This document shows positions 1 through 52,820 of a stretch of 52,820 nucleotides of DNA, piece after piece. A model generated the notes under the pieces. That model did no database searches and was not told the origin of the DNA. It saw nothing but the letters and a program-made list of their open reading frames with translations. Both the position numbers and the translations under genes were made by a program. Every line of letters begins with the position of its first letter. The first letter of the stretch is position 1. The DNA is from Nitrospira lenta (GTDB lineage Bacteria > Nitrospirota > Nitrospiria > Nitrospirales > Nitrospiraceae). Location: contig CAMDPZ010000006.1 in NCBI GenBank assembly GCA_945905765.1, positions 1-52,820 on the forward strand, read 5' to 3'.

Positions 1-836
1 GGGTCGCACACGGGCGGATGTCCGAAGCCCCAGAGTCCCGCCATGAAGGCCCAGAGGAGCCACCCATGCCAACCCGCCAGCCCCAGCACAATCAACAAGG
101 GCACCATGGCAAAGGCCAGCGTGCGTTGACGCGAACCCCACAGGGCATAGGCCACATGGCCTCCGTCGAGTTGACCGATGGGAATGAGATTCAGCGACGT
201 CACAAACAGGCCGAACCAGGCGGCGAAGCCGATAGGATGCAACACGATATCGGCTTGAGGAGGAAGGGAGCCAACCACCAGCCAGGAGATAAACTGCAAG
301 AGTAACGGCTCGCCCAACTGCAATCCGACGGTCGCGGTCCGATCGACCACCGTTGAGAGATTCAACCCGATCACCAGCGCGACCACCGCTACGACGAAGC
401 CGGCCAGCGGACCGGCCACGCCGATGTCGAAGAGGGCGTGCCGGTTCAAGATCGGGCCTCGCAGCCGGATAATCGCGCCGAACGTGCCGATGAAATAGGG
501 AGGACCTGGGATAAACAAAGGCAATGAGGCCGGCACATGATGGATGCGGGAAAGCACATAATGCCCGCACTCATGGGTCATCAGAATTAGCAGCAGCGTG
601 GCCGCGAAAGGAATCCCGCGCCCGAGCAGCTCTGGATGCTCCAGCAGAAAATCCACCGGCCCGCCGATCGGTCCGTTGTAGGCCTGATAGGCCCCGGCCC
701 ACAAAGTCGTGAAGACCGTCGCCACAAAGAGGCAGATGGGCAGGGTCCATTTCGAAAAGGGCGTCTCCTCGAACTCCTCCTCAAACGGTTCCTCCGCGAT
801 AGTCGGCAACTCGTCTGGACGTTGATCAAAGCTCAT
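1..836 (-). CDS. M50 (site-2 protease type) membrane metalloprotease, 3' end cut by window
   Basis: Seen: the reading frame from the ATG at 836 is open to the window edge (278 codons), so the C-terminus is missing. It has an acidic N-terminus of about 30 residues, then several hydrophobic segments. The zinc-binding HExxH motif is HECGH at residues 88-92 inside a membrane segment. Near the visible end, NLIPIGQLDGGH matches the second M50 motif, whose Asp is the third zinc ligand. Known: M50 proteases cut substrates inside or next to the membrane. Inference: an active intramembrane protease of the short type without an obvious PDZ domain in the visible part. It starts 10 nt after the stop of the metallo-beta-lactamase gene, so the two are probably co-transcribed. 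The substrate is unknown. Confidence 0.88.
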   Translation of the reverse strand, partial: MSFDQRPDELPTIAEEPFEEEFEETPFSKWTLPICLFVATVFTTLWAGAYQAYNGPIGGPVDFLLEHPELLGRGIPFAATLLLILMTHECGHYVLSRIHHVPASLPLFIPGPPYFIGTFGAIIRLRGPILNRHALFDIGVAGPLAGFVVAVVALVIGLNLSTVVDRTATVGLQLGEPLLLQFISWLVVGSLPPQADIVLHPIGFAAWFGLFVTSLNLIPIGQLDGGHVAYALWGSRQRTLAFAMVPLLIVLGLAGWHGWLLWAFMAGLWGFGHPPVCD

Positions 837-846
837 CGCGCTTGTC

Positions 847-1689
847 TCAGTGATCTAAAGCGAATGGATTATGGTCGAGCTCTTCACGCACCGTCGTGGC
901 AGGACCATGACCGGGCAAGAGGATACAGTCGTGCGGCAGTTTCAGCAGGCGCTGCCTCACGGAATCCAGATGGGTCGGGAAAAGATTGGGCGGGACAGAT
1001 TTTCCGATCGATCCGGCAAAGAGGGTGTCGCCGACGAAACAGACTGGCTGCGCCCCGCAATCCATTCGATAACAAATACCGCCCTGCGTATGGCCCGGCG
1101 TCACAAGACAATGGACTGTGAGACCCCCGACCGGAATGGCGCGACCATCCTGCGGCGCCACAAGGCAATCCGCCGCAGGTTTCCAACGCAGGAGACTGAC
1201 ATCCTCAGCCCCCAGATAGACCGGCACAGGCCATCGCGCCAGAAGTTGCTGAATCCCTTCTGCATGGTCCGCATGGCCATGTGTCAGACAGATGCCGATC
1301 AACCGGACTCGATGGGATTCGAGCCAAGCGATCATGGCAGGAGCGTTGTAGGCCGTATCGACGAGGAGCGCCTCACCTGAATCCTGCACGATGTAGCCGT
1401 TGACTCCGTAGCCGTTGATCTCGCCACGGATAGTGGCGATCTCCGGGAGCGAGGGAATCGAAAGGGGCACCCACTGATCAAACACGATCTGTTCCAAAGG
1501 AACAGGGCGAAGCTTGAGCGTGGCAGCGAGAGCGCGCACGTCAGCCTTGTCACGAGGCTGATCGCCTCGTTCGAGCGCAATAACAGAGGCCCCCGAAAGG
1601 CCGGTGAAGCGAGCCACCTCCTCCACGGACCACGCCTGCCCGATGCGGGCCTTCTTGATGATGTCGCAAAAGTCGTCTTCAAGGGGCAT
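847..1689 (-). CDS. MBL-fold hydrolase with N-terminal XRE-type helix-turn-helix
   Basis: 280 residues. Residues 1-70 resemble an XRE/Cro helix-turn-helix (WSVEEVARFTGLSGASVIALE). From about residue 88 a metallo-beta-lactamase fold follows, with the metal motif THGHADH at 136-142 and later the metal-ligand segments TPGHTQGG, VGDTLFAGSIG and LPGHGP. Known: this arrangement is typical of glyoxalase II-like and related hydrolases acting on thioesters or similar bonds. The HTH is an unusual addition, since such hydrolases normally begin directly with the MBL fold. Inference: it may couple DNA binding to metabolite hydrolysis, or the HTH may only serve for dimerisation. It is encoded just upstream of the M50 protease gene. 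Substrate unknown. Confidence 0.85.
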   Translation of the reverse strand: MPLEDDFCDIIKKARIGQAWSVEEVARFTGLSGASVIALERGDQPRDKADVRALAATLKLRPVPLEQIVFDQWVPLSIPSLPEIATIRGEINGYGVNGYIVQDSGEALLVDTAYNAPAMIAWLESHRVRLIGICLTHGHADHAEGIQQLLARWPVPVYLGAEDVSLLRWKPAADCLVAPQDGRAIPVGGLTVHCLVTPGHTQGGICYRMDCGAQPVCFVGDTLFAGSIGKSVPPNLFPTHLDSVRQRLLKLPHDCILLPGHGPATTVREELDHNPFALDH

Positions 1690-1730
1690 GGTTAGCTTTC
1701 AGCTCCGGAGTTTGCGCTCTTCTCTGTGAG

Positions 1731-1823
1731 GGGATGGCCAGACCGTCCTTCACTGCGCGCATCGAGCGAGCACATTCTGATCGTGCGCGCTCTGCGAGCA
1801 AGAAGGATGGTCTGGCTACCCCT
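1731..1823. repeat. REP-like imperfect inverted repeat, copy 1
   Basis: The gap between the M16 and MBL genes holds an imperfect palindrome. The outer arms are GGATGGCCAGACCGTCCTTC and its near reverse complement ending at about 1823. The core contains TGCGCGCATCGAGCGAGCACA's first 20 bases from 1754, and this core recurs at 17175-17197 (minus strand) and 52600-52620. It could form a long hairpin in transcripts of either strand. No transposase lies nearby. Confidence 0.6.
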
Positions 1824-1832
1824 CTCCCCTCT

Positions 1833-3305
1833 TCAATGCTCCGGGGCCAACTTAATTTCCTGCAGATTGCCAAATCCCCCCAGCAACTTCGGCAGGGCCT
1901 CCCCTGCCCCGACCGCCACGATGGTCAATCGCTCCGGATTGAAATGTTTCTTCGCCGCAGCCAGGATCTCTTCCTTCGTCAAGGCCACGACCCTGGCCCG
2001 CAATTGCTGGAGAAAATCAGGAGGAAGCCCGTCGTATTCCAGCTCAACCAGCCGCCCCACGATTGCCGACGAACTGGCGAAAGAGAAGACAAACGAATTC
2101 ACATAGGCCTCTTTGGCCTCCGCCAGCTCGCCGTCCGTCACCAGCTCGGCCCTCATCCGTTCCATGTTCGCGATGAACCGGGCGATGACCTCTTGCGTCG
2201 AGGGGAGCTTCGTCTCCGCCCTCATCAGCCAGACCCCTTGATCATGCACCCCGGTATTCAAACGGCTGCCGACCGAATAGGCCAGGCCCCGCTTGGTCCG
2301 CACATCGTTGAAGAGGCGGCTGCGGAAGGAACTGCCACCCAAGATATCGTTCGCGATCGCGAGGGACACATAGTCCGGATCGCTTTCCTTGATCGACAGA
2401 TGACCGACGCGGAGATGCGTTTGCGAGGTATCCTTGTTCACGAACCGGACGATGGGCTTCCCCGTTTGATTCTGTGGCGCATCGGCAATCGTCAGGGCTG
2501 GAACTTCTCCTGGCTTCCAATCGCCGAATGTTTCACGCAACAGGGCCACCATCGCGGGCTTGTCGAAGTCTCCCGTCACTCCCAGCATCATGCCGTTCGG
2601 ATGGATGGTCTTTCGATGAAAGGCGATCAGATCCTCTCTGGCAATGCGGGCGATGGACTCGACGCTGCTTTCACGCGCCGTCGGGTGCTCCGCTCCATAG
2701 AGAAGCTTCACGAACTCGCGGCTCACGATCGAACCGGGATTATCCTGCCTGCGACGAATCCCTTCGATGGATTGCAGCTTGACCAATTCAACCTGAGCCG
2801 GCTCAAACACCGGAGTCCGGATCAGTCCCGCAAAAATCTGAAGCCCCCGCCTTAAATCTTTACTCAGGACGTCCAGCGAGGCGGAGCCAGATTGGCGGCC
2901 GATCGAAATGCCGACATCCCCGGCGAACTGTTCGAGTTCTTCATCCACTCGTTCCGCCGACAGACCGCCTCCGCCGCCAGTCCTCATGAGGGAACCGGTC
3001 AGGGACGCCAGACCGACCTTATCCGCTGGATCGAGCCAGCCTCCCGTTTTCATGGTGGCGGTGATGCTGACCAGGGGCAGCTCATGGTCCTCTAGCAGAT
3101 AGACGATGATCCCGTTCTCCAGCACCACGCGATCCGGTTCGGGCGGAGTAAACTCAACCGGCTTGAAGGTCATCTGCCTGGGATCGCCCAGCGCCAGGTT
3201 TCCGGCACAAGCACTCAGCACCGGAACAGTGAGGGCCATGAGCATCGCCGTCAGAATAAAGCATCTCCGTTTCACGTTGAACGTTTCACCTTTCACGTTT
3301 GTCAT
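1833..3305 (-). CDS. M16 family peptidase-like lipoprotein, non-catalytic partner
   Basis: 490 residues with a lipoprotein signal: hydrophobic stretch, then LSAC with the lipid-accepting Cys at residue 33. The body has the two-lobed M16 organisation but lacks the zinc motif HxxEH; the corresponding place reads GSLMRTGGGGG. Its start overlaps the stop of the upstream M16 gene (ATGA at 3302-3305), which indicates translational coupling. Known: many bacterial M16 proteases are encoded as pairs of one zinc-bearing and one degenerate subunit that form a clam-shell heterodimer. Inference: this is the degenerate subunit, tethered to a membrane by lipid. The closing lobe contains the Arg/Tyr-type substrate-binding region usual for such partners. 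Confidence 0.88.
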   Translation of the reverse strand: MTNVKGETFNVKRRCFILTAMLMALTVPVLSACAGNLALGDPRQMTFKPVEFTPPEPDRVVLENGIIVYLLEDHELPLVSITATMKTGGWLDPADKVGLASLTGSLMRTGGGGGLSAERVDEELEQFAGDVGISIGRQSGSASLDVLSKDLRRGLQIFAGLIRTPVFEPAQVELVKLQSIEGIRRRQDNPGSIVSREFVKLLYGAEHPTARESSVESIARIAREDLIAFHRKTIHPNGMMLGVTGDFDKPAMVALLRETFGDWKPGEVPALTIADAPQNQTGKPIVRFVNKDTSQTHLRVGHLSIKESDPDYVSLAIANDILGGSSFRSRLFNDVRTKRGLAYSVGSRLNTGVHDQGVWLMRAETKLPSTQEVIARFIANMERMRAELVTDGELAEAKEAYVNSFVFSFASSSAIVGRLVELEYDGLPPDFLQQLRARVVALTKEEILAAAKKHFNPERLTIVAVGAGEALPKLLGGFGNLQEIKLAPEH

Positions 3306-4876
3306 CGCGCCACCTCTCGTTTCGGCGCCGTCGCGATCTTTTTTTCTCCAGCCTTTTTCACCAACGTCGCCACCGTCCGGTTCGTCTTCGTAAAATACTC
3401 AGCCGCTACCCGCTGGATGTCCGCCGGCGTCACGGCGGCAACTTTGTCCCGGGCCTTCAATGCATAGCGCCAATCTTCCGCCACCGTCTGATAGAGGGCC
3501 AACTGAGAGGCGAGGCCTCCATTGGACCGGAGCGCCCGCACTAAATCTGCGTCGAGATTATTCAACACCTTTTCCAGCTCCTTGGCGGAGACCGGTTCCG
3601 TCTTGAGCCGTTCGAGCTCGGCATAGATGGCCGCCTCGACTTCCGCCGTCGTATGGGGCGCGAGCGGTGTAGCGCTGAACACGAACAGGTTCGGGGAACG
3701 GACCCCTGGATAATTCGAATCGGAATTGACCGAGGCGGCGATCCGTTGGTCGCGAACCAGATTGGCATAGAGCCGGGACGTGAGGCCCTCGGTCAGCACC
3801 GCGTCGATCACGTCGAAGACATAGTCGTCCGGATGGCCCAAGGCCGGCTTGTGGAACCCGATGGCCACCGATGGTTCCGCATCAAACTCCACTTCCACGC
3901 GGCGCTCTCCCCGTTGCGGCGGCTCAACCGTCACGATTGACGGCTGCGGAGGCGCAGCCGGGATCTTGCCGAAGGTCTGTTCGATCAGGGCCATGACTTC
4001 CTTCGGATTGATATCGCCGACGATAGCGATCGTCGCATTGTCTGGACCGTAATGGGATTTGAAGAAGGCTTCCGTGTCGGCCGGCGTGAGCGACAAAATA
4101 TCCGACTCCCACCCGATGGTCGGAATCCCGTATTGATGAGCGCGGAAGGCGGCCGAGGTGAAGGTTTCGAACAACAGGCCGTTAGGGCTATCGTCGTTCC
4201 GCAACCGCCGCTCCTCCATGACCACGCCTCGCTCTTTATAGAATTCGCGAAGGACCGGATGGGCCATACGGTCGGCTTCGAGCGCAGCCCACAGGGGCAG
4301 GCGATTCGCCGGGAGACTGATCATGTAGCGAGTCAGATCCTTGCCGGTCGAGGCATTGAGCCCGACTCCTCCGTGCCGCTGATAGAGCAAGGCCATCTCA
4401 TTGCCCGCCACGAACTGTCCCGCCTGTTCCTGTAGCTCCGTGAATCGTTTCTGGAGGCGCTCAATGACTCCACGTTCTTCCGGGCTGGCCGGTTTTTCCT
4501 GATTCCTCTTCGCGAGGTCCCGTTGCCGCTGCTCCAGCTCAGTTCCCACGCGAGACAGTTCTTCGAGCAGGGGCCGCTCCTTCTCGTAACTCTTCGTCCC
4601 CACCGTCCTCGTGCCCTTGAAGGCCATATGTTCATAGAGGTGCGCCAAACCTGTCTGGCCGATCTGCTCGTTCACCCCTCCGACCCGGAAGGTCATGTTG
4701 AGGGAGACCACCGGCGTCTGATGCCGCTCGACCATGAGCACGGTCAGGCCATTCGCCAGCTTCTGTTCCACCACGCGATCCGCCAAACTTGGCGACCCGG
4801 CATGGAGCAGATCGAGGTTGAAACTCAAACTGAGCACGACGAGCAACAACATGAAGCGTGGGACGTGAATCCTCAT
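3302..4876 (-). CDS. M16 family zinc peptidase, catalytic subunit
   Basis: 524 residues. An N-terminal signal peptide (hydrophobic residues about 8-25) precedes the M16 fold. The inverted zinc motif HLYEH lies at residues 79-83, followed by MAFKGT as in active family members. There is an inserted charged, probably helical segment at about 100-150 (EEL, ELEQRQRDLAK) before the ERGVVMEERR-type region that carries the downstream zinc ligand. The gene overlaps the HAD gene by ATGA at 4873-4876 and the non-catalytic M16 gene by ATGA at 3302-3305. Inference: a periplasmic peptidase working with the product of the next gene. The substrate cannot be read from the sequence. Confidence 0.92.
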   Translation of the reverse strand: MRIHVPRFMLLLVVLSLSFNLDLLHAGSPSLADRVVEQKLANGLTVLMVERHQTPVVSLNMTFRVGGVNEQIGQTGLAHLYEHMAFKGTRTVGTKSYEKERPLLEELSRVGTELEQRQRDLAKRNQEKPASPEERGVIERLQKRFTELQEQAGQFVAGNEMALLYQRHGGVGLNASTGKDLTRYMISLPANRLPLWAALEADRMAHPVLREFYKERGVVMEERRLRNDDSPNGLLFETFTSAAFRAHQYGIPTIGWESDILSLTPADTEAFFKSHYGPDNATIAIVGDINPKEVMALIEQTFGKIPAAPPQPSIVTVEPPQRGERRVEVEFDAEPSVAIGFHKPALGHPDDYVFDVIDAVLTEGLTSRLYANLVRDQRIAASVNSDSNYPGVRSPNLFVFSATPLAPHTTAEVEAAIYAELERLKTEPVSAKELEKVLNNLDADLVRALRSNGGLASQLALYQTVAEDWRYALKARDKVAAVTPADIQRVAAEYFTKTNRTVATLVKKAGEKKIATAPKREVAR

Positions 4877-5523
4877 ATAAAAAGCTCCATTAATTCTTCC
4901 GGCCGTTCGATAAACCAGTCCGGTTGACAGGCTTCCATCTTGGCGCGATTCCCCATGCCATAGCCGACCGCGCAGACACGAATCCCGGCGTTATGCCCGC
5001 CGTTGATATCGTTGGTACTGTCCCCGATGAGGACGGTACGTTCGGGCGAGACATTCAATTCTTTCATCACATGCAATAGCATACCAGGTTCCGGTTTCAA
5101 TCCGAATCCATGGTCGCCGCCGACGACATACTGAAAATGATCCGCCCCCAACCCCTGGAGAATCACATTCGTGTACTCGATCGCCTTATTAGTGGCCACC
5201 GCCTTCTGCTTGGCGGAAAAATGCGTCAGCATGGCTCCAATGCCGGGATAAAAGGTGGTGCGATCAAGGCAATGGGCCAAGTACTGGCTCCGGAACACCC
5301 GCAAAAGCTCCTCGTAGGTGACCCGACTATTCTCGCCGACCGACAGGCGTAACAGTTGTTTCACTCCGTCGCCCACAAACCCGAAGATTTCCTCCAGTGG
5401 CCGCTCCGGCAGTCCCATCTCGGCTAACGTGAGGTTCACCGACGCGGCAATATCCCACTTGGACTCGATAAGCGTCCCATCCAGATCGAAAATCAACAGC
5501 TCGACTGATGTCTTTCCCATCAT
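4873..5523 (-). CDS. HAD-superfamily phosphatase, phosphoglycolate phosphatase-like
   Basis: 216 residues from the ATG at 5523, which overlaps the stop of the upstream gene as ATGA; an ATG at 5520 is an alternative start. A longer upstream in-frame start at 5595 would lie deep inside the preceding gene and was not used. HAD motif I is FDLDGTLIES near the N-terminus, with its nucleophile Asp. Motif II is around the ATNKA segment and motif III/IV is GDSTNDINGGHNAG. A helical cap domain sits between motifs I and II. Known: this class includes phosphoglycolate phosphatase (Gph) and pyrophosphatase PpaX. Inference: a small-metabolite phosphatase; exact substrate uncertain. It is translationally coupled to both neighbours. 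Confidence 0.85.
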   Translation of the reverse strand: MMGKTSVELLIFDLDGTLIESKWDIAASVNLTLAEMGLPERPLEEIFGFVGDGVKQLLRLSVGENSRVTYEELLRVFRSQYLAHCLDRTTFYPGIGAMLTHFSAKQKAVATNKAIEYTNVILQGLGADHFQYVVGGDHGFGLKPEPGMLLHVMKELNVSPERTVLIGDSTNDINGGHNAGIRVCAVGYGMGNRAKMEACQPDWFIERPEELMELFI

Positions 5524-6077
5524 TTGGCCTTTCGCAACTCGTCCCGCAACGAATCGAGCAGACCTCGCTTCGCCTGGTCGGTTTCCTTCATCCACCCTTC
5601 ACGCACGATATTCACCATCCGCTTCTGCCCCACGTGTGGCGGCAGCATCGGCTCGATAATTCTCCATCGATTATTGACGGATTTCACATGAATCCGCACC
5701 TCTTCTGTCTTCACCTCCTGGGTGAAGCTGGCGGTCTCCAGGTTCACCGAACCGAGGACCTGAAAGATGACTGGGATGATCAGTTCGAATCGATCGATCA
5801 CCTCCCATTGGCGGTAATGCTCCGCCACCGTGAAACCCCGAATCACGACGACCTGCCGCCACGTCGGCTCTTCATGCCAATTCGTGTAAGAAGAGACCGC
5901 ATCGATCGACATCACATCGAGCCTGGCCCCCTTATAATCAAGCCCCAAATATCGTTTCACCACATCGGCTGGAGAATGGTCGAGAGAGTTGGTCTGCGCC
6001 GACACGATGTTCGCAGCAAAGAGCCCGCCGATCAGAACCAACAGTACGGCCAGCGGAGCGAACATACGGCGGCTCAT
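5520..6077 (-). CDS. Secreted protein of unknown function
   Basis: 185 residues, not recognised. Residues 1-27 form a signal peptide (hydrophobic core LAVLLVLIGGLFAA, cleavage probably after VSAQ). The mature part starts with SPADVVKRYLGLDYKGARLD and has an alternating beta pattern (VVVIRGFTV, FELIIPVIFQVLG, VRIHVKSV), which suggests a small NTF2-like or lipocalin-sized fold; this is a guess from pattern only. It is the first gene of the minus-strand run leading through the HAD phosphatase into the M16 pair, and its stop overlaps the next start. A role in envelope protein quality control is possible from context alone. Confidence 0.75.
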   Translation of the reverse strand: MSRRMFAPLAVLLVLIGGLFAANIVSAQTNSLDHSPADVVKRYLGLDYKGARLDVMSIDAVSSYTNWHEEPTWRQVVVIRGFTVAEHYRQWEVIDRFELIIPVIFQVLGSVNLETASFTQEVKTEEVRIHVKSVNNRWRIIEPMLPPHVGQKRMVNIVREGWMKETDQAKRGLLDSLRDELRKAK

Positions 6078-6326
6078 AATGGAATCCTATGGAGCTTCAT
6101 GGCATTCGTACCTCCCAATTGTCCTGTCACAGTCCCGGACAACAGCGCGACGCCCTTTCACGTCCTGTTCACCGTATCGGAGCGGGAGAAATCAAAACGG
6201 ACCCGCTGGGGAATGAGGGAAAGCAGTATGGAGCCAGCCAACCCAAAACATCAAGCCAAGCGAACCTAATAGGCTGCTACGGTTTCTTGACCGACAACCC
6301 TCTGCATGGTACTGTGCGCGCCCATT

Positions 6327-7619
6327 ATGAAAACTATAAAAACGACTCGTTCCGCTAAATTATTCGCCGACGCGCAGCAGCTAATTCCCGGTGGCGTGAA
6401 TAGCCCGGTGCGCGCCTTCCTCTCCGTCGGAGGGGCGCCGCGATTTATCAAACGAGCCAAGGGCGCCCGCCTCTACGACGTCGACGGGAACAGCTACATC
6501 GACTATATTCTCTCATGGGGCCCGATGATTTTGGGCCACGCCGCCCCGGCCATCATCCGCACCATCAAGAAGGCCGCCGCGAATGGCACGAGTTATGGCG
6601 CGCCGACCGAGCTGGAAGTCACGCTCGCCCGCATGATCAACCAGGCCTTCCCCTCGATGGAAAAGGTTCGACTGGTGAGTTCCGGCACCGAAGCGGTCAT
6701 GAGCGCGATTCGCGTGGCCCGCGGTTTTACGAAGCGCGACAACATTCTCAAATTCGACGGCTGCTATCACGGTCACGGCGACTACTTGCTGGCGAAAGCC
6801 GGATCCGGTTTGGCCACCTTGGGAATTCCCGACTCGCTCGGAGTCCCGGCCGACTTTGCGAAGCACACCTTGACCGTCCCCTACAACGACATCCGGGCGG
6901 TCCAGCAGATCATCAAAGAGCAGCGGAACACGTTGGCCTGCATCATTGTCGAGCCAATCGCAGGGAATATGGGTGTCGTACCACCGGCGCAGGACTTCCT
7001 CAGGACGCTCCGCCGGCTCACAGCGGAAAACGACATTCTCTTGATTTTCGACGAAGTGATGTCCGGATTCCGCGTCACCTACGGGGGCGCCCAAACGCTC
7101 TACGGCATTACGCCGGACCTGACAGTGCTGGGGAAAATCATCGGCGGAGGGTTGCCGGTCGGCGCCTACGGGGGACGAAAAGAAATCATGAACCTGATCG
7201 CGCCCTCTGGGCCGGTCTACCAGGCGGGAACCTTGTCGGGCAATCCGCTGGCCGTCTCTGCCGGCATTGAAACCCTCAAGCAGCTCAAGGTCCGCGGGGT
7301 CTATAAGAAGCTGGAAGAAAAATCCGCAGCCCTAGCCGAAGGGATCGGTCAGGCAGCCAAGAAAGCCGGCATCCCGCTCACGCAAACCCGAGTCGGTTCG
7401 ATGCTGGGCGCCTTCTTTACCTCAGGCGCAGTGGTGGACTGGAATACCGCGAAACTCTCAGACACGAAGCGCTACGGGCAGTTCTTCCACAAGATGCTGG
7501 AACAGGGCATCTACCTTGCCCCCTCACAATTTGAAGCAGCCTTCCTCTCGACCGCTCACTCAACCAGCGATATCGAAAAAACCATCAAGGCCGCGCACGC
7601 CGCATTCAAGAGTCTCTAG
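6327..7619 (+). CDS. hemL: Glutamate-1-semialdehyde 2,1-aminomutase
   Basis: 430 residues from the ATG at 6327; an in-frame codon 21 nt upstream is less likely because the family begins shortly before LIPGGVNSPVRAF. This PLP enzyme converts glutamate-1-semialdehyde to 5-aminolevulinate, the entry to haem and other tetrapyrroles by the C5 pathway. Seen: the family signature GGVNSPVRAF near the N-terminus, SSGTEAVMSAIRVARG for phosphate binding, DEVMSGFR with the cofactor-contacting Asp, and Schiff-base Lys270 in LGKIIGGGLPVGAYGG. Length is normal. No good Shine-Dalgarno sequence is visible before either start. It stands alone, divergent from the secreted-protein gene. Confidence 0.97.
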   Translation: MKTIKTTRSAKLFADAQQLIPGGVNSPVRAFLSVGGAPRFIKRAKGARLYDVDGNSYIDYILSWGPMILGHAAPAIIRTIKKAAANGTSYGAPTELEVTLARMINQAFPSMEKVRLVSSGTEAVMSAIRVARGFTKRDNILKFDGCYHGHGDYLLAKAGSGLATLGIPDSLGVPADFAKHTLTVPYNDIRAVQQIIKEQRNTLACIIVEPIAGNMGVVPPAQDFLRTLRRLTAENDILLIFDEVMSGFRVTYGGAQTLYGITPDLTVLGKIIGGGLPVGAYGGRKEIMNLIAPSGPVYQAGTLSGNPLAVSAGIETLKQLKVRGVYKKLEEKSAALAEGIGQAAKKAGIPLTQTRVGSMLGAFFTSGAVVDWNTAKLSDTKRYGQFFHKMLEQGIYLAPSQFEAAFLSTAHSTSDIEKTIKAAHAAFKSL

Positions 7620-7697
7620 CCGCCTCGGTCGTGAATCATTTCTCGCATCTTGCGAGATGCAAATTTTAATTGCTCAGATTCAGCAAGTTCTCAGATA

Positions 7698-7740
7698 GCT
7701 CAAAGGCTCAACGTACGTTACATACGTTGAGCCTTTGAGC
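7698..7740. repeat. Perfect 18-bp inverted repeat (hairpin)
   Basis: The arms GCTCAAAGGCTCAACGTA (7698-7715) and its exact reverse complement (7723-7740) are separated by 7 nt. It lies between the convergent hemL gene and a small minus-strand gene. No U-run follows on either strand, so it is not a classical intrinsic terminator. It may protect 3' ends, end transcription from both sides, or be a REP-type element. Confidence 0.75.
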
Positions 7741-7779
7741 AAAACAGAAACGCCGCTGCGGTCGTTTTCGACAGCTTCC

Positions 7780-8010
7780 CTATTCCTCGTCCTCATCCTC
7801 CATGTCCAACACTTCTTGCCGCTTCTGCTCTTCCATCGCGTTATGCAAAAGCATGCGGACGAACATCGAATAGAGCGACCCCTTTTCGAGCGTCCCGCCC
7901 GGAGGAATGGCAATCTTGCCTTCCTTAATCATCCGATCCATCCAAATCTTTTGATCCGGCGCGATCAAGATTGGTAACTCGATCAATCCCACACGTCCCA
8001 TCATATCCAT
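7780..8010 (-). CDS. Small conserved-looking protein, function unknown
   Basis: 76 residues, not recognised. The N-terminal part is mildly hydrophobic (MGRVGLIELPILIAPDQ), the middle holds PPGGTLEKGSLYSMF, and the last dozen residues are acidic (DMEDEDEE). There is no signal peptide. Upstream of the ATG at 8010 the minus strand reads GGAGGCGTCT, so a Shine-Dalgarno sequence (GGAGG) sits at usable spacing, which supports translation. The composition (charged tail, balanced codons) suggests a soluble protein, perhaps a regulatory or accessory factor. Neighbours give no functional hint: hemL converges on it and two tiny genes lie upstream. Confidence 0.6.
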   Translation of the reverse strand: MDMMGRVGLIELPILIAPDQKIWMDRMIKEGKIAIPPGGTLEKGSLYSMFVRMLLHNAMEEQKRQEVLDMEDEDEE

Positions 8011-8051
8011 AGACGCCTCCGTAAAATCGTACTTATTAAAGAAGAACTACA

Positions 8052-8324
8052 TTACACCTGATAGCAAGAGCCGCAGAGCCTCTTCTTCGCCACTCCCACG
8101 ATGCCCCCAGACCACCCGCCAGAGGCTCCTGTGGTCCATAACAGCACGCGAATTTCTTGATTGTCAATCAACTGCTCCCCTCCCTGCTGCCCCGCGCATC
8201 GCGTGCACGGCGTAACCCAAATATCCCGCATTCGTTTGTGAAAGAAGAGCGGAAAAGATACGAGGAGCAAAAACGCGAGGCGAACGGGCTTCTCAATGCC
8301 GTAGAGGCTGAACGGGCCGCGCAC
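8052..8324 (-). CDS. Possible small membrane-anchored four-cysteine protein
   Basis: 90 residues if it starts at the GTG at 8324; an ATG start giving about 59 residues is also possible. Seen: a hydrophobic segment (VRLAFLLLVSFPLFF) followed by two cysteine pairs, CTRC and CGSC, about 40 residues apart, which could bind one metal ion. It begins 8 nt after the stop of the 35-residue membrane peptide gene, so the two may form a mini-operon. No Shine-Dalgarno sequence is obvious. I do not recognise the family; existence as a gene is uncertain. Confidence 0.4.
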   Translation of the reverse strand: MRGPFSLYGIEKPVRLAFLLLVSFPLFFHKRMRDIWVTPCTRCAGQQGGEQLIDNQEIRVLLWTTGASGGWSGGIVGVAKKRLCGSCYQV

Positions 8325-8331
8325 CGCGCAA

Positions 8332-8439
8332 TTAGGGTTTCTTCTTATTCGAGGAATTGTCTGAAAATAACAGCCAGCCGAGCACCATGAATCCAATCGC
8401 GACGCCCGTGATAGCGAGCCACGTTCCAAGCTTATCCAT
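8332..8439 (-). CDS. 35-residue single-span membrane peptide
   Basis: Short frame with an excellent ribosome-binding site: the minus strand reads AAGGAGATACGCTATG, AAGGAG 7 nt before the ATG at 8439. The product has one membrane segment (WLAITGVAIGFMVLGWLLF) and a short basic tail NKKKP, so topology is probably N-out/C-in. Unknown function. The longer frame in the same phase, from 8613, adds an Arg-rich N-terminus without membrane character and lacks a comparable ribosome-binding site. Confidence 0.6.
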   Translation of the reverse strand: MDKLGTWLAITGVAIGFMVLGWLLFSDNSSNKKKP

Positions 8440-8658
8440 AGCGTATCTCCTTATGAGCCCGGACTGTAGCGCAGAGACGATCGCCCTGTCGAGGCGTTCC
8501 ATCGTTTTCCTCGGCAAATAGCACGCCTCGCCACTCGCACATTGAACGCCCTGGCGAGAAGCGCGAGGGGTCACGCTGCTGCCTCGTGCGCGGAGGGCCA
8601 CAGATGCGTACACCCTCTTTTTGAGGACTCCGCCTTGCCCCCATACACTGGCCCAGGG

Positions 8659-9492
8659 CTATCTCAGGTCCTGCGTTGATTTCGACTTGGGGCGTGATCG
8701 TTTCGCGCCGATTGATGGATCAAGAAGCTGTCGACGGATGTCCTGCAGTTCCTTTTTCAATCCTTCCACTTCCGCATTCTTTTGCTGCATTTGCTCCTGC
8801 AAGATACGCAATTGCGTATCCGTCGCGGGTCCTCCTTGATCGGGCTGGACAGGCGCCGCGCTCAGGGCGGCAGGGGCGGCGGGAACTGGAGAGGGGCTTC
8901 GAGGCTGCACGGCTAAGGCCTCGTAGTCGATAATGACCATGTACTCACTATCAGCACCTCTCCGGTAGCTATCCGGTCTTCTGGCAGATTCGGGGCTAAA
9001 GAGGATGGTTTTTGATAGGGCCCGCCCGCCCGCGCCATGCCGAGAGGCAAGGGACAGCCACGGCAACGTTACATAGAGTGACCGTCCGTAAGCATACACC
9101 GTCCCCCTGTGGGTTGCCGCTGAGGTGCGTGGACCTAGACGAAAGCCAATGCGCTGGTCTGATGCTGCTTTCGTAAGGCCTTCTGTCAGGAGTGGTGCAA
9201 AATATTCCACCTCGTCTTCGTTGAATACTCGGACGGACTCCGACTTGCCGCCGACAAGCCTGCCCAAGAGCCCAGATTCTTCTTGGACGGTGATCCCACG
9301 AAGGATTTCCGCCAGCATACCTGGCTGTATACTGATGGGATGAGCGGCCAGAATCGTTCGGTCGGTTGACCGTTCAAGATAGACGGCACCAAGATCCGTT
9401 TCTTTGATGGTAACGTCGAGCAATGTCGTCGAGGCGCAAGCGCCGATGAACAGAAGGCCCGACATACCGAACAACAAAATAGGGTACCGCAT
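8659..9492 (-). CDS. Lipoprotein with C-terminal coiled coil, unknown function
   Basis: 277 residues from the ATG at 9492, chosen because the signal peptide begins there (RYPILLFGMSGLLFIGAC); the in-frame extension to 9624 adds a non-hydrophobic stretch. The lipobox is IGAC, so the mature protein is lipid-anchored. The middle (about 25-195) is a mixed alpha/beta domain I cannot assign. A Pro/Ala-rich linker follows (about 200-225), then a coiled coil (LRILQEQMQQKNAEVEGLKK) and a basic tail. Known: outer-membrane lipoproteins with a C-terminal coil often organise complexes. The gene stands alone upstream of the urea locus and is divergent from it. Confidence 0.7.
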   Translation of the reverse strand: MRYPILLFGMSGLLFIGACASTTLLDVTIKETDLGAVYLERSTDRTILAAHPISIQPGMLAEILRGITVQEESGLLGRLVGGKSESVRVFNEDEVEYFAPLLTEGLTKAASDQRIGFRLGPRTSAATHRGTVYAYGRSLYVTLPWLSLASRHGAGGRALSKTILFSPESARRPDSYRRGADSEYMVIIDYEALAVQPRSPSPVPAAPAALSAAPVQPDQGGPATDTQLRILQEQMQQKNAEVEGLKKELQDIRRQLLDPSIGAKRSRPKSKSTQDLR

Positions 9493-9960
9493 ACTGTACT
9501 GCCTCTCAGGATTTCGCGAGTCTAGCACAGTACGGCGCCCAACCATGCTGCCGTTTACGGGCATCCTCGCTCCTTTATTCCTTACCGCCAGCACCGCAGA
9601 CCTTGCGACACCTGCGTCCCACACTTATTCTTATAAGCATAAGCTCTTGAAATATTATGGCTTATAGCCGCCACAGGATCAGAGCGGCACACGCACTATT
9701 TCGATATTTTTCTTGACAGGTAGATCAATACTTTCTATGGTGCGACGTGTTATGACCCAACGCTGTGTCATAAGTCTCGAAGCGTAGTCCTTCCGTAGTA
9801 GTTCCCCCGTAGACCAGAGTGGCGGACAATGAAGTCCTCCGGCCAAACCGCGGCTTGAGGATTTTTTTGCGTTAGCCTCGCGAGTTGGTTGTTCTGAATG
9901 ACTGGTTACGGCCAGAGGTATCAGAGAACAAATGACTCAGCTAAAAGGAGGCCGATCCGC
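9493..9960. other. Divergent intergenic region upstream of the urea locus
   Basis: 468 nt without a convincing gene. It must carry the promoters of the lipoprotein gene (leftward) and of the porin-urt-ure genes (rightward). The clearest structure is the inverted repeat at 9750-9773, listed separately. A T-rich run lies at about 9860. I found no sequence matching a sigma-54 promoter (GG-N10-GC with TGGCAC/TTGC context). A strong ribosome-binding site (AAAAGGAGG) ends the region at about 9943-9951. Confidence 0.6.
9750..9773. promoter_or_regulatory. Candidate operator: TTATGAC-N10-GTCATAA
   Basis: A perfect 7-bp inverted repeat with a 10-nt spacer, about 190 nt before the porin start codon. 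The size and symmetry suit a dimeric helix-turn-helix regulator. It does not match the NtcA (GTA-N8-TAC) or NtrC consensus as I know them. Which of the two divergent genes it controls is unknown. Confidence 0.45.
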
Positions 9961-11334
9961 ATGAATCCACAACACTCACATGGGCAAACAATTTTCGCAA
10001 TGATAGGGTTGAGTCTCGCGCTCCTGGCGGGAAACATCGTCATGGCTCCGGTCGTCTATGCAGACATCTTTCCGTCAGGCGGAAAGGTCGCGAGTCCAGA
10101 CAACAAGGAGCAATGGATCAGTATTGGAATGGGCGTACGGGCTGAATTCGCCGCGCAAGAGAAAGCAGCCCCAAGCGGCGACAAGTACAGCAACAACTTC
10201 GGCATTCAGAATGCTCGTGTGTATATGAACGGGCAGCTCAATCGATATCTCAAGTTCGAGTTCAACACAGAATGCTTTAACTGCCCCAGCTCAATTAATG
10301 GAGGGGGCGGTGGTAACGGTTCAGGGGGTGGCGCGACCCCAGCGTCGTCGAATTTTTTTGGAGGGAATTCGACCGTTGGCCTTCTCGATGCTATCGGAAA
10401 GTTTGAATATAATTCGTATGCCAATCTGTGGGTAGGGCGTCTGCTCGTGCCGGGGGAACGCGGCGAACTCAACGGTCCTTATTTTCATGCCGTCTTTGAT
10501 GGTTTCAGGACGCCGTTCAACTCCGCTGACTTTAGCGGGCAAATGGGTAAAGGAGGCGCGGGCCTCTATGGCCGTGATAACGGCGCGGTTTTTTGGGGAC
10601 AAGTCGAGCCTGGGTATGGACATCTGCAATATTCGCTCGGAGTGTTTACGGGTTTGCAATCATCGGGGTCTGGTTGTGGTGGCCCCTGCGGACCAAATCA
10701 AAACGGAAGCCTGCTGTATGCTGGCCGTCTGACCTACAACCTGTGGAATGCTGAAAAGAATCCGGGCTATTACACCAGTGGCACCTACTATGGAAAATCA
10801 GGCGATATTCTCGCGCTAGCGGCCGGGTTCAATCATCAGGCTAACGGAGCCGGTTCCTACCAGTTCAGCTCCGACATGACGATCTTGACGGGTGACTTCC
10901 TTCTCGAGAAAGTACTCTCGGACGACATGGGTGTCGTCACGGTCAACGCGGAATTCAAGCGCTACTTTGCCGACTACGATCCGCGCGCCTTCAACAGCGT
11001 CGGAGTTAGTGGCGTGGCTGGTTCATTCGGTAACAACTTCGGAATGTTTCGAGGAAGTTCCTACACGGCGTATGCGTTGTACCTCTTTCCGCAGACGGTT
11101 GGAATTGGACGATTTCAGCCCTACGGACGCTATACCTATATCGCACCCGACCAAAGCACCATACGAAGCGAATGGGAAGGCGGTTTAAATTACGTGATTG
11201 ACGGGTACAACTCGCGCGTGTCCGCCTTCTGGCAGCATGGCGATATTGCGAGCAAGGGTCTAACGAATTATGCGCAACACGCGGGTGGCGATGACGTGAA
11301 TCGATTCGTTCTCGCCGTTCAATTCCAATACTGA
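9961..11334 (+). CDS. Outer-membrane porin-like beta-barrel of the urea locus
   Basis: 457 residues from the ATG at 9961, which follows a near-perfect Shine-Dalgarno sequence (AAAAGGAGG, 9 nt upstream); the frame is open further upstream but lacks that site. A signal peptide ends at about VVYA, giving a mature protein that starts DIFPSGGKV. The rest is rich in Gly, Asn, Tyr and Phe with alternating hydrophobic strands, and it ends in FQY, an aromatic C-terminus typical of outer-membrane barrels. A Gly/Ser-rich loop lies at about residues 107-125 next to a CFNC pair. It precedes urtA by 64 nt. Inference: it lets urea (or short amides) cross the outer membrane; comparable porin genes sit near urea genes in Nitrospira and relatives. 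Confidence 0.8.
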   Translation: MNPQHSHGQTIFAMIGLSLALLAGNIVMAPVVYADIFPSGGKVASPDNKEQWISIGMGVRAEFAAQEKAAPSGDKYSNNFGIQNARVYMNGQLNRYLKFEFNTECFNCPSSINGGGGGNGSGGGATPASSNFFGGNSTVGLLDAIGKFEYNSYANLWVGRLLVPGERGELNGPYFHAVFDGFRTPFNSADFSGQMGKGGAGLYGRDNGAVFWGQVEPGYGHLQYSLGVFTGLQSSGSGCGGPCGPNQNGSLLYAGRLTYNLWNAEKNPGYYTSGTYYGKSGDILALAAGFNHQANGAGSYQFSSDMTILTGDFLLEKVLSDDMGVVTVNAEFKRYFADYDPRAFNSVGVSGVAGSFGNNFGMFRGSSYTAYALYLFPQTVGIGRFQPYGRYTYIAPDQSTIRSEWEGGLNYVIDGYNSRVSAFWQHGDIASKGLTNYAQHAGGDDVNRFVLAVQFQY

Positions 11335-11398
11335 AGCGCAGAACGAGGCACCTGTTGATCACATCACAACGCTAGAATGTAAAAAAGGAGTCCACATC

Positions 11399-12772
11399 AT
11401 GGGTGAAAATCCTACTGACTCAGCAAGCGTCAAAATGACGGCAACAGTATCGAGCGATGACGCCGGATCCTCGCGGCGCGACTTTCTGGCGCAGGGCGCG
11501 CGCATAACCGCCGGAGTTGGGGTTGCGGCATTGCTCGGCAATCTCGGAAATTGGGCGTTGTCGTATGCGGCCGATAAGGAACCGATCAAGATCGGTATTC
11601 TCCATTCGTTGAGTGGCACAATGGCGATCAGCGAAGTGTCGCTACGCGATACCGTGCTGATGGCGGTTGAAGAAATTAACGCCAAGGGCGGCGTGCTGGG
11701 CCGGCAGATTAAACCGGTCATCGTCGATCCGGCCTCGAATTGGGATCTCTTTGCCGAAAAGGCAAAACAATTGCTCCTGCAGGATAAAGTGGCCGTGGTG
11801 TTCGGGTGCTGGACCTCCGTCAGCCGGAAATCGGTGCTGCCGGTGTTCGAGAAGAATAACGGATTGCTCTTCTATCCCGTTCAGTATGAAGGGGAAGAGT
11901 GCTCGCGCAACGTCTTTTATACCGGCGCGGCCGTGAATCAGCAGGCGGTGCCAGCGGTTGAATATCTGATGAGTAAGGAAGGTGGCGGATTCAAGAAGTT
12001 CTATCTGCTCGGAACGGACTATGTGTATCCGCGTACGACGAACAAAATCCTCCGCGCTATGCTGCTCGCCAAAAAAGTGCCAGAAGCGAGCATCATGGAG
12101 GAGTACACGCCCTTCCATCATCAGGATTATCAAACCATCGTCGGGAAGATTAAGAAGTTTTCAGCCGGCGGTGGCGCGGCGGTCATCAGCACGATTAACG
12201 GCGACAGCAATGTGCCGTTCTACAAGGAGTTTGCGAATCAGGGGCTGCGCGCCGAAGATGCCCCGATCATCGCGTTCAGTGTAGCGGAAGATGAACTGCG
12301 GGGCATGGATACCTCAGCCCTCGCCGGCCATCTAGCTGCCTGGAACTACTATCAGAGCGTGGAGACTCCACAGAACAAGCAGTTCGTCGCAAACTTCAAA
12401 GCCTACTGCAAGAAGAACAACTTGCCAGACGGCGACAAGCGGGTGACGGATGATCCGATTGAAGCGGCGTATTTTGGTGTTCATATTTGGAAGCAGGCGG
12501 TTGAGAAAGCCGGCTCCATCGATGTCGACAAAGTGCGCAAGGCGGTCTATGGTCAGAAGTTCCTCGCGCCGGGCGGAGAGATTATGATGGATCCGGGGAA
12601 TCAGCATACCCATAAACCGGTTTTGATCGGCGAAATTCTCAAAAACGGTCAGTTTAAGATTGTCTCGCGCTCAAAAGGGCTCGTGAAGCCGGAGCCCTGG
12701 AGTGAGTACACCAGCCCCGATAAGGGCTGCGACTGGATCACGCATCAAGGCACGTACTCAAAGAAGGGCTGA
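11399..12772 (+). CDS. urtA: Urea ABC transporter, substrate-binding protein
   Basis: 457 residues; ATG preceded by AAAAAAGGAG. Residues 25-29 (SRRDF) plus the hydrophobic stretch to about residue 55 form a twin-arginine (Tat) signal, so the protein is probably exported folded. The mature part, from IKIGILHSLSGTMAISE, is a type I periplasmic binding fold of the branched-chain amino-acid/amide family. Known: UrtA captures urea at low concentration for UrtBC. Supporting features are the cysteine/tryptophan-rich early segment VVFGCWTSVSRKSVLPV and YPVQYEGEECSRN, both typical of urea/amide binders. It is followed by a 122-nt gap with a stable hairpin before urtB, which may set UrtA well above the membrane subunits. 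Confidence 0.95.
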   Translation: MGENPTDSASVKMTATVSSDDAGSSRRDFLAQGARITAGVGVAALLGNLGNWALSYAADKEPIKIGILHSLSGTMAISEVSLRDTVLMAVEEINAKGGVLGRQIKPVIVDPASNWDLFAEKAKQLLLQDKVAVVFGCWTSVSRKSVLPVFEKNNGLLFYPVQYEGEECSRNVFYTGAAVNQQAVPAVEYLMSKEGGGFKKFYLLGTDYVYPRTTNKILRAMLLAKKVPEASIMEEYTPFHHQDYQTIVGKIKKFSAGGGAAVISTINGDSNVPFYKEFANQGLRAEDAPIIAFSVAEDELRGMDTSALAGHLAAWNYYQSVETPQNKQFVANFKAYCKKNNLPDGDKRVTDDPIEAAYFGVHIWKQAVEKAGSIDVDKVRKAVYGQKFLAPGGEIMMDPGNQHTHKPVLIGEILKNGQFKIVSRSKGLVKPEPWSEYTSPDKGCDWITHQGTYSKKG

Positions 12773-12803
12773 GAGCGGTACGCAGTTTCTCCGTCGAGCT
12801 AGC

Positions 12804-12849
12804 CCAGCCGTTCCGGGCCATCCCCGCAAAGGGGATCCGGGGCGGCTGG
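12804..12849 (+). promoter_or_regulatory. Hairpin between urtA and urtB (attenuator or processing site)
   Basis: The arms CCAGCCGTTCCGGGCCATCC.. and ..GGGGATCCGGGGCGGCTGG form a GC-rich imperfect stem with a GCAAA loop, extended by CTAG bases outside. No strong U-run follows (the sequence continues TTTGGCCTAAAAATG). In binding-protein transporters such intercistronic hairpins commonly stabilise the upstream message or partly stop transcription; that role is inferred here. Confidence 0.5.
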
Positions 12850-12894
12850 AGCCTAGTTTGGCCTAAAAATGAACATGATGGATGTAGAGTACTG

Positions 12895-14469
12895 ATGGCA
12901 CTATCACGGGTTCGTACGGGAATCGTCGCACTGATATTCGCCGTAGGCCTGTGCCAAAGCTTTTCGGTGCAGGCAACCGACCTGGATACCGTAAATTTTT
13001 CTTCCGTCGCGAGTGCCACCGAGTTGGAAGACATGCGTGCGCGCGTTGCGCGGCTTGCTGGGGAAGATGCGGCCGTGCAACAGCAGGCGTTGCGCGCGTT
13101 GGTCGAGGTGGGTGATGTGGCGACACTCGATCGGTTGGAGCAGGTGCTTGAGAATGCCGATCGCGCCACCCGTGTGGCGGTGAAGCCGATTAAGACCCTG
13201 CTGAAGAACAAACTCAGTCTGACCAGCAACGATGAAGCCGTCAGGCGCGCGGCGGCCAGTGACCTTGGCGCATCCGGCCAAGCAGTGGCCGTCCCCTGGC
13301 TGGAGGCCGCGGCGGCTAGGGAGCCACAGTATTGGGTCCGCTATGCCATGGAAGAGTCGGCCGCGTTGCTCAGCCTTGTCGGGGAAGATCCCGTAGCGCG
13401 GGCGGCGGCGGCCAGAACGCTGGGAGAGCTGAAAAGCCAGAATGCGCTCCCGGCACTGAAAGAACTGGCACAGCAGTTGTCCGGCGGGGCCGGTGCGCTC
13501 AACGCTAACAATCTGGTCCGATCCGCCGTCACAACGGCGATCGAGCGGATCGAGGTCTGGAGTGTCTGGGCCGGCGTATTTGAAACCCTCTTTCGTGCCG
13601 TGAGCCTCAGCTCTATTCTCTTGATTATGTCACTGGGCCTGGCGATTGTCTTCGGTCTCATGGGGGTCATCAACATGGCTCACGGCGAGCTCATGATGGT
13701 GGGGGCCTATGCCACCTTCATGACGCAAGAGCTCTTCAGGGCCTATCTGCCCCCCTCAATCTTCGACGCCTATTTTCTTGCCTCACTACCCATCGCGTTT
13801 CTGGTGGCTGGGGCCTTCGGCCTGTTTCTCGAAGCCACCGTGATCCGCTTTCTGTACGGCCATCCCCTAGAAACGATGCTAGCGACTTGGGGCGTCAGCC
13901 TGGTGCTTATTCAACTCGCGCGCGTCCTGTTCGGAGATTTGACCGCTGTGACGGCACCGGCCTGGTTGCGCGGTGGCGCGCAAATGCTGGCCGGCGTCTA
14001 TCTCCCCTACAATCGGCTATTTATCATTGTGCTGTCGATCGTCTGTGTTGTTGGGATTTATACGGTGCTCTTTTGCTCGAACCTCGGGCTGCGGGTCCGG
14101 GCGGTCACCCAGAATCGCAATATGAGCGCCTGCTTGGGAATTCCGACCCGAACCGTCGATGCCTACACCTTTGCGTTCGGCTCTGGGTTGGCGGGGCTTG
14201 CCGGCTGTGCGCTCACGCTGGTCGGCAACGTCGAACCCGGCCTAGGGCAGAATTACATCGTCGACTCATTCATGGTGGTGGTGACAGGTGGTGTCGGCAA
14301 ACTAGCCGGCACAATCGTAGCGGCATTAGGTATCGGCAGCCTGAATAAATTTCTTGAGCCAAGTTTTGGCGCGGTCTATGGCAAAGTCCTCATCCTAGGG
14401 CTGGTTCTCTTGTTCCTACAACTCCGTCCGTCCGGGCTCTTTGCCGTCAAGGGGCGCCATGCGGATTAG
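12895..14469 (+). CDS. urtB: Urea ABC transporter permease UrtB
   Basis: 524 residues. The first about 215 residues are soluble after a signal-like segment (about 9-26): repeated helical pairs (ALRALVEVGD, AAAREPQYW, ARTLGELKSQNALPALKEL) resemble HEAT-like repeats and probably lie in the periplasm. From about residue 230 a LivH-type permease begins: ILLIMSLGLAIVFGLMGVIN, then NMAHGELMMVGAYATF, and later GTIVAALGIG. Known: UrtB with UrtC forms the membrane channel of the urea importer, and the long N-terminal region is a feature of the UrtB family. The gene overlaps urtC by 11 nt (urtC starts at 14459). Confidence 0.94.
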   Translation: MALSRVRTGIVALIFAVGLCQSFSVQATDLDTVNFSSVASATELEDMRARVARLAGEDAAVQQQALRALVEVGDVATLDRLEQVLENADRATRVAVKPIKTLLKNKLSLTSNDEAVRRAAASDLGASGQAVAVPWLEAAAAREPQYWVRYAMEESAALLSLVGEDPVARAAAARTLGELKSQNALPALKELAQQLSGGAGALNANNLVRSAVTTAIERIEVWSVWAGVFETLFRAVSLSSILLIMSLGLAIVFGLMGVINMAHGELMMVGAYATFMTQELFRAYLPPSIFDAYFLASLPIAFLVAGAFGLFLEATVIRFLYGHPLETMLATWGVSLVLIQLARVLFGDLTAVTAPAWLRGGAQMLAGVYLPYNRLFIIVLSIVCVVGIYTVLFCSNLGLRVRAVTQNRNMSACLGIPTRTVDAYTFAFGSGLAGLAGCALTLVGNVEPGLGQNYIVDSFMVVVTGGVGKLAGTIVAALGIGSLNKFLEPSFGAVYGKVLILGLVLLFLQLRPSGLFAVKGRHAD

Positions 14470-15625
14470 CTGGAGCAATACGAGCCACCCAGCTAGCGAC
14501 GGGCAGCCGATCGGAGTACGCCCGAACGGTGTCTTCTGGCTGATCGGACTGTTCCTCCTCGTCATCCTCCCAACGTTGAACGTTCTGCCTGGTGAGGACT
14601 CGTGGCTGTATGTTTCGGACTTCACGCTAAACCGGTTCGGGAAGTTTCTCGCCTTTGCCATTCTGGCTCTTGGGCTCGACCTCATCTGGGGCTACACCGG
14701 CATTCTGAGCCTCGGGCAGGGCGTTTTTTTCGGCATCGGTGCCTACTGCATTGGAATGCATCTGATGTTGACGATTGGCTCGGAAAGCGTTTATGGCAGC
14801 GCGTTGCCCGATTTCATGGTGTGGAATCAGGTCAAGGAACTCCCCGTCTTCTGGGCGCCCTTCCACAGCTTTCTTGCGGCGGTGGGGTTAGGCATTCTCC
14901 TGCCGATGCTGAGCGCCTGGATCTTTGGCCTGCTGGCGTTTCGGAGTCGGATCAAGGGCGTGTATTTCGCCATTATCACGCAGGCCGTGGCCTTATCCGC
15001 CTGGCTGGTTTTCAACCGCAACGAAACGAACTTGGGTGGGACCAACGGACTGACCGATTTCAAGCAGCTGCTAGGATTTCGTCTGAGCGAGCCAGGGACG
15101 CAGCGGATGCTTTATGTAGTGACCGTGCTGGCGTTAGGTGGGGCATATTTTCTCTGCCGGTGGATCATTCAGTCGCGAACGGGCAAGGTGCTACTCGCTA
15201 TCCGCGACAGCGAGCAGCGCGTCCTGTTCTCCGGATACTCGCCAGCGAACTATAAAGTCTTCGTGTTCGTGGTATCGGCAGGGCTCGCGGGACTCGCCGG
15301 GTTGTTGTATGTGCCGCAAGTGGGGATTATCACTCCGGGGCAGATCGGCGTGCTCCCTTCACTCGAAATGGTAATCTGGGTGGCCGTGGGTGGACGAGGC
15401 ACCTTGGTTGGCGCCATCATTGGCGCAATCAGTGTCAATTTTGGTCGCAGTCTTTTGACGAATTATTTCCCTGAACTCTGGCCCTTCTTTCTGGGAGGGC
15501 TCTTCATCGCAGTCGTGCTGCTATTTCCTGATGGCTTAGTTGGGCTGATGCGGTACATGAAGCCCGATGCGATCCGGAGCTTGCTTGTGAAGGCCCCCCG
15601 CGCGCAGGACGAGGCACGGCCATGA
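14459..15625 (+). CDS. urtC: Urea ABC transporter permease UrtC
   Basis: 388 residues from the ATG at 14459, inside the end of urtB; an in-frame TTG at 14441 is possible but less likely. About nine membrane segments of the LivM type. Family landmarks seen: LAFAILALGLDLIWGYTGIL and LSLGQGVFFGIGAY near the N-terminus, and GGRGTLVGAIIGA near the C-terminus. It pairs with UrtB to form the permease. The stop overlaps the start of urtD (ATGA at 15622-15625), which implies coupled translation. Confidence 0.95.
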   Translation: MRISWSNTSHPASDGQPIGVRPNGVFWLIGLFLLVILPTLNVLPGEDSWLYVSDFTLNRFGKFLAFAILALGLDLIWGYTGILSLGQGVFFGIGAYCIGMHLMLTIGSESVYGSALPDFMVWNQVKELPVFWAPFHSFLAAVGLGILLPMLSAWIFGLLAFRSRIKGVYFAIITQAVALSAWLVFNRNETNLGGTNGLTDFKQLLGFRLSEPGTQRMLYVVTVLALGGAYFLCRWIIQSRTGKVLLAIRDSEQRVLFSGYSPANYKVFVFVVSAGLAGLAGLLYVPQVGIITPGQIGVLPSLEMVIWVAVGGRGTLVGAIIGAISVNFGRSLLTNYFPELWPFFLGGLFIAVVLLFPDGLVGLMRYMKPDAIRSLLVKAPRAQDEARP

Positions 15626-16386
15626 GCGACAAGGGCTCGATCATCTACCTGGAAGGCGTCGTCGTCGATTACGACGGGTTTAAGGCGCTGAACCATTTGA
15701 ACTTCATCGTCAACTACAATGAATTGCGCGTCGTCATCGGACCAAACGGAGCGGGCAAGACGACGCTCCTCGATGTGATTTGCGGCAAGACGAAGCCCTC
15801 ACGCGGCCGTGTCATCTTCAGCAAGGATGTCGATCTAATCGGGAAGCCGGAAGATGAGATTGCGAAGTTGGGGATCGGCCGCAAGTTTCAGGCTCCCTCG
15901 ATCTACGGCAACCTGACGGTCTGGGAAAATCTCGATTTGTCGTTGAAGCGGGACAGTAAAGGGGTCTTCCCCACGCTTCTCAGCCGATCCACTCCTACCG
16001 AGCGCGAGAGGATTGCAACGACGTTGGAAACGATTGGACTGCGGGACCATCCATACCGGCGGGCGGGATCGCTCTCGCATGGACAGAAACAGTGGCTGGA
16101 GATTGGCATGGTGATTCTGCAGGATCCTGCGCTGTTACTCGTCGACGAACCGGTCGCCGGCATGACGGACAAAGAAACGGAGCAGACGGGTGTCTTGCTC
16201 CAAGCCCTGGCGGAGAAGCACGCAGTGATTGTCATTGAACATGATATGGAATTTGTTAGGCAGATTGCCCGCACGGTTACGGTGTTGCATGAGGGGACTG
16301 TGATCTGTGAGGGCTCGGTCGATGTCGTGCAAGCGGACAGTCGGGTTCAGGAAATTTATCTAGGACGTCAGAAGGTTGGCCACTAG
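15622..16386 (+). CDS. urtD: Urea ABC transporter ATPase UrtD
   Basis: 254 residues. Walker A is GPNGAGKTT; the signature region is SLSHGQKQWLEIGM (the LSGGQ variant LSHGQ is usual in UrtD/LivG proteins); Walker B is ALLLVDEPVAGM; the switch His lies in VIEHDMEFVRQ. Known: one of the two cytoplasmic ATPases that power urea import. It starts by ATGA overlap with urtC and is followed after 2 nt by urtE, so both are translated from the same message. Length is normal for LivG-type ATPases. Confidence 0.95.
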   Translation: MSDKGSIIYLEGVVVDYDGFKALNHLNFIVNYNELRVVIGPNGAGKTTLLDVICGKTKPSRGRVIFSKDVDLIGKPEDEIAKLGIGRKFQAPSIYGNLTVWENLDLSLKRDSKGVFPTLLSRSTPTERERIATTLETIGLRDHPYRRAGSLSHGQKQWLEIGMVILQDPALLLVDEPVAGMTDKETEQTGVLLQALAEKHAVIVIEHDMEFVRQIARTVTVLHEGTVICEGSVDVVQADSRVQEIYLGRQKVGH

Positions 16387-16388
16387 CC

Positions 16389-17099
16389 ATGCTGCAGCTG
16401 CACCGCATCAACGTCTACTATGGCGAGAGCCATATTCTGCGCGACGTCTCGTTCACGATTGAGGCGGGACAGGTCGCTTGTCTGATGGGGCGCAACGGGG
16501 TGGGCAAGACCACTACCTTGAAGGCCATTATGGGCCTGTTACCGGTGCGATCCGGGGCGATTGTGATGGACGGGGCGGATATCACCACAGGAGCGACGGA
16601 CCGTCGGGCGAGAAAAGGACTGGTTTATGTCCCCCAAGGACGTGAGATTATTCCGCATCTGACCGTACGGGAAAACCTCCAGCTCGGATTCTGGGCGCAA
16701 GGCACGAAGAGCGATCGAACTGCCGAGAAAGCCGCCTTCGATGAGGTGTATCAGTTGTTCCCGAAGCTCACCCAAATTCTTGAGCGGCCCGGCGGGGTCT
16801 TGAGTGGTGGAGAGCAACAACAATTAGCGATTGGCCGTGCGATCCTCTCCGCCCCTAAAGTCCTCTTGCTCGATGAGCCGACAGAAGGTATTCAGCCCTC
16901 CGTCGTCGATCAGATTGAAGACGTCATTATCGGCTTTAAAAAAACTAGGCGTTTCGCTATCCTCCTCGTGGAGCAGGGCCTGCACTTTGCCGCCCGGCTG
17001 GCCGATGCCTACGTCATCATGGCCAAGGGAGCGGTGGTAGCCGCGGGCAGGACGAATGAATTGAGCGCCGACGAGGTCAAGCGGCATTTGGTAGTGTGA
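16389..17099 (+). CDS. urtE: Urea ABC transporter ATPase UrtE
   Basis: 236 residues, LivF type. Walker A is GRNGVGKTT; the signature is LSGGEQQQLAIGRAI; Walker B is VLLLDEPTEGIQPS, whose IQPS ending is characteristic of this subfamily; the switch segment is LLVEQGLHFA (Gln in place of the usual His, again typical for LivF/UrtE). It completes the importer. The 155-nt gap to ureA holds a REP-like element and a purine-rich stretch, so urease genes may also have their own promoter or a processing point there. Confidence 0.95.
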   Translation: MLQLHRINVYYGESHILRDVSFTIEAGQVACLMGRNGVGKTTTLKAIMGLLPVRSGAIVMDGADITTGATDRRARKGLVYVPQGREIIPHLTVRENLQLGFWAQGTKSDRTAEKAAFDEVYQLFPKLTQILERPGGVLSGGEQQQLAIGRAILSAPKVLLLDEPTEGIQPSVVDQIEDVIIGFKKTRRFAILLVEQGLHFAARLADAYVIMAKGAVVAAGRTNELSADEVKRHLVV

Positions 17100-17174
17100 G
17101 CGATCAGGCTGCAGGTGTTTTCTCTTTCCTTGCTGCTTGCGCACACAGAATCCATTAGAGCGCCCGAGGGTGGG

Positions 17175-17197
17175 CTGTGCTCGCTCAACGCGCGCAG
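17175..17197 (-). repeat. REP-like core, copy 2, between urtE and ureA
   Basis: On the minus strand the sequence CTGCGCGCGTTGAGCGAGCA (17197 downwards) matches the core of the palindrome at 1754-1774 and of 52600-52620, with few differences. It is flanked by GC-rich partial palindromes. It sits inside the otherwise continuous urt-ure gene run, so it is transcribed if urtE and ureA share a message. Confidence 0.55.
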
Positions 17198-17254
17198 GAG
17201 AGAATACCCCCGCAGCCCTAGAGGGTCACGGGCGAGGATGGGAGTGAGGGGATT

Positions 17255-17557
17255 ATGCATTTGACGCCGAGAGAGCAGGAAAAGCTCCTAATTTATGTTG
17301 CGGCCAATCTGGCCAAGGAACGCAAGGCACGCGGGTTAAAATTGAATTATCCGGAGACGATGGCGTTTCTCGCTGCGGCAATTCTAGAAGGGATTCGCGA
17401 CGGACGCTCCGTATCGGATTTAATGAGCTATGGCGCGACGTTATTGAAAAAAAGTGATGTGATGCCCGGCGTGGGAGAGATGATTCCCGAGATTCAAATA
17501 GAAGGCACGTTCCCCGACGGAACAAAACTTGTGACGGTTCACGAGCCGATTCGATAG
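17255..17557 (+). CDS. ureA: Urease gamma subunit
   Basis: 100 residues, the normal length for the separate bacterial gamma subunit. Landmarks: the start [19 protein letters not shown], the internal [20 protein letters not shown], and [10 protein letters not shown] followed by [20 protein letters not shown]. Known: UreA, UreB and UreC form the (alpha-beta-gamma)3 urease; UreA contributes to trimer packing, not to the active site. A purine-rich leader with GGGAGTGAGGGG lies just before the ATG and serves as ribosome-binding site. It is followed after 10 nt by ureB. Confidence 0.97.
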
Positions 17558-17567
17558 GTGGTGCCAC

Positions 17568-18038
17568 ATGAAGAAGAAGACGTCGTCAAAAGCCCACAAA
17601 AAGCCGGTGAAGCGGAAAATTGCTGCGAAGCCGGCGAAGAAGGTCTCGCTTCAGCCCGCCCCTGTGACCCCTGGTGAAGTGATTCTCGGGGAAGGCGACA
17701 TCATCGCATTGAATGGTCGGGAGTGCGCTGAACTGACGGTCTCAAACGTTGGTGACCGACCGATCCAGGTGGGGTCACACTGTCACTTTTTTGAAGTGAA
17801 TCGGGCGCTACGGTTTGACCGTGAAAGAGCCTATGGCTTCCGCCTAGAAGTGCCAGCTGGAGCGGCCGTGCGATTCGAGCCGGGAGAGGAGAAGCGTGTG
17901 ACATTAGTGGCGCTCGGTGGCAATCGGGTGGTTTATGGGATCAATGGCCTCGTGAATGGCCGGCTTGACGATCCAACGGTGAAAGTGAAAGCTCTTGCGC
18001 TAGCGTATGAGCAAGGATTTATTGTAACTAAAGGTTAA
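17568..18038 (+). CDS. ureB: Urease beta subunit with lysine-rich N-terminal extension
   Basis: 156 residues, about 50 more than the usual separate beta subunit. Residues 1-30 are extremely basic ([20 protein letters not shown]); the family domain starts at about [13 protein letters not shown] and includes [34 protein letters not shown] and [12 protein letters not shown]. Known: the beta subunit is structural and carries contacts to the UreDFG activation complex. The Lys-rich extension has no signal-peptide hydrophobic core, so it is not an export signal; it might bind nucleic acid, membranes or accessory proteins. An internal start could bypass it, but there is no good internal ATG near residue 35. 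Confidence 0.95.
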
Positions 18039-18194
18039 TCGATCGGAGCTCCAGCGAAAGGAGAAAGGCTGGTAAAACGGTTTCCGGCAAGACCGTAGAA
18101 AATGTCAAAACCAGAGATGTATCTTCTGAGATACGTTATGGGCTTTGACTAGCTGAGAAGAAAACTGGAAACTAGTTTCAACAGTCGTTACCCC
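18039..18194 (+). promoter_or_regulatory. Structured ureB-ureC spacer
   Basis: 156 nt in an otherwise tightly packed set. Three small inverted repeats are visible: ACGGT/ACCGT (18077-18096), GTATCT/AGATAC (18119-18134) and the palindrome GAAACTAGTTTC (18168-18179). The ureC start at 18195 has no clear Shine-Dalgarno sequence, so folding here may affect ureC translation. A purine stretch AGGAGAAAGG lies at about 18058-18068, too far upstream to serve ureC. Confidence 0.35.
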
Positions 18195-19922
18195 ATGAAG
18201 CTTACCCGGCGGCAATACAACGACCTCTACGGACCGACGGCCAACGATCGCATTCGCTTGGCCGACACCGATCTTCTCATTGAAATTACCCGCGATCTGA
18301 CAGTACCTGGCGAGGAAGCGAAGTTTGGCGGGGGCAAAGTGATCCGTGACGGGATGGGGCAGTCGCCGGCCGCCACGCGTGCAAAGGGGGCCCTTGATCT
18401 CGTCATTACCAACGCCATCATCATCGACTGGTGGGGCATCGTGAAAGCCGACATTGGAATCCGTGACGGCCGCATTGTTGGTATCGGCAAGGCCGGGAAT
18501 CCAGATTTGATGAGTGGCGTTACGAAAGGAATGGAGATTGGAGCTTGCACTGAGGTGCTCTCAGCAGAAGGCAAGATTATTACCGCGGGCGGCATTGATA
18601 CACATATCCATTTCATCTGTCCGCAAATTATTACGGAAGCGATTGCGAATGGACTGACCACTTTGATCGGCGGAGGAACCGGCCCCGCGACGGGGACGAA
18701 TGCGACAACTTGTACGCCGGGTGCGTGGAACCTGCACCGTATGCTGGAAGCGGCCGATGGGTTCCCGATCAACCTCGGATTTCTGGGGAAAGGGAATTCA
18801 TCGCTGCACGATGGATTGCGGGAGCAAGTCGAGGCGGGTGCAATCGGGCTCAAACTGCATGAAGATTGGGGGACAACTCCGGCAGCGATTTCGACCTGTC
18901 TTGATGTGGCGGAGGAGTATGACGTGCAGGTGGCGATCCACACCGACACGTTGAACGAAGCTGGGTTCGTCGAAGACACCATCAAAGCGTTCAAGGGACG
19001 CACCATTCACTCCTTTCACACGGAAGGAGCGGGCGGTGGGCATGCACCAGACATCATTAAAGTGTGTGGTGAGCCCAACGTCCTGCCTTCGTCCACAAAT
19101 CCGACAATGCCGTTTACCGTCAACACAATGGACGAACATCTCGACATGCTCATGGTCTGCCATCATTTGAATCCACGTGTGCCGGAGGATATTGCCTTTG
19201 CCGAGTCGCGGATTCGGCGCGAAACGATCGCCGCCGAAGACATTCTGCATGACATGGGTGCCATCAGCATCATGTCCTCTGATTCACAAGCGATGGGGCG
19301 TGTGGGCGAGGTAATCATTCGCACCTGGCAGACGGCACATAAGATGAAAGTGCAACGCGGGCATCTGTCGCAAACGGCGGCGGAGAGGCTGCTCGGTAGT
19401 AATGATAATTTCCGCGTACGGCGCTATATCGCCAAGTACACGATCAATCCAGCGATTGCGCATGGGATTGCGCACGAAGTGGGATCGGTCGAAGTCGGTA
19501 AGCTGGCAGATCTGGTCCTGTGGAAGCCGGCGTTCTTCGGGGTGAAGCCTGACATTGTGCTGAAGGGTGGGTTTCCGATGTCGGCGGCAATGGGCGATCC
19601 TAATGCTTCTATTCCCACGCCGCAGCCGGTGCTGACGCGATCAATGTTCGGAAGTTTTGGTCGTGCACCCTTTGCCACAAGCCTGACGTTTCTCTCGAAG
19701 TCAGCCATGGACCAAGAGGTCCATAAAAAGCTCGGCTTACAGAAGCGTGTGGCAGCGGTGAAGAAGTGCCGCGGGATTGGCAAGCGGGACATGAAGCTCA
19801 ACGATGCGCTACCGCACATGGAAGTCGATCCCGAAACTTATATTGTCAAAGCCGACGGTCAAATTCTGACATGCGATCCAGTGGCGGTGTTACCCATGGC
19901 GCAACGTTACTTCCTGTTCTAA
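18195..19922 (+). CDS. ureC: Urease alpha (catalytic) subunit
   Basis: 575 residues, normal length. It hydrolyses urea to ammonia and carbamate with two nickel ions. All catalytic residues are present: nickel ligands His137 and His139 (THIHF), the carbamylated Lys220 in GLKLHEDWG with substrate-binding His222, His249 (HTDTLNE), His275 ([12 protein letters not shown]) and Asp363 ([13 protein letters not shown]). The mobile-flap Cys322 lies in MVCHHLNP. The N-terminal pattern [20 protein letters not shown] is canonical. Inference: a functional cytoplasmic urease supplying ammonia (and CO2) from imported urea. It is followed after 58 nt by ureF. Confidence 0.98.
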
Positions 19923-19980
19923 TACGCGGATGGCGCGGGAGGTCATTTTGATAAGCCTTCTGGAAAAATCTGAGTAGGCA

Positions 19981-20667
19981 ATGGATACACGGGCGTTTCT
20001 CAAAGGCTTTCGCTTCGTCGATAGTTTTTTCCCTTCTGGAAGCTATGCCTACTCGTCTGGATTGGAGGCGGCAGTGCAGGGGGGTGCCGTCAAGAACTCG
20101 GAGGAGTTCTCGCACTTTGTACTAGAAGTACTGACGACTGGGCTGGGGAAGCGGGAAGCGGTTGCGGCAGGATTCGCCCATGACGCCATTGTGTTCGGGG
20201 CTCTTGAAATCGCCGTGAAGACCGACTGGGAGCTAGAGGCGATGAAGCTGGGGCGGGAATTGCGGATGGCGAGCCGCCAGATGGGGCGGCAGGTAGTTCG
20301 CTCGGCAGCGGAACAGAGCGACCGACACCCATTGATCCAGGATTACTTGGTGGCGGTCGAGGCGGGGCAGTCACCGGGGCATATGGCTGTTGCCATGGGT
20401 CTCACGTTAGCGGCCGCTGGCTGGTCGAAAGCGGACTTGATCGCCGTCTTTCTGTATCAGGCCGCTACGGGGTATGTCGCCGCGGCTATGAAGTTACTTC
20501 CAATCGGTCAGCGTGAAGGCCAACAGCTACTGGATGGCTGGCTCGATATTATCGAGCGGATAGGTCAGGACGCAGCGCCACAACGGGCCTTGTCCTCCTG
20601 GTCGCCGGTTCAGGATATCTACGCCATGCGACATCGCCAGTTGGAGTCACGGTTGTTCCGGTCGTAG
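19981..20667 (+). CDS. ureF: Urease accessory protein UreF
   Basis: 228 residues, all-helical in pattern. Family landmarks: [20 protein letters not shown] near the N-terminus, then [19 protein letters not shown] and the C-terminal [17 protein letters not shown]. Known: UreF bridges UreD-bound apo-urease and the UreG GTPase and gates nickel delivery. The start is the ATG at 19981; no earlier in-frame start fits. The ureG start follows the stop by 17 nt. Confidence 0.95.
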
Positions 20668-20684
20668 AGAAGAAAGCACACGCT

Positions 20685-21356
20685 ATGCATCGTGACGATG
20701 AACATTTCTGCGGCACAGGGCGTGTGACGGTGGCACGGGTGCGCCAGATACCGGTCATTGGCGTCGGTGGGCCAGTGGGGTCAGGGAAGACGATGCTGGT
20801 GGAAGCGCTCTGCCTGCAGCTGCGCGATCGCTACAGTCTCGCGGTAGTTACGAACGATATTTTCACGAAAGAAGACGCGGAGTTTCTCGCTAAACGAGGC
20901 GCACTCCCGCACGACCGAATTCTCGGCGTCGAAACCGGAGGCTGCCCGCACACAGCGATTCGCGAAGATGCATCGCACAATCAGGAAGCACTGGATGATT
21001 TGCTCAAGCGCCATCCAGACGTTGAACTGATGTTTGTCGAAAGTGGAGGGGACAATTTAGCCGCCACCTTCAGCCCGGAGCTAGCCGACAAAGTTATCTA
21101 CGTCATTGATGTGGCCGCTGGTGACAAAATTCCGCGTAAAGGCGGGCCTGGTATCACGCGCTCTGATCTGCTCGTAATCAATAAGATTGACCTTGCGCCA
21201 CATGTAGGTGCCGAGTTGTCCGTGATGGATCGGGACAGCCGGAAGATGCGTGGCGAGCTGCCGTTTCTCTTCACCAATCTCAAGACTGGGCAGGGCCTCG
21301 CTCATGTCGTCGCTTGGATTGAGCAATTTATTCCGCGCCACGCCCACCGTCACTGA
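20685..21356 (+). CDS. ureG: Urease accessory GTPase UreG
   Basis: 223 residues. The P-loop GGPVGSGKT spans residues 28-36. The metal-binding [10 protein letters not shown] motif and [16 protein letters not shown] are as in active UreG, and the guanine-specificity motif is [11 protein letters not shown]. Known: a SIMIBI GTPase that carries nickel as a dimer through the Cys-Pro-His motif and powers urease activation. Since no ureE is present, UreG must receive nickel from another source. The first 20 residues ([11 protein letters not shown]) are a slightly long, His/Asp-containing N-terminus that might help bind metal, although it is far shorter than the His-rich tails of some UreG proteins. 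Confidence 0.96.
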
Positions 21357-21369
21357 CAAAAGGCTTACT

Positions 21370-22230
21370 GTGATCCATCCGGCTGTGCACGATTCGGCTC
21401 TGGATACTGTCGGTCGGCACGGGTCGCTGAGCTATACCTTTAAACGCGAGGGGGCGCGTACGGTTCTCACCCACTCTGCCTGTTCGAGCCCCTGGCATTA
21501 TTTTCCTCCCACTTTTCTCGACGACAGCGGCTGTGCCTATACCTGGCTGGTGAATCCGTCAGGCGGTCTAGTCGGCGGTGATTATCTCACGGTTACCGCG
21601 CAACTGCAGGCACACACGCATGTGATGATGACGAGTCCTTCGGCGAACCGTATCTACCGGAGTGAGGGTAAGTCGGCCGAACAGGAGATCCGTCTGACCG
21701 TTGGGGCTGGTGCCCGAATGGAATGGCTACCGGAGGTCACGATCCCATTCGCTGGCTCCCAATTTCGTCAGTCGATTCACATCGATCTCGCGCCGGGTGC
21801 GACGGTGGTACTGTGGGACGCCATGGCGTCTGGGCGTGTGGCAAGCGGTGAGCGATGGATGTTTGCGAGCTATGAGAACGAGATCGTGATCCGAACGACA
21901 GCGGGCGCGGCAGCAGTGGAACGCTTCTTGGTGACACCCGATTCGGTCGGGACTATGGTGAAAAGCTGGGACTATGTCGGGTCGCTCTTTGTGGTCGGGG
22001 ACTCGGTCGACCTGGATCGGCTGGCTATCTTGGAAAGCAAGCTGGATGAGTTATGCGGTCAACAGCCCCGTGAGTTGCTTGGTGGCGTCTCTAGACCTGC
22101 CGTCCCTGGACTGGTGGTGAAAGTGGTGGCACGATCGGCTCCGGCACTGGCCGACTTCCTTGAAGCGGCATGGCAGAACATACGTGAAATTCTGTGGGCA
22201 TTACCAGTCGCAGCACTGAGACGGTATTAG
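21370..22230 (+). CDS. ureD: Urease accessory protein UreD (UreH)
   Basis: 286 residues from the GTG at 21370, 13 nt after the ureG stop; longer in-frame starts back to 21250 would overlap the ureG coding region and were rejected. Landmarks: NPSGGLVGGDYLTVTAQL, SPSANRIYRS, MEWLPEVTIPFAGSQF and WDAMASGRVASGERW, all typical UreD segments. Known: UreD binds apo-urease and provides the tunnel for nickel delivery together with UreF. It is the last gene of the urea locus; the next gene converges on it after 46 nt. Confidence 0.93.
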   Translation: MIHPAVHDSALDTVGRHGSLSYTFKREGARTVLTHSACSSPWHYFPPTFLDDSGCAYTWLVNPSGGLVGGDYLTVTAQLQAHTHVMMTSPSANRIYRSEGKSAEQEIRLTVGAGARMEWLPEVTIPFAGSQFRQSIHIDLAPGATVVLWDAMASGRVASGERWMFASYENEIVIRTTAGAAAVERFLVTPDSVGTMVKSWDYVGSLFVVGDSVDLDRLAILESKLDELCGQQPRELLGGVSRPAVPGLVVKVVARSAPALADFLEAAWQNIREILWALPVAALRRY

Positions 22231-22276
22231 CGTCCCGTTGAGATGGAGATATCGTCTATGATGCGCCAGACGCGCC

Positions 22277-23533
22277 TTAGAGGTTAAGCATTGGGAAACG
22301 CGGGAGCGCCGTATCGTGGATACCCGAGAGCCTCAGAACAACATCGTACAGCTGTTGCGCGCGCTCTGATTTGACGGGCTCGAACCCGTGGCCGAGGATG
22401 GCCTTGTTGGCTGCGTCGAGTAGCGGTTTCATCGTTGGCCACTCACGCAGAAAGGCTTGGCCCATCTGGTCGCCTAACCCAGCCAGCGCGCGGAACTGCG
22501 CCTGCATAGGCAGCTTGTACTTACCGTCGAGGTCTTCTAGCCAACACGATCGACAGGTTTCTTGCAGCGCCTGGGGTAACTGCTCCGGCTGTACATCCCA
22601 GATTTTGATCGTGTAGTGTTTGAACAGTTGCCGTTGGGCGAACGCTTCAAGGGCACGAATCAATAAAACCATGGCGGTTTCTGAATCATGCGTGCCATGC
22701 AGCCGCCGGTCGGCATGAGCCAGCAAGTCCAGCGCCTGCAGGTCTTTGACGGGAGCAGGATCGAGGACGAGCCTTTCTAGAAATCCCGCATTCGCTTTGA
22801 CTAAGGGCAACACCACCTTGAGCCCTTGAGGTCCACCCCAGATCAACGCCAGATCGAAAGCCTTGACAGCGTTCTTCAGCTTCTCCCAGGCCTGCCGATA
22901 ATGGAACCGCTCCCACAGATCGTAGCCATCGGCCAGATCGGCAAAGGCCCGATATAGAGGCTTTTGCCCGCCGCTTACCCGGGCTTCGATCTCGCGGAAC
23001 AGCTTTGCAGCGGCGGCAAACATTCCTTGATTAAACAGGTTGCACCCCTCGCGGCGCGAACCAGAGGCCGCTTCGTCCCAGGGGTTCCCCTGCGTCCAAA
23101 GGAACGGCTTACCGGCAATATCGATTCGATCGTCATCCTGTCCCTCTCGTGCCGACACGAGCGAGACGATCCGCGAACTATGAGACAGAGTGGCCAAGGT
23201 CAGAGCGCTGGCCATGGCCGGCGTGGCCCCCGTCATATCGACGACCAGCTCGCCCGGCTGCACGTCCCAGGTTCGCAACATCTCCGGAAGCGCTTGTGCG
23301 AGCACTCGATAACAGTGGAGGAATTCGTCAGGCTCCTCCAGCATTACCCAATCCCACCGTCGAGGCATCTGCTCAATCTTCGGCTGAACCTCCGACTCCA
23401 CCAACCCCTTCGCCCCTGTTGGCAACACAAAACAGAGCGAATCCGGGTGCAGGCGGTTAATGGAATAGATCGCCGCCGCCGCATGATCAGTCAGCGCGAT
23501 CACGAGAGCTTTGACTGGTTGGTCTTGTGCCAT
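22277..23533 (-). CDS. Stand-alone CARF-type protein, Cas_Cas02710 (TIGR02710)-like
   Basis: 418 residues from the ATG at 23533. The N-terminal part has a Rossmann pattern (VKALVIALTDHAAAAIYSI) and the segment VVDMTGATPAMASALTLAT at 98-116, corresponding to the CARF TGGTK-M loop that contacts cyclic oligoadenylate, here changed to TGATPAM. The C-terminal helical part (ETAMVLLIRALEAFAQ, then ANKAILGHGFEPV around His382) resembles the HEPN-like end of these proteins, but the Arg expected 4-6 residues before the His is absent (N, K and A there). Known: relatives are CRISPR-associated, linked to type III signalling. No CRISPR array or cas gene is in the window. Inference: a nucleotide sensor, possibly without nuclease activity. 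Family assignment is from memory of motifs. Confidence 0.6.
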   Translation of the reverse strand: MAQDQPVKALVIALTDHAAAAIYSINRLHPDSLCFVLPTGAKGLVESEVQPKIEQMPRRWDWVMLEEPDEFLHCYRVLAQALPEMLRTWDVQPGELVVDMTGATPAMASALTLATLSHSSRIVSLVSAREGQDDDRIDIAGKPFLWTQGNPWDEAASGSRREGCNLFNQGMFAAAAKLFREIEARVSGGQKPLYRAFADLADGYDLWERFHYRQAWEKLKNAVKAFDLALIWGGPQGLKVVLPLVKANAGFLERLVLDPAPVKDLQALDLLAHADRRLHGTHDSETAMVLLIRALEAFAQRQLFKHYTIKIWDVQPEQLPQALQETCRSCWLEDLDGKYKLPMQAQFRALAGLGDQMGQAFLREWPTMKPLLDAANKAILGHGFEPVKSERAQQLYDVVLRLSGIHDTALPRFPMLNL

Positions 23534-23619
23534 TGCGCGCGGACTATACCACAGGGCCACGTAAAAGCCTTTGGCCGGTCTAGTTTGACAGGCGGCAGCT
23601 GGTTGCCTAAAATCGCCCC

Positions 23620-24198
23620 ATGAAAGAATTGGTTCTCAGCGCCTTTGCCGAAAGCGCGTCCGTCAAGCAACAGTTTGCGCGCGACCATGCGGATCGTATC
23701 GTGCAGGTCGCAACACTCATGGTTAAGGCCTTTCGTGAGGGGCACAAAGTGTTATTGTTCGGCAACGGAGGCAGCGCCACGGATGCAGCCCATCTCGCGG
23801 CTGAATTCGTCGGCCGCTATAAACGGGAGCGGACACCGCTCCCGGCCATCGCTCTGGCCACCGACATCGCCGCTATCACCTGCATCGCCAACGATTACGG
23901 CTATGATGAACTCTTTGCCCGTCAGGTCCGCGCCCATGGCCAAAAGGGCGACGTCGCCATCGCCATCAGCACCAGCGGGAACTCCCCAAACGTATTGAAG
24001 GGCGTGGAAGCGGCAACCGCTTGTGGCCTCATCACCATCGGCTGGACCGGCGGAGCCGGCGGAAAACTGGCAAGCCTAGTCAATCATCCCTTTGTCGTCC
24101 CTTCCGTGGTCACGGCCCGTATTCAGGAAAGTCACATCACGCTCGGCCACGTTCTCTGCGAACTCATTGAGGAGCAACTCCTTGGCAAAGCCTCCTGA
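23620..24198 (+). CDS. gmhA: Sedoheptulose-7-phosphate isomerase (phosphoheptose isomerase)
   Basis: 192 residues, a single SIS domain. Landmarks: LLFGNGGSATDAAHLAAEFV, ISTSGNSPNVLKGVE and the C-terminal ESHITLGHVLCELIEEQL with its metal/substrate residues. Known: makes D-glycero-D-manno-heptose 7-phosphate, the first step of ADP-heptose synthesis for LPS core. The adenylyltransferase of the same pathway is encoded at 32647, about 8.5 kb away. It is divergent from the CARF gene with an 86-nt spacer, and its end overlaps the next gene by 17 nt. Confidence 0.95.
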   Translation: MKELVLSAFAESASVKQQFARDHADRIVQVATLMVKAFREGHKVLLFGNGGSATDAAHLAAEFVGRYKRERTPLPAIALATDIAAITCIANDYGYDELFARQVRAHGQKGDVAIAISTSGNSPNVLKGVEAATACGLITIGWTGGAGGKLASLVNHPFVVPSVVTARIQESHITLGHVLCELIEEQLLGKAS

Positions 24199-25174
24199 CC
24201 GGCAGAAGCCCCCTGTCACAGCCCCGCGCCTGATCGCCCCGATCAACGTGACGGATCTTACGACCTATCCGCTCAGAAAACGGCATAGCAAGGTCCGCGT
24301 CTCCGACTTTGCCAAACCCTGGAAGCGAGGGGGCAGCTTCAGCCAATTCTATCGCTCGCTGCCGGATATCCTCGGCGTCAAAACCTTACGCGCGGTGGCC
24401 AAAGCCATCGCGAAGGCCCATCGCAGGGGCAAGCCGGTCATCGTCGGCATCGGCGCCCACGTCATCAAAGTCGGATTAAGTCCGATCCTCGTGGACCTCA
24501 TGCAGCAAGGGATCGTCTCGGCTGTGGCCATGAACGGCGCCGGGATCATTCACGATTTCGAACTGGCGCTCATGGGCCATACATCCGAAGAAGTCGATGC
24601 GGAAATCGACGAGGGCCGCTTCGGGATGGCGGAAGAAACCGGCCGCATGCTGAACGAGGCGATCGTCCGCGGGGCGCACGATCGCGAGGGACTCGGCGAA
24701 TCAGTCGGCCACTACATCAATCGGCGCCAGGGGCAATTCCCCAATCGCGAGACGAGCATCCTGGCGACCGGCGCGCGGCTGGGCATTCCTGTGACTGTGC
24801 ATGTCGCCATCGGCACCGACATCATCCATATGCATCCTGCCGCGGACGGAGCCTCCATCGGCGCAACGTCGTTACTGGACTTTCGGCGGCTGGCGGCTGT
24901 CGTGTCCGGGATGGAGGGAGGCGTCTATCTCAACCTCGGCTCCGCTGTCATTTTGCCGGAGGTCTTTCTCAAGGCCGTGTCGCTGGGACGGAACCTCGGT
25001 CATGAGCTGACCAACATTACGACCGTGAACATGGACTTCATGGCCCACTACCGCCCCCTCACCAACGTGGTGCGGCGGCCGACCCAGAAGGGCGGAAAGG
25101 GCTATTCCCTGATCGGCCACCACGAAATTATGGTGCCGTTGCTAGCCGCGGCCATTCACGAAGAATTGGGGTAA
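24182..25174 (+). CDS. Conserved protein, possibly distantly deoxyhypusine-synthase-like
   Basis: 330 residues from the TTG at 24182, which has GAGGAG about 8 nt upstream and overlaps the end of gmhA; the in-frame ATG at 24092 lies deep in gmhA. I do not recognise it firmly. Seen: HRRGKPVIVGIGAHVIKVGL, LVDLMQQGIVSAVAMNGAG followed by IIHDFELALMGHTSEEVD, THVAIGTDIIHMHP-type segments and LNLGSAVILPEVFLKA. The order of an NAD-type Rossmann start, a Gly-Ala-x-Ile-x-His-Asp segment and Gly-rich strands recalls bacterial deoxyhypusine-synthase-like proteins; this is a weak resemblance. Position after gmhA suggests a link to heptose or nucleotide-sugar metabolism, also unproven. Length and codon use are those of a normal housekeeping gene. 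Confidence 0.8.
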   Translation: MAKPPDRQKPPVTAPRLIAPINVTDLTTYPLRKRHSKVRVSDFAKPWKRGGSFSQFYRSLPDILGVKTLRAVAKAIAKAHRRGKPVIVGIGAHVIKVGLSPILVDLMQQGIVSAVAMNGAGIIHDFELALMGHTSEEVDAEIDEGRFGMAEETGRMLNEAIVRGAHDREGLGESVGHYINRRQGQFPNRETSILATGARLGIPVTVHVAIGTDIIHMHPAADGASIGATSLLDFRRLAAVVSGMEGGVYLNLGSAVILPEVFLKAVSLGRNLGHELTNITTVNMDFMAHYRPLTNVVRRPTQKGGKGYSLIGHHEIMVPLLAAAIHEELG

Positions 25175-25183
25175 CCCCCTCCT

Positions 25184-25879
25184 ATGGCTCCACGCCAAGC
25201 CCCTCCCGTCACCACTCAGCATCTCACTCAAATGTGGAACGAACTGAACGGCCGCTACTTCGCAGGCCTGCTGCCTCCGATCGATCTCGTGTGGAGCCGC
25301 CGCCTGACCTCCTCCGTCGGCATGTTCATCAGCCGTCGAGGGCCAAGACCCCGGCTGGATCAGGAGGGCCTTCGCCCGCCAAGCAAGCGCGAGATTCGCC
25401 TCTCCCTACCCTTGCTCCACCAAGCCACCCATACAAGCGAATATGGCGAGCAGGAAATCGTGAATACCCTGGCGCACGAGATGATTCATCAATGGCAATA
25501 CGACAGTCTGAAGCGGCGGCCGAATCACGGGCCTGATTTTCTCCGCAAGATGACCGAGATGAATCGGGACGGCACCCTGGCGATCACCATCTATCATTCG
25601 TTGCAGAAGGAAGTGCTCGCGCTCACGCGATTCGCCTGGCGCTGTCGGCAATGCGGCCAACTGTACCGACGTCAGCGGCGGACGATTCAGCCGCGCCGGC
25701 ACCATTGCGGTATCTGCAAGGGATCGCTACAGGAATTGAACCCGTCACACGTCAATCGTCATCCGGCAACCGAGGAAACCAGGGAATGCTCCACCAGTGC
25801 CGTAGCGACCGGACAGGACGAACAACTTGATCTGGTGTTTTCTCAGAACCCTAGCCCCTCCTCCGTTCTCCACGATTGA
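25184..25879 (+). CDS. SprT-like zinc metalloprotease domain protein
   Basis: 231 residues. The SprT domain comes first: LTQMWNELNGRYF-type start, HEMIH zinc motif at residues 98-102 (AHEMIHQWQYD) and the third ligand in NHGPDF (His115). A zinc ribbon follows with CRQC and CGIC pairs (about 155-185). The last about 45 residues are low-complexity and poorly defined. Known: SprT/Spartan-type proteins in other organisms degrade proteins cross-linked to DNA; bacterial SprT members are little studied. It starts 9 nt after the previous stop and is followed by a Y-family polymerase gene, which fits a DNA-damage role. Confidence 0.85.
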   Translation: MAPRQAPPVTTQHLTQMWNELNGRYFAGLLPPIDLVWSRRLTSSVGMFISRRGPRPRLDQEGLRPPSKREIRLSLPLLHQATHTSEYGEQEIVNTLAHEMIHQWQYDSLKRRPNHGPDFLRKMTEMNRDGTLAITIYHSLQKEVLALTRFAWRCRQCGQLYRRQRRTIQPRRHHCGICKGSLQELNPSHVNRHPATEETRECSTSAVATGQDEQLDLVFSQNPSPSSVLHD

Positions 25880-25909
25880 CGAATGACCTGTGACCTGTGA
25901 CGATGTCCC

Positions 25910-27061
25910 ATGATGCGCTGGTCTCGCCAGATCCTGTTCGGAGATATCGATGCCATGTTCGCCTCAGCGGCGGTCCTGGCAGATCCCAGCCTTGCAGGCA
26001 AACCGGTGGCGGTCGGAGGATCCTCCCCGCGAGGCATTATCGCGGCGGCAAGTTACGAAGCCCGTGCGTTCGGCGTCCGCTCCGCCATGCCGACCGGCGA
26101 AGCCAAACGGCTCTGCCCTCAACTCATCCTCGTGCCTCCGGACAGACCTCTCTATCAACGGCTCCATGAACAGATGCAGGCTGTCATCAGCCGACTGCTC
26201 CCCGTCGTCGAATGGTCCAGCATCGACGAGTTCTATGCGGAGACCACGGACATGCAGTCGCTCTATCCCGATCCGGCGCGCCTGGGCCGATCTGTGAAAG
26301 AGGCGATCTTCGAGGCGACGGGACTCCACTGTACCGTCGCGCTCGCCAGCGGAAAAACTGTGGCGAAGGTCGCAGCGGATGCCCACAAACCGGACGGGCT
26401 GGCGGTGATCGAGCCAGGAACCGAAGCAGCCTTTCTGGCAGTTCGTCCGGTGCGCGACTTGCCAGGCATCGGACCGAAATCCGCGATGATGCTGCAGGGG
26501 CTCGGCATCCACTGCGTCGGCGACTTGCTCGATCCGCAACATGAGCCATTTCTTCGGCAGCAATGGGGCAACCGTCTGATCGCCTGGCAGGAGATCGCGC
26601 GGGGCATCGACCGCGATCCGGTCGTGGTCGATCGGGAAGCCAAAAGCCTCGGCCGCGAAACGACGTTCGAGCAGGACTGCAACGACTTGGATTTTCTGGA
26701 GCTGACGATCAAAAGTTTTCTCGGCACCTTGACGCATGATCTGCGCCTGCAGGGCCTGGCGGCTGGATCCTTCACCGTCAAACTCAAAGACACAACGTTC
26801 CGGGTCACCACTCGGCAGCAACAGTTCCGGCAGCCGCTGAATTACGATCCGGCCATGTGGCCGGCCATCCGATCGGCGCTCCACAGCCTGGCCATCCCCC
26901 ACACAGACTACCGGTTGGTCGGCCTGTCGCTGTCCGGCCTCCTGCCTGCGACTGAATCTCTCTTTGCGCAGCGCCAAACTCAAGCGGTCGCAGCCTTGGA
27001 CGGATTGATCGAACGATATGGCAGTCGAATGGTGCGGCTCGGCGGAATTCCGGAAGAATAG
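25910..27061 (+). CDS. dinB: Y-family DNA polymerase IV-like
   Basis: 383 residues. Catalytic carboxylates are present in GDIDAMF (Asp12) and SSIDEFYAE (Asp-Glu). The steric gate Phe17 is kept, but the residue before it is Met where Pol IV normally has Phe, and the usual His before the first Asp is Gly. Helix-hairpin-helix is seen in VRDLPGIGPKSAMMLQGLGI. The little-finger domain follows from about residue 245. Known: error-prone translesion synthesis. The C-terminus lacks a recognisable beta-clamp motif (QxxLxLF); the last residues are RLGGIPEE, so clamp binding is uncertain. It lies next to the SprT-like gene, with a 30-nt gap. Confidence 0.9.
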   Translation: MMRWSRQILFGDIDAMFASAAVLADPSLAGKPVAVGGSSPRGIIAAASYEARAFGVRSAMPTGEAKRLCPQLILVPPDRPLYQRLHEQMQAVISRLLPVVEWSSIDEFYAETTDMQSLYPDPARLGRSVKEAIFEATGLHCTVALASGKTVAKVAADAHKPDGLAVIEPGTEAAFLAVRPVRDLPGIGPKSAMMLQGLGIHCVGDLLDPQHEPFLRQQWGNRLIAWQEIARGIDRDPVVVDREAKSLGRETTFEQDCNDLDFLELTIKSFLGTLTHDLRLQGLAAGSFTVKLKDTTFRVTTRQQQFRQPLNYDPAMWPAIRSALHSLAIPHTDYRLVGLSLSGLLPATESLFAQRQTQAVAALDGLIERYGSRMVRLGGIPEE

Positions 27062-27071
27062 ACAGGATCGG

Positions 27072-27254
27072 CTAAGGACGCGAACTGTCAGGAGGGCGGA
27101 CGGAATTCAGGAAGGCTTCCACTTCCTGGATGACGACTCCCTGCTCCTCGGCAGACAACTTCTCCCAATGTTGACGGAGCGGTTCGAAATAACGCCGGAT
27201 GGAGGTATAGAGACTGTAGGCTTTCCCGTTACGCTCGTCCGGACTGTCGGCCAT
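27072..27254 (-). CDS. Small soluble protein, unknown function
   Basis: 60 residues, unrecognised. Predicted helical: YSLYTSIRRYFEPLRQHW and LSAEEQGVVIQEVEAFLN. A Shine-Dalgarno sequence (AAAGGAC) lies 7 nt before the ATG at 27254. It converges on dinB (10 nt apart) and lies 5 kb from the start of, but directly downstream of, the hybrid kinase gene on the same strand order, so it could not be an upstream operon partner of it: it follows the kinase's stop by 67 nt and may be expressed with it. Confidence 0.55.
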   Translation of the reverse strand: MADSPDERNGKAYSLYTSIRRYFEPLRQHWEKLSAEEQGVVIQEVEAFLNSVRPPDSSRP

Positions 27255-27321
27255 GCTTACGTCCTTTCAGGTTCTCTTCGTCGGCCACAGTCTAGTCAAT
27301 TCTCCATCGGCAGACAAGGGC

Positions 27322-30300
27322 TCAGCTGGCTATTTTCCTGACCAATGACGGATGGGCCGCCCGCGGTGAAATGGGCTCAATATTTTTCAGCAGCCGCGCG
27401 AGTATGCCGGCGAGCTCCTGAGATTTGACCGGTTTCGAAATATACTCATCCATGCCAGCCGCCAAACACCGTTCGCGGTCGCCCTTCATCGAGTTGGCCG
27501 TCATGGCGATAATCGGCACATGCGGCCCTGGCTGTTGTCCGTTGTCCGGCTCGTCACCGTCCGCACATGCCGCCTCCCGTTGGCGGATCGCGCGCGTCGC
27601 CTCAAAGCCATCGACCTCAGGCATCTGACAGTCCATCAACACCGCTGAATAGGCGATACGGTCTGTCGCTTCAATCGCCTCTGCGCCGTTGGCGACCACG
27701 TCCACGTGGTAGCCCATCTTTTCCAACATGTGGACGGCCACTTTCTGATTGATGATATTGTCTTCGGCCAGCAGCAGCCGAACGCCGATTTTCCTTTTCG
27801 CTTCGGCCAGGCTGTGGCGCGTCACCAACCCATGGTCTGGCAACGCGGGCGATCGTTCATCGCCGGCTCCCGGCTGGCGCCTGGGCCTCCCCGTGACGGC
27901 AGCCAAACAATCGTAGAGATGAGACTCCCGCACCGGCTTCGTCAAATACCCCGCTACGCCGGCCACCACTGCGGCCTTCGCGTCGCCGCGTCGGCCAATG
28001 GCGCTTAACAACACCGTATGAGTGCCTCTCAGGACCCGGTCTTTATTGATCGCCTTGGCGAGGTGCAATCCATCCATCGCCACCATGTCCAAATCTACAA
28101 TCACCACGTCATAGGGCTTGCCACTCGCGACACTCTTACGCAGCAGCCGTAACGCGGACTCCCCGCTCTCAACGAACGTGCCCTGCAGCTCCCATTTCTT
28201 GAGATAGAGTTCGAGCACACGCCGGTTAATCTCTTTATCGTAGACGACCAACGCATGGAGGCCTCGCAAATCTGCGCTCTCTGCCTGAGGCGCCCGATGA
28301 GCCAGCGGCTGTTGCTCCAACGTCACGGCAAACCAGAAACTGCTGCCCTCGCCAGCCTTGCTCTCCACCCCGATCGTGCCCCCCATGAGCTCGACGAGGC
28401 GCTTCGAAATGGCCAGGCCCAGCCCGGTGCCTCCGTACTTGCGTGTCATGGAAGTATCCGCTTGGCTGAACGACTGGAACAGGTTTGCACAAGTGTCCGG
28501 CGCAATACCGATCCCGGAGTCGGCCACCTCAAATCGAATCACCGCCTGCTCGCTTCGCTCTTCGACCAACCTCACATGCAAAACGACATCGCCTTGCTGG
28601 GTGAACTTGATGGCGTTGCCGAGCAGATTCATCACGATCTGGCGAAGCCGGCCGGGATCCCCGCGCAAGGCCGTCGGCACCTCGGCGCGAAACAAGCAAA
28701 CCAAGTTCAGTCCCTTGGCCGAGGCCTGCTCGCTGAACAGATCGATGCATTCCTCCATGGCGTTGCGGAGATCGAAATCGATGATCTCCAAGGTCAGTTT
28801 GCCTGCTTCAATTTTCGAGAAATCGAGAATGTCGTTAATGATCGTCAGGAGATGTTCTCCGCTCGTACGGACGATTTCCGCGTACCCCCGTTGCTCCTGG
28901 GTAAGGCCGGTCTCGAGCAATAGGCCGGCCATGCCGATCACGCCGTTCATCGGCGTTCGGATTTCGTGGCTCATCGTCGCAAGAAACGTCGACTTGGCTT
29001 CCGTGGCAGCTTCAGCCTGCTCAAGGGCGATATCGAGGCTCCGATTGGTCTTTTCGAGCTCCTGCGCATAGGCCGTCAAAGATTTCTCCGCTTGCTTGCG
29101 CGAGGAGATGTCGCGGAGAAACGCGCTGAAGATGATCCCGCTTTCAAGCCGGATAGGAGCGATCGCGACTTCGACGGGAAACACACGGCCATCACGATAC
29201 ACCGCCGTCACCTCCAGCAGCTTATTCAAGACGACGTCCTGCCCGACCTCGACATACTGTTTGAGCCCTAGCTCATGCGCGGCTCGATAGGCCTCTGGAA
29301 TAATCGTATTTGCCAGGTTCCGGCCCACCACCTCCTGGCGGGACCAGCCGAACATCACCTCCGCCTGCTTATTCCACTCCACAATCAGTCCTTCGGCATT
29401 CATCGTAATGATCGCGTCCAGCGCCGTGTCGATCATCCGCCTGGTCCGCGTCTCATTCTCCCGGAGCGCCGACTCCGCCTCGATTCGCTCGATAAAGAGC
29501 CCGATCTGACTGCCGATCTCGACCAGCATGGGAAAGAGATCCGATTCTTGCGGCTGCGACTCGCGACTGAAGAATTCCAGCACGCCATAGACAGTGCCCC
29601 TGAGCCAAATCGGAAAGGCATAAGAACCGCTGAGTCCATCCTGCTCCGCGACGGCATGGCGCCGAAACGTCGTTTCAGAGGAGACCTCGGAGATCCAGAA
29701 CACTTCCCCTGTCGCCCAGACACGTCCAGGAAGTTCGACATCGGAGGCAAAAGTCTCCCGTTGGCTGGCCGCAACAATATTGGGGAACAAATCCGGGGCC
29801 TTCCTCCAAAAATAGCTAGGCTGCAACACTTCTCGCTGGCGATCGACCTGCCACAGCAAGCCCAGGTCCCAACTTAAACTGCCGCAGATCACCTGCATCA
29901 CGCCCATCATGGCCTGCTCAACCGTCGTGGCGCCGGCCAGCGCCCGCGTCACGGCATATTGAGTCGCCCTCCGCCGCTGCGCCCGGCACTGTTCCGTAAT
30001 ATCCAGCACGATGGCCACAAAGGTCGGACGTCCGCGGAACGAACTGCATTGCAGGTGAACCCGGATCGGATAGGTCGACAAGTCCTTGCGCCGATGCACG
30101 GTATTGAACTGGAGCGATTGTCGTTCGCCGCGATGTAAAAATTGGATGAGCGTAGCAAAGGATTTAGCGGTGAACTCCGGCATGAGGTCTAACGGTGTGA
30201 GCTGGAGCAGCTCCTCCACGCAATAGCCGAGATTGGCCTGCGCCCCTCGGTTCACATGTAGAAAACAGAGGGTCTCGGCGTCGAACAGATAAATCTCGTT

Positions 30301-32265
30301 CAACATGTCGTCGAGGATATGCCCGAAGCCCGCCTCCTGCTCCTGAGCCAGTTTGCGGCGCACGAACGCGCCGATCTGGATGCCGAACGCGCCCATCGCG
30401 CTCAGCGTATCGTTGTCGGAATGGCGGATCGTGGAGCTGAAGAACTCCATCACACCCAGGATCTCGCCATCGAGCAAAATGGGAAACGCCACCGCCGCTC
30501 GCAAGCCATTGCCAACCGCCATGATCGACCGGGGAAAGTTTGCATCTTCCCCCACATCTGAAATCCACATAACCTCGCCGCTGGTCCAGACCCGGCCCGG
30601 AAGACCGACTCCCGGCGCAAAACTCACCTCGCGGCTTGCGTCGATAAAATCAGACGGGGTCTCGGACGAGCTTTGCCACGTTTCCGTGCATCGAAGAACG
30701 CAGGCCGTGGGATCCATCTCCCACAATGCGCCGACGGACCAGTCAAGACCGGTCCCGATCGCGCACAGAAGTCCGGACGCCGCCTCGCGCAGTGAGTTGG
30801 ATTCGGCAAGAACGAGCGTCACTCTATGTTGGCCGAAAATCCGCCATTCGGCCCGCTTGTGCTCGGTGATATCGCGCAAGACGTACAGGGCCTCCTGCAC
30901 AGCTCCCACTTCGTCTCGCAGACAGGATGCCGTAACCTCCACCCACCGTTGCCTATTCGGCAGCCGCGACACCTGACATTGCAAAACACTCGACTCGCAG
31001 TGCCAGACACCCTGATGCATCGTCTCGAACCTGGAGCGGTCATGGAGAGCCACGAGCGCGAAAATCGACTCGCCGACCAGCTCCGCCTTTTCCTCCACGT
31101 CGAACAAGACGCACGCCGCGCGATTCACGTCGCGCACCGTCCCTTCACGGCTCACCAGCAACACACATTCGGGAATCGCCGTCACAATCGTTTGCAGATG
31201 TTGTTCCTTGGCGAGAACCAGGTCCGTCTCCTGCTGCGCATGGAGCCACTCGCGCCGTACGCGCCAAGTCGTCCAGAGCAGCATCGAGATGAGCGGCAGG
31301 ACGACGAGTCCTCCCGTCAGTCCGACTTTCCACATGAGGTTTCGAATCGGAGCAAGAACCTCGCTCCGATCGACACGGATCAAAATGGTCCATCCGAACC
31401 CGCCAAACTCGCGGCGTCCCTTCGTTCGCGCATACCCGGTGAGCACCGGCACATGGCGGCGCCAATGTTCTTCCTCGGTATAGCCTGATTGTCCAGCCCC
31501 GCCCAGCGCCACGGAGGGCAACCCGGCCAGGGTAAGATTCAGGTTGGCCGGATCCGAACGGTCTGAATCGATGAACACCTGGCCGTCGTTCCGCAGAACT
31601 TGATATTCCACAGTCCCCAAGGACCTCCGTCCCTCCTGAAAGGTCCGGATCCCTCTCGTGACCACTTCTTCCAATTCCGGAAGCCCAACCCGCGTCGACA
31701 CGACACCGAGAAAGGCGCCGGACCGACCGGAAGCAGCCCGGGCAAACAGCGGCTTGCTAAACGCGACCGCGGCCGCTCCTCCGGTTTCAAGGTACGAATG
31801 CACGTCCCCGAGATGGACGGATCCGGTCTTTTTCGCTTCCTGAAACCAACTCTCGCCTCGTACGTCTACGTTGACGGTCGAGGGGTCCAACGCATCGACA
31901 ATCCGTCCATCCGCATTGGCGACACCGATCCACAGATAGGAGGGATAGGCGCGCTTGACCGTTTCGAAGAGCGCGACTTGCCCAGGCTTTTTTTGAGCCT
32001 GGATCTTCACGACATCCGCAAGGATTTGAATATCGCCGTACCGTTCGACCAAGAACAGATCGATGCTGTCGGCAATATCTGCCGCCACCACTGCGACCGC
32101 TTCTCCGCTCGTCGCAATGAACCGCCGTTCGAGAAACGCTAGCCCCAGCCAGCCCACGACGAGCGGGACCACTGTGACGAGCAGGATCAGCAGGAATTGC
32201 CCTCGATAGGGCCTCCGGCCTGTGCGAGATGTCTTTGACGTATCAACTGGGGGGGGCAGGAACAC
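27322..32265 (-). CDS. Hybrid sensor histidine kinase: Cache-PAS-GAF-PAS-GAF-PAS-HK-REC-REC
   Basis: 1647 residues from a GTG at 32265. Order: membrane segment (about 24-45), extracellular Cache-type sensor (about 50-310), second membrane segment (about 315-335), PAS (about 350-470), GAF (about 480-630), PAS (about 640-760), GAF (about 780-920), PAS (about 930-1055), coiled linker, HisKA with phospho-His1100 in MSHEIRTPMNG, HATPase with NLLGNAIKFT and GGTGLGLAISKRL, then two receiver domains. REC2 has LLLAEDN and phospho-Asp1545 (LMDCQMPEVDG). REC1 keeps Asp1391 (VDLDMVAMDG) but has Tyr1342 where one acidic-pocket residue is expected (VVYDKE), so it may not be phosphorylated. No HPt domain follows. 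The two GAF domains are alike, suggesting internal duplication. Signal unknown. Confidence 0.93.
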   Translation of the reverse strand: MFLPPPVDTSKTSRTGRRPYRGQFLLILLVTVVPLVVGWLGLAFLERRFIATSGEAVAVVAADIADSIDLFLVERYGDIQILADVVKIQAQKKPGQVALFETVKRAYPSYLWIGVANADGRIVDALDPSTVNVDVRGESWFQEAKKTGSVHLGDVHSYLETGGAAAVAFSKPLFARAASGRSGAFLGVVSTRVGLPELEEVVTRGIRTFQEGRRSLGTVEYQVLRNDGQVFIDSDRSDPANLNLTLAGLPSVALGGAGQSGYTEEEHWRRHVPVLTGYARTKGRREFGGFGWTILIRVDRSEVLAPIRNLMWKVGLTGGLVVLPLISMLLWTTWRVRREWLHAQQETDLVLAKEQHLQTIVTAIPECVLLVSREGTVRDVNRAACVLFDVEEKAELVGESIFALVALHDRSRFETMHQGVWHCESSVLQCQVSRLPNRQRWVEVTASCLRDEVGAVQEALYVLRDITEHKRAEWRIFGQHRVTLVLAESNSLREAASGLLCAIGTGLDWSVGALWEMDPTACVLRCTETWQSSSETPSDFIDASREVSFAPGVGLPGRVWTSGEVMWISDVGEDANFPRSIMAVGNGLRAAVAFPILLDGEILGVMEFFSSTIRHSDNDTLSAMGAFGIQIGAFVRRKLAQEQEAGFGHILDDMLNEIYLFDAETLCFLHVNRGAQANLGYCVEELLQLTPLDLMPEFTAKSFATLIQFLHRGERQSLQFNTVHRRKDLSTYPIRVHLQCSSFRGRPTFVAIVLDITEQCRAQRRRATQYAVTRALAGATTVEQAMMGVMQVICGSLSWDLGLLWQVDRQREVLQPSYFWRKAPDLFPNIVAASQRETFASDVELPGRVWATGEVFWISEVSSETTFRRHAVAEQDGLSGSYAFPIWLRGTVYGVLEFFSRESQPQESDLFPMLVEIGSQIGLFIERIEAESALRENETRTRRMIDTALDAIITMNAEGLIVEWNKQAEVMFGWSRQEVVGRNLANTIIPEAYRAAHELGLKQYVEVGQDVVLNKLLEVTAVYRDGRVFPVEVAIAPIRLESGIIFSAFLRDISSRKQAEKSLTAYAQELEKTNRSLDIALEQAEAATEAKSTFLATMSHEIRTPMNGVIGMAGLLLETGLTQEQRGYAEIVRTSGEHLLTIINDILDFSKIEAGKLTLEIIDFDLRNAMEECIDLFSEQASAKGLNLVCLFRAEVPTALRGDPGRLRQIVMNLLGNAIKFTQQGDVVLHVRLVEERSEQAVIRFEVADSGIGIAPDTCANLFQSFSQADTSMTRKYGGTGLGLAISKRLVELMGGTIGVESKAGEGSSFWFAVTLEQQPLAHRAPQAESADLRGLHALVVYDKEINRRVLELYLKKWELQGTFVESGESALRLLRKSVASGKPYDVVIVDLDMVAMDGLHLAKAINKDRVLRGTHTVLLSAIGRRGDAKAAVVAGVAGYLTKPVRESHLYDCLAAVTGRPRRQPGAGDERSPALPDHGLVTRHSLAEAKRKIGVRLLLAEDNIINQKVAVHMLEKMGYHVDVVANGAEAIEATDRIAYSAVLMDCQMPEVDGFEATRAIRQREAACADGDEPDNGQQPGPHVPIIAMTANSMKGDRERCLAAGMDEYISKPVKSQELAGILARLLKNIEPISPRAAHPSLVRKIAS

Positions 32266-32646
32266 AAGTAACCGTTATCCCTGCATAGGCTCCGTACTGC
32301 GACGTCACCTATCGCTGTTGGCAGGCTGGAGAGGCGGTCTTCTCCTGAATGGTGTTCACTCAGGCAGATCCCGCGCCTCCGAGAACCTCGTCTCTCCATC
32401 GGTGTATTTCTGGAGGAACTTTAGCTCTGTGGCTACTGAGAATGACGTAGGTCTCAGCCCTCGTGACATCTTGTCAGGTCGCACACCATCGCGTTGACCT
32501 CTCATGGGCTATGGTCTGGCCCCTGATTCTGAAAAACAGATCACCAGCATGTGAAGCGGAGGAGGAGCCAGCAGGAAAACGGCCAGGCATTGATTCAGCC
32601 GCTGCATCCCCCTATGATGCCTCTCTCAAATGAGGAGAGGATTCTG
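32266..32646. other. Divergent intergenic region
   Basis: 381 nt between the hybrid kinase and the heptose adenylyltransferase gene. It should carry both promoters, but I could not pick convincing -35/-10 pairs. In-frame ATGs at 32614 and 32617 are alternative starts for the adenylyltransferase. No repeat or RNA gene was recognised. Confidence 0.5.
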
Positions 32647-33123
32647 ATGCTGTCCAAGGTCAAACAACGCCAGGAGCTCGCCTCGCTGTTGCAGGCTCAC
32701 CGGCAGGCCGGCAAACGCATTGTGTTCACGAACGGCTGCTTCGATCTCATGCATGTAGGCCATACCCGCTATCTCCAGGCCGCGAAAGGCCTGGGCGACC
32801 TCCTGGTCGTGGCAATCAACAGCGACGAGTCTGTTAAAAGTTTAAATAAGGCGCCGGATCGTCCCATCGTCCCGGACACTCAGCGGGCTGAAGTGGTCGC
32901 GGCGCTCGGCGCGGTCGATTATGTTATCCTGTTCAACGAACCGGATCCTCAGAGCCTGATTGCAACATTACAGCCTGACATCCTCGTCAAAGGCGGAGAT
33001 TGGGCGGTGGAACGGATCATCGGCCGCGAAATCGTCGAAGCGCGCGGCGGAGTCGTTCGTACTATTCCCTTGGTCCCGGGCGTTTCTACCACAACACTCA
33101 TCCAACGTATTCGCTCAACCTAG
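32647..33123 (+). CDS. rfaE2: Heptose-1-phosphate adenylyltransferase (HldE C-terminal-type, separate)
   Basis: 158 residues from the ATG at 32647, which has GAGGAGAGG upstream; longer in-frame starts at 32551 and 32614/32617 exist. The nucleotidyltransferase signature TNGCFDLMHVGHTRYL contains the HxGH motif, and VKGGDWAVERIIGRE is the second family motif. Known: transfers AMP to D-glycero-beta-D-manno-heptose 1-phosphate; in E. coli it is fused to a kinase (HldE), here it stands alone. Works with GmhA in ADP-heptose synthesis. The stop codon is TAG at 33121-33123 and is the first three bases of a dispersed inverted-repeat element. Confidence 0.93.
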   Translation: MLSKVKQRQELASLLQAHRQAGKRIVFTNGCFDLMHVGHTRYLQAAKGLGDLLVVAINSDESVKSLNKAPDRPIVPDTQRAEVVAALGAVDYVILFNEPDPQSLIATLQPDILVKGGDWAVERIIGREIVEARGGVVRTIPLVPGVSTTTLIQRIRST

Positions 33124-33255
33124 CAGGATGCTGAAACCGTCCGCCAGCTTCGTTCTCGGCTCATCGAAATCCTCAACGGACCCTCACGGGTACGCCTCCG
33201 GTTTCGACTCGCCTCCGGCCTTGCTGACAAACTGTTTGAGCATCCTGCTCCGTGA
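33121..33255 (+). repeat. TAG-end inverted-repeat element, copy R1 (short form)
   Basis: Begins TAGCAGGATGCTGAAACCGT, which is also the stop of the adenylyltransferase gene, and ends with the near reverse complement (..TTTGAGCATCCTGCT, to 33249). Terminal repeats of about 26 bp agree except for a few positions. It shares CTCGGCTCATCGAAATCCTC and CTCCGGTTTCGACTCGCCT with copies R2 and R3 but lacks about 80 bp of their centre. The frame after TAG is open for 43 codons to TGA at 33253. Confidence 0.85.
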
Positions 33256-33335
33256 TGCTCTTCTTGTATGACTCGATGTCCTGTCGCCCATCAAAAACTG
33301 CCATGAAGAACTAGCTGAGCTCTAACCCGTACACC

Positions 33336-36300
33336 ATGTCCGAAACGATCTCTTCGACATCAGCATCCCAATGGTTCGTGCCTGTCGCTGCGGCATTGAC
33401 TGCCAAGGCAGGCCGCCCCTCTGTCACCGGCTTGCACGGCTCCACGTCCGGCCTCGCCCTCACCACGCTCATGCAGCCTCAGTCGGGCAAACTGGGCAAC
33501 CGGTCCTGGCTGATCGTCACGGGATCGGATGAGGCAGCCGAGCGGCTCTTCGACGATCTGCATTTCTTCCATGACCTCGTCGGGCTTTCGACGGCGCCCC
33601 TCGCCCTCTTCCCGCGATGGGAAACCCTGCCCTACGAGGGCAGCGCTCCCCATGTCAGTCTGATCGCGCGCCGAATGAATACCCTGCATCACATCCGCAC
33701 CGCGCCCCAGACCTACCTGGTCACCTCCATCGCGGCCCTGATGCAACGGCTGTTGCCCGTCGAGGCTTTCACCGGCACCACCCTGCAATTTAAACGGGGC
33801 GGGACGATCGAGCGGGAGGTCCTCACCAGCAGGCTCTTGCGGCTCGGCTACCGCCGGGTCTCGGTGGTGGAAATCCCCGGCGAGTTCAGCATTCGGGGCG
33901 GCATTGTGGATATCTTTTCAACGGCCTATGCCGAGCCGCTGCGTGTCGAATTTCTTGGCGAAACGATCGACTCCCTCCGCCTCTTCGATCCCGCCACGCA
34001 AAAATCCACCGCAAAACTGGATCGCGCAGTGGTCCTGCCTGCACGGGAATATTTACGGGCGGAGGATTCTCCGGATGCCCTCGCTCCCATTCCCGCTGAT
34101 GCAGAATGGCGCGCGCCGGCTCTCTATCCCAACATGGAGAGCCTGTTCGATTATTTTACCGAACAACCTATCCTGGTCCTGGATCAGCCTTCTGCCTTGA
34201 CCGGAGCCTGTGCAGACCTCTGGAGCAAAATCGACGACGGCTACCTCCGCCATGCCGATCGGGAGACCACCGTCCCCTACCCGTCACCGGAACGGTTGTT
34301 TCTTGCCTGGCCGGAACTGATGGAGCATACACAGGGCTGGCCCACCCTCGCACTGGAACCGCTCACCGAAAGCGATGCCTCCTGGAATCCGGTTCAAGCC
34401 TTTCCCGCCCAGGCCCCGGCCAGCGCCGGCCTCGGAGCCCGCGGGATGCCCTTCAGCCAGACCTTGGCCATCATGGATCGCCTACGAGAGGACTGCCGCG
34501 TCGTCCTCGTCGCGAGGAGTCAGGGCCAAGTGGCTCGCTTGCTGGCCCTCTTGCGCGAACACGATGTGCCGGCGATGGAATGGGCCACGGGAACCTGGAC
34601 CGCTTCAAGTAAAACGAAGGCCCCGTTTTACGTCTTGCATGGCGATCTCTCAGCGGGATTTCTCGCGCCGGATTTACGTGTAGCTGTACTGACGGAAGAA
34701 GAACTGTTCGCCAAAGGCGCGCGCCACAAGCCGCAGGCCAAGAGTAAAGCGGCAACCTTCCTCTCCTCCCTGGAAGATCTCAACGTGGGCGACTATGTCG
34801 TCCATGTCCAACATGGCATCGCCCGCTATCAAGGGCTGAAACGCCTCTCCGTGCAGGATTTCGACAGCGATTACTTGATCCTGGAATTCGCCGGCGGCGA
34901 TAAGCTCTACGTGCCGCTGGAGAAGCTCAGCCATGTGCAGCGCTATAGCGGAGCGGAGGGCCATGGGCCGCGCTTAGAACGGCTGGGCGGCACCAGCTGG
35001 GCCAAAACGACCGCGCGCGTCAAGAAAGACATCGAGGAGATGGCGCACGAGCTGGTTGACCTCTATGCCAACCGCGAACTCGTGACGCGCAATGCCTACG
35101 GCTTCGACAGCACCATGTACCACGAGTTCGAAGCCGCCTTTGAATATGAAGAAACGGAAGATCAACTCAAAGCGATCGAAGACATTACCCGCGACATGGA
35201 ATCCAATAAGCCGATGGACCGCCTCGTCTGCGGCGACGTGGGATACGGAAAAACGGAAGTGGCCATGCGAGCCGCCTTCAAGGCGGTGGAAGCCAATCGC
35301 CAGGTGGCGGTGCTCGTCCCCACGACCCTCTTGGCCCACCAACATTACGACAACTTCTCGGAACGGTTCGCGCCCTTCCCGGCTCGCGTGGCCCTCCTCT
35401 CCCGCTTCCAATCGCCGAAAGAAGCCAAGGCCATTCTCAAAGATGTGGCAAACGGCGACGTGGATGTAGTGATCGGCACCCACCGGCTCATCCAGAAGGA
35501 TGTGGTCTTCCGGGACCTGGGGCTCGTGATCATCGACGAGGAGCAATGGTTCGGGGTCAAACATAAGGAACGATTAAAACAACTCCGCACTCAAATCGAT
35601 GTCTTAACCCTCACCGCCACTCCGATTCCCCGCACCTTACAAATGGCCATGGCCAGCGTGCGAGATCTCTCGATCATCGAAACGCCTCCGGCCGGCCGCC
35701 TGGCCATTCGCACCCAGGTCGTCCGATCCAGCGACAAACTGGTTCGGGAAGCGATCTTGCGTGAGCTCGGGCGGGGCGGGCAGGTCTACTTCGTCCATAA
35801 CCGGGTTGAAACGATGGAGAAGACGGGCGCCTGGCTCCACCAACTGGTGCCGGATGCGCGCATCGTGATGGCCCATGGGCAGATGAACGCCAAACCGCTC
35901 GAAGCAGTCATGCTGAAATTCTTTCGCCGGGAGGCGGATATTCTGATCGCCTCGGCCATTATCCAATCGGGCATCGATGTCCCCACGGCCAACACCATCA
36001 TCATCAATCGCGCCGACATGTTCGGCCTCGCGCAGTTGTACCAGCTGCGCGGGCGCGTGGGCCGAAGCGGCGATCAAGCCTACGCCTACTTCCTGGTGCC
36101 GGACGAGGGGCAACTGAGCGAAGATGCCCAAAAGCGCCTCACCGCCATTCAGCAATTCACCGAACTGGGAGCCGGCTTCCGCATTGCCGCAGCCGACATG
36201 GAAATCCGCGGTGCCGGCAACCTCCTGGGAAAACAGCAATCGGGACATATCGCCGCGATCGGACTCGATCTCTACATGCAGATGGTGGAACAGGCCGTCC

Positions 36301-36809
36301 AACGCCTCAAGGGCCAGGTGGTGGAAGAAGAACCGGAGCCGGTGCTCCGGCTCAATATCTCCGCCTTCATCCCGGATGAATATATTGCCGATCCCCACCA
36401 ACGTCTCTCGTTTTATAAACGCCTCTCCTCCTGCGCCCAAGTCGGCGACCTCGCCTTGCTGCATGGCGAAATGCAGGACCGGTACGGAATGGCTCCGGAC
36501 TCCGTCGAACGGCTGTTCGAGGTCATGCAAGTGCGGCTTCAGGCCAAGGCCTTGCGCCTGGCGGCCATCGAGCTCAAAACCCACTCCGTCGTCGTCACGC
36601 TCGACGCCAAGAGCCGGGTCGCCAGCCAGGCGATTCACAAACTGATGGACCGGTACAAGAAGCGGATTTGCTTCCTGTCCCCCCTCGCATTTGAACTCCA
36701 AATGCCGCATCAGGACTGGCCTTCCATCTTTCAAGAACTCACCGCAACCTTGCAAAGCCTGGGAGTCTGTGATACCAACACAACGATGTCCCCGCAATCA
36801 TCTCGCTAA
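33336..36809 (+). CDS. mfd: Transcription-repair coupling factor
   Basis: 1157 residues, normal length. Displaces RNA polymerase stalled at DNA lesions and recruits UvrA. Seen in order: UvrB-homology region (about 1-330, e.g. GYRRVSVVEIPGEFSIRGGI), RNA-polymerase-interaction domain (about 470-540, e.g. GDYVVHVQHGIARYQGL), then the superfamily 2 translocase: Walker A GDVGYGKTEVAMRAAFK with Lys639, the DEEQWFGVKHKERLK box, TATPIPRTLQMA, QLRGRVGRSGDQAYAY and the TRG-type segment EIRGAGNLLGKQQSGHI. The C-terminal domain (about 1000-1140) is present. It is followed after 17 nt by the PPIase gene. Confidence 0.97.
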   Translation: MSETISSTSASQWFVPVAAALTAKAGRPSVTGLHGSTSGLALTTLMQPQSGKLGNRSWLIVTGSDEAAERLFDDLHFFHDLVGLSTAPLALFPRWETLPYEGSAPHVSLIARRMNTLHHIRTAPQTYLVTSIAALMQRLLPVEAFTGTTLQFKRGGTIEREVLTSRLLRLGYRRVSVVEIPGEFSIRGGIVDIFSTAYAEPLRVEFLGETIDSLRLFDPATQKSTAKLDRAVVLPAREYLRAEDSPDALAPIPADAEWRAPALYPNMESLFDYFTEQPILVLDQPSALTGACADLWSKIDDGYLRHADRETTVPYPSPERLFLAWPELMEHTQGWPTLALEPLTESDASWNPVQAFPAQAPASAGLGARGMPFSQTLAIMDRLREDCRVVLVARSQGQVARLLALLREHDVPAMEWATGTWTASSKTKAPFYVLHGDLSAGFLAPDLRVAVLTEEELFAKGARHKPQAKSKAATFLSSLEDLNVGDYVVHVQHGIARYQGLKRLSVQDFDSDYLILEFAGGDKLYVPLEKLSHVQRYSGAEGHGPRLERLGGTSWAKTTARVKKDIEEMAHELVDLYANRELVTRNAYGFDSTMYHEFEAAFEYEETEDQLKAIEDITRDMESNKPMDRLVCGDVGYGKTEVAMRAAFKAVEANRQVAVLVPTTLLAHQHYDNFSERFAPFPARVALLSRFQSPKEAKAILKDVANGDVDVVIGTHRLIQKDVVFRDLGLVIIDEEQWFGVKHKERLKQLRTQIDVLTLTATPIPRTLQMAMASVRDLSIIETPPAGRLAIRTQVVRSSDKLVREAILRELGRGGQVYFVHNRVETMEKTGAWLHQLVPDARIVMAHGQMNAKPLEAVMLKFFRREADILIASAIIQSGIDVPTANTIIINRADMFGLAQLYQLRGRVGRSGDQAYAYFLVPDEGQLSEDAQKRLTAIQQFTELGAGFRIAAADMEIRGAGNLLGKQQSGHIAAIGLDLYMQMVEQAVQRLKGQVVEEEPEPVLRLNISAFIPDEYIADPHQRLSFYKRLSSCAQVGDLALLHGEMQDRYGMAPDSVERLFEVMQVRLQAKALRLAAIELKTHSVVVTLDAKSRVASQAIHKLMDRYKKRICFLSPLAFELQMPHQDWPSIFQELTATLQSLGVCDTNTTMSPQSSR

Positions 36810-36826
36810 CAAGGTTTCACGCACTT

Positions 36827-37732
36827 ATGACTATGACTCGACCATCCAACGCTTCCAGAAACTTCGTCACCCTCCGTGTTCTCGCCATGCTGTCCTGCGT
36901 CATCGGAGGCAGCCTCCTGTCGCTCACCGGCTGCACGCCACCGCCGGAAGAAGGCGTGGTCGCCCTCGTCAACGGCCGGCAGATCACGCAGAACGAATTC
37001 GAAGCCCGCTGGGAAGAACTATCCGACGCCACCAGGTCCCGGTACGAGAAGGAAGGGGGGAAACGCCGTTTCCTCGACGAGCTCATCACACGCGAACTGC
37101 TGATGCAGGAAGCGCGTAAGCAGGGCATCGATCAGAACGACACCGTCCGGGATCGGACCCAGCGCTATCGGGAACAGTTGATTCTCGACGAGCTTCTCAG
37201 GAGCCTGGTCAAAACCAAGATCGACCTCTCGGACGAAGAACTGGACGCCTTTTACGCGAAACATGCCCACGAGCTCCTGACCGCCTTGAAGGTGCGAGTG
37301 TCCCAAATGCTGCTCCCCAGCCTTCCCGCCGCGAAGGATGTCGAGGCGCAGATCAACCGGGGCGGAGACTTTGCCAAATTTGCGCAGCGCTATTCCCTCG
37401 ACATCAAAACGAAACTCAAGGGGGGAGATCTCGGCCCCTACCACAAGAATTTAGTCATCCCGGAGGTCGACGCGGTCCTGCAAACCCTCAAGCCTGGAAC
37501 GGTCAGTGCCCCGATCAAAACGGAGGCCGACTATTACCTCGTCATGGTCACGGCCCTCGACACGGAAATGATCCAGGCGGATTTAGCCATCCGGGAGCGC
37601 CTCCGGCAGGAACTGCTCAACGAAAAACGCCGAAAGCGGTTTGACGACGCGCTCGTGGACATCCGCGCGAAAGCCACCATCCGCCTGGCCGACGCCTCCC
37701 GCTATGTCGCCGACGACATCGGCGCCCGCTGA
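36827..37732 (+). CDS. PpiC-type peptidyl-prolyl isomerase lipoprotein
   Basis: 301 residues. Signal peptide with lipobox LTGC at about residues 33-36, then PPPEEG. A SurA/PrsA-like N-terminal chaperone part (VALVNGRQITQNEFEARW) is followed by a parvulin domain at about 150-250 (VRVSQMLLPSL, GGDFAKFAQRYSLD, GGDLGPYHK). Known: such lipoproteins assist folding of secreted or outer-membrane proteins. Directly after mfd and before a second isomerase gene, it likely forms an envelope-folding pair. Some parvulin active-site residues are hard to place by eye, so catalytic activity is not certain. Confidence 0.88.
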   Translation: MTMTRPSNASRNFVTLRVLAMLSCVIGGSLLSLTGCTPPPEEGVVALVNGRQITQNEFEARWEELSDATRSRYEKEGGKRRFLDELITRELLMQEARKQGIDQNDTVRDRTQRYREQLILDELLRSLVKTKIDLSDEELDAFYAKHAHELLTALKVRVSQMLLPSLPAAKDVEAQINRGGDFAKFAQRYSLDIKTKLKGGDLGPYHKNLVIPEVDAVLQTLKPGTVSAPIKTEADYYLVMVTALDTEMIQADLAIRERLRQELLNEKRRKRFDDALVDIRAKATIRLADASRYVADDIGAR

Positions 37733-37833
37733 TCCGGCGGCTGGCAACCTCTAACTCATACTCCTCAAGCCATCCGCAATTCGTGTACAATCCCTCGAAC
37801 CCTCATCGGCAGCCGGGCGCGAGACTCAAAGCC

Positions 37834-38862
37834 ATGATCATGCACCGTCCCTTCATCACGATGCCTCCGTCCCGATTGCACCGCGCGGTCCTCTTCGCGC
37901 TGGCGCTGCTCGCGCCGGCCTCTCTGCTTTCGGCCGCGCAGGTGCAAGACCGGATCGTCGCGATCGTCAACTCGGACCTCATCATGCAGTCCGATATGAA
38001 ACGGGAACTGGCCCCTGAACGGGAACGGATTCAAAAGGAATATCGCGGCGAGGCCCTCGCGCACCGGCTCAGAACGGTGGAATACATGGCGCTGACCTCG
38101 ATGATCGAGCGCAAACTCCAGCTCCAGGAAGCCAAGGCCAAAGGGATCGAGGTCTCAGACCAGGAGGTCCGGCAGGCGCTTCAGCAGATGAAGCAGCAGG
38201 GGGAAAAGATCGACGAGACGAATCCGGCCAACCTCAAAAATGTCCGGGAACAGCTGATCCTGCTCAAAGTCGTCGACCGGGAAGTGCGAAGCGGGGTCAT
38301 GGTCGCGGACTCCGACATCAAACGCTACTTTCAGGAACACCATGACCGGTTCGCGCTCCCGGAGGAATATACCCTCAGCCAGATTCTCCTCAAGCCCCGG
38401 TCCCCTGACGATACGTCCGACGCCAAAGCCAAAGCGGCCGAGATCACAGCCCTGCTCAAACGGGGGGAGCCCTTCGAAGATCTGGCATTGCATTTTTCTG
38501 ACGGGCCCAACGCCTCACGAGGCGGGCGTCTGGGATTGGTGCGGCAGGGAGAACTCTTGCCCGGCATCGAACGGGCCATCACGAAGCTCGTGCCAGGCGG
38601 CATCTCGGATACGATCGAAACCTCAGAGGGATTCCATATCGTGCGTCTGGAGGACAAACAGCCCAAACAATTCAGGCCGTACGAGGAAGTGCGCGCGGAG
38701 ATCCAGGGACTCGTCTTTCAGCAGAAAAGCGAGGACGTCTTTCAGGCTTGGCTGGCAGAGCTCAAAAACAAAGCCTATATCGAGATCAAGTTCGAATCCG
38801 CTCCTTCAGGGCCGCCCACAACCGGTCCCGCCCCTCGCCCGTCGTCGACGAGTAAGGAATAG
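37834..38862 (+). CDS. SurA-like periplasmic peptidyl-prolyl isomerase
   Basis: 342 residues from the ATG at 37834; an in-frame GTG at 37783 and ATGs at 37840 and 37861 are alternatives, and no start has a clear ribosome-binding site. A TACAAT stretch at 37785 might be part of a promoter. Signal peptide (LFALALLAPASLLSA), SurA N-terminal domain (VQDRIVAIVNSDLIMQSD), one parvulin domain (about 215-310: YTLSQILLKPRS, GGRLGLVRQGELLPGIE, TSEGFHIVRLEDKQ) and a Pro/Ser/Thr-rich tail. Known: SurA-type chaperones escort outer-membrane proteins. Its last 77 nt overlap the convergent engB gene. Confidence 0.9.
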   Translation: MIMHRPFITMPPSRLHRAVLFALALLAPASLLSAAQVQDRIVAIVNSDLIMQSDMKRELAPERERIQKEYRGEALAHRLRTVEYMALTSMIERKLQLQEAKAKGIEVSDQEVRQALQQMKQQGEKIDETNPANLKNVREQLILLKVVDREVRSGVMVADSDIKRYFQEHHDRFALPEEYTLSQILLKPRSPDDTSDAKAKAAEITALLKRGEPFEDLALHFSDGPNASRGGRLGLVRQGELLPGIERAITKLVPGGISDTIETSEGFHIVRLEDKQPKQFRPYEEVRAEIQGLVFQQKSEDVFQAWLAELKNKAYIEIKFESAPSGPPTTGPAPRPSSTSKE

Positions 38863-39382
38863 CCTCCTCGGTCAATCCCAACCCTTCGTGCAGCCGGCGC
38901 AGCGTCTTGATGCGCTCGCTCATTTTCAGTTTATCGACTTTTGTCGCCACCACGATGGGCGGACGTCCGACTGACAACAGCCAGGCGATCGTCTCCCGGT
39001 CCTGTTCGCTCACCACCCGGCTTTCCACCAGAACCACCACCGCGCGCAATTGTTCGCTGCCGTCGAGATACTGTTCGATTAACGGCGCCCATTCAGCCCG
39101 CAGCGACTTCGAGACCCTCGCATAGCCATAACCAGGCAAATCCACCAACACGAATCGCGCCAATCCTGGATCGTCGCTGGTGATGCGAAAAAGATTGACC
39201 AGACGAGTCTTGCCAGGCGTGCGACTGACTTTGGCCAGCCCCCTGCGCTGCAAAAGCGAATTGATGAGCGAGGACTTGCCGACGTTCGACCGCCCGATGA
39301 AGGCGACTTCCGGAAGATCGCCTTGCAGAAACTGTTCTGGCCCTGCACAACTTCTGATAAACTCTGCCGTGAGAATTTTCAT
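38786..39382 (-). CDS. engB: Ribosome-biogenesis GTP-binding protein EngB (YihA/YsxC)
   Basis: 198 residues. G1 GRSNVGKSS at about 31-39, G3 VDLPGYGYARVSK, G4 TKVDKL and the C-terminal SSTTGEGRDRLW. Known: essential GTPase for large ribosomal subunit assembly. The 3' end overlaps that of the SurA-like gene by 77 nt; the overlapping part encodes the last about 25 residues of EngB, including the conserved SSTTGEGRDRLW, and the Pro/Ser-rich tail of the other protein, so EngB is the constrained partner. Confidence 0.95.
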   Translation of the reverse strand: MKILTAEFIRSCAGPEQFLQGDLPEVAFIGRSNVGKSSLINSLLQRRGLAKVSRTPGKTRLVNLFRITSDDPGLARFVLVDLPGYGYARVSKSLRAEWAPLIEQYLDGSEQLRAVVVLVESRVVSEQDRETIAWLLSVGRPPIVVATKVDKLKMSERIKTLRRLHEGLGLTEEAIPYSSTTGEGRDRLWAALKERIRT

Positions 39383-39456
39383 GCCCTACCCATTCACCGA
39401 TCAGACACCATGTTATTGACACGACCACACATCATCTCTGTGATACGCAGCCTCTA

Positions 39457-40185
39457 ATGCGGAAGTCAACCACCCACTCCCGCTCCCGCGTGAAGGCCTT
39501 CCTGATCATCGGCCTCGGCCTCCCGATCGGCGCGCTCCTCTTCGTGTGGCTGCTCACCATGCCAGACGTCTCGTCCTTGCGCAGGACCAATCCGCCTGTG
39601 ACAGCCCTGATGACCGCGCGCCAGGCCCAGGCTGAGGCGCAGGGTCTCACGGTCGGACGCCATTGGATCTGGGTGCCCCTCGCGCGGATCTCCCCGCACC
39701 TCCGGCAGGCGGTCGTGGCGGCGGAAGACGCCTCATTCTTCACGCATGAAGGATTCGACTGGGAAGGCATCAAAGAAGCAGCCAAGTACAACCTCGAGGC
39801 GGGCGAACTGAAGCGGGGCGGAAGCACCATTACCCAACAGCTGGCCAAAAATCTCTATCTCTCGTCCGAACGGTCCCTGTTTCGAAAAGCGCGGGAAGCC
39901 CTGATCACGCGCTCGCTCGAACATCAACTCACCAAGGCGCGGATCCTCGAGCTCTATCTCAACGTCGCGGAATGGGGACAGGGCGTCTACGGCGCTGAAG
40001 CGGCGGCCCGCCATCACTTCCAGAAGTCCTCACAGGACCTGACAGCCGATGAGGCAGCCTGGCTGGCCGCTATCTTACCCTCGCCGCGCCGATACGATCC
40101 GATCAGAAAAACCATGGCCCTGACTCGCAGACACGATCGCATCCTGAGCCTGATCACTCGGAAGCACAGCCATCCAGTTCCGTAA
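39457..40185 (+). CDS. mtgA: Monofunctional peptidoglycan glycosyltransferase
   Basis: 242 residues. One N-terminal membrane anchor (about 13-34), then a GT51 domain: VVAAEDASFFTHEGFDWEGI with catalytic Glu90, GGSTITQQLAKNLYLS, and the RKAREALITRSLEHQLTKARILELYLN core (given in parts), ending with AAWLAAILPSPRRYDP. Known: polymerises lipid II glycan chains. No transpeptidase domain follows, so it is the monofunctional type. MurJ, the lipid II flippase, is encoded 2 kb away on the other strand. Confidence 0.95.
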   Translation: MRKSTTHSRSRVKAFLIIGLGLPIGALLFVWLLTMPDVSSLRRTNPPVTALMTARQAQAEAQGLTVGRHWIWVPLARISPHLRQAVVAAEDASFFTHEGFDWEGIKEAAKYNLEAGELKRGGSTITQQLAKNLYLSSERSLFRKAREALITRSLEHQLTKARILELYLNVAEWGQGVYGAEAAARHHFQKSSQDLTADEAAWLAAILPSPRRYDPIRKTMALTRRHDRILSLITRKHSHPVP

Positions 40186-40241
40186 CGCCTCAACGATCTC
40201 CCTGCCCCGGTCGTACGGAACGGCCCGGTCAGGCGAATCTT

Positions 40242-41171
40242 TTATGGAAATTGTCCTCGAACTTTCGGCGAGCCGATCCCGTTCCACCAGCCGGCTGCCA
40301 TGTAGGGCGTCACATGCCTGATGGCAAATCGCCCGTCCGGCGAAAGGACGAGAGCTCCGGCAGACCCCTTGATCCGAGACACCAACAGACGCAAGACCTG
40401 TCTGACAGCAACCCTTGGGCTGGCCCCTGTCGCCAGACGATCACAAATCGTCTTGGCGAGCACAAGGCGGATGATGCCTTCGCCGATGCCGGTCATCGAT
40501 ACAGCGCCGCTCTGATTATCGGCATAAACACCGCAGCCGATGAGAGGGCTGTCGCCCACCCGCCCGGGCAACATCGAATCGACGCCCCCGGTCGAGGCTC
40601 CTGCCGCCACCGTCCCGGCCCGATCCAACGCGACCGCGCCGACGGTCCCATGCTGGTCCTTCTCCGTCCGCTGAGATTTCACCATTGCGCGATAGCGCTC
40701 CATCGTCTGCGCGACAGCCGTCGAGGCGGGCGACCGACCGACACTCCGGCGCAACGAACGTCCCTTCGACAGAGGTTCAAGTTTGCAGTACTGCGCAAAC
40801 GCCGTAGCCGGTGGGCCGACAAGCAAGACATGGTTCGTGTCTTCCATGACCAGGCGGGCCGCCGTAATTGGATACAGGATCCCTTCGATCGACGCGACGG
40901 CTCCGGCTTTGAGGTGGGCCCCCTCCATGATCGAAGCGTCCATTCGTTGCACTCCGTCCAGCTGGCGATTCGCTCCCTGCCCCGCATTGAACAGCCCGGA
41001 TTGTTCCAGGAGGCCGATCGTACATTCGACGGCAATGACGGCAGGACCTCCCTGTTCAAGGATGGCATAGCCGATGACAAGGGCATCGGACAAACAGGCG
41101 GCCTGCGCCGGCGTCATCCGTTTACGTCCGGCGCCTCCGTGGGCAAGAATGAGAGGAGAGGACTTGGTCAA
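40242..41171 (-). CDS. Isoaspartyl peptidase/L-asparaginase (plant type)
   Basis: 309 residues from a TTG at 41171, which overlaps the upstream stop as TTGA; in-frame starts further upstream would lie inside the previous gene. Ntn-hydrolase: begins with PLILAHGGAGRKR, and the self-cleavage/nucleophile Thr176 is in HGTVGAVALDRAG, followed by AAGASTGG and PGRVGDSPLIGCGVYAD. Known: the precursor cuts itself before that Thr to form an active alpha/beta enzyme that removes isoaspartyl dipeptides or asparagine amide. All key motifs are present. Last gene of the minus-strand run from murJ. Confidence 0.9.
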   Translation of the reverse strand: MTKSSPLILAHGGAGRKRMTPAQAACLSDALVIGYAILEQGGPAVIAVECTIGLLEQSGLFNAGQGANRQLDGVQRMDASIMEGAHLKAGAVASIEGILYPITAARLVMEDTNHVLLVGPPATAFAQYCKLEPLSKGRSLRRSVGRSPASTAVAQTMERYRAMVKSQRTEKDQHGTVGAVALDRAGTVAAGASTGGVDSMLPGRVGDSPLIGCGVYADNQSGAVSMTGIGEGIIRLVLAKTICDRLATGASPRVAVRQVLRLLVSRIKGSAGALVLSPDGRFAIRHVTPYMAAGWWNGIGSPKVRGQFP

Positions 41172-41734
41172 TTGAGGAGAAGGTCCCGAACCTGCCGGTA
41201 CGCCGGATCTCTCATCCGGTCCAAATCGGACCGCACGAACCCCAACCCGGTGACGCAAAGTTCGAAGTTGTCGGAGAGTGTCCGGAACAGAGGCGTTTCC
41301 TCCCCTGACGGATTGTCCTCCATTTGCGCGACAATCCCGTAGGAACGCTTGCCTGTCTTCATATAGTCCACGAGAAAATCCTTATGGTAGATCAGCCCGC
41401 TCGTCTTGAGTCGGCGCAGATATTCCGGGAATAGCCCCGCCATGAAGAGCGTGAAATCGCCGATATGCTGATGCACATCCCGCTCACGCTCCATCGACTG
41501 GGCCCCCAGCAAGACTTCCGATTCAAACAAAAGATCCACCACCGTATCGACCGGCCGGTCTTCCTGGTTTCTGATTTTATAGAGCTGATCGGTATGGGTA
41601 AAGTCGACAAGCAGGTTGGAGACGTAGCTGGTGACGTTGGGGTCGGGCCACCCGAGATGCTCCGTAAAGCTCTTCTCGGTCAGGGCGCCGAACAACTGAC
41701 GAAGCGGATGCCGTGGCGAAACTTGCGTTCCCAT
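41168..41734 (-). CDS. Conserved-looking soluble protein, unknown function
   Basis: 188 residues from the ATG at 41734, preceded by GAGAGGTGG; an in-frame ATG 15 nt upstream lacks a site. No signal peptide or membrane segment. Mostly helical, with FGALTEKSFTEHLGW near the start, SNLLVDFTHTDQLYKI, and IGDFTLFMAGLFPEYLRR in the middle; several Asp/His/Glu residues are spaced as in a helical bundle, but no known motif is recognised. Its stop overlaps the asparaginase start, so the two are translationally coupled. Confidence 0.8.
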   Translation of the reverse strand: MGTQVSPRHPLRQLFGALTEKSFTEHLGWPDPNVTSYVSNLLVDFTHTDQLYKIRNQEDRPVDTVVDLLFESEVLLGAQSMERERDVHQHIGDFTLFMAGLFPEYLRRLKTSGLIYHKDFLVDYMKTGKRSYGIVAQMEDNPSGEETPLFRTLSDNFELCVTGLGFVRSDLDRMRDPAYRQVRDLLLN

Positions 41735-41818
41735 TTCCACCTCTCGCATCTTCGAAAACGTTTCACCGCAATATAGCAGATCTTGGTCTATCTGACGATA
41801 TCTGCCCCTCTGATCCTT

Positions 41819-42376
41819 CTATCGGTCTTCGCGCGACAGACTTGAGCGCCGCTCGATTTTTGCCGGTCTCAGCTGCGCCAGAGTGCCTTCGAGGATGAGC
41901 AGTTTTCGTTTCGTGGGCAAGCCGCCGGAGAATCCTCCGAGCGACTGATCCTGCGCCACGATTCGATGGCACGGAACCAGGATCGGCATCGGATTCGCCC
42001 CCACGGCATTGCCGACGGCGCGGGCATACTGTCTGCCCCCTACGCGGAGGGCCACCCATTGATAGGACCGCAGCTGGCCATGGGAGATGCCACAAAGCGT
42101 CCGCCAGACCTTCCGCTGAAAACTCGTCCCTCGTGAAAGGTCCAGCGGCAAATCGAACGATGTGCGTGTTCCCGCCAGATAATCGGTCAGCTGCGTCAGC
42201 GCCTTTCGCAATCGCGGAGAAGCCTGGCCCTCCGGCAGTTCGATCGAGCCAGGCTGCAACTCGGAGCGCGCGGCCCGACGCGAAGCCTTCGGCAATACCA
42301 GGGCATCGATCCCCTTCGCCGTTTCTGACAGAGCCATCCAGCCCCACCGTGATTTGAAGATAATCGCCCGGCTCAT
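41819..42376 (-). CDS. ogt: Methylated-DNA-protein-cysteine methyltransferase
   Basis: 185 residues. The alkyl-acceptor Cys136 is in PILVPCHRIVAQ, and the DNA-binding wing segment SYQWVALRVGG followed by GNAVGANPMP precedes it. The end of the domain has GGFSGGLPTKRKLLILEG. Known: removes methyl groups from O6-methylguanine by suicide transfer to Cys. The N-terminal part is the usual RNase-H-like cap. It starts 6 nt after the murJ stop, in the same transcript direction. Confidence 0.94.
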   Translation of the reverse strand: MSRAIIFKSRWGWMALSETAKGIDALVLPKASRRAARSELQPGSIELPEGQASPRLRKALTQLTDYLAGTRTSFDLPLDLSRGTSFQRKVWRTLCGISHGQLRSYQWVALRVGGRQYARAVGNAVGANPMPILVPCHRIVAQDQSLGGFSGGLPTKRKLLILEGTLAQLRPAKIERRSSLSREDR

Positions 42377-42382
42377 TAGACC

Positions 42383-43999
42383 TCAGCGGACGATGACTCG
42401 ACCTAGTTTTTTTCGCACCATGCCCCAGACCAAGCCAAGTTCTTCAGACTGCAACAAAGCATGGACGCCCAGATAGCCGCTCACGCTCAATCCGATGGCC
42501 ACAAAGAGCAGGGCTGATTTCTCCGTCCATTCACCTGGCTGCGTCCAGATCTGCGCCGCCGCCACCCAGGCACAAACCAGAACCAACGGCAGGGATGCGA
42601 AGAGCACGCGCAGCGACGATCGTCCCACAGAGCCCCACTCGATGCCTCCCAACCGGCGGTGCAGCACCGCGACCAGGATGCCGCCGTTCACCATCGCCGC
42701 TAGAGCTGTGGCCAGGGCCAGGCCTGCCGCGCCAAGCGAAGACATCAACAGCAGCGAGAAGACGAGATTGGAGACCACGGCAATCGCCGCGGAGATGGCC
42801 GGCGTGCGCGTGTCTTGCAGGGAATAGAAAGCCGAGACGATGATGCGAACGCCTCCGAAGGCCCAGAGGCCAACGGCGTAACAGAGCACCGCCAACGCTG
42901 TCTCGGCTGTGTCGTGCGAGGTAAAGGTCCCATGCTCGAAGAAGAGATGGACGATCGGCTGGCGCAGGAGGATCAGGCCCAACATCGCCGGGAAAATGAT
43001 AAAGAGGATCATGCGCAGGCCGAAGCCCACCGTCGTCCGCAATTCATCCAGGGCTCCGCGCGCCGCCTGCGCCGAGAGGGTCGGCAAAATGGCCGTGGCC
43101 AATGCCACGCCGAAAATTCCGAGCGGAAACTGAATCAATCTCATGCCGTAAAAAAGATAGGTCGGCCCGCCCGCAAAGAAGGAGGCGAGGATCGTGCTCA
43201 CGGTAATGTTGATCTGCGTCACGGAAAGACCGAGGAGCGACGGCACCATCAGACGGCCGATCCGTCTCACGCCAGGATGGCCCGGCGCGAACCGGAATCC
43301 GAACAACATGCCCCGCCGCCTCAAACCAGGCAGCTGCATGGCGAACTGCGCCATCCCTCCCGCCACGACCCCGATGGCCACGCCAAGGATCGGCTCCGAC
43401 ATCACGGGCGACAGAAAGAACGCGCAACCGATGATCACGATATTAAAGAACACCGGCGAGAAGGCCGGCGCCGCAAAGGCGCGCATAGAATTCAGAATGC
43501 CCATCGCCAGCGCAGCCAGGCTGATAAAGATCAGATAGGGGAACATGATCTGCGTGAGCAATGTCGTCATGCCCAGCTTCGCCGGGTCGCCGTGAAATCC
43601 CGGCGCCAGGAGCCACACAATTCCCGCTGCGGCGATGATGCCCAAAATCGTAATGCCGGTCACGATCGTGAGCAATGTGGTAAAGACGGCGCTCGCCAGT
43701 TCCCACGCGTCTCGTTTCGATTTGAGCGTTTGATATTCCGTGAAGACCGGAATGAAGGCGGAAGACATCGACCCTTCCGCAAATAACTCGCGCAGCAAAT
43801 TCGGAACGCGATAGGCGACGAAGAAGGCATCGGCCGCAGGCGTTGCGCCGAAGAGCCCTGCCAGCACCATGTCGCGGATGAATCCGAGGATACGGCTGGA
43901 AAACGTGGCCAGGCCGATCAAGCCTGCCGCTTTGACCACCGAGCGAGTCTCGTCTTGCACGTTCACGGGAGCTGGAGCAACAACAGTAGGATCGGCCAT
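42383..43999 (-). CDS. murJ: Lipid II flippase MurJ (MviN)
   Basis: 538 residues from the ATG at 43999 (a GTG at 44023 is an alternative). About 14 membrane segments of the MOP superfamily. Landmarks: SSRILGFIRDMVLAGLFGAT, DAFFVAYRVPNLLRELFAEG followed by SMSSAFIPVFTEY, and FPLGIFGVALATAILPTLS. Known: flips lipid-linked peptidoglycan precursor to the periplasm. Charged residues of the central cavity (Arg in RVPNLLRELFAEG) are conserved. Length is normal. Probably co-transcribed with ogt downstream. Confidence 0.96.
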   Translation of the reverse strand: MADPTVVAPAPVNVQDETRSVVKAAGLIGLATFSSRILGFIRDMVLAGLFGATPAADAFFVAYRVPNLLRELFAEGSMSSAFIPVFTEYQTLKSKRDAWELASAVFTTLLTIVTGITILGIIAAAGIVWLLAPGFHGDPAKLGMTTLLTQIMFPYLIFISLAALAMGILNSMRAFAAPAFSPVFFNIVIIGCAFFLSPVMSEPILGVAIGVVAGGMAQFAMQLPGLRRRGMLFGFRFAPGHPGVRRIGRLMVPSLLGLSVTQINITVSTILASFFAGGPTYLFYGMRLIQFPLGIFGVALATAILPTLSAQAARGALDELRTTVGFGLRMILFIIFPAMLGLILLRQPIVHLFFEHGTFTSHDTAETALAVLCYAVGLWAFGGVRIIVSAFYSLQDTRTPAISAAIAVVSNLVFSLLLMSSLGAAGLALATALAAMVNGGILVAVLHRRLGGIEWGSVGRSSLRVLFASLPLVLVCAWVAAAQIWTQPGEWTEKSALLFVAIGLSVSGYLGVHALLQSEELGLVWGMVRKKLGRVIVR

Positions 44000-44048
44000 G
44001 GGTCGGGATTCTAGCGGAACCACGTCAGGCAGTCTATCGAACCGAACA

Positions 44049-44696
44049 TTATGGCTCCTGAATCAAGGAGTCGGACAGTTCGTTGGGATTATCGCCGGAC
44101 CCCGCGGGACTGACCTGCGCAAGGAGCGCTCCGCACTTGGCAATCGCCGCACAGATGGCGTCGGTCGCTTGTCCGGTTTTGATGCCCTCGATGATGCCGC
44201 TCACCAGGCCATCCCATGTGCCGGCAGGAACGTGATCGTTGATGCCCCTGTCCGCCAAGACCTGTACCCGCCGCTCCAACAACGACACGAAAATCAGCAC
44301 GCCCGTCCGGCCTTGCGTCTGATGCAGTCCATGTTGGTAAAAGGCCTGCTCGGCACGCAGAGCCACTTTATGCGCCAATCGCTCGCGTGACGTGACGAGG
44401 CGGATGACCATCGGAATCCTGCCAAGCCATTGCCCAAGTCCATAGGAGGCAACGACCGCCAGCAGCAGCCAGCCAGCGTTGCCTGCATGCCAGCCCCATG
44501 GCAACCAGTAGATCTCAATCGTCAGGAGCAGGGCCAGAGAGAGCAGGGCGAGCATGAGCCCCGTCCGATAGCCTGCTTCGCGATACCGGGCCGAGGCCGG
44601 AACGATCATCGGCACAATCTCGCTCTTCGTGACCAACTCGGCCTGTCGAACTGCTTGCTTGATCCGTTCCTGCTCTGCGTCTGTAAAAATTTTCAT
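44049..44696 (-). CDS. TPM-domain membrane protein (second of pair)
   Basis: 215 residues from the ATG at 44696, overlapping the preceding stop (ATGA). A cytoplasmic or periplasmic TPM-type start (FTDAEQERIKQAVRQAELVT, then KSEIVPMIV) is followed by two membrane segments (LMLALLSLALLLTIEIYWLP and GWLLLAVVASYGLG) and then the rest of the TPM fold (GRTGVLIFVSLLERRVQVLA, then DGLVSGIIEGIK). Thus the domain is interrupted by membrane helices, unlike the first TPM gene. Known: TPM proteins often accompany LemA; function unclear, with links to photosystem repair in plants and to membrane stress in bacteria. Confidence 0.85.
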   Translation of the reverse strand: MKIFTDAEQERIKQAVRQAELVTKSEIVPMIVPASARYREAGYRTGLMLALLSLALLLTIEIYWLPWGWHAGNAGWLLLAVVASYGLGQWLGRIPMVIRLVTSRERLAHKVALRAEQAFYQHGLHQTQGRTGVLIFVSLLERRVQVLADRGINDHVPAGTWDGLVSGIIEGIKTGQATDAICAAIAKCGALLAQVSPAGSGDNPNELSDSLIQEP

Positions 44697-45574
44697 CACC
44701 AATCTCCCGAGGCGCCGCCGCCACCGAAGCCCCCGCCCCCTCCGCTGAATCCGCCGCCGCCGAATGAGTCGCCGAACCCGCCGCCCGGTCCCATCATGAT
44801 CCCCTCTCCCCATCCTCCGCCCTGACCGCGGCCCGCTTGTAGGATGAGCCAGAGTAAGAAGGCCGTCACTCCGGCTGCCGCGAGCCCCAACCCCACCGTC
44901 GCGGCCTGGGCAATAAAAAATGCGAGCAGGCCTCCAATCAGCACGCGGGACCGTGGCAATCCATGACTCAATACGAGGCCTGCTAAGGTTCCGACGACGA
45001 TCCCGACGATCAGATACTCGAACGAGGTCGGCTCCTGACCCGGCGCATGCCGCACCTCTTCCGCCTTGTAGGTGCCCTCAATCATACCGAGGATGGCCTG
45101 GACTCCTGCAGCGATGCCGCCCGGCAGATCGCCTGCGCGAAAATGCGGCACGATCTCCTGACGAATGATGTGTGCGGAACGGAGGTCCGTCAAGGTGCCT
45201 TCGAGGCCATAACCCACTTCGATACGGACCTTTCGCTCGCGCAGGGCAATGAGCAGCAGCACGCCGTTATCGGTCCCCTTCTGCCCGAGCTTCCAGGTGG
45301 TGCTGACGAGATGAGAAAAGGACTCGATCGGCTCCCCTTCAAGGGAAGGCAGAATCAGCACGACCACTTGGTTGCCGGTCTTCGTCTCGTGGGCTTCAAG
45401 ATCATTGGTAAGCGAGGCTGCGACTTCAGCCGGCAAGACCTGCGCGAGATCCACAACGCGGCCCGTGAGTGCAGGCACATCGAGCGCGAAGGACGGAGAG
45501 ATGAAGACTGAGACCAGAGATAACGCACCGACGAGAATGAAATAAACGAACAGCTGTCGAAGATTGCCTCTCAC
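44696..45574 (-). CDS. TPM-domain (YgcG-like) protein with Gly-rich tail
   Basis: 292 residues from a GTG at 45574, chosen because the signal peptide (LFVYFILVGALSLVSVFI, cut after SFA) begins there. The open frame continues upstream through repeat element R2 without a stop all the way to the lemA TAG codon. TPM domain at about 35-165: LTGRVVDLAQVLPAEVAASL, GNQVVVLILPSLEG, GTDNGVLLLIALRERKVRIE and the VGYGLEGTLTD signature. Two or three membrane helices follow, then a tail of almost only Gly, Ser and Phe. Known: the usual order lemA-TPM-TPM. Ribosome-binding site not obvious. Confidence 0.87.
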   Translation of the reverse strand: MRGNLRQLFVYFILVGALSLVSVFISPSFALDVPALTGRVVDLAQVLPAEVAASLTNDLEAHETKTGNQVVVLILPSLEGEPIESFSHLVSTTWKLGQKGTDNGVLLLIALRERKVRIEVGYGLEGTLTDLRSAHIIRQEIVPHFRAGDLPGGIAAGVQAILGMIEGTYKAEEVRHAPGQEPTSFEYLIVGIVVGTLAGLVLSHGLPRSRVLIGGLLAFFIAQAATVGLGLAAAGVTAFLLWLILQAGRGQGGGWGEGIMMGPGGGFGDSFGGGGFSGGGGGFGGGGASGDW

Positions 45575-45611
45575 ATTAAACCCCAGCTGAGCAGGATACG
45601 AAAAGCTCTGC

Positions 45612-45826
45612 GCAGGATGCTCAAAAAGCCTGTCCGGCAAGGCCGCAGGAGAGTCGAAACCGGAGGAGGTACCGACCGCACTTTGTGTGGCCGTTCGCCA
45701 GTACAATGGATCTTGGCGAACGGAAAAGCCCCTCCAGTACTTCCGACCTCCGATAACTTCAATCGGTACGTTGAGGATTTCGATGAGCCGAGAACGACGC
45801 TGGCAGGCTTTTTCAGCATCCTGCTA
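45612..45826 (-). repeat. TAG-end inverted-repeat element, copy R2 (long form)
   Basis: Read on the minus strand it begins TAGCAGGATGCTGAAAAAGC at 45826, the stop codon of lemA, and ends with the near reverse complement of that end at 45612. The centre is almost identical to R3 and contains a perfect 10-bp hairpin (CCGTTCGCCA/TGGCGAACGG). It lies between lemA and the first TPM gene, inside a cluster that is normally continuous. Confidence 0.88.
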
Positions 45827-46423
45827 GAATTTTACCTCTGGCGGCTTGGCCACGGCCTTCTCATCCGCCACGGTGAAATTCGGCCTCTCTTCCAGGTGGA
45901 GCAAAAATTTGGCCGTCAGGTTTGTGGGGAAATAACGAACGCCCTTGTTGTACTCCGCCACTTTCTCGATATACCGCTTGCGCGCGACAGCGATGCGATT
46001 CTCCGTCCCTTCGAGTTGGCTTTGGAGATCGCGGAAATTCTGGTCTGCTTTCAAATTCGGATAATTCTCCGCAATCGCGATGAGACGGCCTAACGATGAG
46101 GTGAGACCGGCTTGCGCCTTTTGGAATTGCTCGAACGCGGCAGGATCTTTCAACGTGTCAGGCGTCACTTGAATTCCGGTCGCCTGAGCGCGCGCCTGCA
46201 CTACTCCTTCGAGCGTATCCTTTTCATGCTCTGCATAGCCCTTGACTGTGGCCACCAAGTTCGGGATCAAATCGGCCCGCCGCTGATACTGATTGACCAC
46301 TTCGCTCCAGGCGGCCTTCGTGTCTTCGTCTAATCCCTGAAGATCGTTGTAGCCGCAGCCCGTGAGGCCTATGAATAGAGCTGCAATGGCGATGGTGGCG
46401 AATACTGTGATGCGACGGCTCAT
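45824..46423 (-). CDS. lemA: LemA family lipoprotein
   Basis: 199 residues. Signal with lipobox LTGC (Cys23), then the LemA helical bundle: LDEDTKAAWSEVVNQYQRRA, DLIPNLVATVKGYAEHEKD, AIAENYPNLKADQNFRDLQ and QLEGTENRIAVARKRY, ending in KPPEVKF, which is the family's normal end. So the TAG stop at 45824-45826, which is the edge of repeat R2, does not truncate the protein. Known: LemA proteins have a short N-terminal membrane anchor (here lipid) and a long coiled coil; role in envelope stress is suspected but unclear. Confidence 0.93.
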   Translation of the reverse strand: MSRRITVFATIAIAALFIGLTGCGYNDLQGLDEDTKAAWSEVVNQYQRRADLIPNLVATVKGYAEHEKDTLEGVVQARAQATGIQVTPDTLKDPAAFEQFQKAQAGLTSSLGRLIAIAENYPNLKADQNFRDLQSQLEGTENRIAVARKRYIEKVAEYNKGVRYFPTNLTAKFLLHLEERPNFTVADEKAVAKPPEVKF

Positions 46424-46522
46424 AGGGGAGTCCTCCTTCGGCGTGCCTGCGCGGTCTTTAGCGCAGGATAATGCTCATGCTATCATGAGAATTGCCATTA
46501 TGATACGAAGGTGGAACGTCCG

Positions 46523-46828
46523 ATGTCGCTTGAACCCTCTTCACATTTGCCCGGCGGATTTCAGATCCGGCACCGCCTCCTCGGCATCTACCAGGGGAGT
46601 GCCATCGAGCTGGCCTTTTGGCACCCCTCATCCGGGATGCCGGAACATGGCCTCTGCCGGTTCACCACGAAGGAGAAAGCCGAATCCTATCGCGCCTATC
46701 TCTGCTCCCCCACCTGCCCGGAACCGCTCGATGAGCAAGACCTCGCCATTGAACCCTATGACCTCGCCACCCACGAGGAGCTGATCAACGAACATCCGCT
46801 ACACTCGGCCTGGGAAACTCCCCTGTAG
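46523..46828 (+). CDS. Small soluble protein, unknown function
   Basis: 101 residues from the ATG at 46523, with GAAGGTGG 8 nt upstream; a GTG at 46511 is less likely. Unrecognised. Contains SSHLPGGFQIRHRLLGIYQG, a possible beta strand pair (IELAFWHPSSG), two Cys residues close together (YLCSPTCPEP) and an acidic C-terminal half (DEQDLAIEPYDLATHEEL). No signal peptide. Divergent from lemA. The stop codon TAG (46826-46828) is the first three bases of repeat R3. Confidence 0.65.
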   Translation: MSLEPSSHLPGGFQIRHRLLGIYQGSAIELAFWHPSSGMPEHGLCRFTTKEKAESYRAYLCSPTCPEPLDEQDLAIEPYDLATHEELINEHPLHSAWETPL

Positions 46829-47040
46829 CAGGCTGTTGAAACCGTCCGCCAACGTCGTTCTCGGCTCATCGAAATCCTCAACGTACCGATTGAAGTTATC
46901 GGAGGTCGGAAGTACTGGAGGGGCTTTTCCGTTCGCCAAGATCCATTGTACTGGCGAACGGCCACGCAAAGTGCGGTCGGTACCTCCTCCGGTTTCGACT
47001 CGCCTGCGGCCTTGCTGGGCGAACTGTTTGAACAGCCTGG
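46826..47040 (+). repeat. TAG-end inverted-repeat element, copy R3 (long form)
   Basis: Begins TAGCAGGCTGTTGAAACCGT, the stop of the preceding gene, and ends ..GTTTGAACAGCCTGG. The centre differs from R2 at very few positions, while the outer ends differ from R2 in a matched way at both ends. It is about 1 kb from R2 and in opposite orientation, so the pair flanks lemA and the 46523 gene as an inverted repeat. The frame after TAG is open for 83 codons to TAA at 47078. Confidence 0.88.
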
Positions 47041-47098
47041 TGACGGCGATGACCGTTCGCGACCGTTTAAACTCTGCTAAAAATACAAATTCGGTCGC

Positions 47099-47614
47099 TT
47101 AGGCGGCAACCGTGGTGTTGAACGAGGATTTACTCGAAGGATCGACGTGGGCTTGGGCAAAGGCTAACAGGCGTTTATTCTCTTGGGCGCCTCGCAGAAA
47201 CTTGAACCCGATGCCGCGAGCGCTGACAGAGCGAACGATCGCGGCGACTTCAAGAGGCTGCTCCCCTTCGCCAAGCGACAATTGCAGATAGAAGATATCG
47301 TCCGTATGGACCTGGGTCTCGCTTTTGATGACACAGCCACCCATCGACAGATCGAGCACCGTTCCCTCACCGCGAACCTTGCCCCCGGAAAACGAGAGAT
47401 AGAGTCGCACAGGAATTCGGAGGTGCTGGCGACGATCGATCGGATGAGTCGAATGGTCCAGCCAGAGACGGGACGCCAGAAAGCGGTGGCTGCATGCTGG
47501 ACAGCGAAATGGCGACACGAAGAGAAGGGAGGCGAGATACTCCCGTAGCGATTGCAAATGAGACCGCAAAACGCCTTCCTTCTGACACCGTGGGCAACTG
47601 AGCGTATGACCCAT
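47099..47614 (-). CDS. PilZ-domain protein with N-terminal zinc-ribbon-like region
   Basis: 171 residues from the ATG at 47614 (GAGGGCAGGGG upstream); a GTG at 47677 is an alternative. Residues 1-50 hold CPRC and CPAC pairs about 30 residues apart, likely a zinc-binding site. A PilZ domain follows: RRQHLRIPVRLYLSF with the Arg-rich c-di-GMP motif (RRxxxR) and DLSMGGC for the D/NxSxxG motif. Both are intact. Known: PilZ domains bind c-di-GMP and control motility, adhesion or secretion. Inference: a cytoplasmic c-di-GMP effector; its output is unknown. Confidence 0.85.
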   Translation of the reverse strand: MGHTLSCPRCQKEGVLRSHLQSLREYLASLLFVSPFRCPACSHRFLASRLWLDHSTHPIDRRQHLRIPVRLYLSFSGGKVRGEGTVLDLSMGGCVIKSETQVHTDDIFYLQLSLGEGEQPLEVAAIVRSVSARGIGFKFLRGAQENKRLLAFAQAHVDPSSKSSFNTTVAA

Positions 47615-47752
47615 CTTCCCCTGCCCTCTCGTTCCCCTGCTCGACCCGACCGATGGACCGAGCTCGTTCCTCTCCACGGATAGACGATCGCCTTCTTTCT
47701 GTCAAGAAAACGAGAGTTCCCTGCACAGCCTTTGTGAAAATAAACCGGTTAC

Positions 47753-49048
47753 TCATCGACGAGCCTCACCATCGGCACGCATACTTACAGAAACAGCCTT
47801 ACCCGCAAGCCATCCGGTGGCCCAGGCCCATTGAAAGTTAAATCCCCCGATGCGGCCGTCGCAATCGAGAATTTCTCCCGCCAGATAGAGACCCGGCACG
47901 AGCTTCGACTCCATCGTGCGAAAGTTAATTTCCTCCAGGGGCACTCCGCCCGCCGTGACTTCCGCGTAGTTCCATCCCCGATCCTGTTGCACGGGAAGCC
48001 GGAACTTTGTGAGCGCCGCCAACAGCCGGTCCCGATCCTTCCGCGGCAGTTGGGCCATGGCCGTCTGTCCGCTGATCCCCAGATATCGGCAGAGGGATTC
48101 GGCAAATCGCTCCGTAACCAAATGCGCCAGGGTCTTGGTCAACGAACGGCGAGGCGACCCTGCCGCTTGCTTCATGAACCACTGGCGGGCTGCCTCCTGG
48201 GTCAGGGCCGGCAGAAAGTTCACGCACAGATCAACCGGCTCGCCCTTTTCATGAGCGCTCGTCCAGAAGCGGCTGGCATCCATGACGACGGGGCCGCTGA
48301 TCCCGAAATGGGTCCAGAGCAAACTGCCGGTCCGCCGATCCACGATCTGGCCCTGCACCGTCGTCGTCAGCTCCACTTCCTGTGAAATGCCTGAGAGATC
48401 CTTGTGAAACACAGTCTCGTCCAGCACTAACGGGGTGAGGGCCGGAGCGGTGGCGTGCACGTGATGGCCCAGGCGGCGAGCCAACTCATAGCCGAACCCG
48501 TCACTCCCCGTTTTCGGAAGCGAACGGCCGCCGGTGGCCAGAATGATTTTCTTCGCCTGCGTGACTCCCTGGGTATGGTGAATGAGGAAGCCACCCTCTG
48601 AGCCGGCGAGACAGGCAACCTCTGCCACTCGATGGTCCGGACGGATGACCACACCCAACTCCTGGCAACGATTGACGAGCGCCGTTAAAACCGTTCGCGC
48701 CTTGTCGGTCACAGGGAAAAGCTTGCCGGTCTCTTCGCACTTGAGGTCCACGCCCAAGGAGGCGAACCAGTCGATCGTGGCCTGAACCGGAAAGGCGGCC
48801 AAGACATTCTTGATGATATGGCGATTACCGAAGAAGTCGGTGGCGGTCACGACATCATGCGTGACATTGCAGCGACCGCCGCCGGAGACGAGGATCTTGG
48901 CGCCGAGGGTCTTGGCCCCATCGAGCAGCAGGATCCTCAGCGACAGCCCCTCTTTCGCGGCGGCCTCTGCTGTGAAAATCGAAGCGGCGAGCCCTGCGGC
49001 ACCCGCACCGATCACCGCAATATCGTGTCTGTCATTACCCATGGACAT
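47753..49048 (-). CDS. HI0933-like/BaiN-type flavoprotein
   Basis: 431 residues. FAD-binding Rossmann motif VIGAGAAGLAAS (Gly14, Gly16, Gly19), LVSGGGRCNVTHD, the second nucleotide segment ATGGRSLPKTGSDGFGYELA, and C-terminal GLYLAGEILDCDGRIGGFNF followed by QWAWATGWLAG. Known: NAD(P)/FAD-dependent oxidoreductases of this family are widespread; substrates mostly unknown, a few reduce unsaturated bile acids or similar compounds. Single gene, convergent with nothing close; ends 76 nt from the PilZ gene's upstream frame. Activity is inferred from intact motifs. Confidence 0.9.
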   Translation of the reverse strand: MSMGNDRHDIAVIGAGAAGLAASIFTAEAAAKEGLSLRILLLDGAKTLGAKILVSGGGRCNVTHDVVTATDFFGNRHIIKNVLAAFPVQATIDWFASLGVDLKCEETGKLFPVTDKARTVLTALVNRCQELGVVIRPDHRVAEVACLAGSEGGFLIHHTQGVTQAKKIILATGGRSLPKTGSDGFGYELARRLGHHVHATAPALTPLVLDETVFHKDLSGISQEVELTTTVQGQIVDRRTGSLLWTHFGISGPVVMDASRFWTSAHEKGEPVDLCVNFLPALTQEAARQWFMKQAAGSPRRSLTKTLAHLVTERFAESLCRYLGISGQTAMAQLPRKDRDRLLAALTKFRLPVQQDRGWNYAEVTAGGVPLEEINFRTMESKLVPGLYLAGEILDCDGRIGGFNFQWAWATGWLAGKAVSVSMRADGEARR

Positions 49049-49157
49049 TAGAGAGTTTTAACTGCCAGTTAACACCCTATTAATCTTGCAATGCTACAGT
49101 TTGCCCCTCAAAGACGACCAATGACGCGGAAACATATGACAGCAGGAGGGACGCAGC

Positions 49158-49328
49158 GTGACCTGTCAAAAATGCAGCGGGCTGATGGTGAAGGAATCGC
49201 GACCGGATTTCTCGCAGGATGTGGCCGTGCTCCGCTGTATCAATTGCGGCCTGGTCATCGATCCGTTGATTGCGCAGAATCGCGTGGCCCTGTCGCGCGC
49301 GAAACAGCCGACCCTCAATGCGGCTTGA
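49158..49328 (+). CDS. 56-residue zinc-ribbon protein
   Basis: Starts with GTG at 49158, preceded by AGGAGGG with 7 nt spacing, a very good ribosome-binding site. Product begins TCQKCSGLMVKES and later has VLRCINCGLVIDPLI: two CxxC pairs about 25 residues apart, which form one zinc-ribbon site. The tail is basic (QNRVALSRAKQP). Known: such tiny ribbons are common small regulators or RNA/DNA-binding proteins, with no fixed function. Convergent with exonuclease III. Confidence 0.7.
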   Translation: MTCQKCSGLMVKESRPDFSQDVAVLRCINCGLVIDPLIAQNRVALSRAKQPTLNAA

Positions 49329-49443
49329 TGATTCGTTCGAGATCGTGAGCCAGTTCGGTCGGGGCGGGCAGCTTGCCGAACCGATCGAACGGGGGCAGGT
49401 GTGGACGTTGCGCTCGTGGTTAGATCGAAAACTCCGCCCATAA
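49318..49443 (+). CDS. Possible 41-residue ORF overlapping two genes
   Basis: ATG at 49318 inside the end of the zinc-ribbon gene; open to TAA at 49441. It overlaps the zinc-ribbon stop by 11 nt and exonuclease III by 24 nt. Product has LDDSFEIVSQFG and WTLRSWLDRKLRP. No Shine-Dalgarno sequence. The opposite strand also looks protein-like here, so I give low weight to either. Confidence 0.15.
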   Translation: MRLDDSFEIVSQFGRGGQLAEPIERGQVWTLRSWLDRKLRP

Positions 49444-50193
49444 GAATGTATGATCCGAGGGGTCTTTCGCTCGCCGCGGCTCGACGTCCACCTCTACCCT
49501 GACACAACGCTCGACTAGCGGGGCCGTCGCCAAAATATGGTCGATGCGCCAGCCGCGATTCGCTTCCAACGACGCCGGCGCCCGGTAATCCCAAAACGTA
49601 TATTGCTGCCGATCCGGATAGAGCTTCACGAACACATCCTGAAATCCCCAGGCCAGCGTCTTCTCGTAGGCCCGCCGCGCATCTTCGTGATAGCAGACAT
49701 GCTTGAGATGTTTCTCGGGGCTGTGCACATCCATCGGCCGTGGCGCCACGTTCATATCCCCGCACCAGATGGCCGGCTTGTCCGGCGATAAATGTTTCTC
49801 GAAATACTTGCGGAGCCGATCGTACCAGCCAAGCTTGTACTGATACTTGGGGGAATCGATCTCGAAACCCTGCGGCACGTAGGTATTGACGATGGGAATC
49901 CCCTTGATCACCACGCGCAAGAGCCGCGCGTCCTCCGAATCGCCTCCGTCGTCGAACCCGTACGCCACCGCCTCCGGTTTCTCCCGGCTCAAGATCGCCA
50001 CACCGTTGTACGACTTCATGCCCCGGTAAGTGACCTCGTACCCTGACTCAGCCAAGGCCAGCAGAGGAAACTCGCTGTCCTGGACTTTGGTTTCCTGAAG
50101 GCAGAGCACATCGGGCTTCTGCTGAGCCAGCCAGTCGAGCACAATGGGCAAACGTTTGCGGAGCGAATTGACGTTGAACGTCGCGATTTTCAT
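49420..50193 (-). CDS. xth: Exodeoxyribonuclease III
   Basis: 257 residues from the ATG at 50193 (family start MKIATFNVNSLRKRLP). EEP-fold motifs: LQETKVQD with the metal Glu, GDMNVAP with Asn, WRIDHILAT and SDHTFLWAEF with the catalytic Asp-His. Known: AP endonuclease and 3'-exonuclease in base excision repair. Catalytic residues all present. Length normal. The frame is open for a further 33 codons after its TAA stop. Confidence 0.95.
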   Translation of the reverse strand: MKIATFNVNSLRKRLPIVLDWLAQQKPDVLCLQETKVQDSEFPLLALAESGYEVTYRGMKSYNGVAILSREKPEAVAYGFDDGGDSEDARLLRVVIKGIPIVNTYVPQGFEIDSPKYQYKLGWYDRLRKYFEKHLSPDKPAIWCGDMNVAPRPMDVHSPEKHLKHVCYHEDARRAYEKTLAWGFQDVFVKLYPDRQQYTFWDYRAPASLEANRGWRIDHILATAPLVERCVRVEVDVEPRRAKDPSDHTFLWAEFSI

Positions 50194-50274
50194 AGAGCAT
50201 CCTACAGACAATCAGGCCGCGCATCCTAGCAAAAGGCCTGCGGGGGAACAAGGCGGAGAGGGAGCCACTCCACA

Positions 50275-50311
50275 TAAAACGGCCCTCGGAAGGGAAAACC
50301 TCCCGAGGGCC
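50275..50311 (-). terminator. Intrinsic terminator after the Lys/Ala-rich gene
   Basis: On the minus strand the stem GGCCCTCGG/CCGAGGGCC with a 13-nt loop is followed by GTTTTA. It begins about 21 nt after the stop of the minus-strand gene at 50332. Strong stem, short U-run. Confidence 0.7.
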
Positions 50312-50331
50312 ATGCGCACAACTGCTCGACC

Positions 50332-50640
50332 TTAGTGCCCTGCTGCGGGGGCCGGGACTGCGGCCGGGGCAACGGCAGGTGCCGGAGCCGATGGAGCCGC
50401 GGCAGGCGCTTCTTCTTTTTGCGCCTTCGTTTTGCCCTTCGCCGCATGGCGCTTGGCCTTCATCTGCTTTTTCTGGCCCTTCTTCTTGCCCTTCGAATCG
50501 GATTTCCCCGACTCTTTTTCGGCTGCAACATCGGACTTCGTCGTCTCCGTCTCGCCTTTGACTGCCTCATCGGCCATGACCAGCGAGCCGGCTCCGAACA
50601 TGCACAATACAGTCAAAGCGGCAACGATCAACTTCTGCAT
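50332..50640 (-). CDS. Secreted Lys/Ala/Pro-rich low-complexity protein
   Basis: 102 residues from the ATG at 50640, preceded by AGGAGG at good spacing. Signal peptide (LIVAALTVLCMFGAGSLVMA). The mature part has an acidic-basic stretch (DVAAEKESGKSDSKGKKKGQ), a strongly basic block (KKQMKAKRHAAKGKTKAQ) and an Ala/Pro-rich end (APAAAPSAPAPAVAPAAVPA). Likely unfolded in the periplasm; may bind anionic polymers such as cell wall or DNA. Function unknown. It has its own terminator, so it is a single-gene unit. Confidence 0.75.
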   Translation of the reverse strand: MQKLIVAALTVLCMFGAGSLVMADEAVKGETETTKSDVAAEKESGKSDSKGKKKGQKKQMKAKRHAAKGKTKAQKEEAPAAAPSAPAPAVAPAAVPAPAAGH

Positions 50641-50864
50641 GGAATACCTCCTGGAAAATAATAGTGAGCGCAGTTTGTTTCCTGCAAAGAGAGCGAACAG
50701 CCTGCACTCCTTTTCCCGCTCTGTCAAGAACCGGCGAAGGAAACCGCCGCCCAGCAACGACCTGAGGTGATCTGACGAAAAATCTGTCGCCCCGGCTCAA
50801 GTTTCCCCCCTCAACCGACCGATAACGGACGTCAGGGCATAGAAGGACTTGTGGGGGAAACAGG

Positions 50865-52379
50865 ATGACGCAAGCAGGCACCTCGATCACGAACTCTGAC
50901 GTCATTAACGAGATTCACGAGCAGCTTCGCCCGCTCTTCGATCCCCAAGCCAATTCAATCCCCGTCTTGCGGGCGACCTGCCAAAAAATTCTCAACATCA
51001 GCGGAGACACCTCGAGCCCCGATGCCCTCGCAGAAGTCGTCAGCCGCGACCCAGGCTTGACCTGCAAGGTGCTGCAGATCGCCAACGGGATCGCCTATAG
51101 CCCGCAACATACGATTACATCCGTCACGCACGCCGTGGCCTGGCTTGGCCTGGATACCGTCCGCACCCTCGTCGCCACCGTCCAATTGATGGAGCAGCTG
51201 GAGAATCAGCCGGACCGACGGCCGCTCCTGGGCCGCTTGATCGCCAAGGCGCTGTTCTCGGCGGCGCATGCCTCAGAACTCGGCCTGGCCATGAGCTATC
51301 CTCAGCCGGGGCAGCTGTTCAGCGCCGCCCTCCTCTACTCCTTCGCCGACTTGGTCATCGCGTACCAGACTCCCGATCTGTTTCAAGAGCTCATCGCAGC
51401 AAAGACTCAGGACGAGGAAATAAAAATTCTGGGTGTGTCGAGGGTTCGTTTCGCCACAGCCCTGGCCAAGACCTGGGTCTTGCCGGCCGGCCTGATGGAT
51501 CTCATTGGCAGCCCGGCCCCTACGGCAAAAACAAAATGGCAAACCGACCAGCAGCTGTTCATGGGCCTGGTAACCGGCTCCAACCATCTCGTCGCCGCCA
51601 TGGCTGACGCGCCGAATCCCGGCGCCGCCGACCCCATTCGTCGCACGGTCCAACGGGGCACCGCCCTGCCGGAACGCACCCTGCAAGACGCCTTAACCCG
51701 CGCCTTCGACAAGGGCCGGCAACTGTCCCGCTCCGTCGGGATCACCGAGACCGTGATCTCCCAGGCGTCAGCCCCGGCGGCGCTCACCGTAACGTTGTCC
51801 CCAACGATCAATCCGGAATTGGCCAAGGAGCAAGCGGATGGACCGAAAGCAGCTCCTCCGATCCAAACCCGCCCGCTGGAAACCCTTCAGCAGTTCCAGA
51901 CCTCCTTGATGGCGGCGAAAGATCTCAACAATCTTCTCTCCGTCCTGGTCAATACGTTGCATGAAGGCGGCGGCTTTACGCGGGTGGCCCTGGCGTTGCT
52001 GAATCCAGGCGATACCGACCAACTACTCGGGCGGGTAGTCGTGGGCGTCGACGTGCCGGAGCGCTACCTGGCCAGCTTCACGGGATCGCTTAGCGCGGAG
52101 CACCCGCTGTTTCTGCATGCGCTCAAACAACAAGACCCATTCTTGCTCTCGCAAGTCTCGACCGACGGACCGCGCGCCCTCGGCGCCAGGTTCCTCACGA
52201 CCTGGCAAACCTCCTCTGCCATCCTCGCCCCCATCCGCATCGGCATCAGGCCGATCGGACTCCTCTACAGCGACCATGGGCCCCTCCCCGGTCAAGTCAC
52301 CCCTCAGGATCTGCAATCGCTCCAGCTCTTCTTTGGCCAAGCGATTCTCAGCCTCAACCGGCTCGCCGGCGTGCTCTAA
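50865..52379 (+). CDS. HDOD-domain protein with C-terminal GAF domain
   Basis: 504 residues. HDOD domain at about 20-260: SIPVLRATCQKILNISGDTS, VVSRDPGLTCKVLQIANG, TITSVTHAVAWLGLDTVRTL. A linker rich in Ala/Pro (about 280-320) leads to a GAF domain (about 335-500: LNNLLSVLVNTLHEGGGFTR, SSAILAPIRIGIRPIGLLYS). HDOD is related to HD domains but lacks the full metal site. Known: HDOD-GAF proteins link sensing to second-messenger or secretion/motility control. GGGGGAAACAGG precedes the ATG. Confidence 0.9.
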   Translation: MTQAGTSITNSDVINEIHEQLRPLFDPQANSIPVLRATCQKILNISGDTSSPDALAEVVSRDPGLTCKVLQIANGIAYSPQHTITSVTHAVAWLGLDTVRTLVATVQLMEQLENQPDRRPLLGRLIAKALFSAAHASELGLAMSYPQPGQLFSAALLYSFADLVIAYQTPDLFQELIAAKTQDEEIKILGVSRVRFATALAKTWVLPAGLMDLIGSPAPTAKTKWQTDQQLFMGLVTGSNHLVAAMADAPNPGAADPIRRTVQRGTALPERTLQDALTRAFDKGRQLSRSVGITETVISQASAPAALTVTLSPTINPELAKEQADGPKAAPPIQTRPLETLQQFQTSLMAAKDLNNLLSVLVNTLHEGGGFTRVALALLNPGDTDQLLGRVVVGVDVPERYLASFTGSLSAEHPLFLHALKQQDPFLLSQVSTDGPRALGARFLTTWQTSSAILAPIRIGIRPIGLLYSDHGPLPGQVTPQDLQSLQLFFGQAILSLNRLAGVL

Positions 52380-52473
52380 CCGATCTGCTGCGTGAAACGT
52401 GAGACGAAGGTCAACCGAGAGGATGCGGCCCCGCTTGCGGAACGGCATATCTTAAAAGGGAGAACAGGCTCCC

Positions 52474-52662
52474 GCAGGCTGCTCAAACGGTCCGGCAGCA
52501 AGAAAACCTGGACGGCTCTCCATGTTTGCTCGGGCACGTTCCTCTACAATGGCCCGGGGAAAGCCCCCACTGCGCGCGTCCAACGAGGCCCTTCCGAGGG
52601 CGCGCGTTGCGCGAGCACAGGGGACTCACCGGGCCATCCCTCCCTGTTTCAGCAGCCTGCTA
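52474..52662 (-). repeat. TAG-end inverted-repeat element, copy R4, with REP-like core
   Basis: Read on the minus strand it begins TAGCAGGCTGCTGAAACAGG at 52662, which is the stop of the partial gene to its right, and ends with GTTTGAGCAGCCTGC at 52474. The centre is unrelated to R1-R3 and instead contains the GCGCGCGTTGCGCGAGCACA core (52600-52619) of the REP-like family. The frame after TAG is open for 58 codons to TGA at 52483-52485. Confidence 0.75.
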
Positions 52663-52820
52663 ATTGGATGCGGTGAGATAGCGGCGCAAGATAGCCTGTT
52701 CGATCCGCGAGCGGCCGCGGTCCGGCGCCGGGAATCGCAGCACCAACTGGATCTGCCCTGTTTCGGATAGTTGGATAGTCACACGCGGCTCCGGCGACGG
52801 AGCTTCGAGGAGATTCGTCT
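52660..52820 (-). CDS. C-terminal end of an unidentified protein (start outside window)
   Basis: The last 53 codons of a minus-strand frame, open to the window edge. The end reads VTIQLSETGQIQLVLRFPAP then RIEQAILRRYLTASN. The strand-strand-helix pattern with Arg-rich end resembles the cytoplasmic C-terminal region of mechanosensitive-channel-type proteins, but too little is visible to name it. Codon use and protein-like composition support a real gene. The stop TAG is the edge of repeat R4. Confidence 0.6.
   Translation of the reverse strand, partial: TNLLEAPSPEPRVTIQLSETGQIQLVLRFPAPDRGRSRIEQAILRRYLTASN

Follow-up and report, generated by a model that had tools for sequence, protein, structure and literature searches.

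How does a repeated element come to lie exactly against the stop codons of its neighbours? The question is raised by a stretch of Nitrospira lenta DNA of 52,820 nucleotides (the window) that contains four copies of a repeat. In each of them TAG directly precedes the initial CAGG of the repeat, and this TAG lies in the reading frame of the adjoining gene (Table 1). A sequence-only reading of the window had pointed to these four TAGs, and they are borne out at the positions given: three are the stops of called genes, whose coding scores range from modest to good, and the fourth closes a frame of 53 codons including the stop that leaves the window at its right edge, 52820. As the edge cuts this frame short, the gene at copy 4 is a plausible candidate only. 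The same reading proposed that the element supplies the stop codon, and it is this that our analysis set out below does not sustain.

Table 1. Coordinates of the four copies and adjoining genes in the window. The G-end is the left end of the element, and the C-end is its internal inverted copy.
Feature	Position	Strand	Remarks
Copy 1, left target-site copy CTAG	33120-33123	+	TAG 33121-33123 ends the heptose adenylyltransferase-like gene
Heptose adenylyltransferase-like gene	32614-33123 (called)	+	Pfam CTP_transf_like
Copy 1, G-end to C-end	33124-33247	+	Hairpin, 124 nt
Copy 2, left target-site copy CTAG	45824-45827	-	TAG 45824-45826 is the lemA stop
lemA	45824-46423	-	Pfam LemA; match reaches the last residue
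Copy 2, G-end to C-end	45613-45823	-	Hairpin, 211 nt
Copy 2, likely decayed right end GAGCTTTTCGTATCCTG	45588-45608	-	Next comes CTCA, a right target copy that has decayed
Copy 3, left flank GTAG	46825-46828	+	TAG 46826-46828 ends the small gene
Small gene before copy 3	46547-46828 (called)	+	No Pfam family; modest coding score, 18
Copy 3, G-end to C-end	46829-47039	+	211 nt
Copy 4, left target-site copy TTAG	52660-52663	-	Open frame ends with TAG 52660-52662
Copy 4, G-end to C-end	52475-52659	-	185 nt; inner sequence differs

Copy 3 together with its TAG is 92% complementary to copy 2, and the inner sequence of these two copies includes an extra stretch that is absent from copy 1. The likely right end of copy 2 differs from the consensus right end by three substitutions and one indel. 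A recognisable right end was looked for at copies 1 and 4, and none was found at either. The sole Rfam match in the region 32500-52820 is a sub-threshold one to CRISPR-DR10, lying within an mfd-like gene (33336-36809).

How general is the element? The 2.33 Mb genome from which the window is taken has the left end CAGGMTGYTGAAA (G-end) in exact form at 71 places and the inner end CAGGMTGYTCAAA (C-end) at 69, and a search for both types with one mismatch allowed counts 268 ends. The criterion for these copies was an exact match to a 13-mer of the left end, which misses decayed ones. At least one G-end is present in 40 of the 41 genomes searched (this genome, 24 of the same genus and 16 of the same order), at 3 to 200 per genome in the same-genus relatives and 0 to 19 in those of the same order. 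Two further samples were assembled. The named-genome set was picked by an exact 25-mer of the longer left end, regardless of stops, and comprises at least 113 stretches; among the matches listed 114 left ends were counted, five more being dropped as too near an edge, and all 80 titles among the matches listed are of Nitrospira, Nitrospiraceae, Nitrospirae or Nitrospirota. The right-end-ascertained set was picked by the exact right end at 44 places in four other genomes, of which 42 loci were used (40 fetched, plus two insertion sequence (IS) loci), giving 33 copies with both ends. The search for the left end was fuzzy in this set and exact in the named-genome set; in the latter the search for the right end allowed five substitutions, so that some of its right ends may be due to chance. 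Two loci are common to both sets and none is shared with the loci of the window's genome, where 80 of the at least 113 named loci were compared. Genes were called with a home-made codon-usage caller trained on the fetched stretches around G-ends and C-ends.

When the distance of every copy in the window's genome to its nearest stop is measured, the association with stop codons is upheld. A sense stop lies exactly before 32 of the 71 G-ends, where 0.18 would be expected for random noncoding positions. Exact abutment is thus a property of a large group of copies and not of all; a further ten G-ends have the stop 1-3 nt before them, eight have it at 4-16 nt and five further away, while 15 have no sense gene, three of these having no gene called at all. 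Only at one of the 71 does the stop lie beyond the element boundary. Nor is the stop always TAG, as it is in the window, since the 32 divide into 25 TAG, six TAA and one TGA. The tetranucleotides to the left of the 71 G-ends include CTAG (15), TTAG (11), CTAA (5) and TTAA (2), all conforming to YTAR, but among the 32 left ends at stops there are seven with other flanks. TGA targets are also found, since locus L272 is flanked by CTGA on both sides and a copy in the relative G001 follows TGA. In the named-genome set 41 of the 114 left ends lie at a stop, among the matches listed.

If the element carried TAG and replaced the end of the gene it entered, TAG should be the most frequent stop before it, and indeed it is. 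Yet TAA or TGA directly precedes the element in seven of the 32 cases, and random truncation of genes would often place the stop within the element, in contrast to the single case in 71. The comparison of orthologous sites is more direct. We took 26 genes that the element follows directly (offset 0) and compared the ends of their orthologues in six relatives (103 rows); an element-free relative was found for 24. In 21 of these 24 the element-free relatives stop at the same codon, and in 12 with the same trinucleotide. The presence of the element was scored loosely, with up to four mismatches, and some sites without an evident element were scored as filled (e.g. C49_10041 in G001), so that the counts of element-free relatives are conservative. 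The exceptions speak for an element-borne stop. For three of the 24 genes the stop is displaced in every element-free relative, by 1, 2 or 14 codons, and at C13_38239, C21 and C49_2865 there is TGA in the element-free relatives and TAG at the filled sites. At C49_2865, however, the right junction fits a one-base indel that had already turned the target into TAG.

The two annotated genes in the window had been described as ending at the normal ends of their families, and this requires some qualification. The heptose adenylyltransferase is two codons shorter than the four relatives read, which stop with TAA. A LemA-like match was obtained in 21 genomes, from which we used that of the window and 13 relatives (87-97% identity), setting aside two short matches and those that were under 40% across most of the protein. 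LemA ends at the same codon as five of the 13 close orthologues, and one codon earlier than the other eight. Its site is filled in G001, G003 and G009; G005 and G008 have the TAG but no element, and eight relatives have AAC TGA without the element. Taken with the other genes, these sequences indicate that the stop codon is normally older than the element, because relatives lacking the element stop at the same codon, and that the element would not normally be its supplier. The empty sites and the TAA and TGA cases lead us to reject an element-borne TAG as very improbable.

The origin of the TAG becomes clear when the true ends of the element are located. The C-end might be taken for the right end, but this is rejected; it is an internal inverted copy, and in complete copies the true right end lies ~75 nt beyond it. 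The architecture is YTAR, CAGGATGCTGAAAAAG, a long imperfect hairpin, the internal inverted copy, a tail of ~75 nt ending in AGTTTTTCCGCAGCCTG, and YTAR once more. Where a filled and an empty site can be compared at a clean junction, the insert reaches ~80-90 nt past the C-end and includes a second stop tetranucleotide. The repeated target is CTCATTAA on both sides at C2_72206, CTAA at C18, CTAG at C49_10041 and TAG only at C33. At C55_3220 the insert extends only 7 nt past the C-end, and several further comparisons had no usable right flank. The consensus of the right end is GAGTTTTTCCGCAGCCTG; it is recognised past 21 of the 69 C-ends in the window's genome, some perhaps by chance. The right-end-ascertained copies are 151-337 bp long, with ten of the 33 at 197-201 bp, and 14 of the 33 have identical 4-bp flanks by hand count (CTAG, TTAG, CTAA and once CTGA). 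In the named-genome set, among the matches listed, 69 of 114 copies have a right end that could be located, and 39 of the 69 are 195-203 bp long; the flanks are identical in 23 of the 69, where 1000 shuffles gave 12.0 on average and 21 at most. In part of this set, again among the matches listed, the flanks agree in at least three of four positions in 35 of 51 copies. Thus the TAG before the element is the left copy of a YTAR target, because the true right end carries the second copy, and the presence of the tetranucleotide on both sides is a further argument against its being brought by the element.

The same duplication bears on the class of the element. REP and REPIN elements, which are moved by RAYTs, are extragenic hairpins distributed genome-wide. 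The present repeat shares that distribution, and a single-strand mode of the REP/RAYT or IS200/IS605 type, with a target tetranucleotide on the left side only, would be in keeping with the long hairpin with its conserved G:G mismatch, and with the one-sided conservation of the tetranucleotide if the hairpin alone is examined. But the true right end has a matching 4-bp duplication, the hairpin is longer than those of REPs, and the IS that shares the right end encodes a DDE (IS5) transposase. A one-sided target was rejected once the true right end and the duplication were found, and we give this mode almost no probability. The repeat is a non-autonomous IS5-family MITE of Nitrospira, ~200 bp when complete, and constitutes a new family. 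It has IS5-family terminal repeats and a 4-bp YTAR duplication, and the related transposase is in the IS5 family.

That transposase was found by searching the 25 genus genomes with DDE_Tnp_1. Twelve of them had matches, 35 in all, and 30 of these loci were scanned for the ends of the element. In G014 there is an IS of the form CTAG|CAGGCTGCGGAAAAACC...AGTTTTTCCGCAGCCTG|CTAG around a transposase of 366 amino acids. This scores 280.6 bits against the NCBIfam IS5 family model NF033581 (cut-off 140), and of the four ISs found two others score 267.4 and 236.5 bits; the fourth and more distant (L247) reaches neither the IS5 nor the IS1182 cut-off. The right end of the ISs at L260 and L265 is identical to that of the MITE, and the left end is similar. 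G008 has a close homologue (86% identical) and a remoter one (53%). Including weaker matches, the total is seven of the 25 genus genomes, but the close parent IS occurs in only two. The window's genome (90% complete) and G001 gave no match; the presence and absence of the element between relatives is evidence of past insertion.

Comparison with known systems supports the assignment. The transposase of the parent IS scores above the NCBIfam IS5 cut-off. In the excerpted text of PMC5493358 the IS5 target consensus is PyTAPu, being CTAG in 15 of 24 ISfinder cases, and the left tetranucleotides of the window's genome resemble that list. IS5 of E. coli makes a 4-bp PyTAPu duplication, and those in Nitrospira are mostly CTAG, CTAA and TTAG. 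Unlike IS5, the element of the window has no transposase and has an internal inverted copy that forms a hairpin. E. coli IS5 is described in the excerpt of PMC11677980 as favouring regions that are intergenic, AT-rich or SIDD, where the Nitrospira MITE is found at gene stops (32 of 71). Bacterial MITEs such as Coxiella QMITE and the Haloquadratum HqIRS families are described, in the section of PMC3119063 drawn on here, as short, with terminal repeats and target length common to an IS, and a functional transposase may be absent from the genome; the Nitrospira MITE is likewise short and has its ends and target length in common with an IS. A MITE that supplies a C-terminus, with a stop just before that element in one strain, is described in PMC5896051; the excerpted text reports no family-wide position at stop codons, unlike that seen here. 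The parent transposase also matches the IS1182 model, at 182 bits and so under the cut-off of 270. IS1272 copies are placed 3-66 bp behind genes in the excerpt of PMC5678879. Elements of the IS1182/IS1272 type replace palindromic targets, sometimes behind genes, whereas the target of the Nitrospira MITE is 4 bp long and duplicated. No removal of a palindrome is seen at the clean junctions, and at C2_72206 and C33 the empty and filled sites differ by the insert alone. Palindrome replacement of the IS1182 type is rejected, given these 4-bp duplications. Judged by title and start of abstract, no stop-codon-positioned IS5-type MITE, nor this Nitrospira repeat, appeared among the literature matches listed, subscription papers and preprints lying outside the coverage.

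Why should such an element be found at stop codons? A TAG or TAA stop with a pyrimidine before it is a YTAR site. The earlier suggestion of insertion targeted at TAG or CTAG stops is correct to this extent, although the target is YTAR generally and is duplicated. An IS5-type transposase acting in trans would cut a 4-bp YTAR site and duplicate it, and where that site is a stop the left copy would remain as an intact stop, with only the 3′ UTR displaced. Insertion there should be neutral for the protein, because the left YTAR copy remains the stop of the gene. Most insertions elsewhere would strike coding sequence or promoters and be lost. The left YTAR would be held by selection at stops while other flanks decay, so that the apparent share at stops would rise with age. 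We consider it highly probable that this explanation as a whole, of an IS5-family MITE with YTAR target duplication for which stops are tolerated sites, is correct.

The availability of targets does not by itself account for the numbers. In the fetched stretches of the window's genome there are 22 CTAG sites at sense stops, ~88 intergenic and ~92 coding (two-strand counts), and 11% of random noncoding-or-stop YTAR sites taken in random orientation are expected at a sense stop. The YTAR-flanked left ends are at one in 25 of 33 cases in this genome, and in 36 of 73 in the named-genome set, among the matches listed. Within 100 nt behind genes 88 YTAR sites are at stops and 80 beyond (52% at stops), yet of the YTAR-flanked copies no more than 100 nt behind a sense stop 25 of 27 are exactly at it in the window's genome, and 36 of 45 in the named-genome set, among the matches listed. 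Since stops exceed the prediction from YTAR sites, selection, preservation of flanks or a real preference for stops must add to it. These same figures would be accounted for if insertion recognised the stop codon itself, or the 3′ end of a translated mRNA, beyond YTAR, and so would the more frequent occurrence at stops of the left end than of the right. Against this, 49 of 114 copies in the named-genome set have no sense stop within 400 nt, among the matches listed, and the counts are biased by selection that keeps the YTAR flank at stops. That bias would be greatest in the window's genome, because no parent transposase is found there. We know of no mechanism by which insertion recognises stop codons as such, and find recognition of this kind unlikely. 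We infer instead that the excess reflects target preference, loss of harmful insertions and slower decay of flanks at stops, in keeping with the YTAR-target explanation.

There is also a bias of orientation. The left end is at a stop in 11 of the 33 right-end-ascertained copies and the right end in three (two-sided binomial 0.057), and in the named-genome set, among the matches listed, the corresponding numbers are 23 and eight of 69. The statement that the other end never carries the stop of a neighbour therefore fails, the end concerned having been the internal C-end, which is exactly at a stop in only one of 69 cases; the true right end adjoins stops too, more rarely. Both orientations occur, unequally. 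The hairpin facing the gene is found the more often, probably because the stem would serve as a 3′ end or terminator that does no harm or is of use.

Pairing of the G-end with the C-end gives a long stem, in a hairpin of ~120-210 nt. The calculated folds have energies of -53.8 kcal/mol for copy 1 (z -5.3), -94.9 for copy 2 (z -6.1) and -102.9 for copy 4 (z -5.0). In 33 copies of one size class, 97.5% of the cells of the consensus structure are paired. Using a structure derived from the same alignment, 14 of 34 pairs have changed on both sides, as high a number arising in none of 500 shuffles, and four of the 500 attained the observed number of further pair types; subfamilies or conversion between the arms may contribute to this strong signal. 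The hairpin also differs less between relatives than the tail. In nine rows judged to be the same insert there are 42 differences in 1116 positions of hairpin and 59 in 572 of tail, where C83 is counted in three relatives and the tail may include flanking DNA; for all 18 measurable of 27 rows the values are 219 in 2121 and 181 in 1157 (all hand sums). A candidate for compensatory substitution in place is C1_43912, which has CAGGCTG/CAGCCTG where the copy in G001 has CAGGATG/CATCCTG. In many copies the inner stem is followed by a run of approximately five T on either strand, and from this we infer that the hairpin may serve as a terminator, though a terminator scan restricted to loops of 3-8 nt picked up none of the four hairpins in the window. 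Upkeep of the elements at mRNA 3′ ends had been raised as a possibility by the sequence-only reading, and it is suggested, at the level of sequence comparison, by the covariation, the lower divergence of the hairpin and the bias of orientation.

Our analysis shows that an insert can be placed at the first base after the stop of 32 called genes with the length of the protein mostly unchanged where this could be tested, because the duplication leaves the stop intact. In this way a simple sequence preference could make stop codons a safe harbour for a transposon family. It also provides a caution, in that one-sided adjacency to stops is no proof of an element-supplied stop until the true ends have been found. 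A tentative extension is that the MITE provides, across Nitrospira, a stock of ready gene 3′ ends; it would land on stops without cost by virtue of its YTAR target, one orientation would be retained, and the stem would be kept by compensatory change while the rest decays, resulting in domesticated stop-adjacent (perhaps bidirectional) terminators or stabilizers of mRNA 3′ ends. Should the hairpins indeed function as 3′ ends, Nitrospira would offer a natural test of the remodelling of transcription termination by transposons throughout a genus.

The second and third copies of the repeat in the window are mutually inverted with a spacing of 999 nt and are 92% complementary, and they bracket lemA and the small neighboring gene called at 46547–46828. 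Both contain additional inner sequence that is absent from copy 1.

Elsewhere in the genome, contig C55 carries four left ends in ~10 kb, all pointing in the same direction and each located 0–1 nt after the stop of a called gene. In the genome of a relative (G013, locus L272) a complete copy is flanked by CTGA on either side, and the target there is therefore a TGA stop.

Left ends lie no more than 650 bases from the starts of seven contigs of the window's genome (C47, C50, C57, C84, C90, C91 and C99). The repeat may therefore break the assembly, so that its copy numbers in this genome are probably lower bounds.

Coordinates of repeat copies, left ends and a related IS
Feature	Sequence	Position	Length
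Copy 2	window	45613–45826	214 nt
Copy 3	window	46826–47039	214 nt
Copy 4	window	52475–52659	
Left ends	contig C55 (locus L084)	1115, 3220, 4908, 11141	
IS with similar ends	locus L247 (relative G023)	814–2192	

Similar ends, CAGGCTGTTGACAAAC or near it, are found on additional ISs at loci L247, L256 and L254; the L247 transposase scores below the profile cut-offs of both the IS5 and IS1182 families.

Some copies deviate in their inner sequence, among them copy 4 and those of loci L032, L060 and L066. In the latter three, the left end is followed by a common GTGGGAT motif, which a GGGATGG stretch in copy 4 resembles. Judging by these differing inner sequences, it looks as if the hairpin loop of the repeat were exchangeable.
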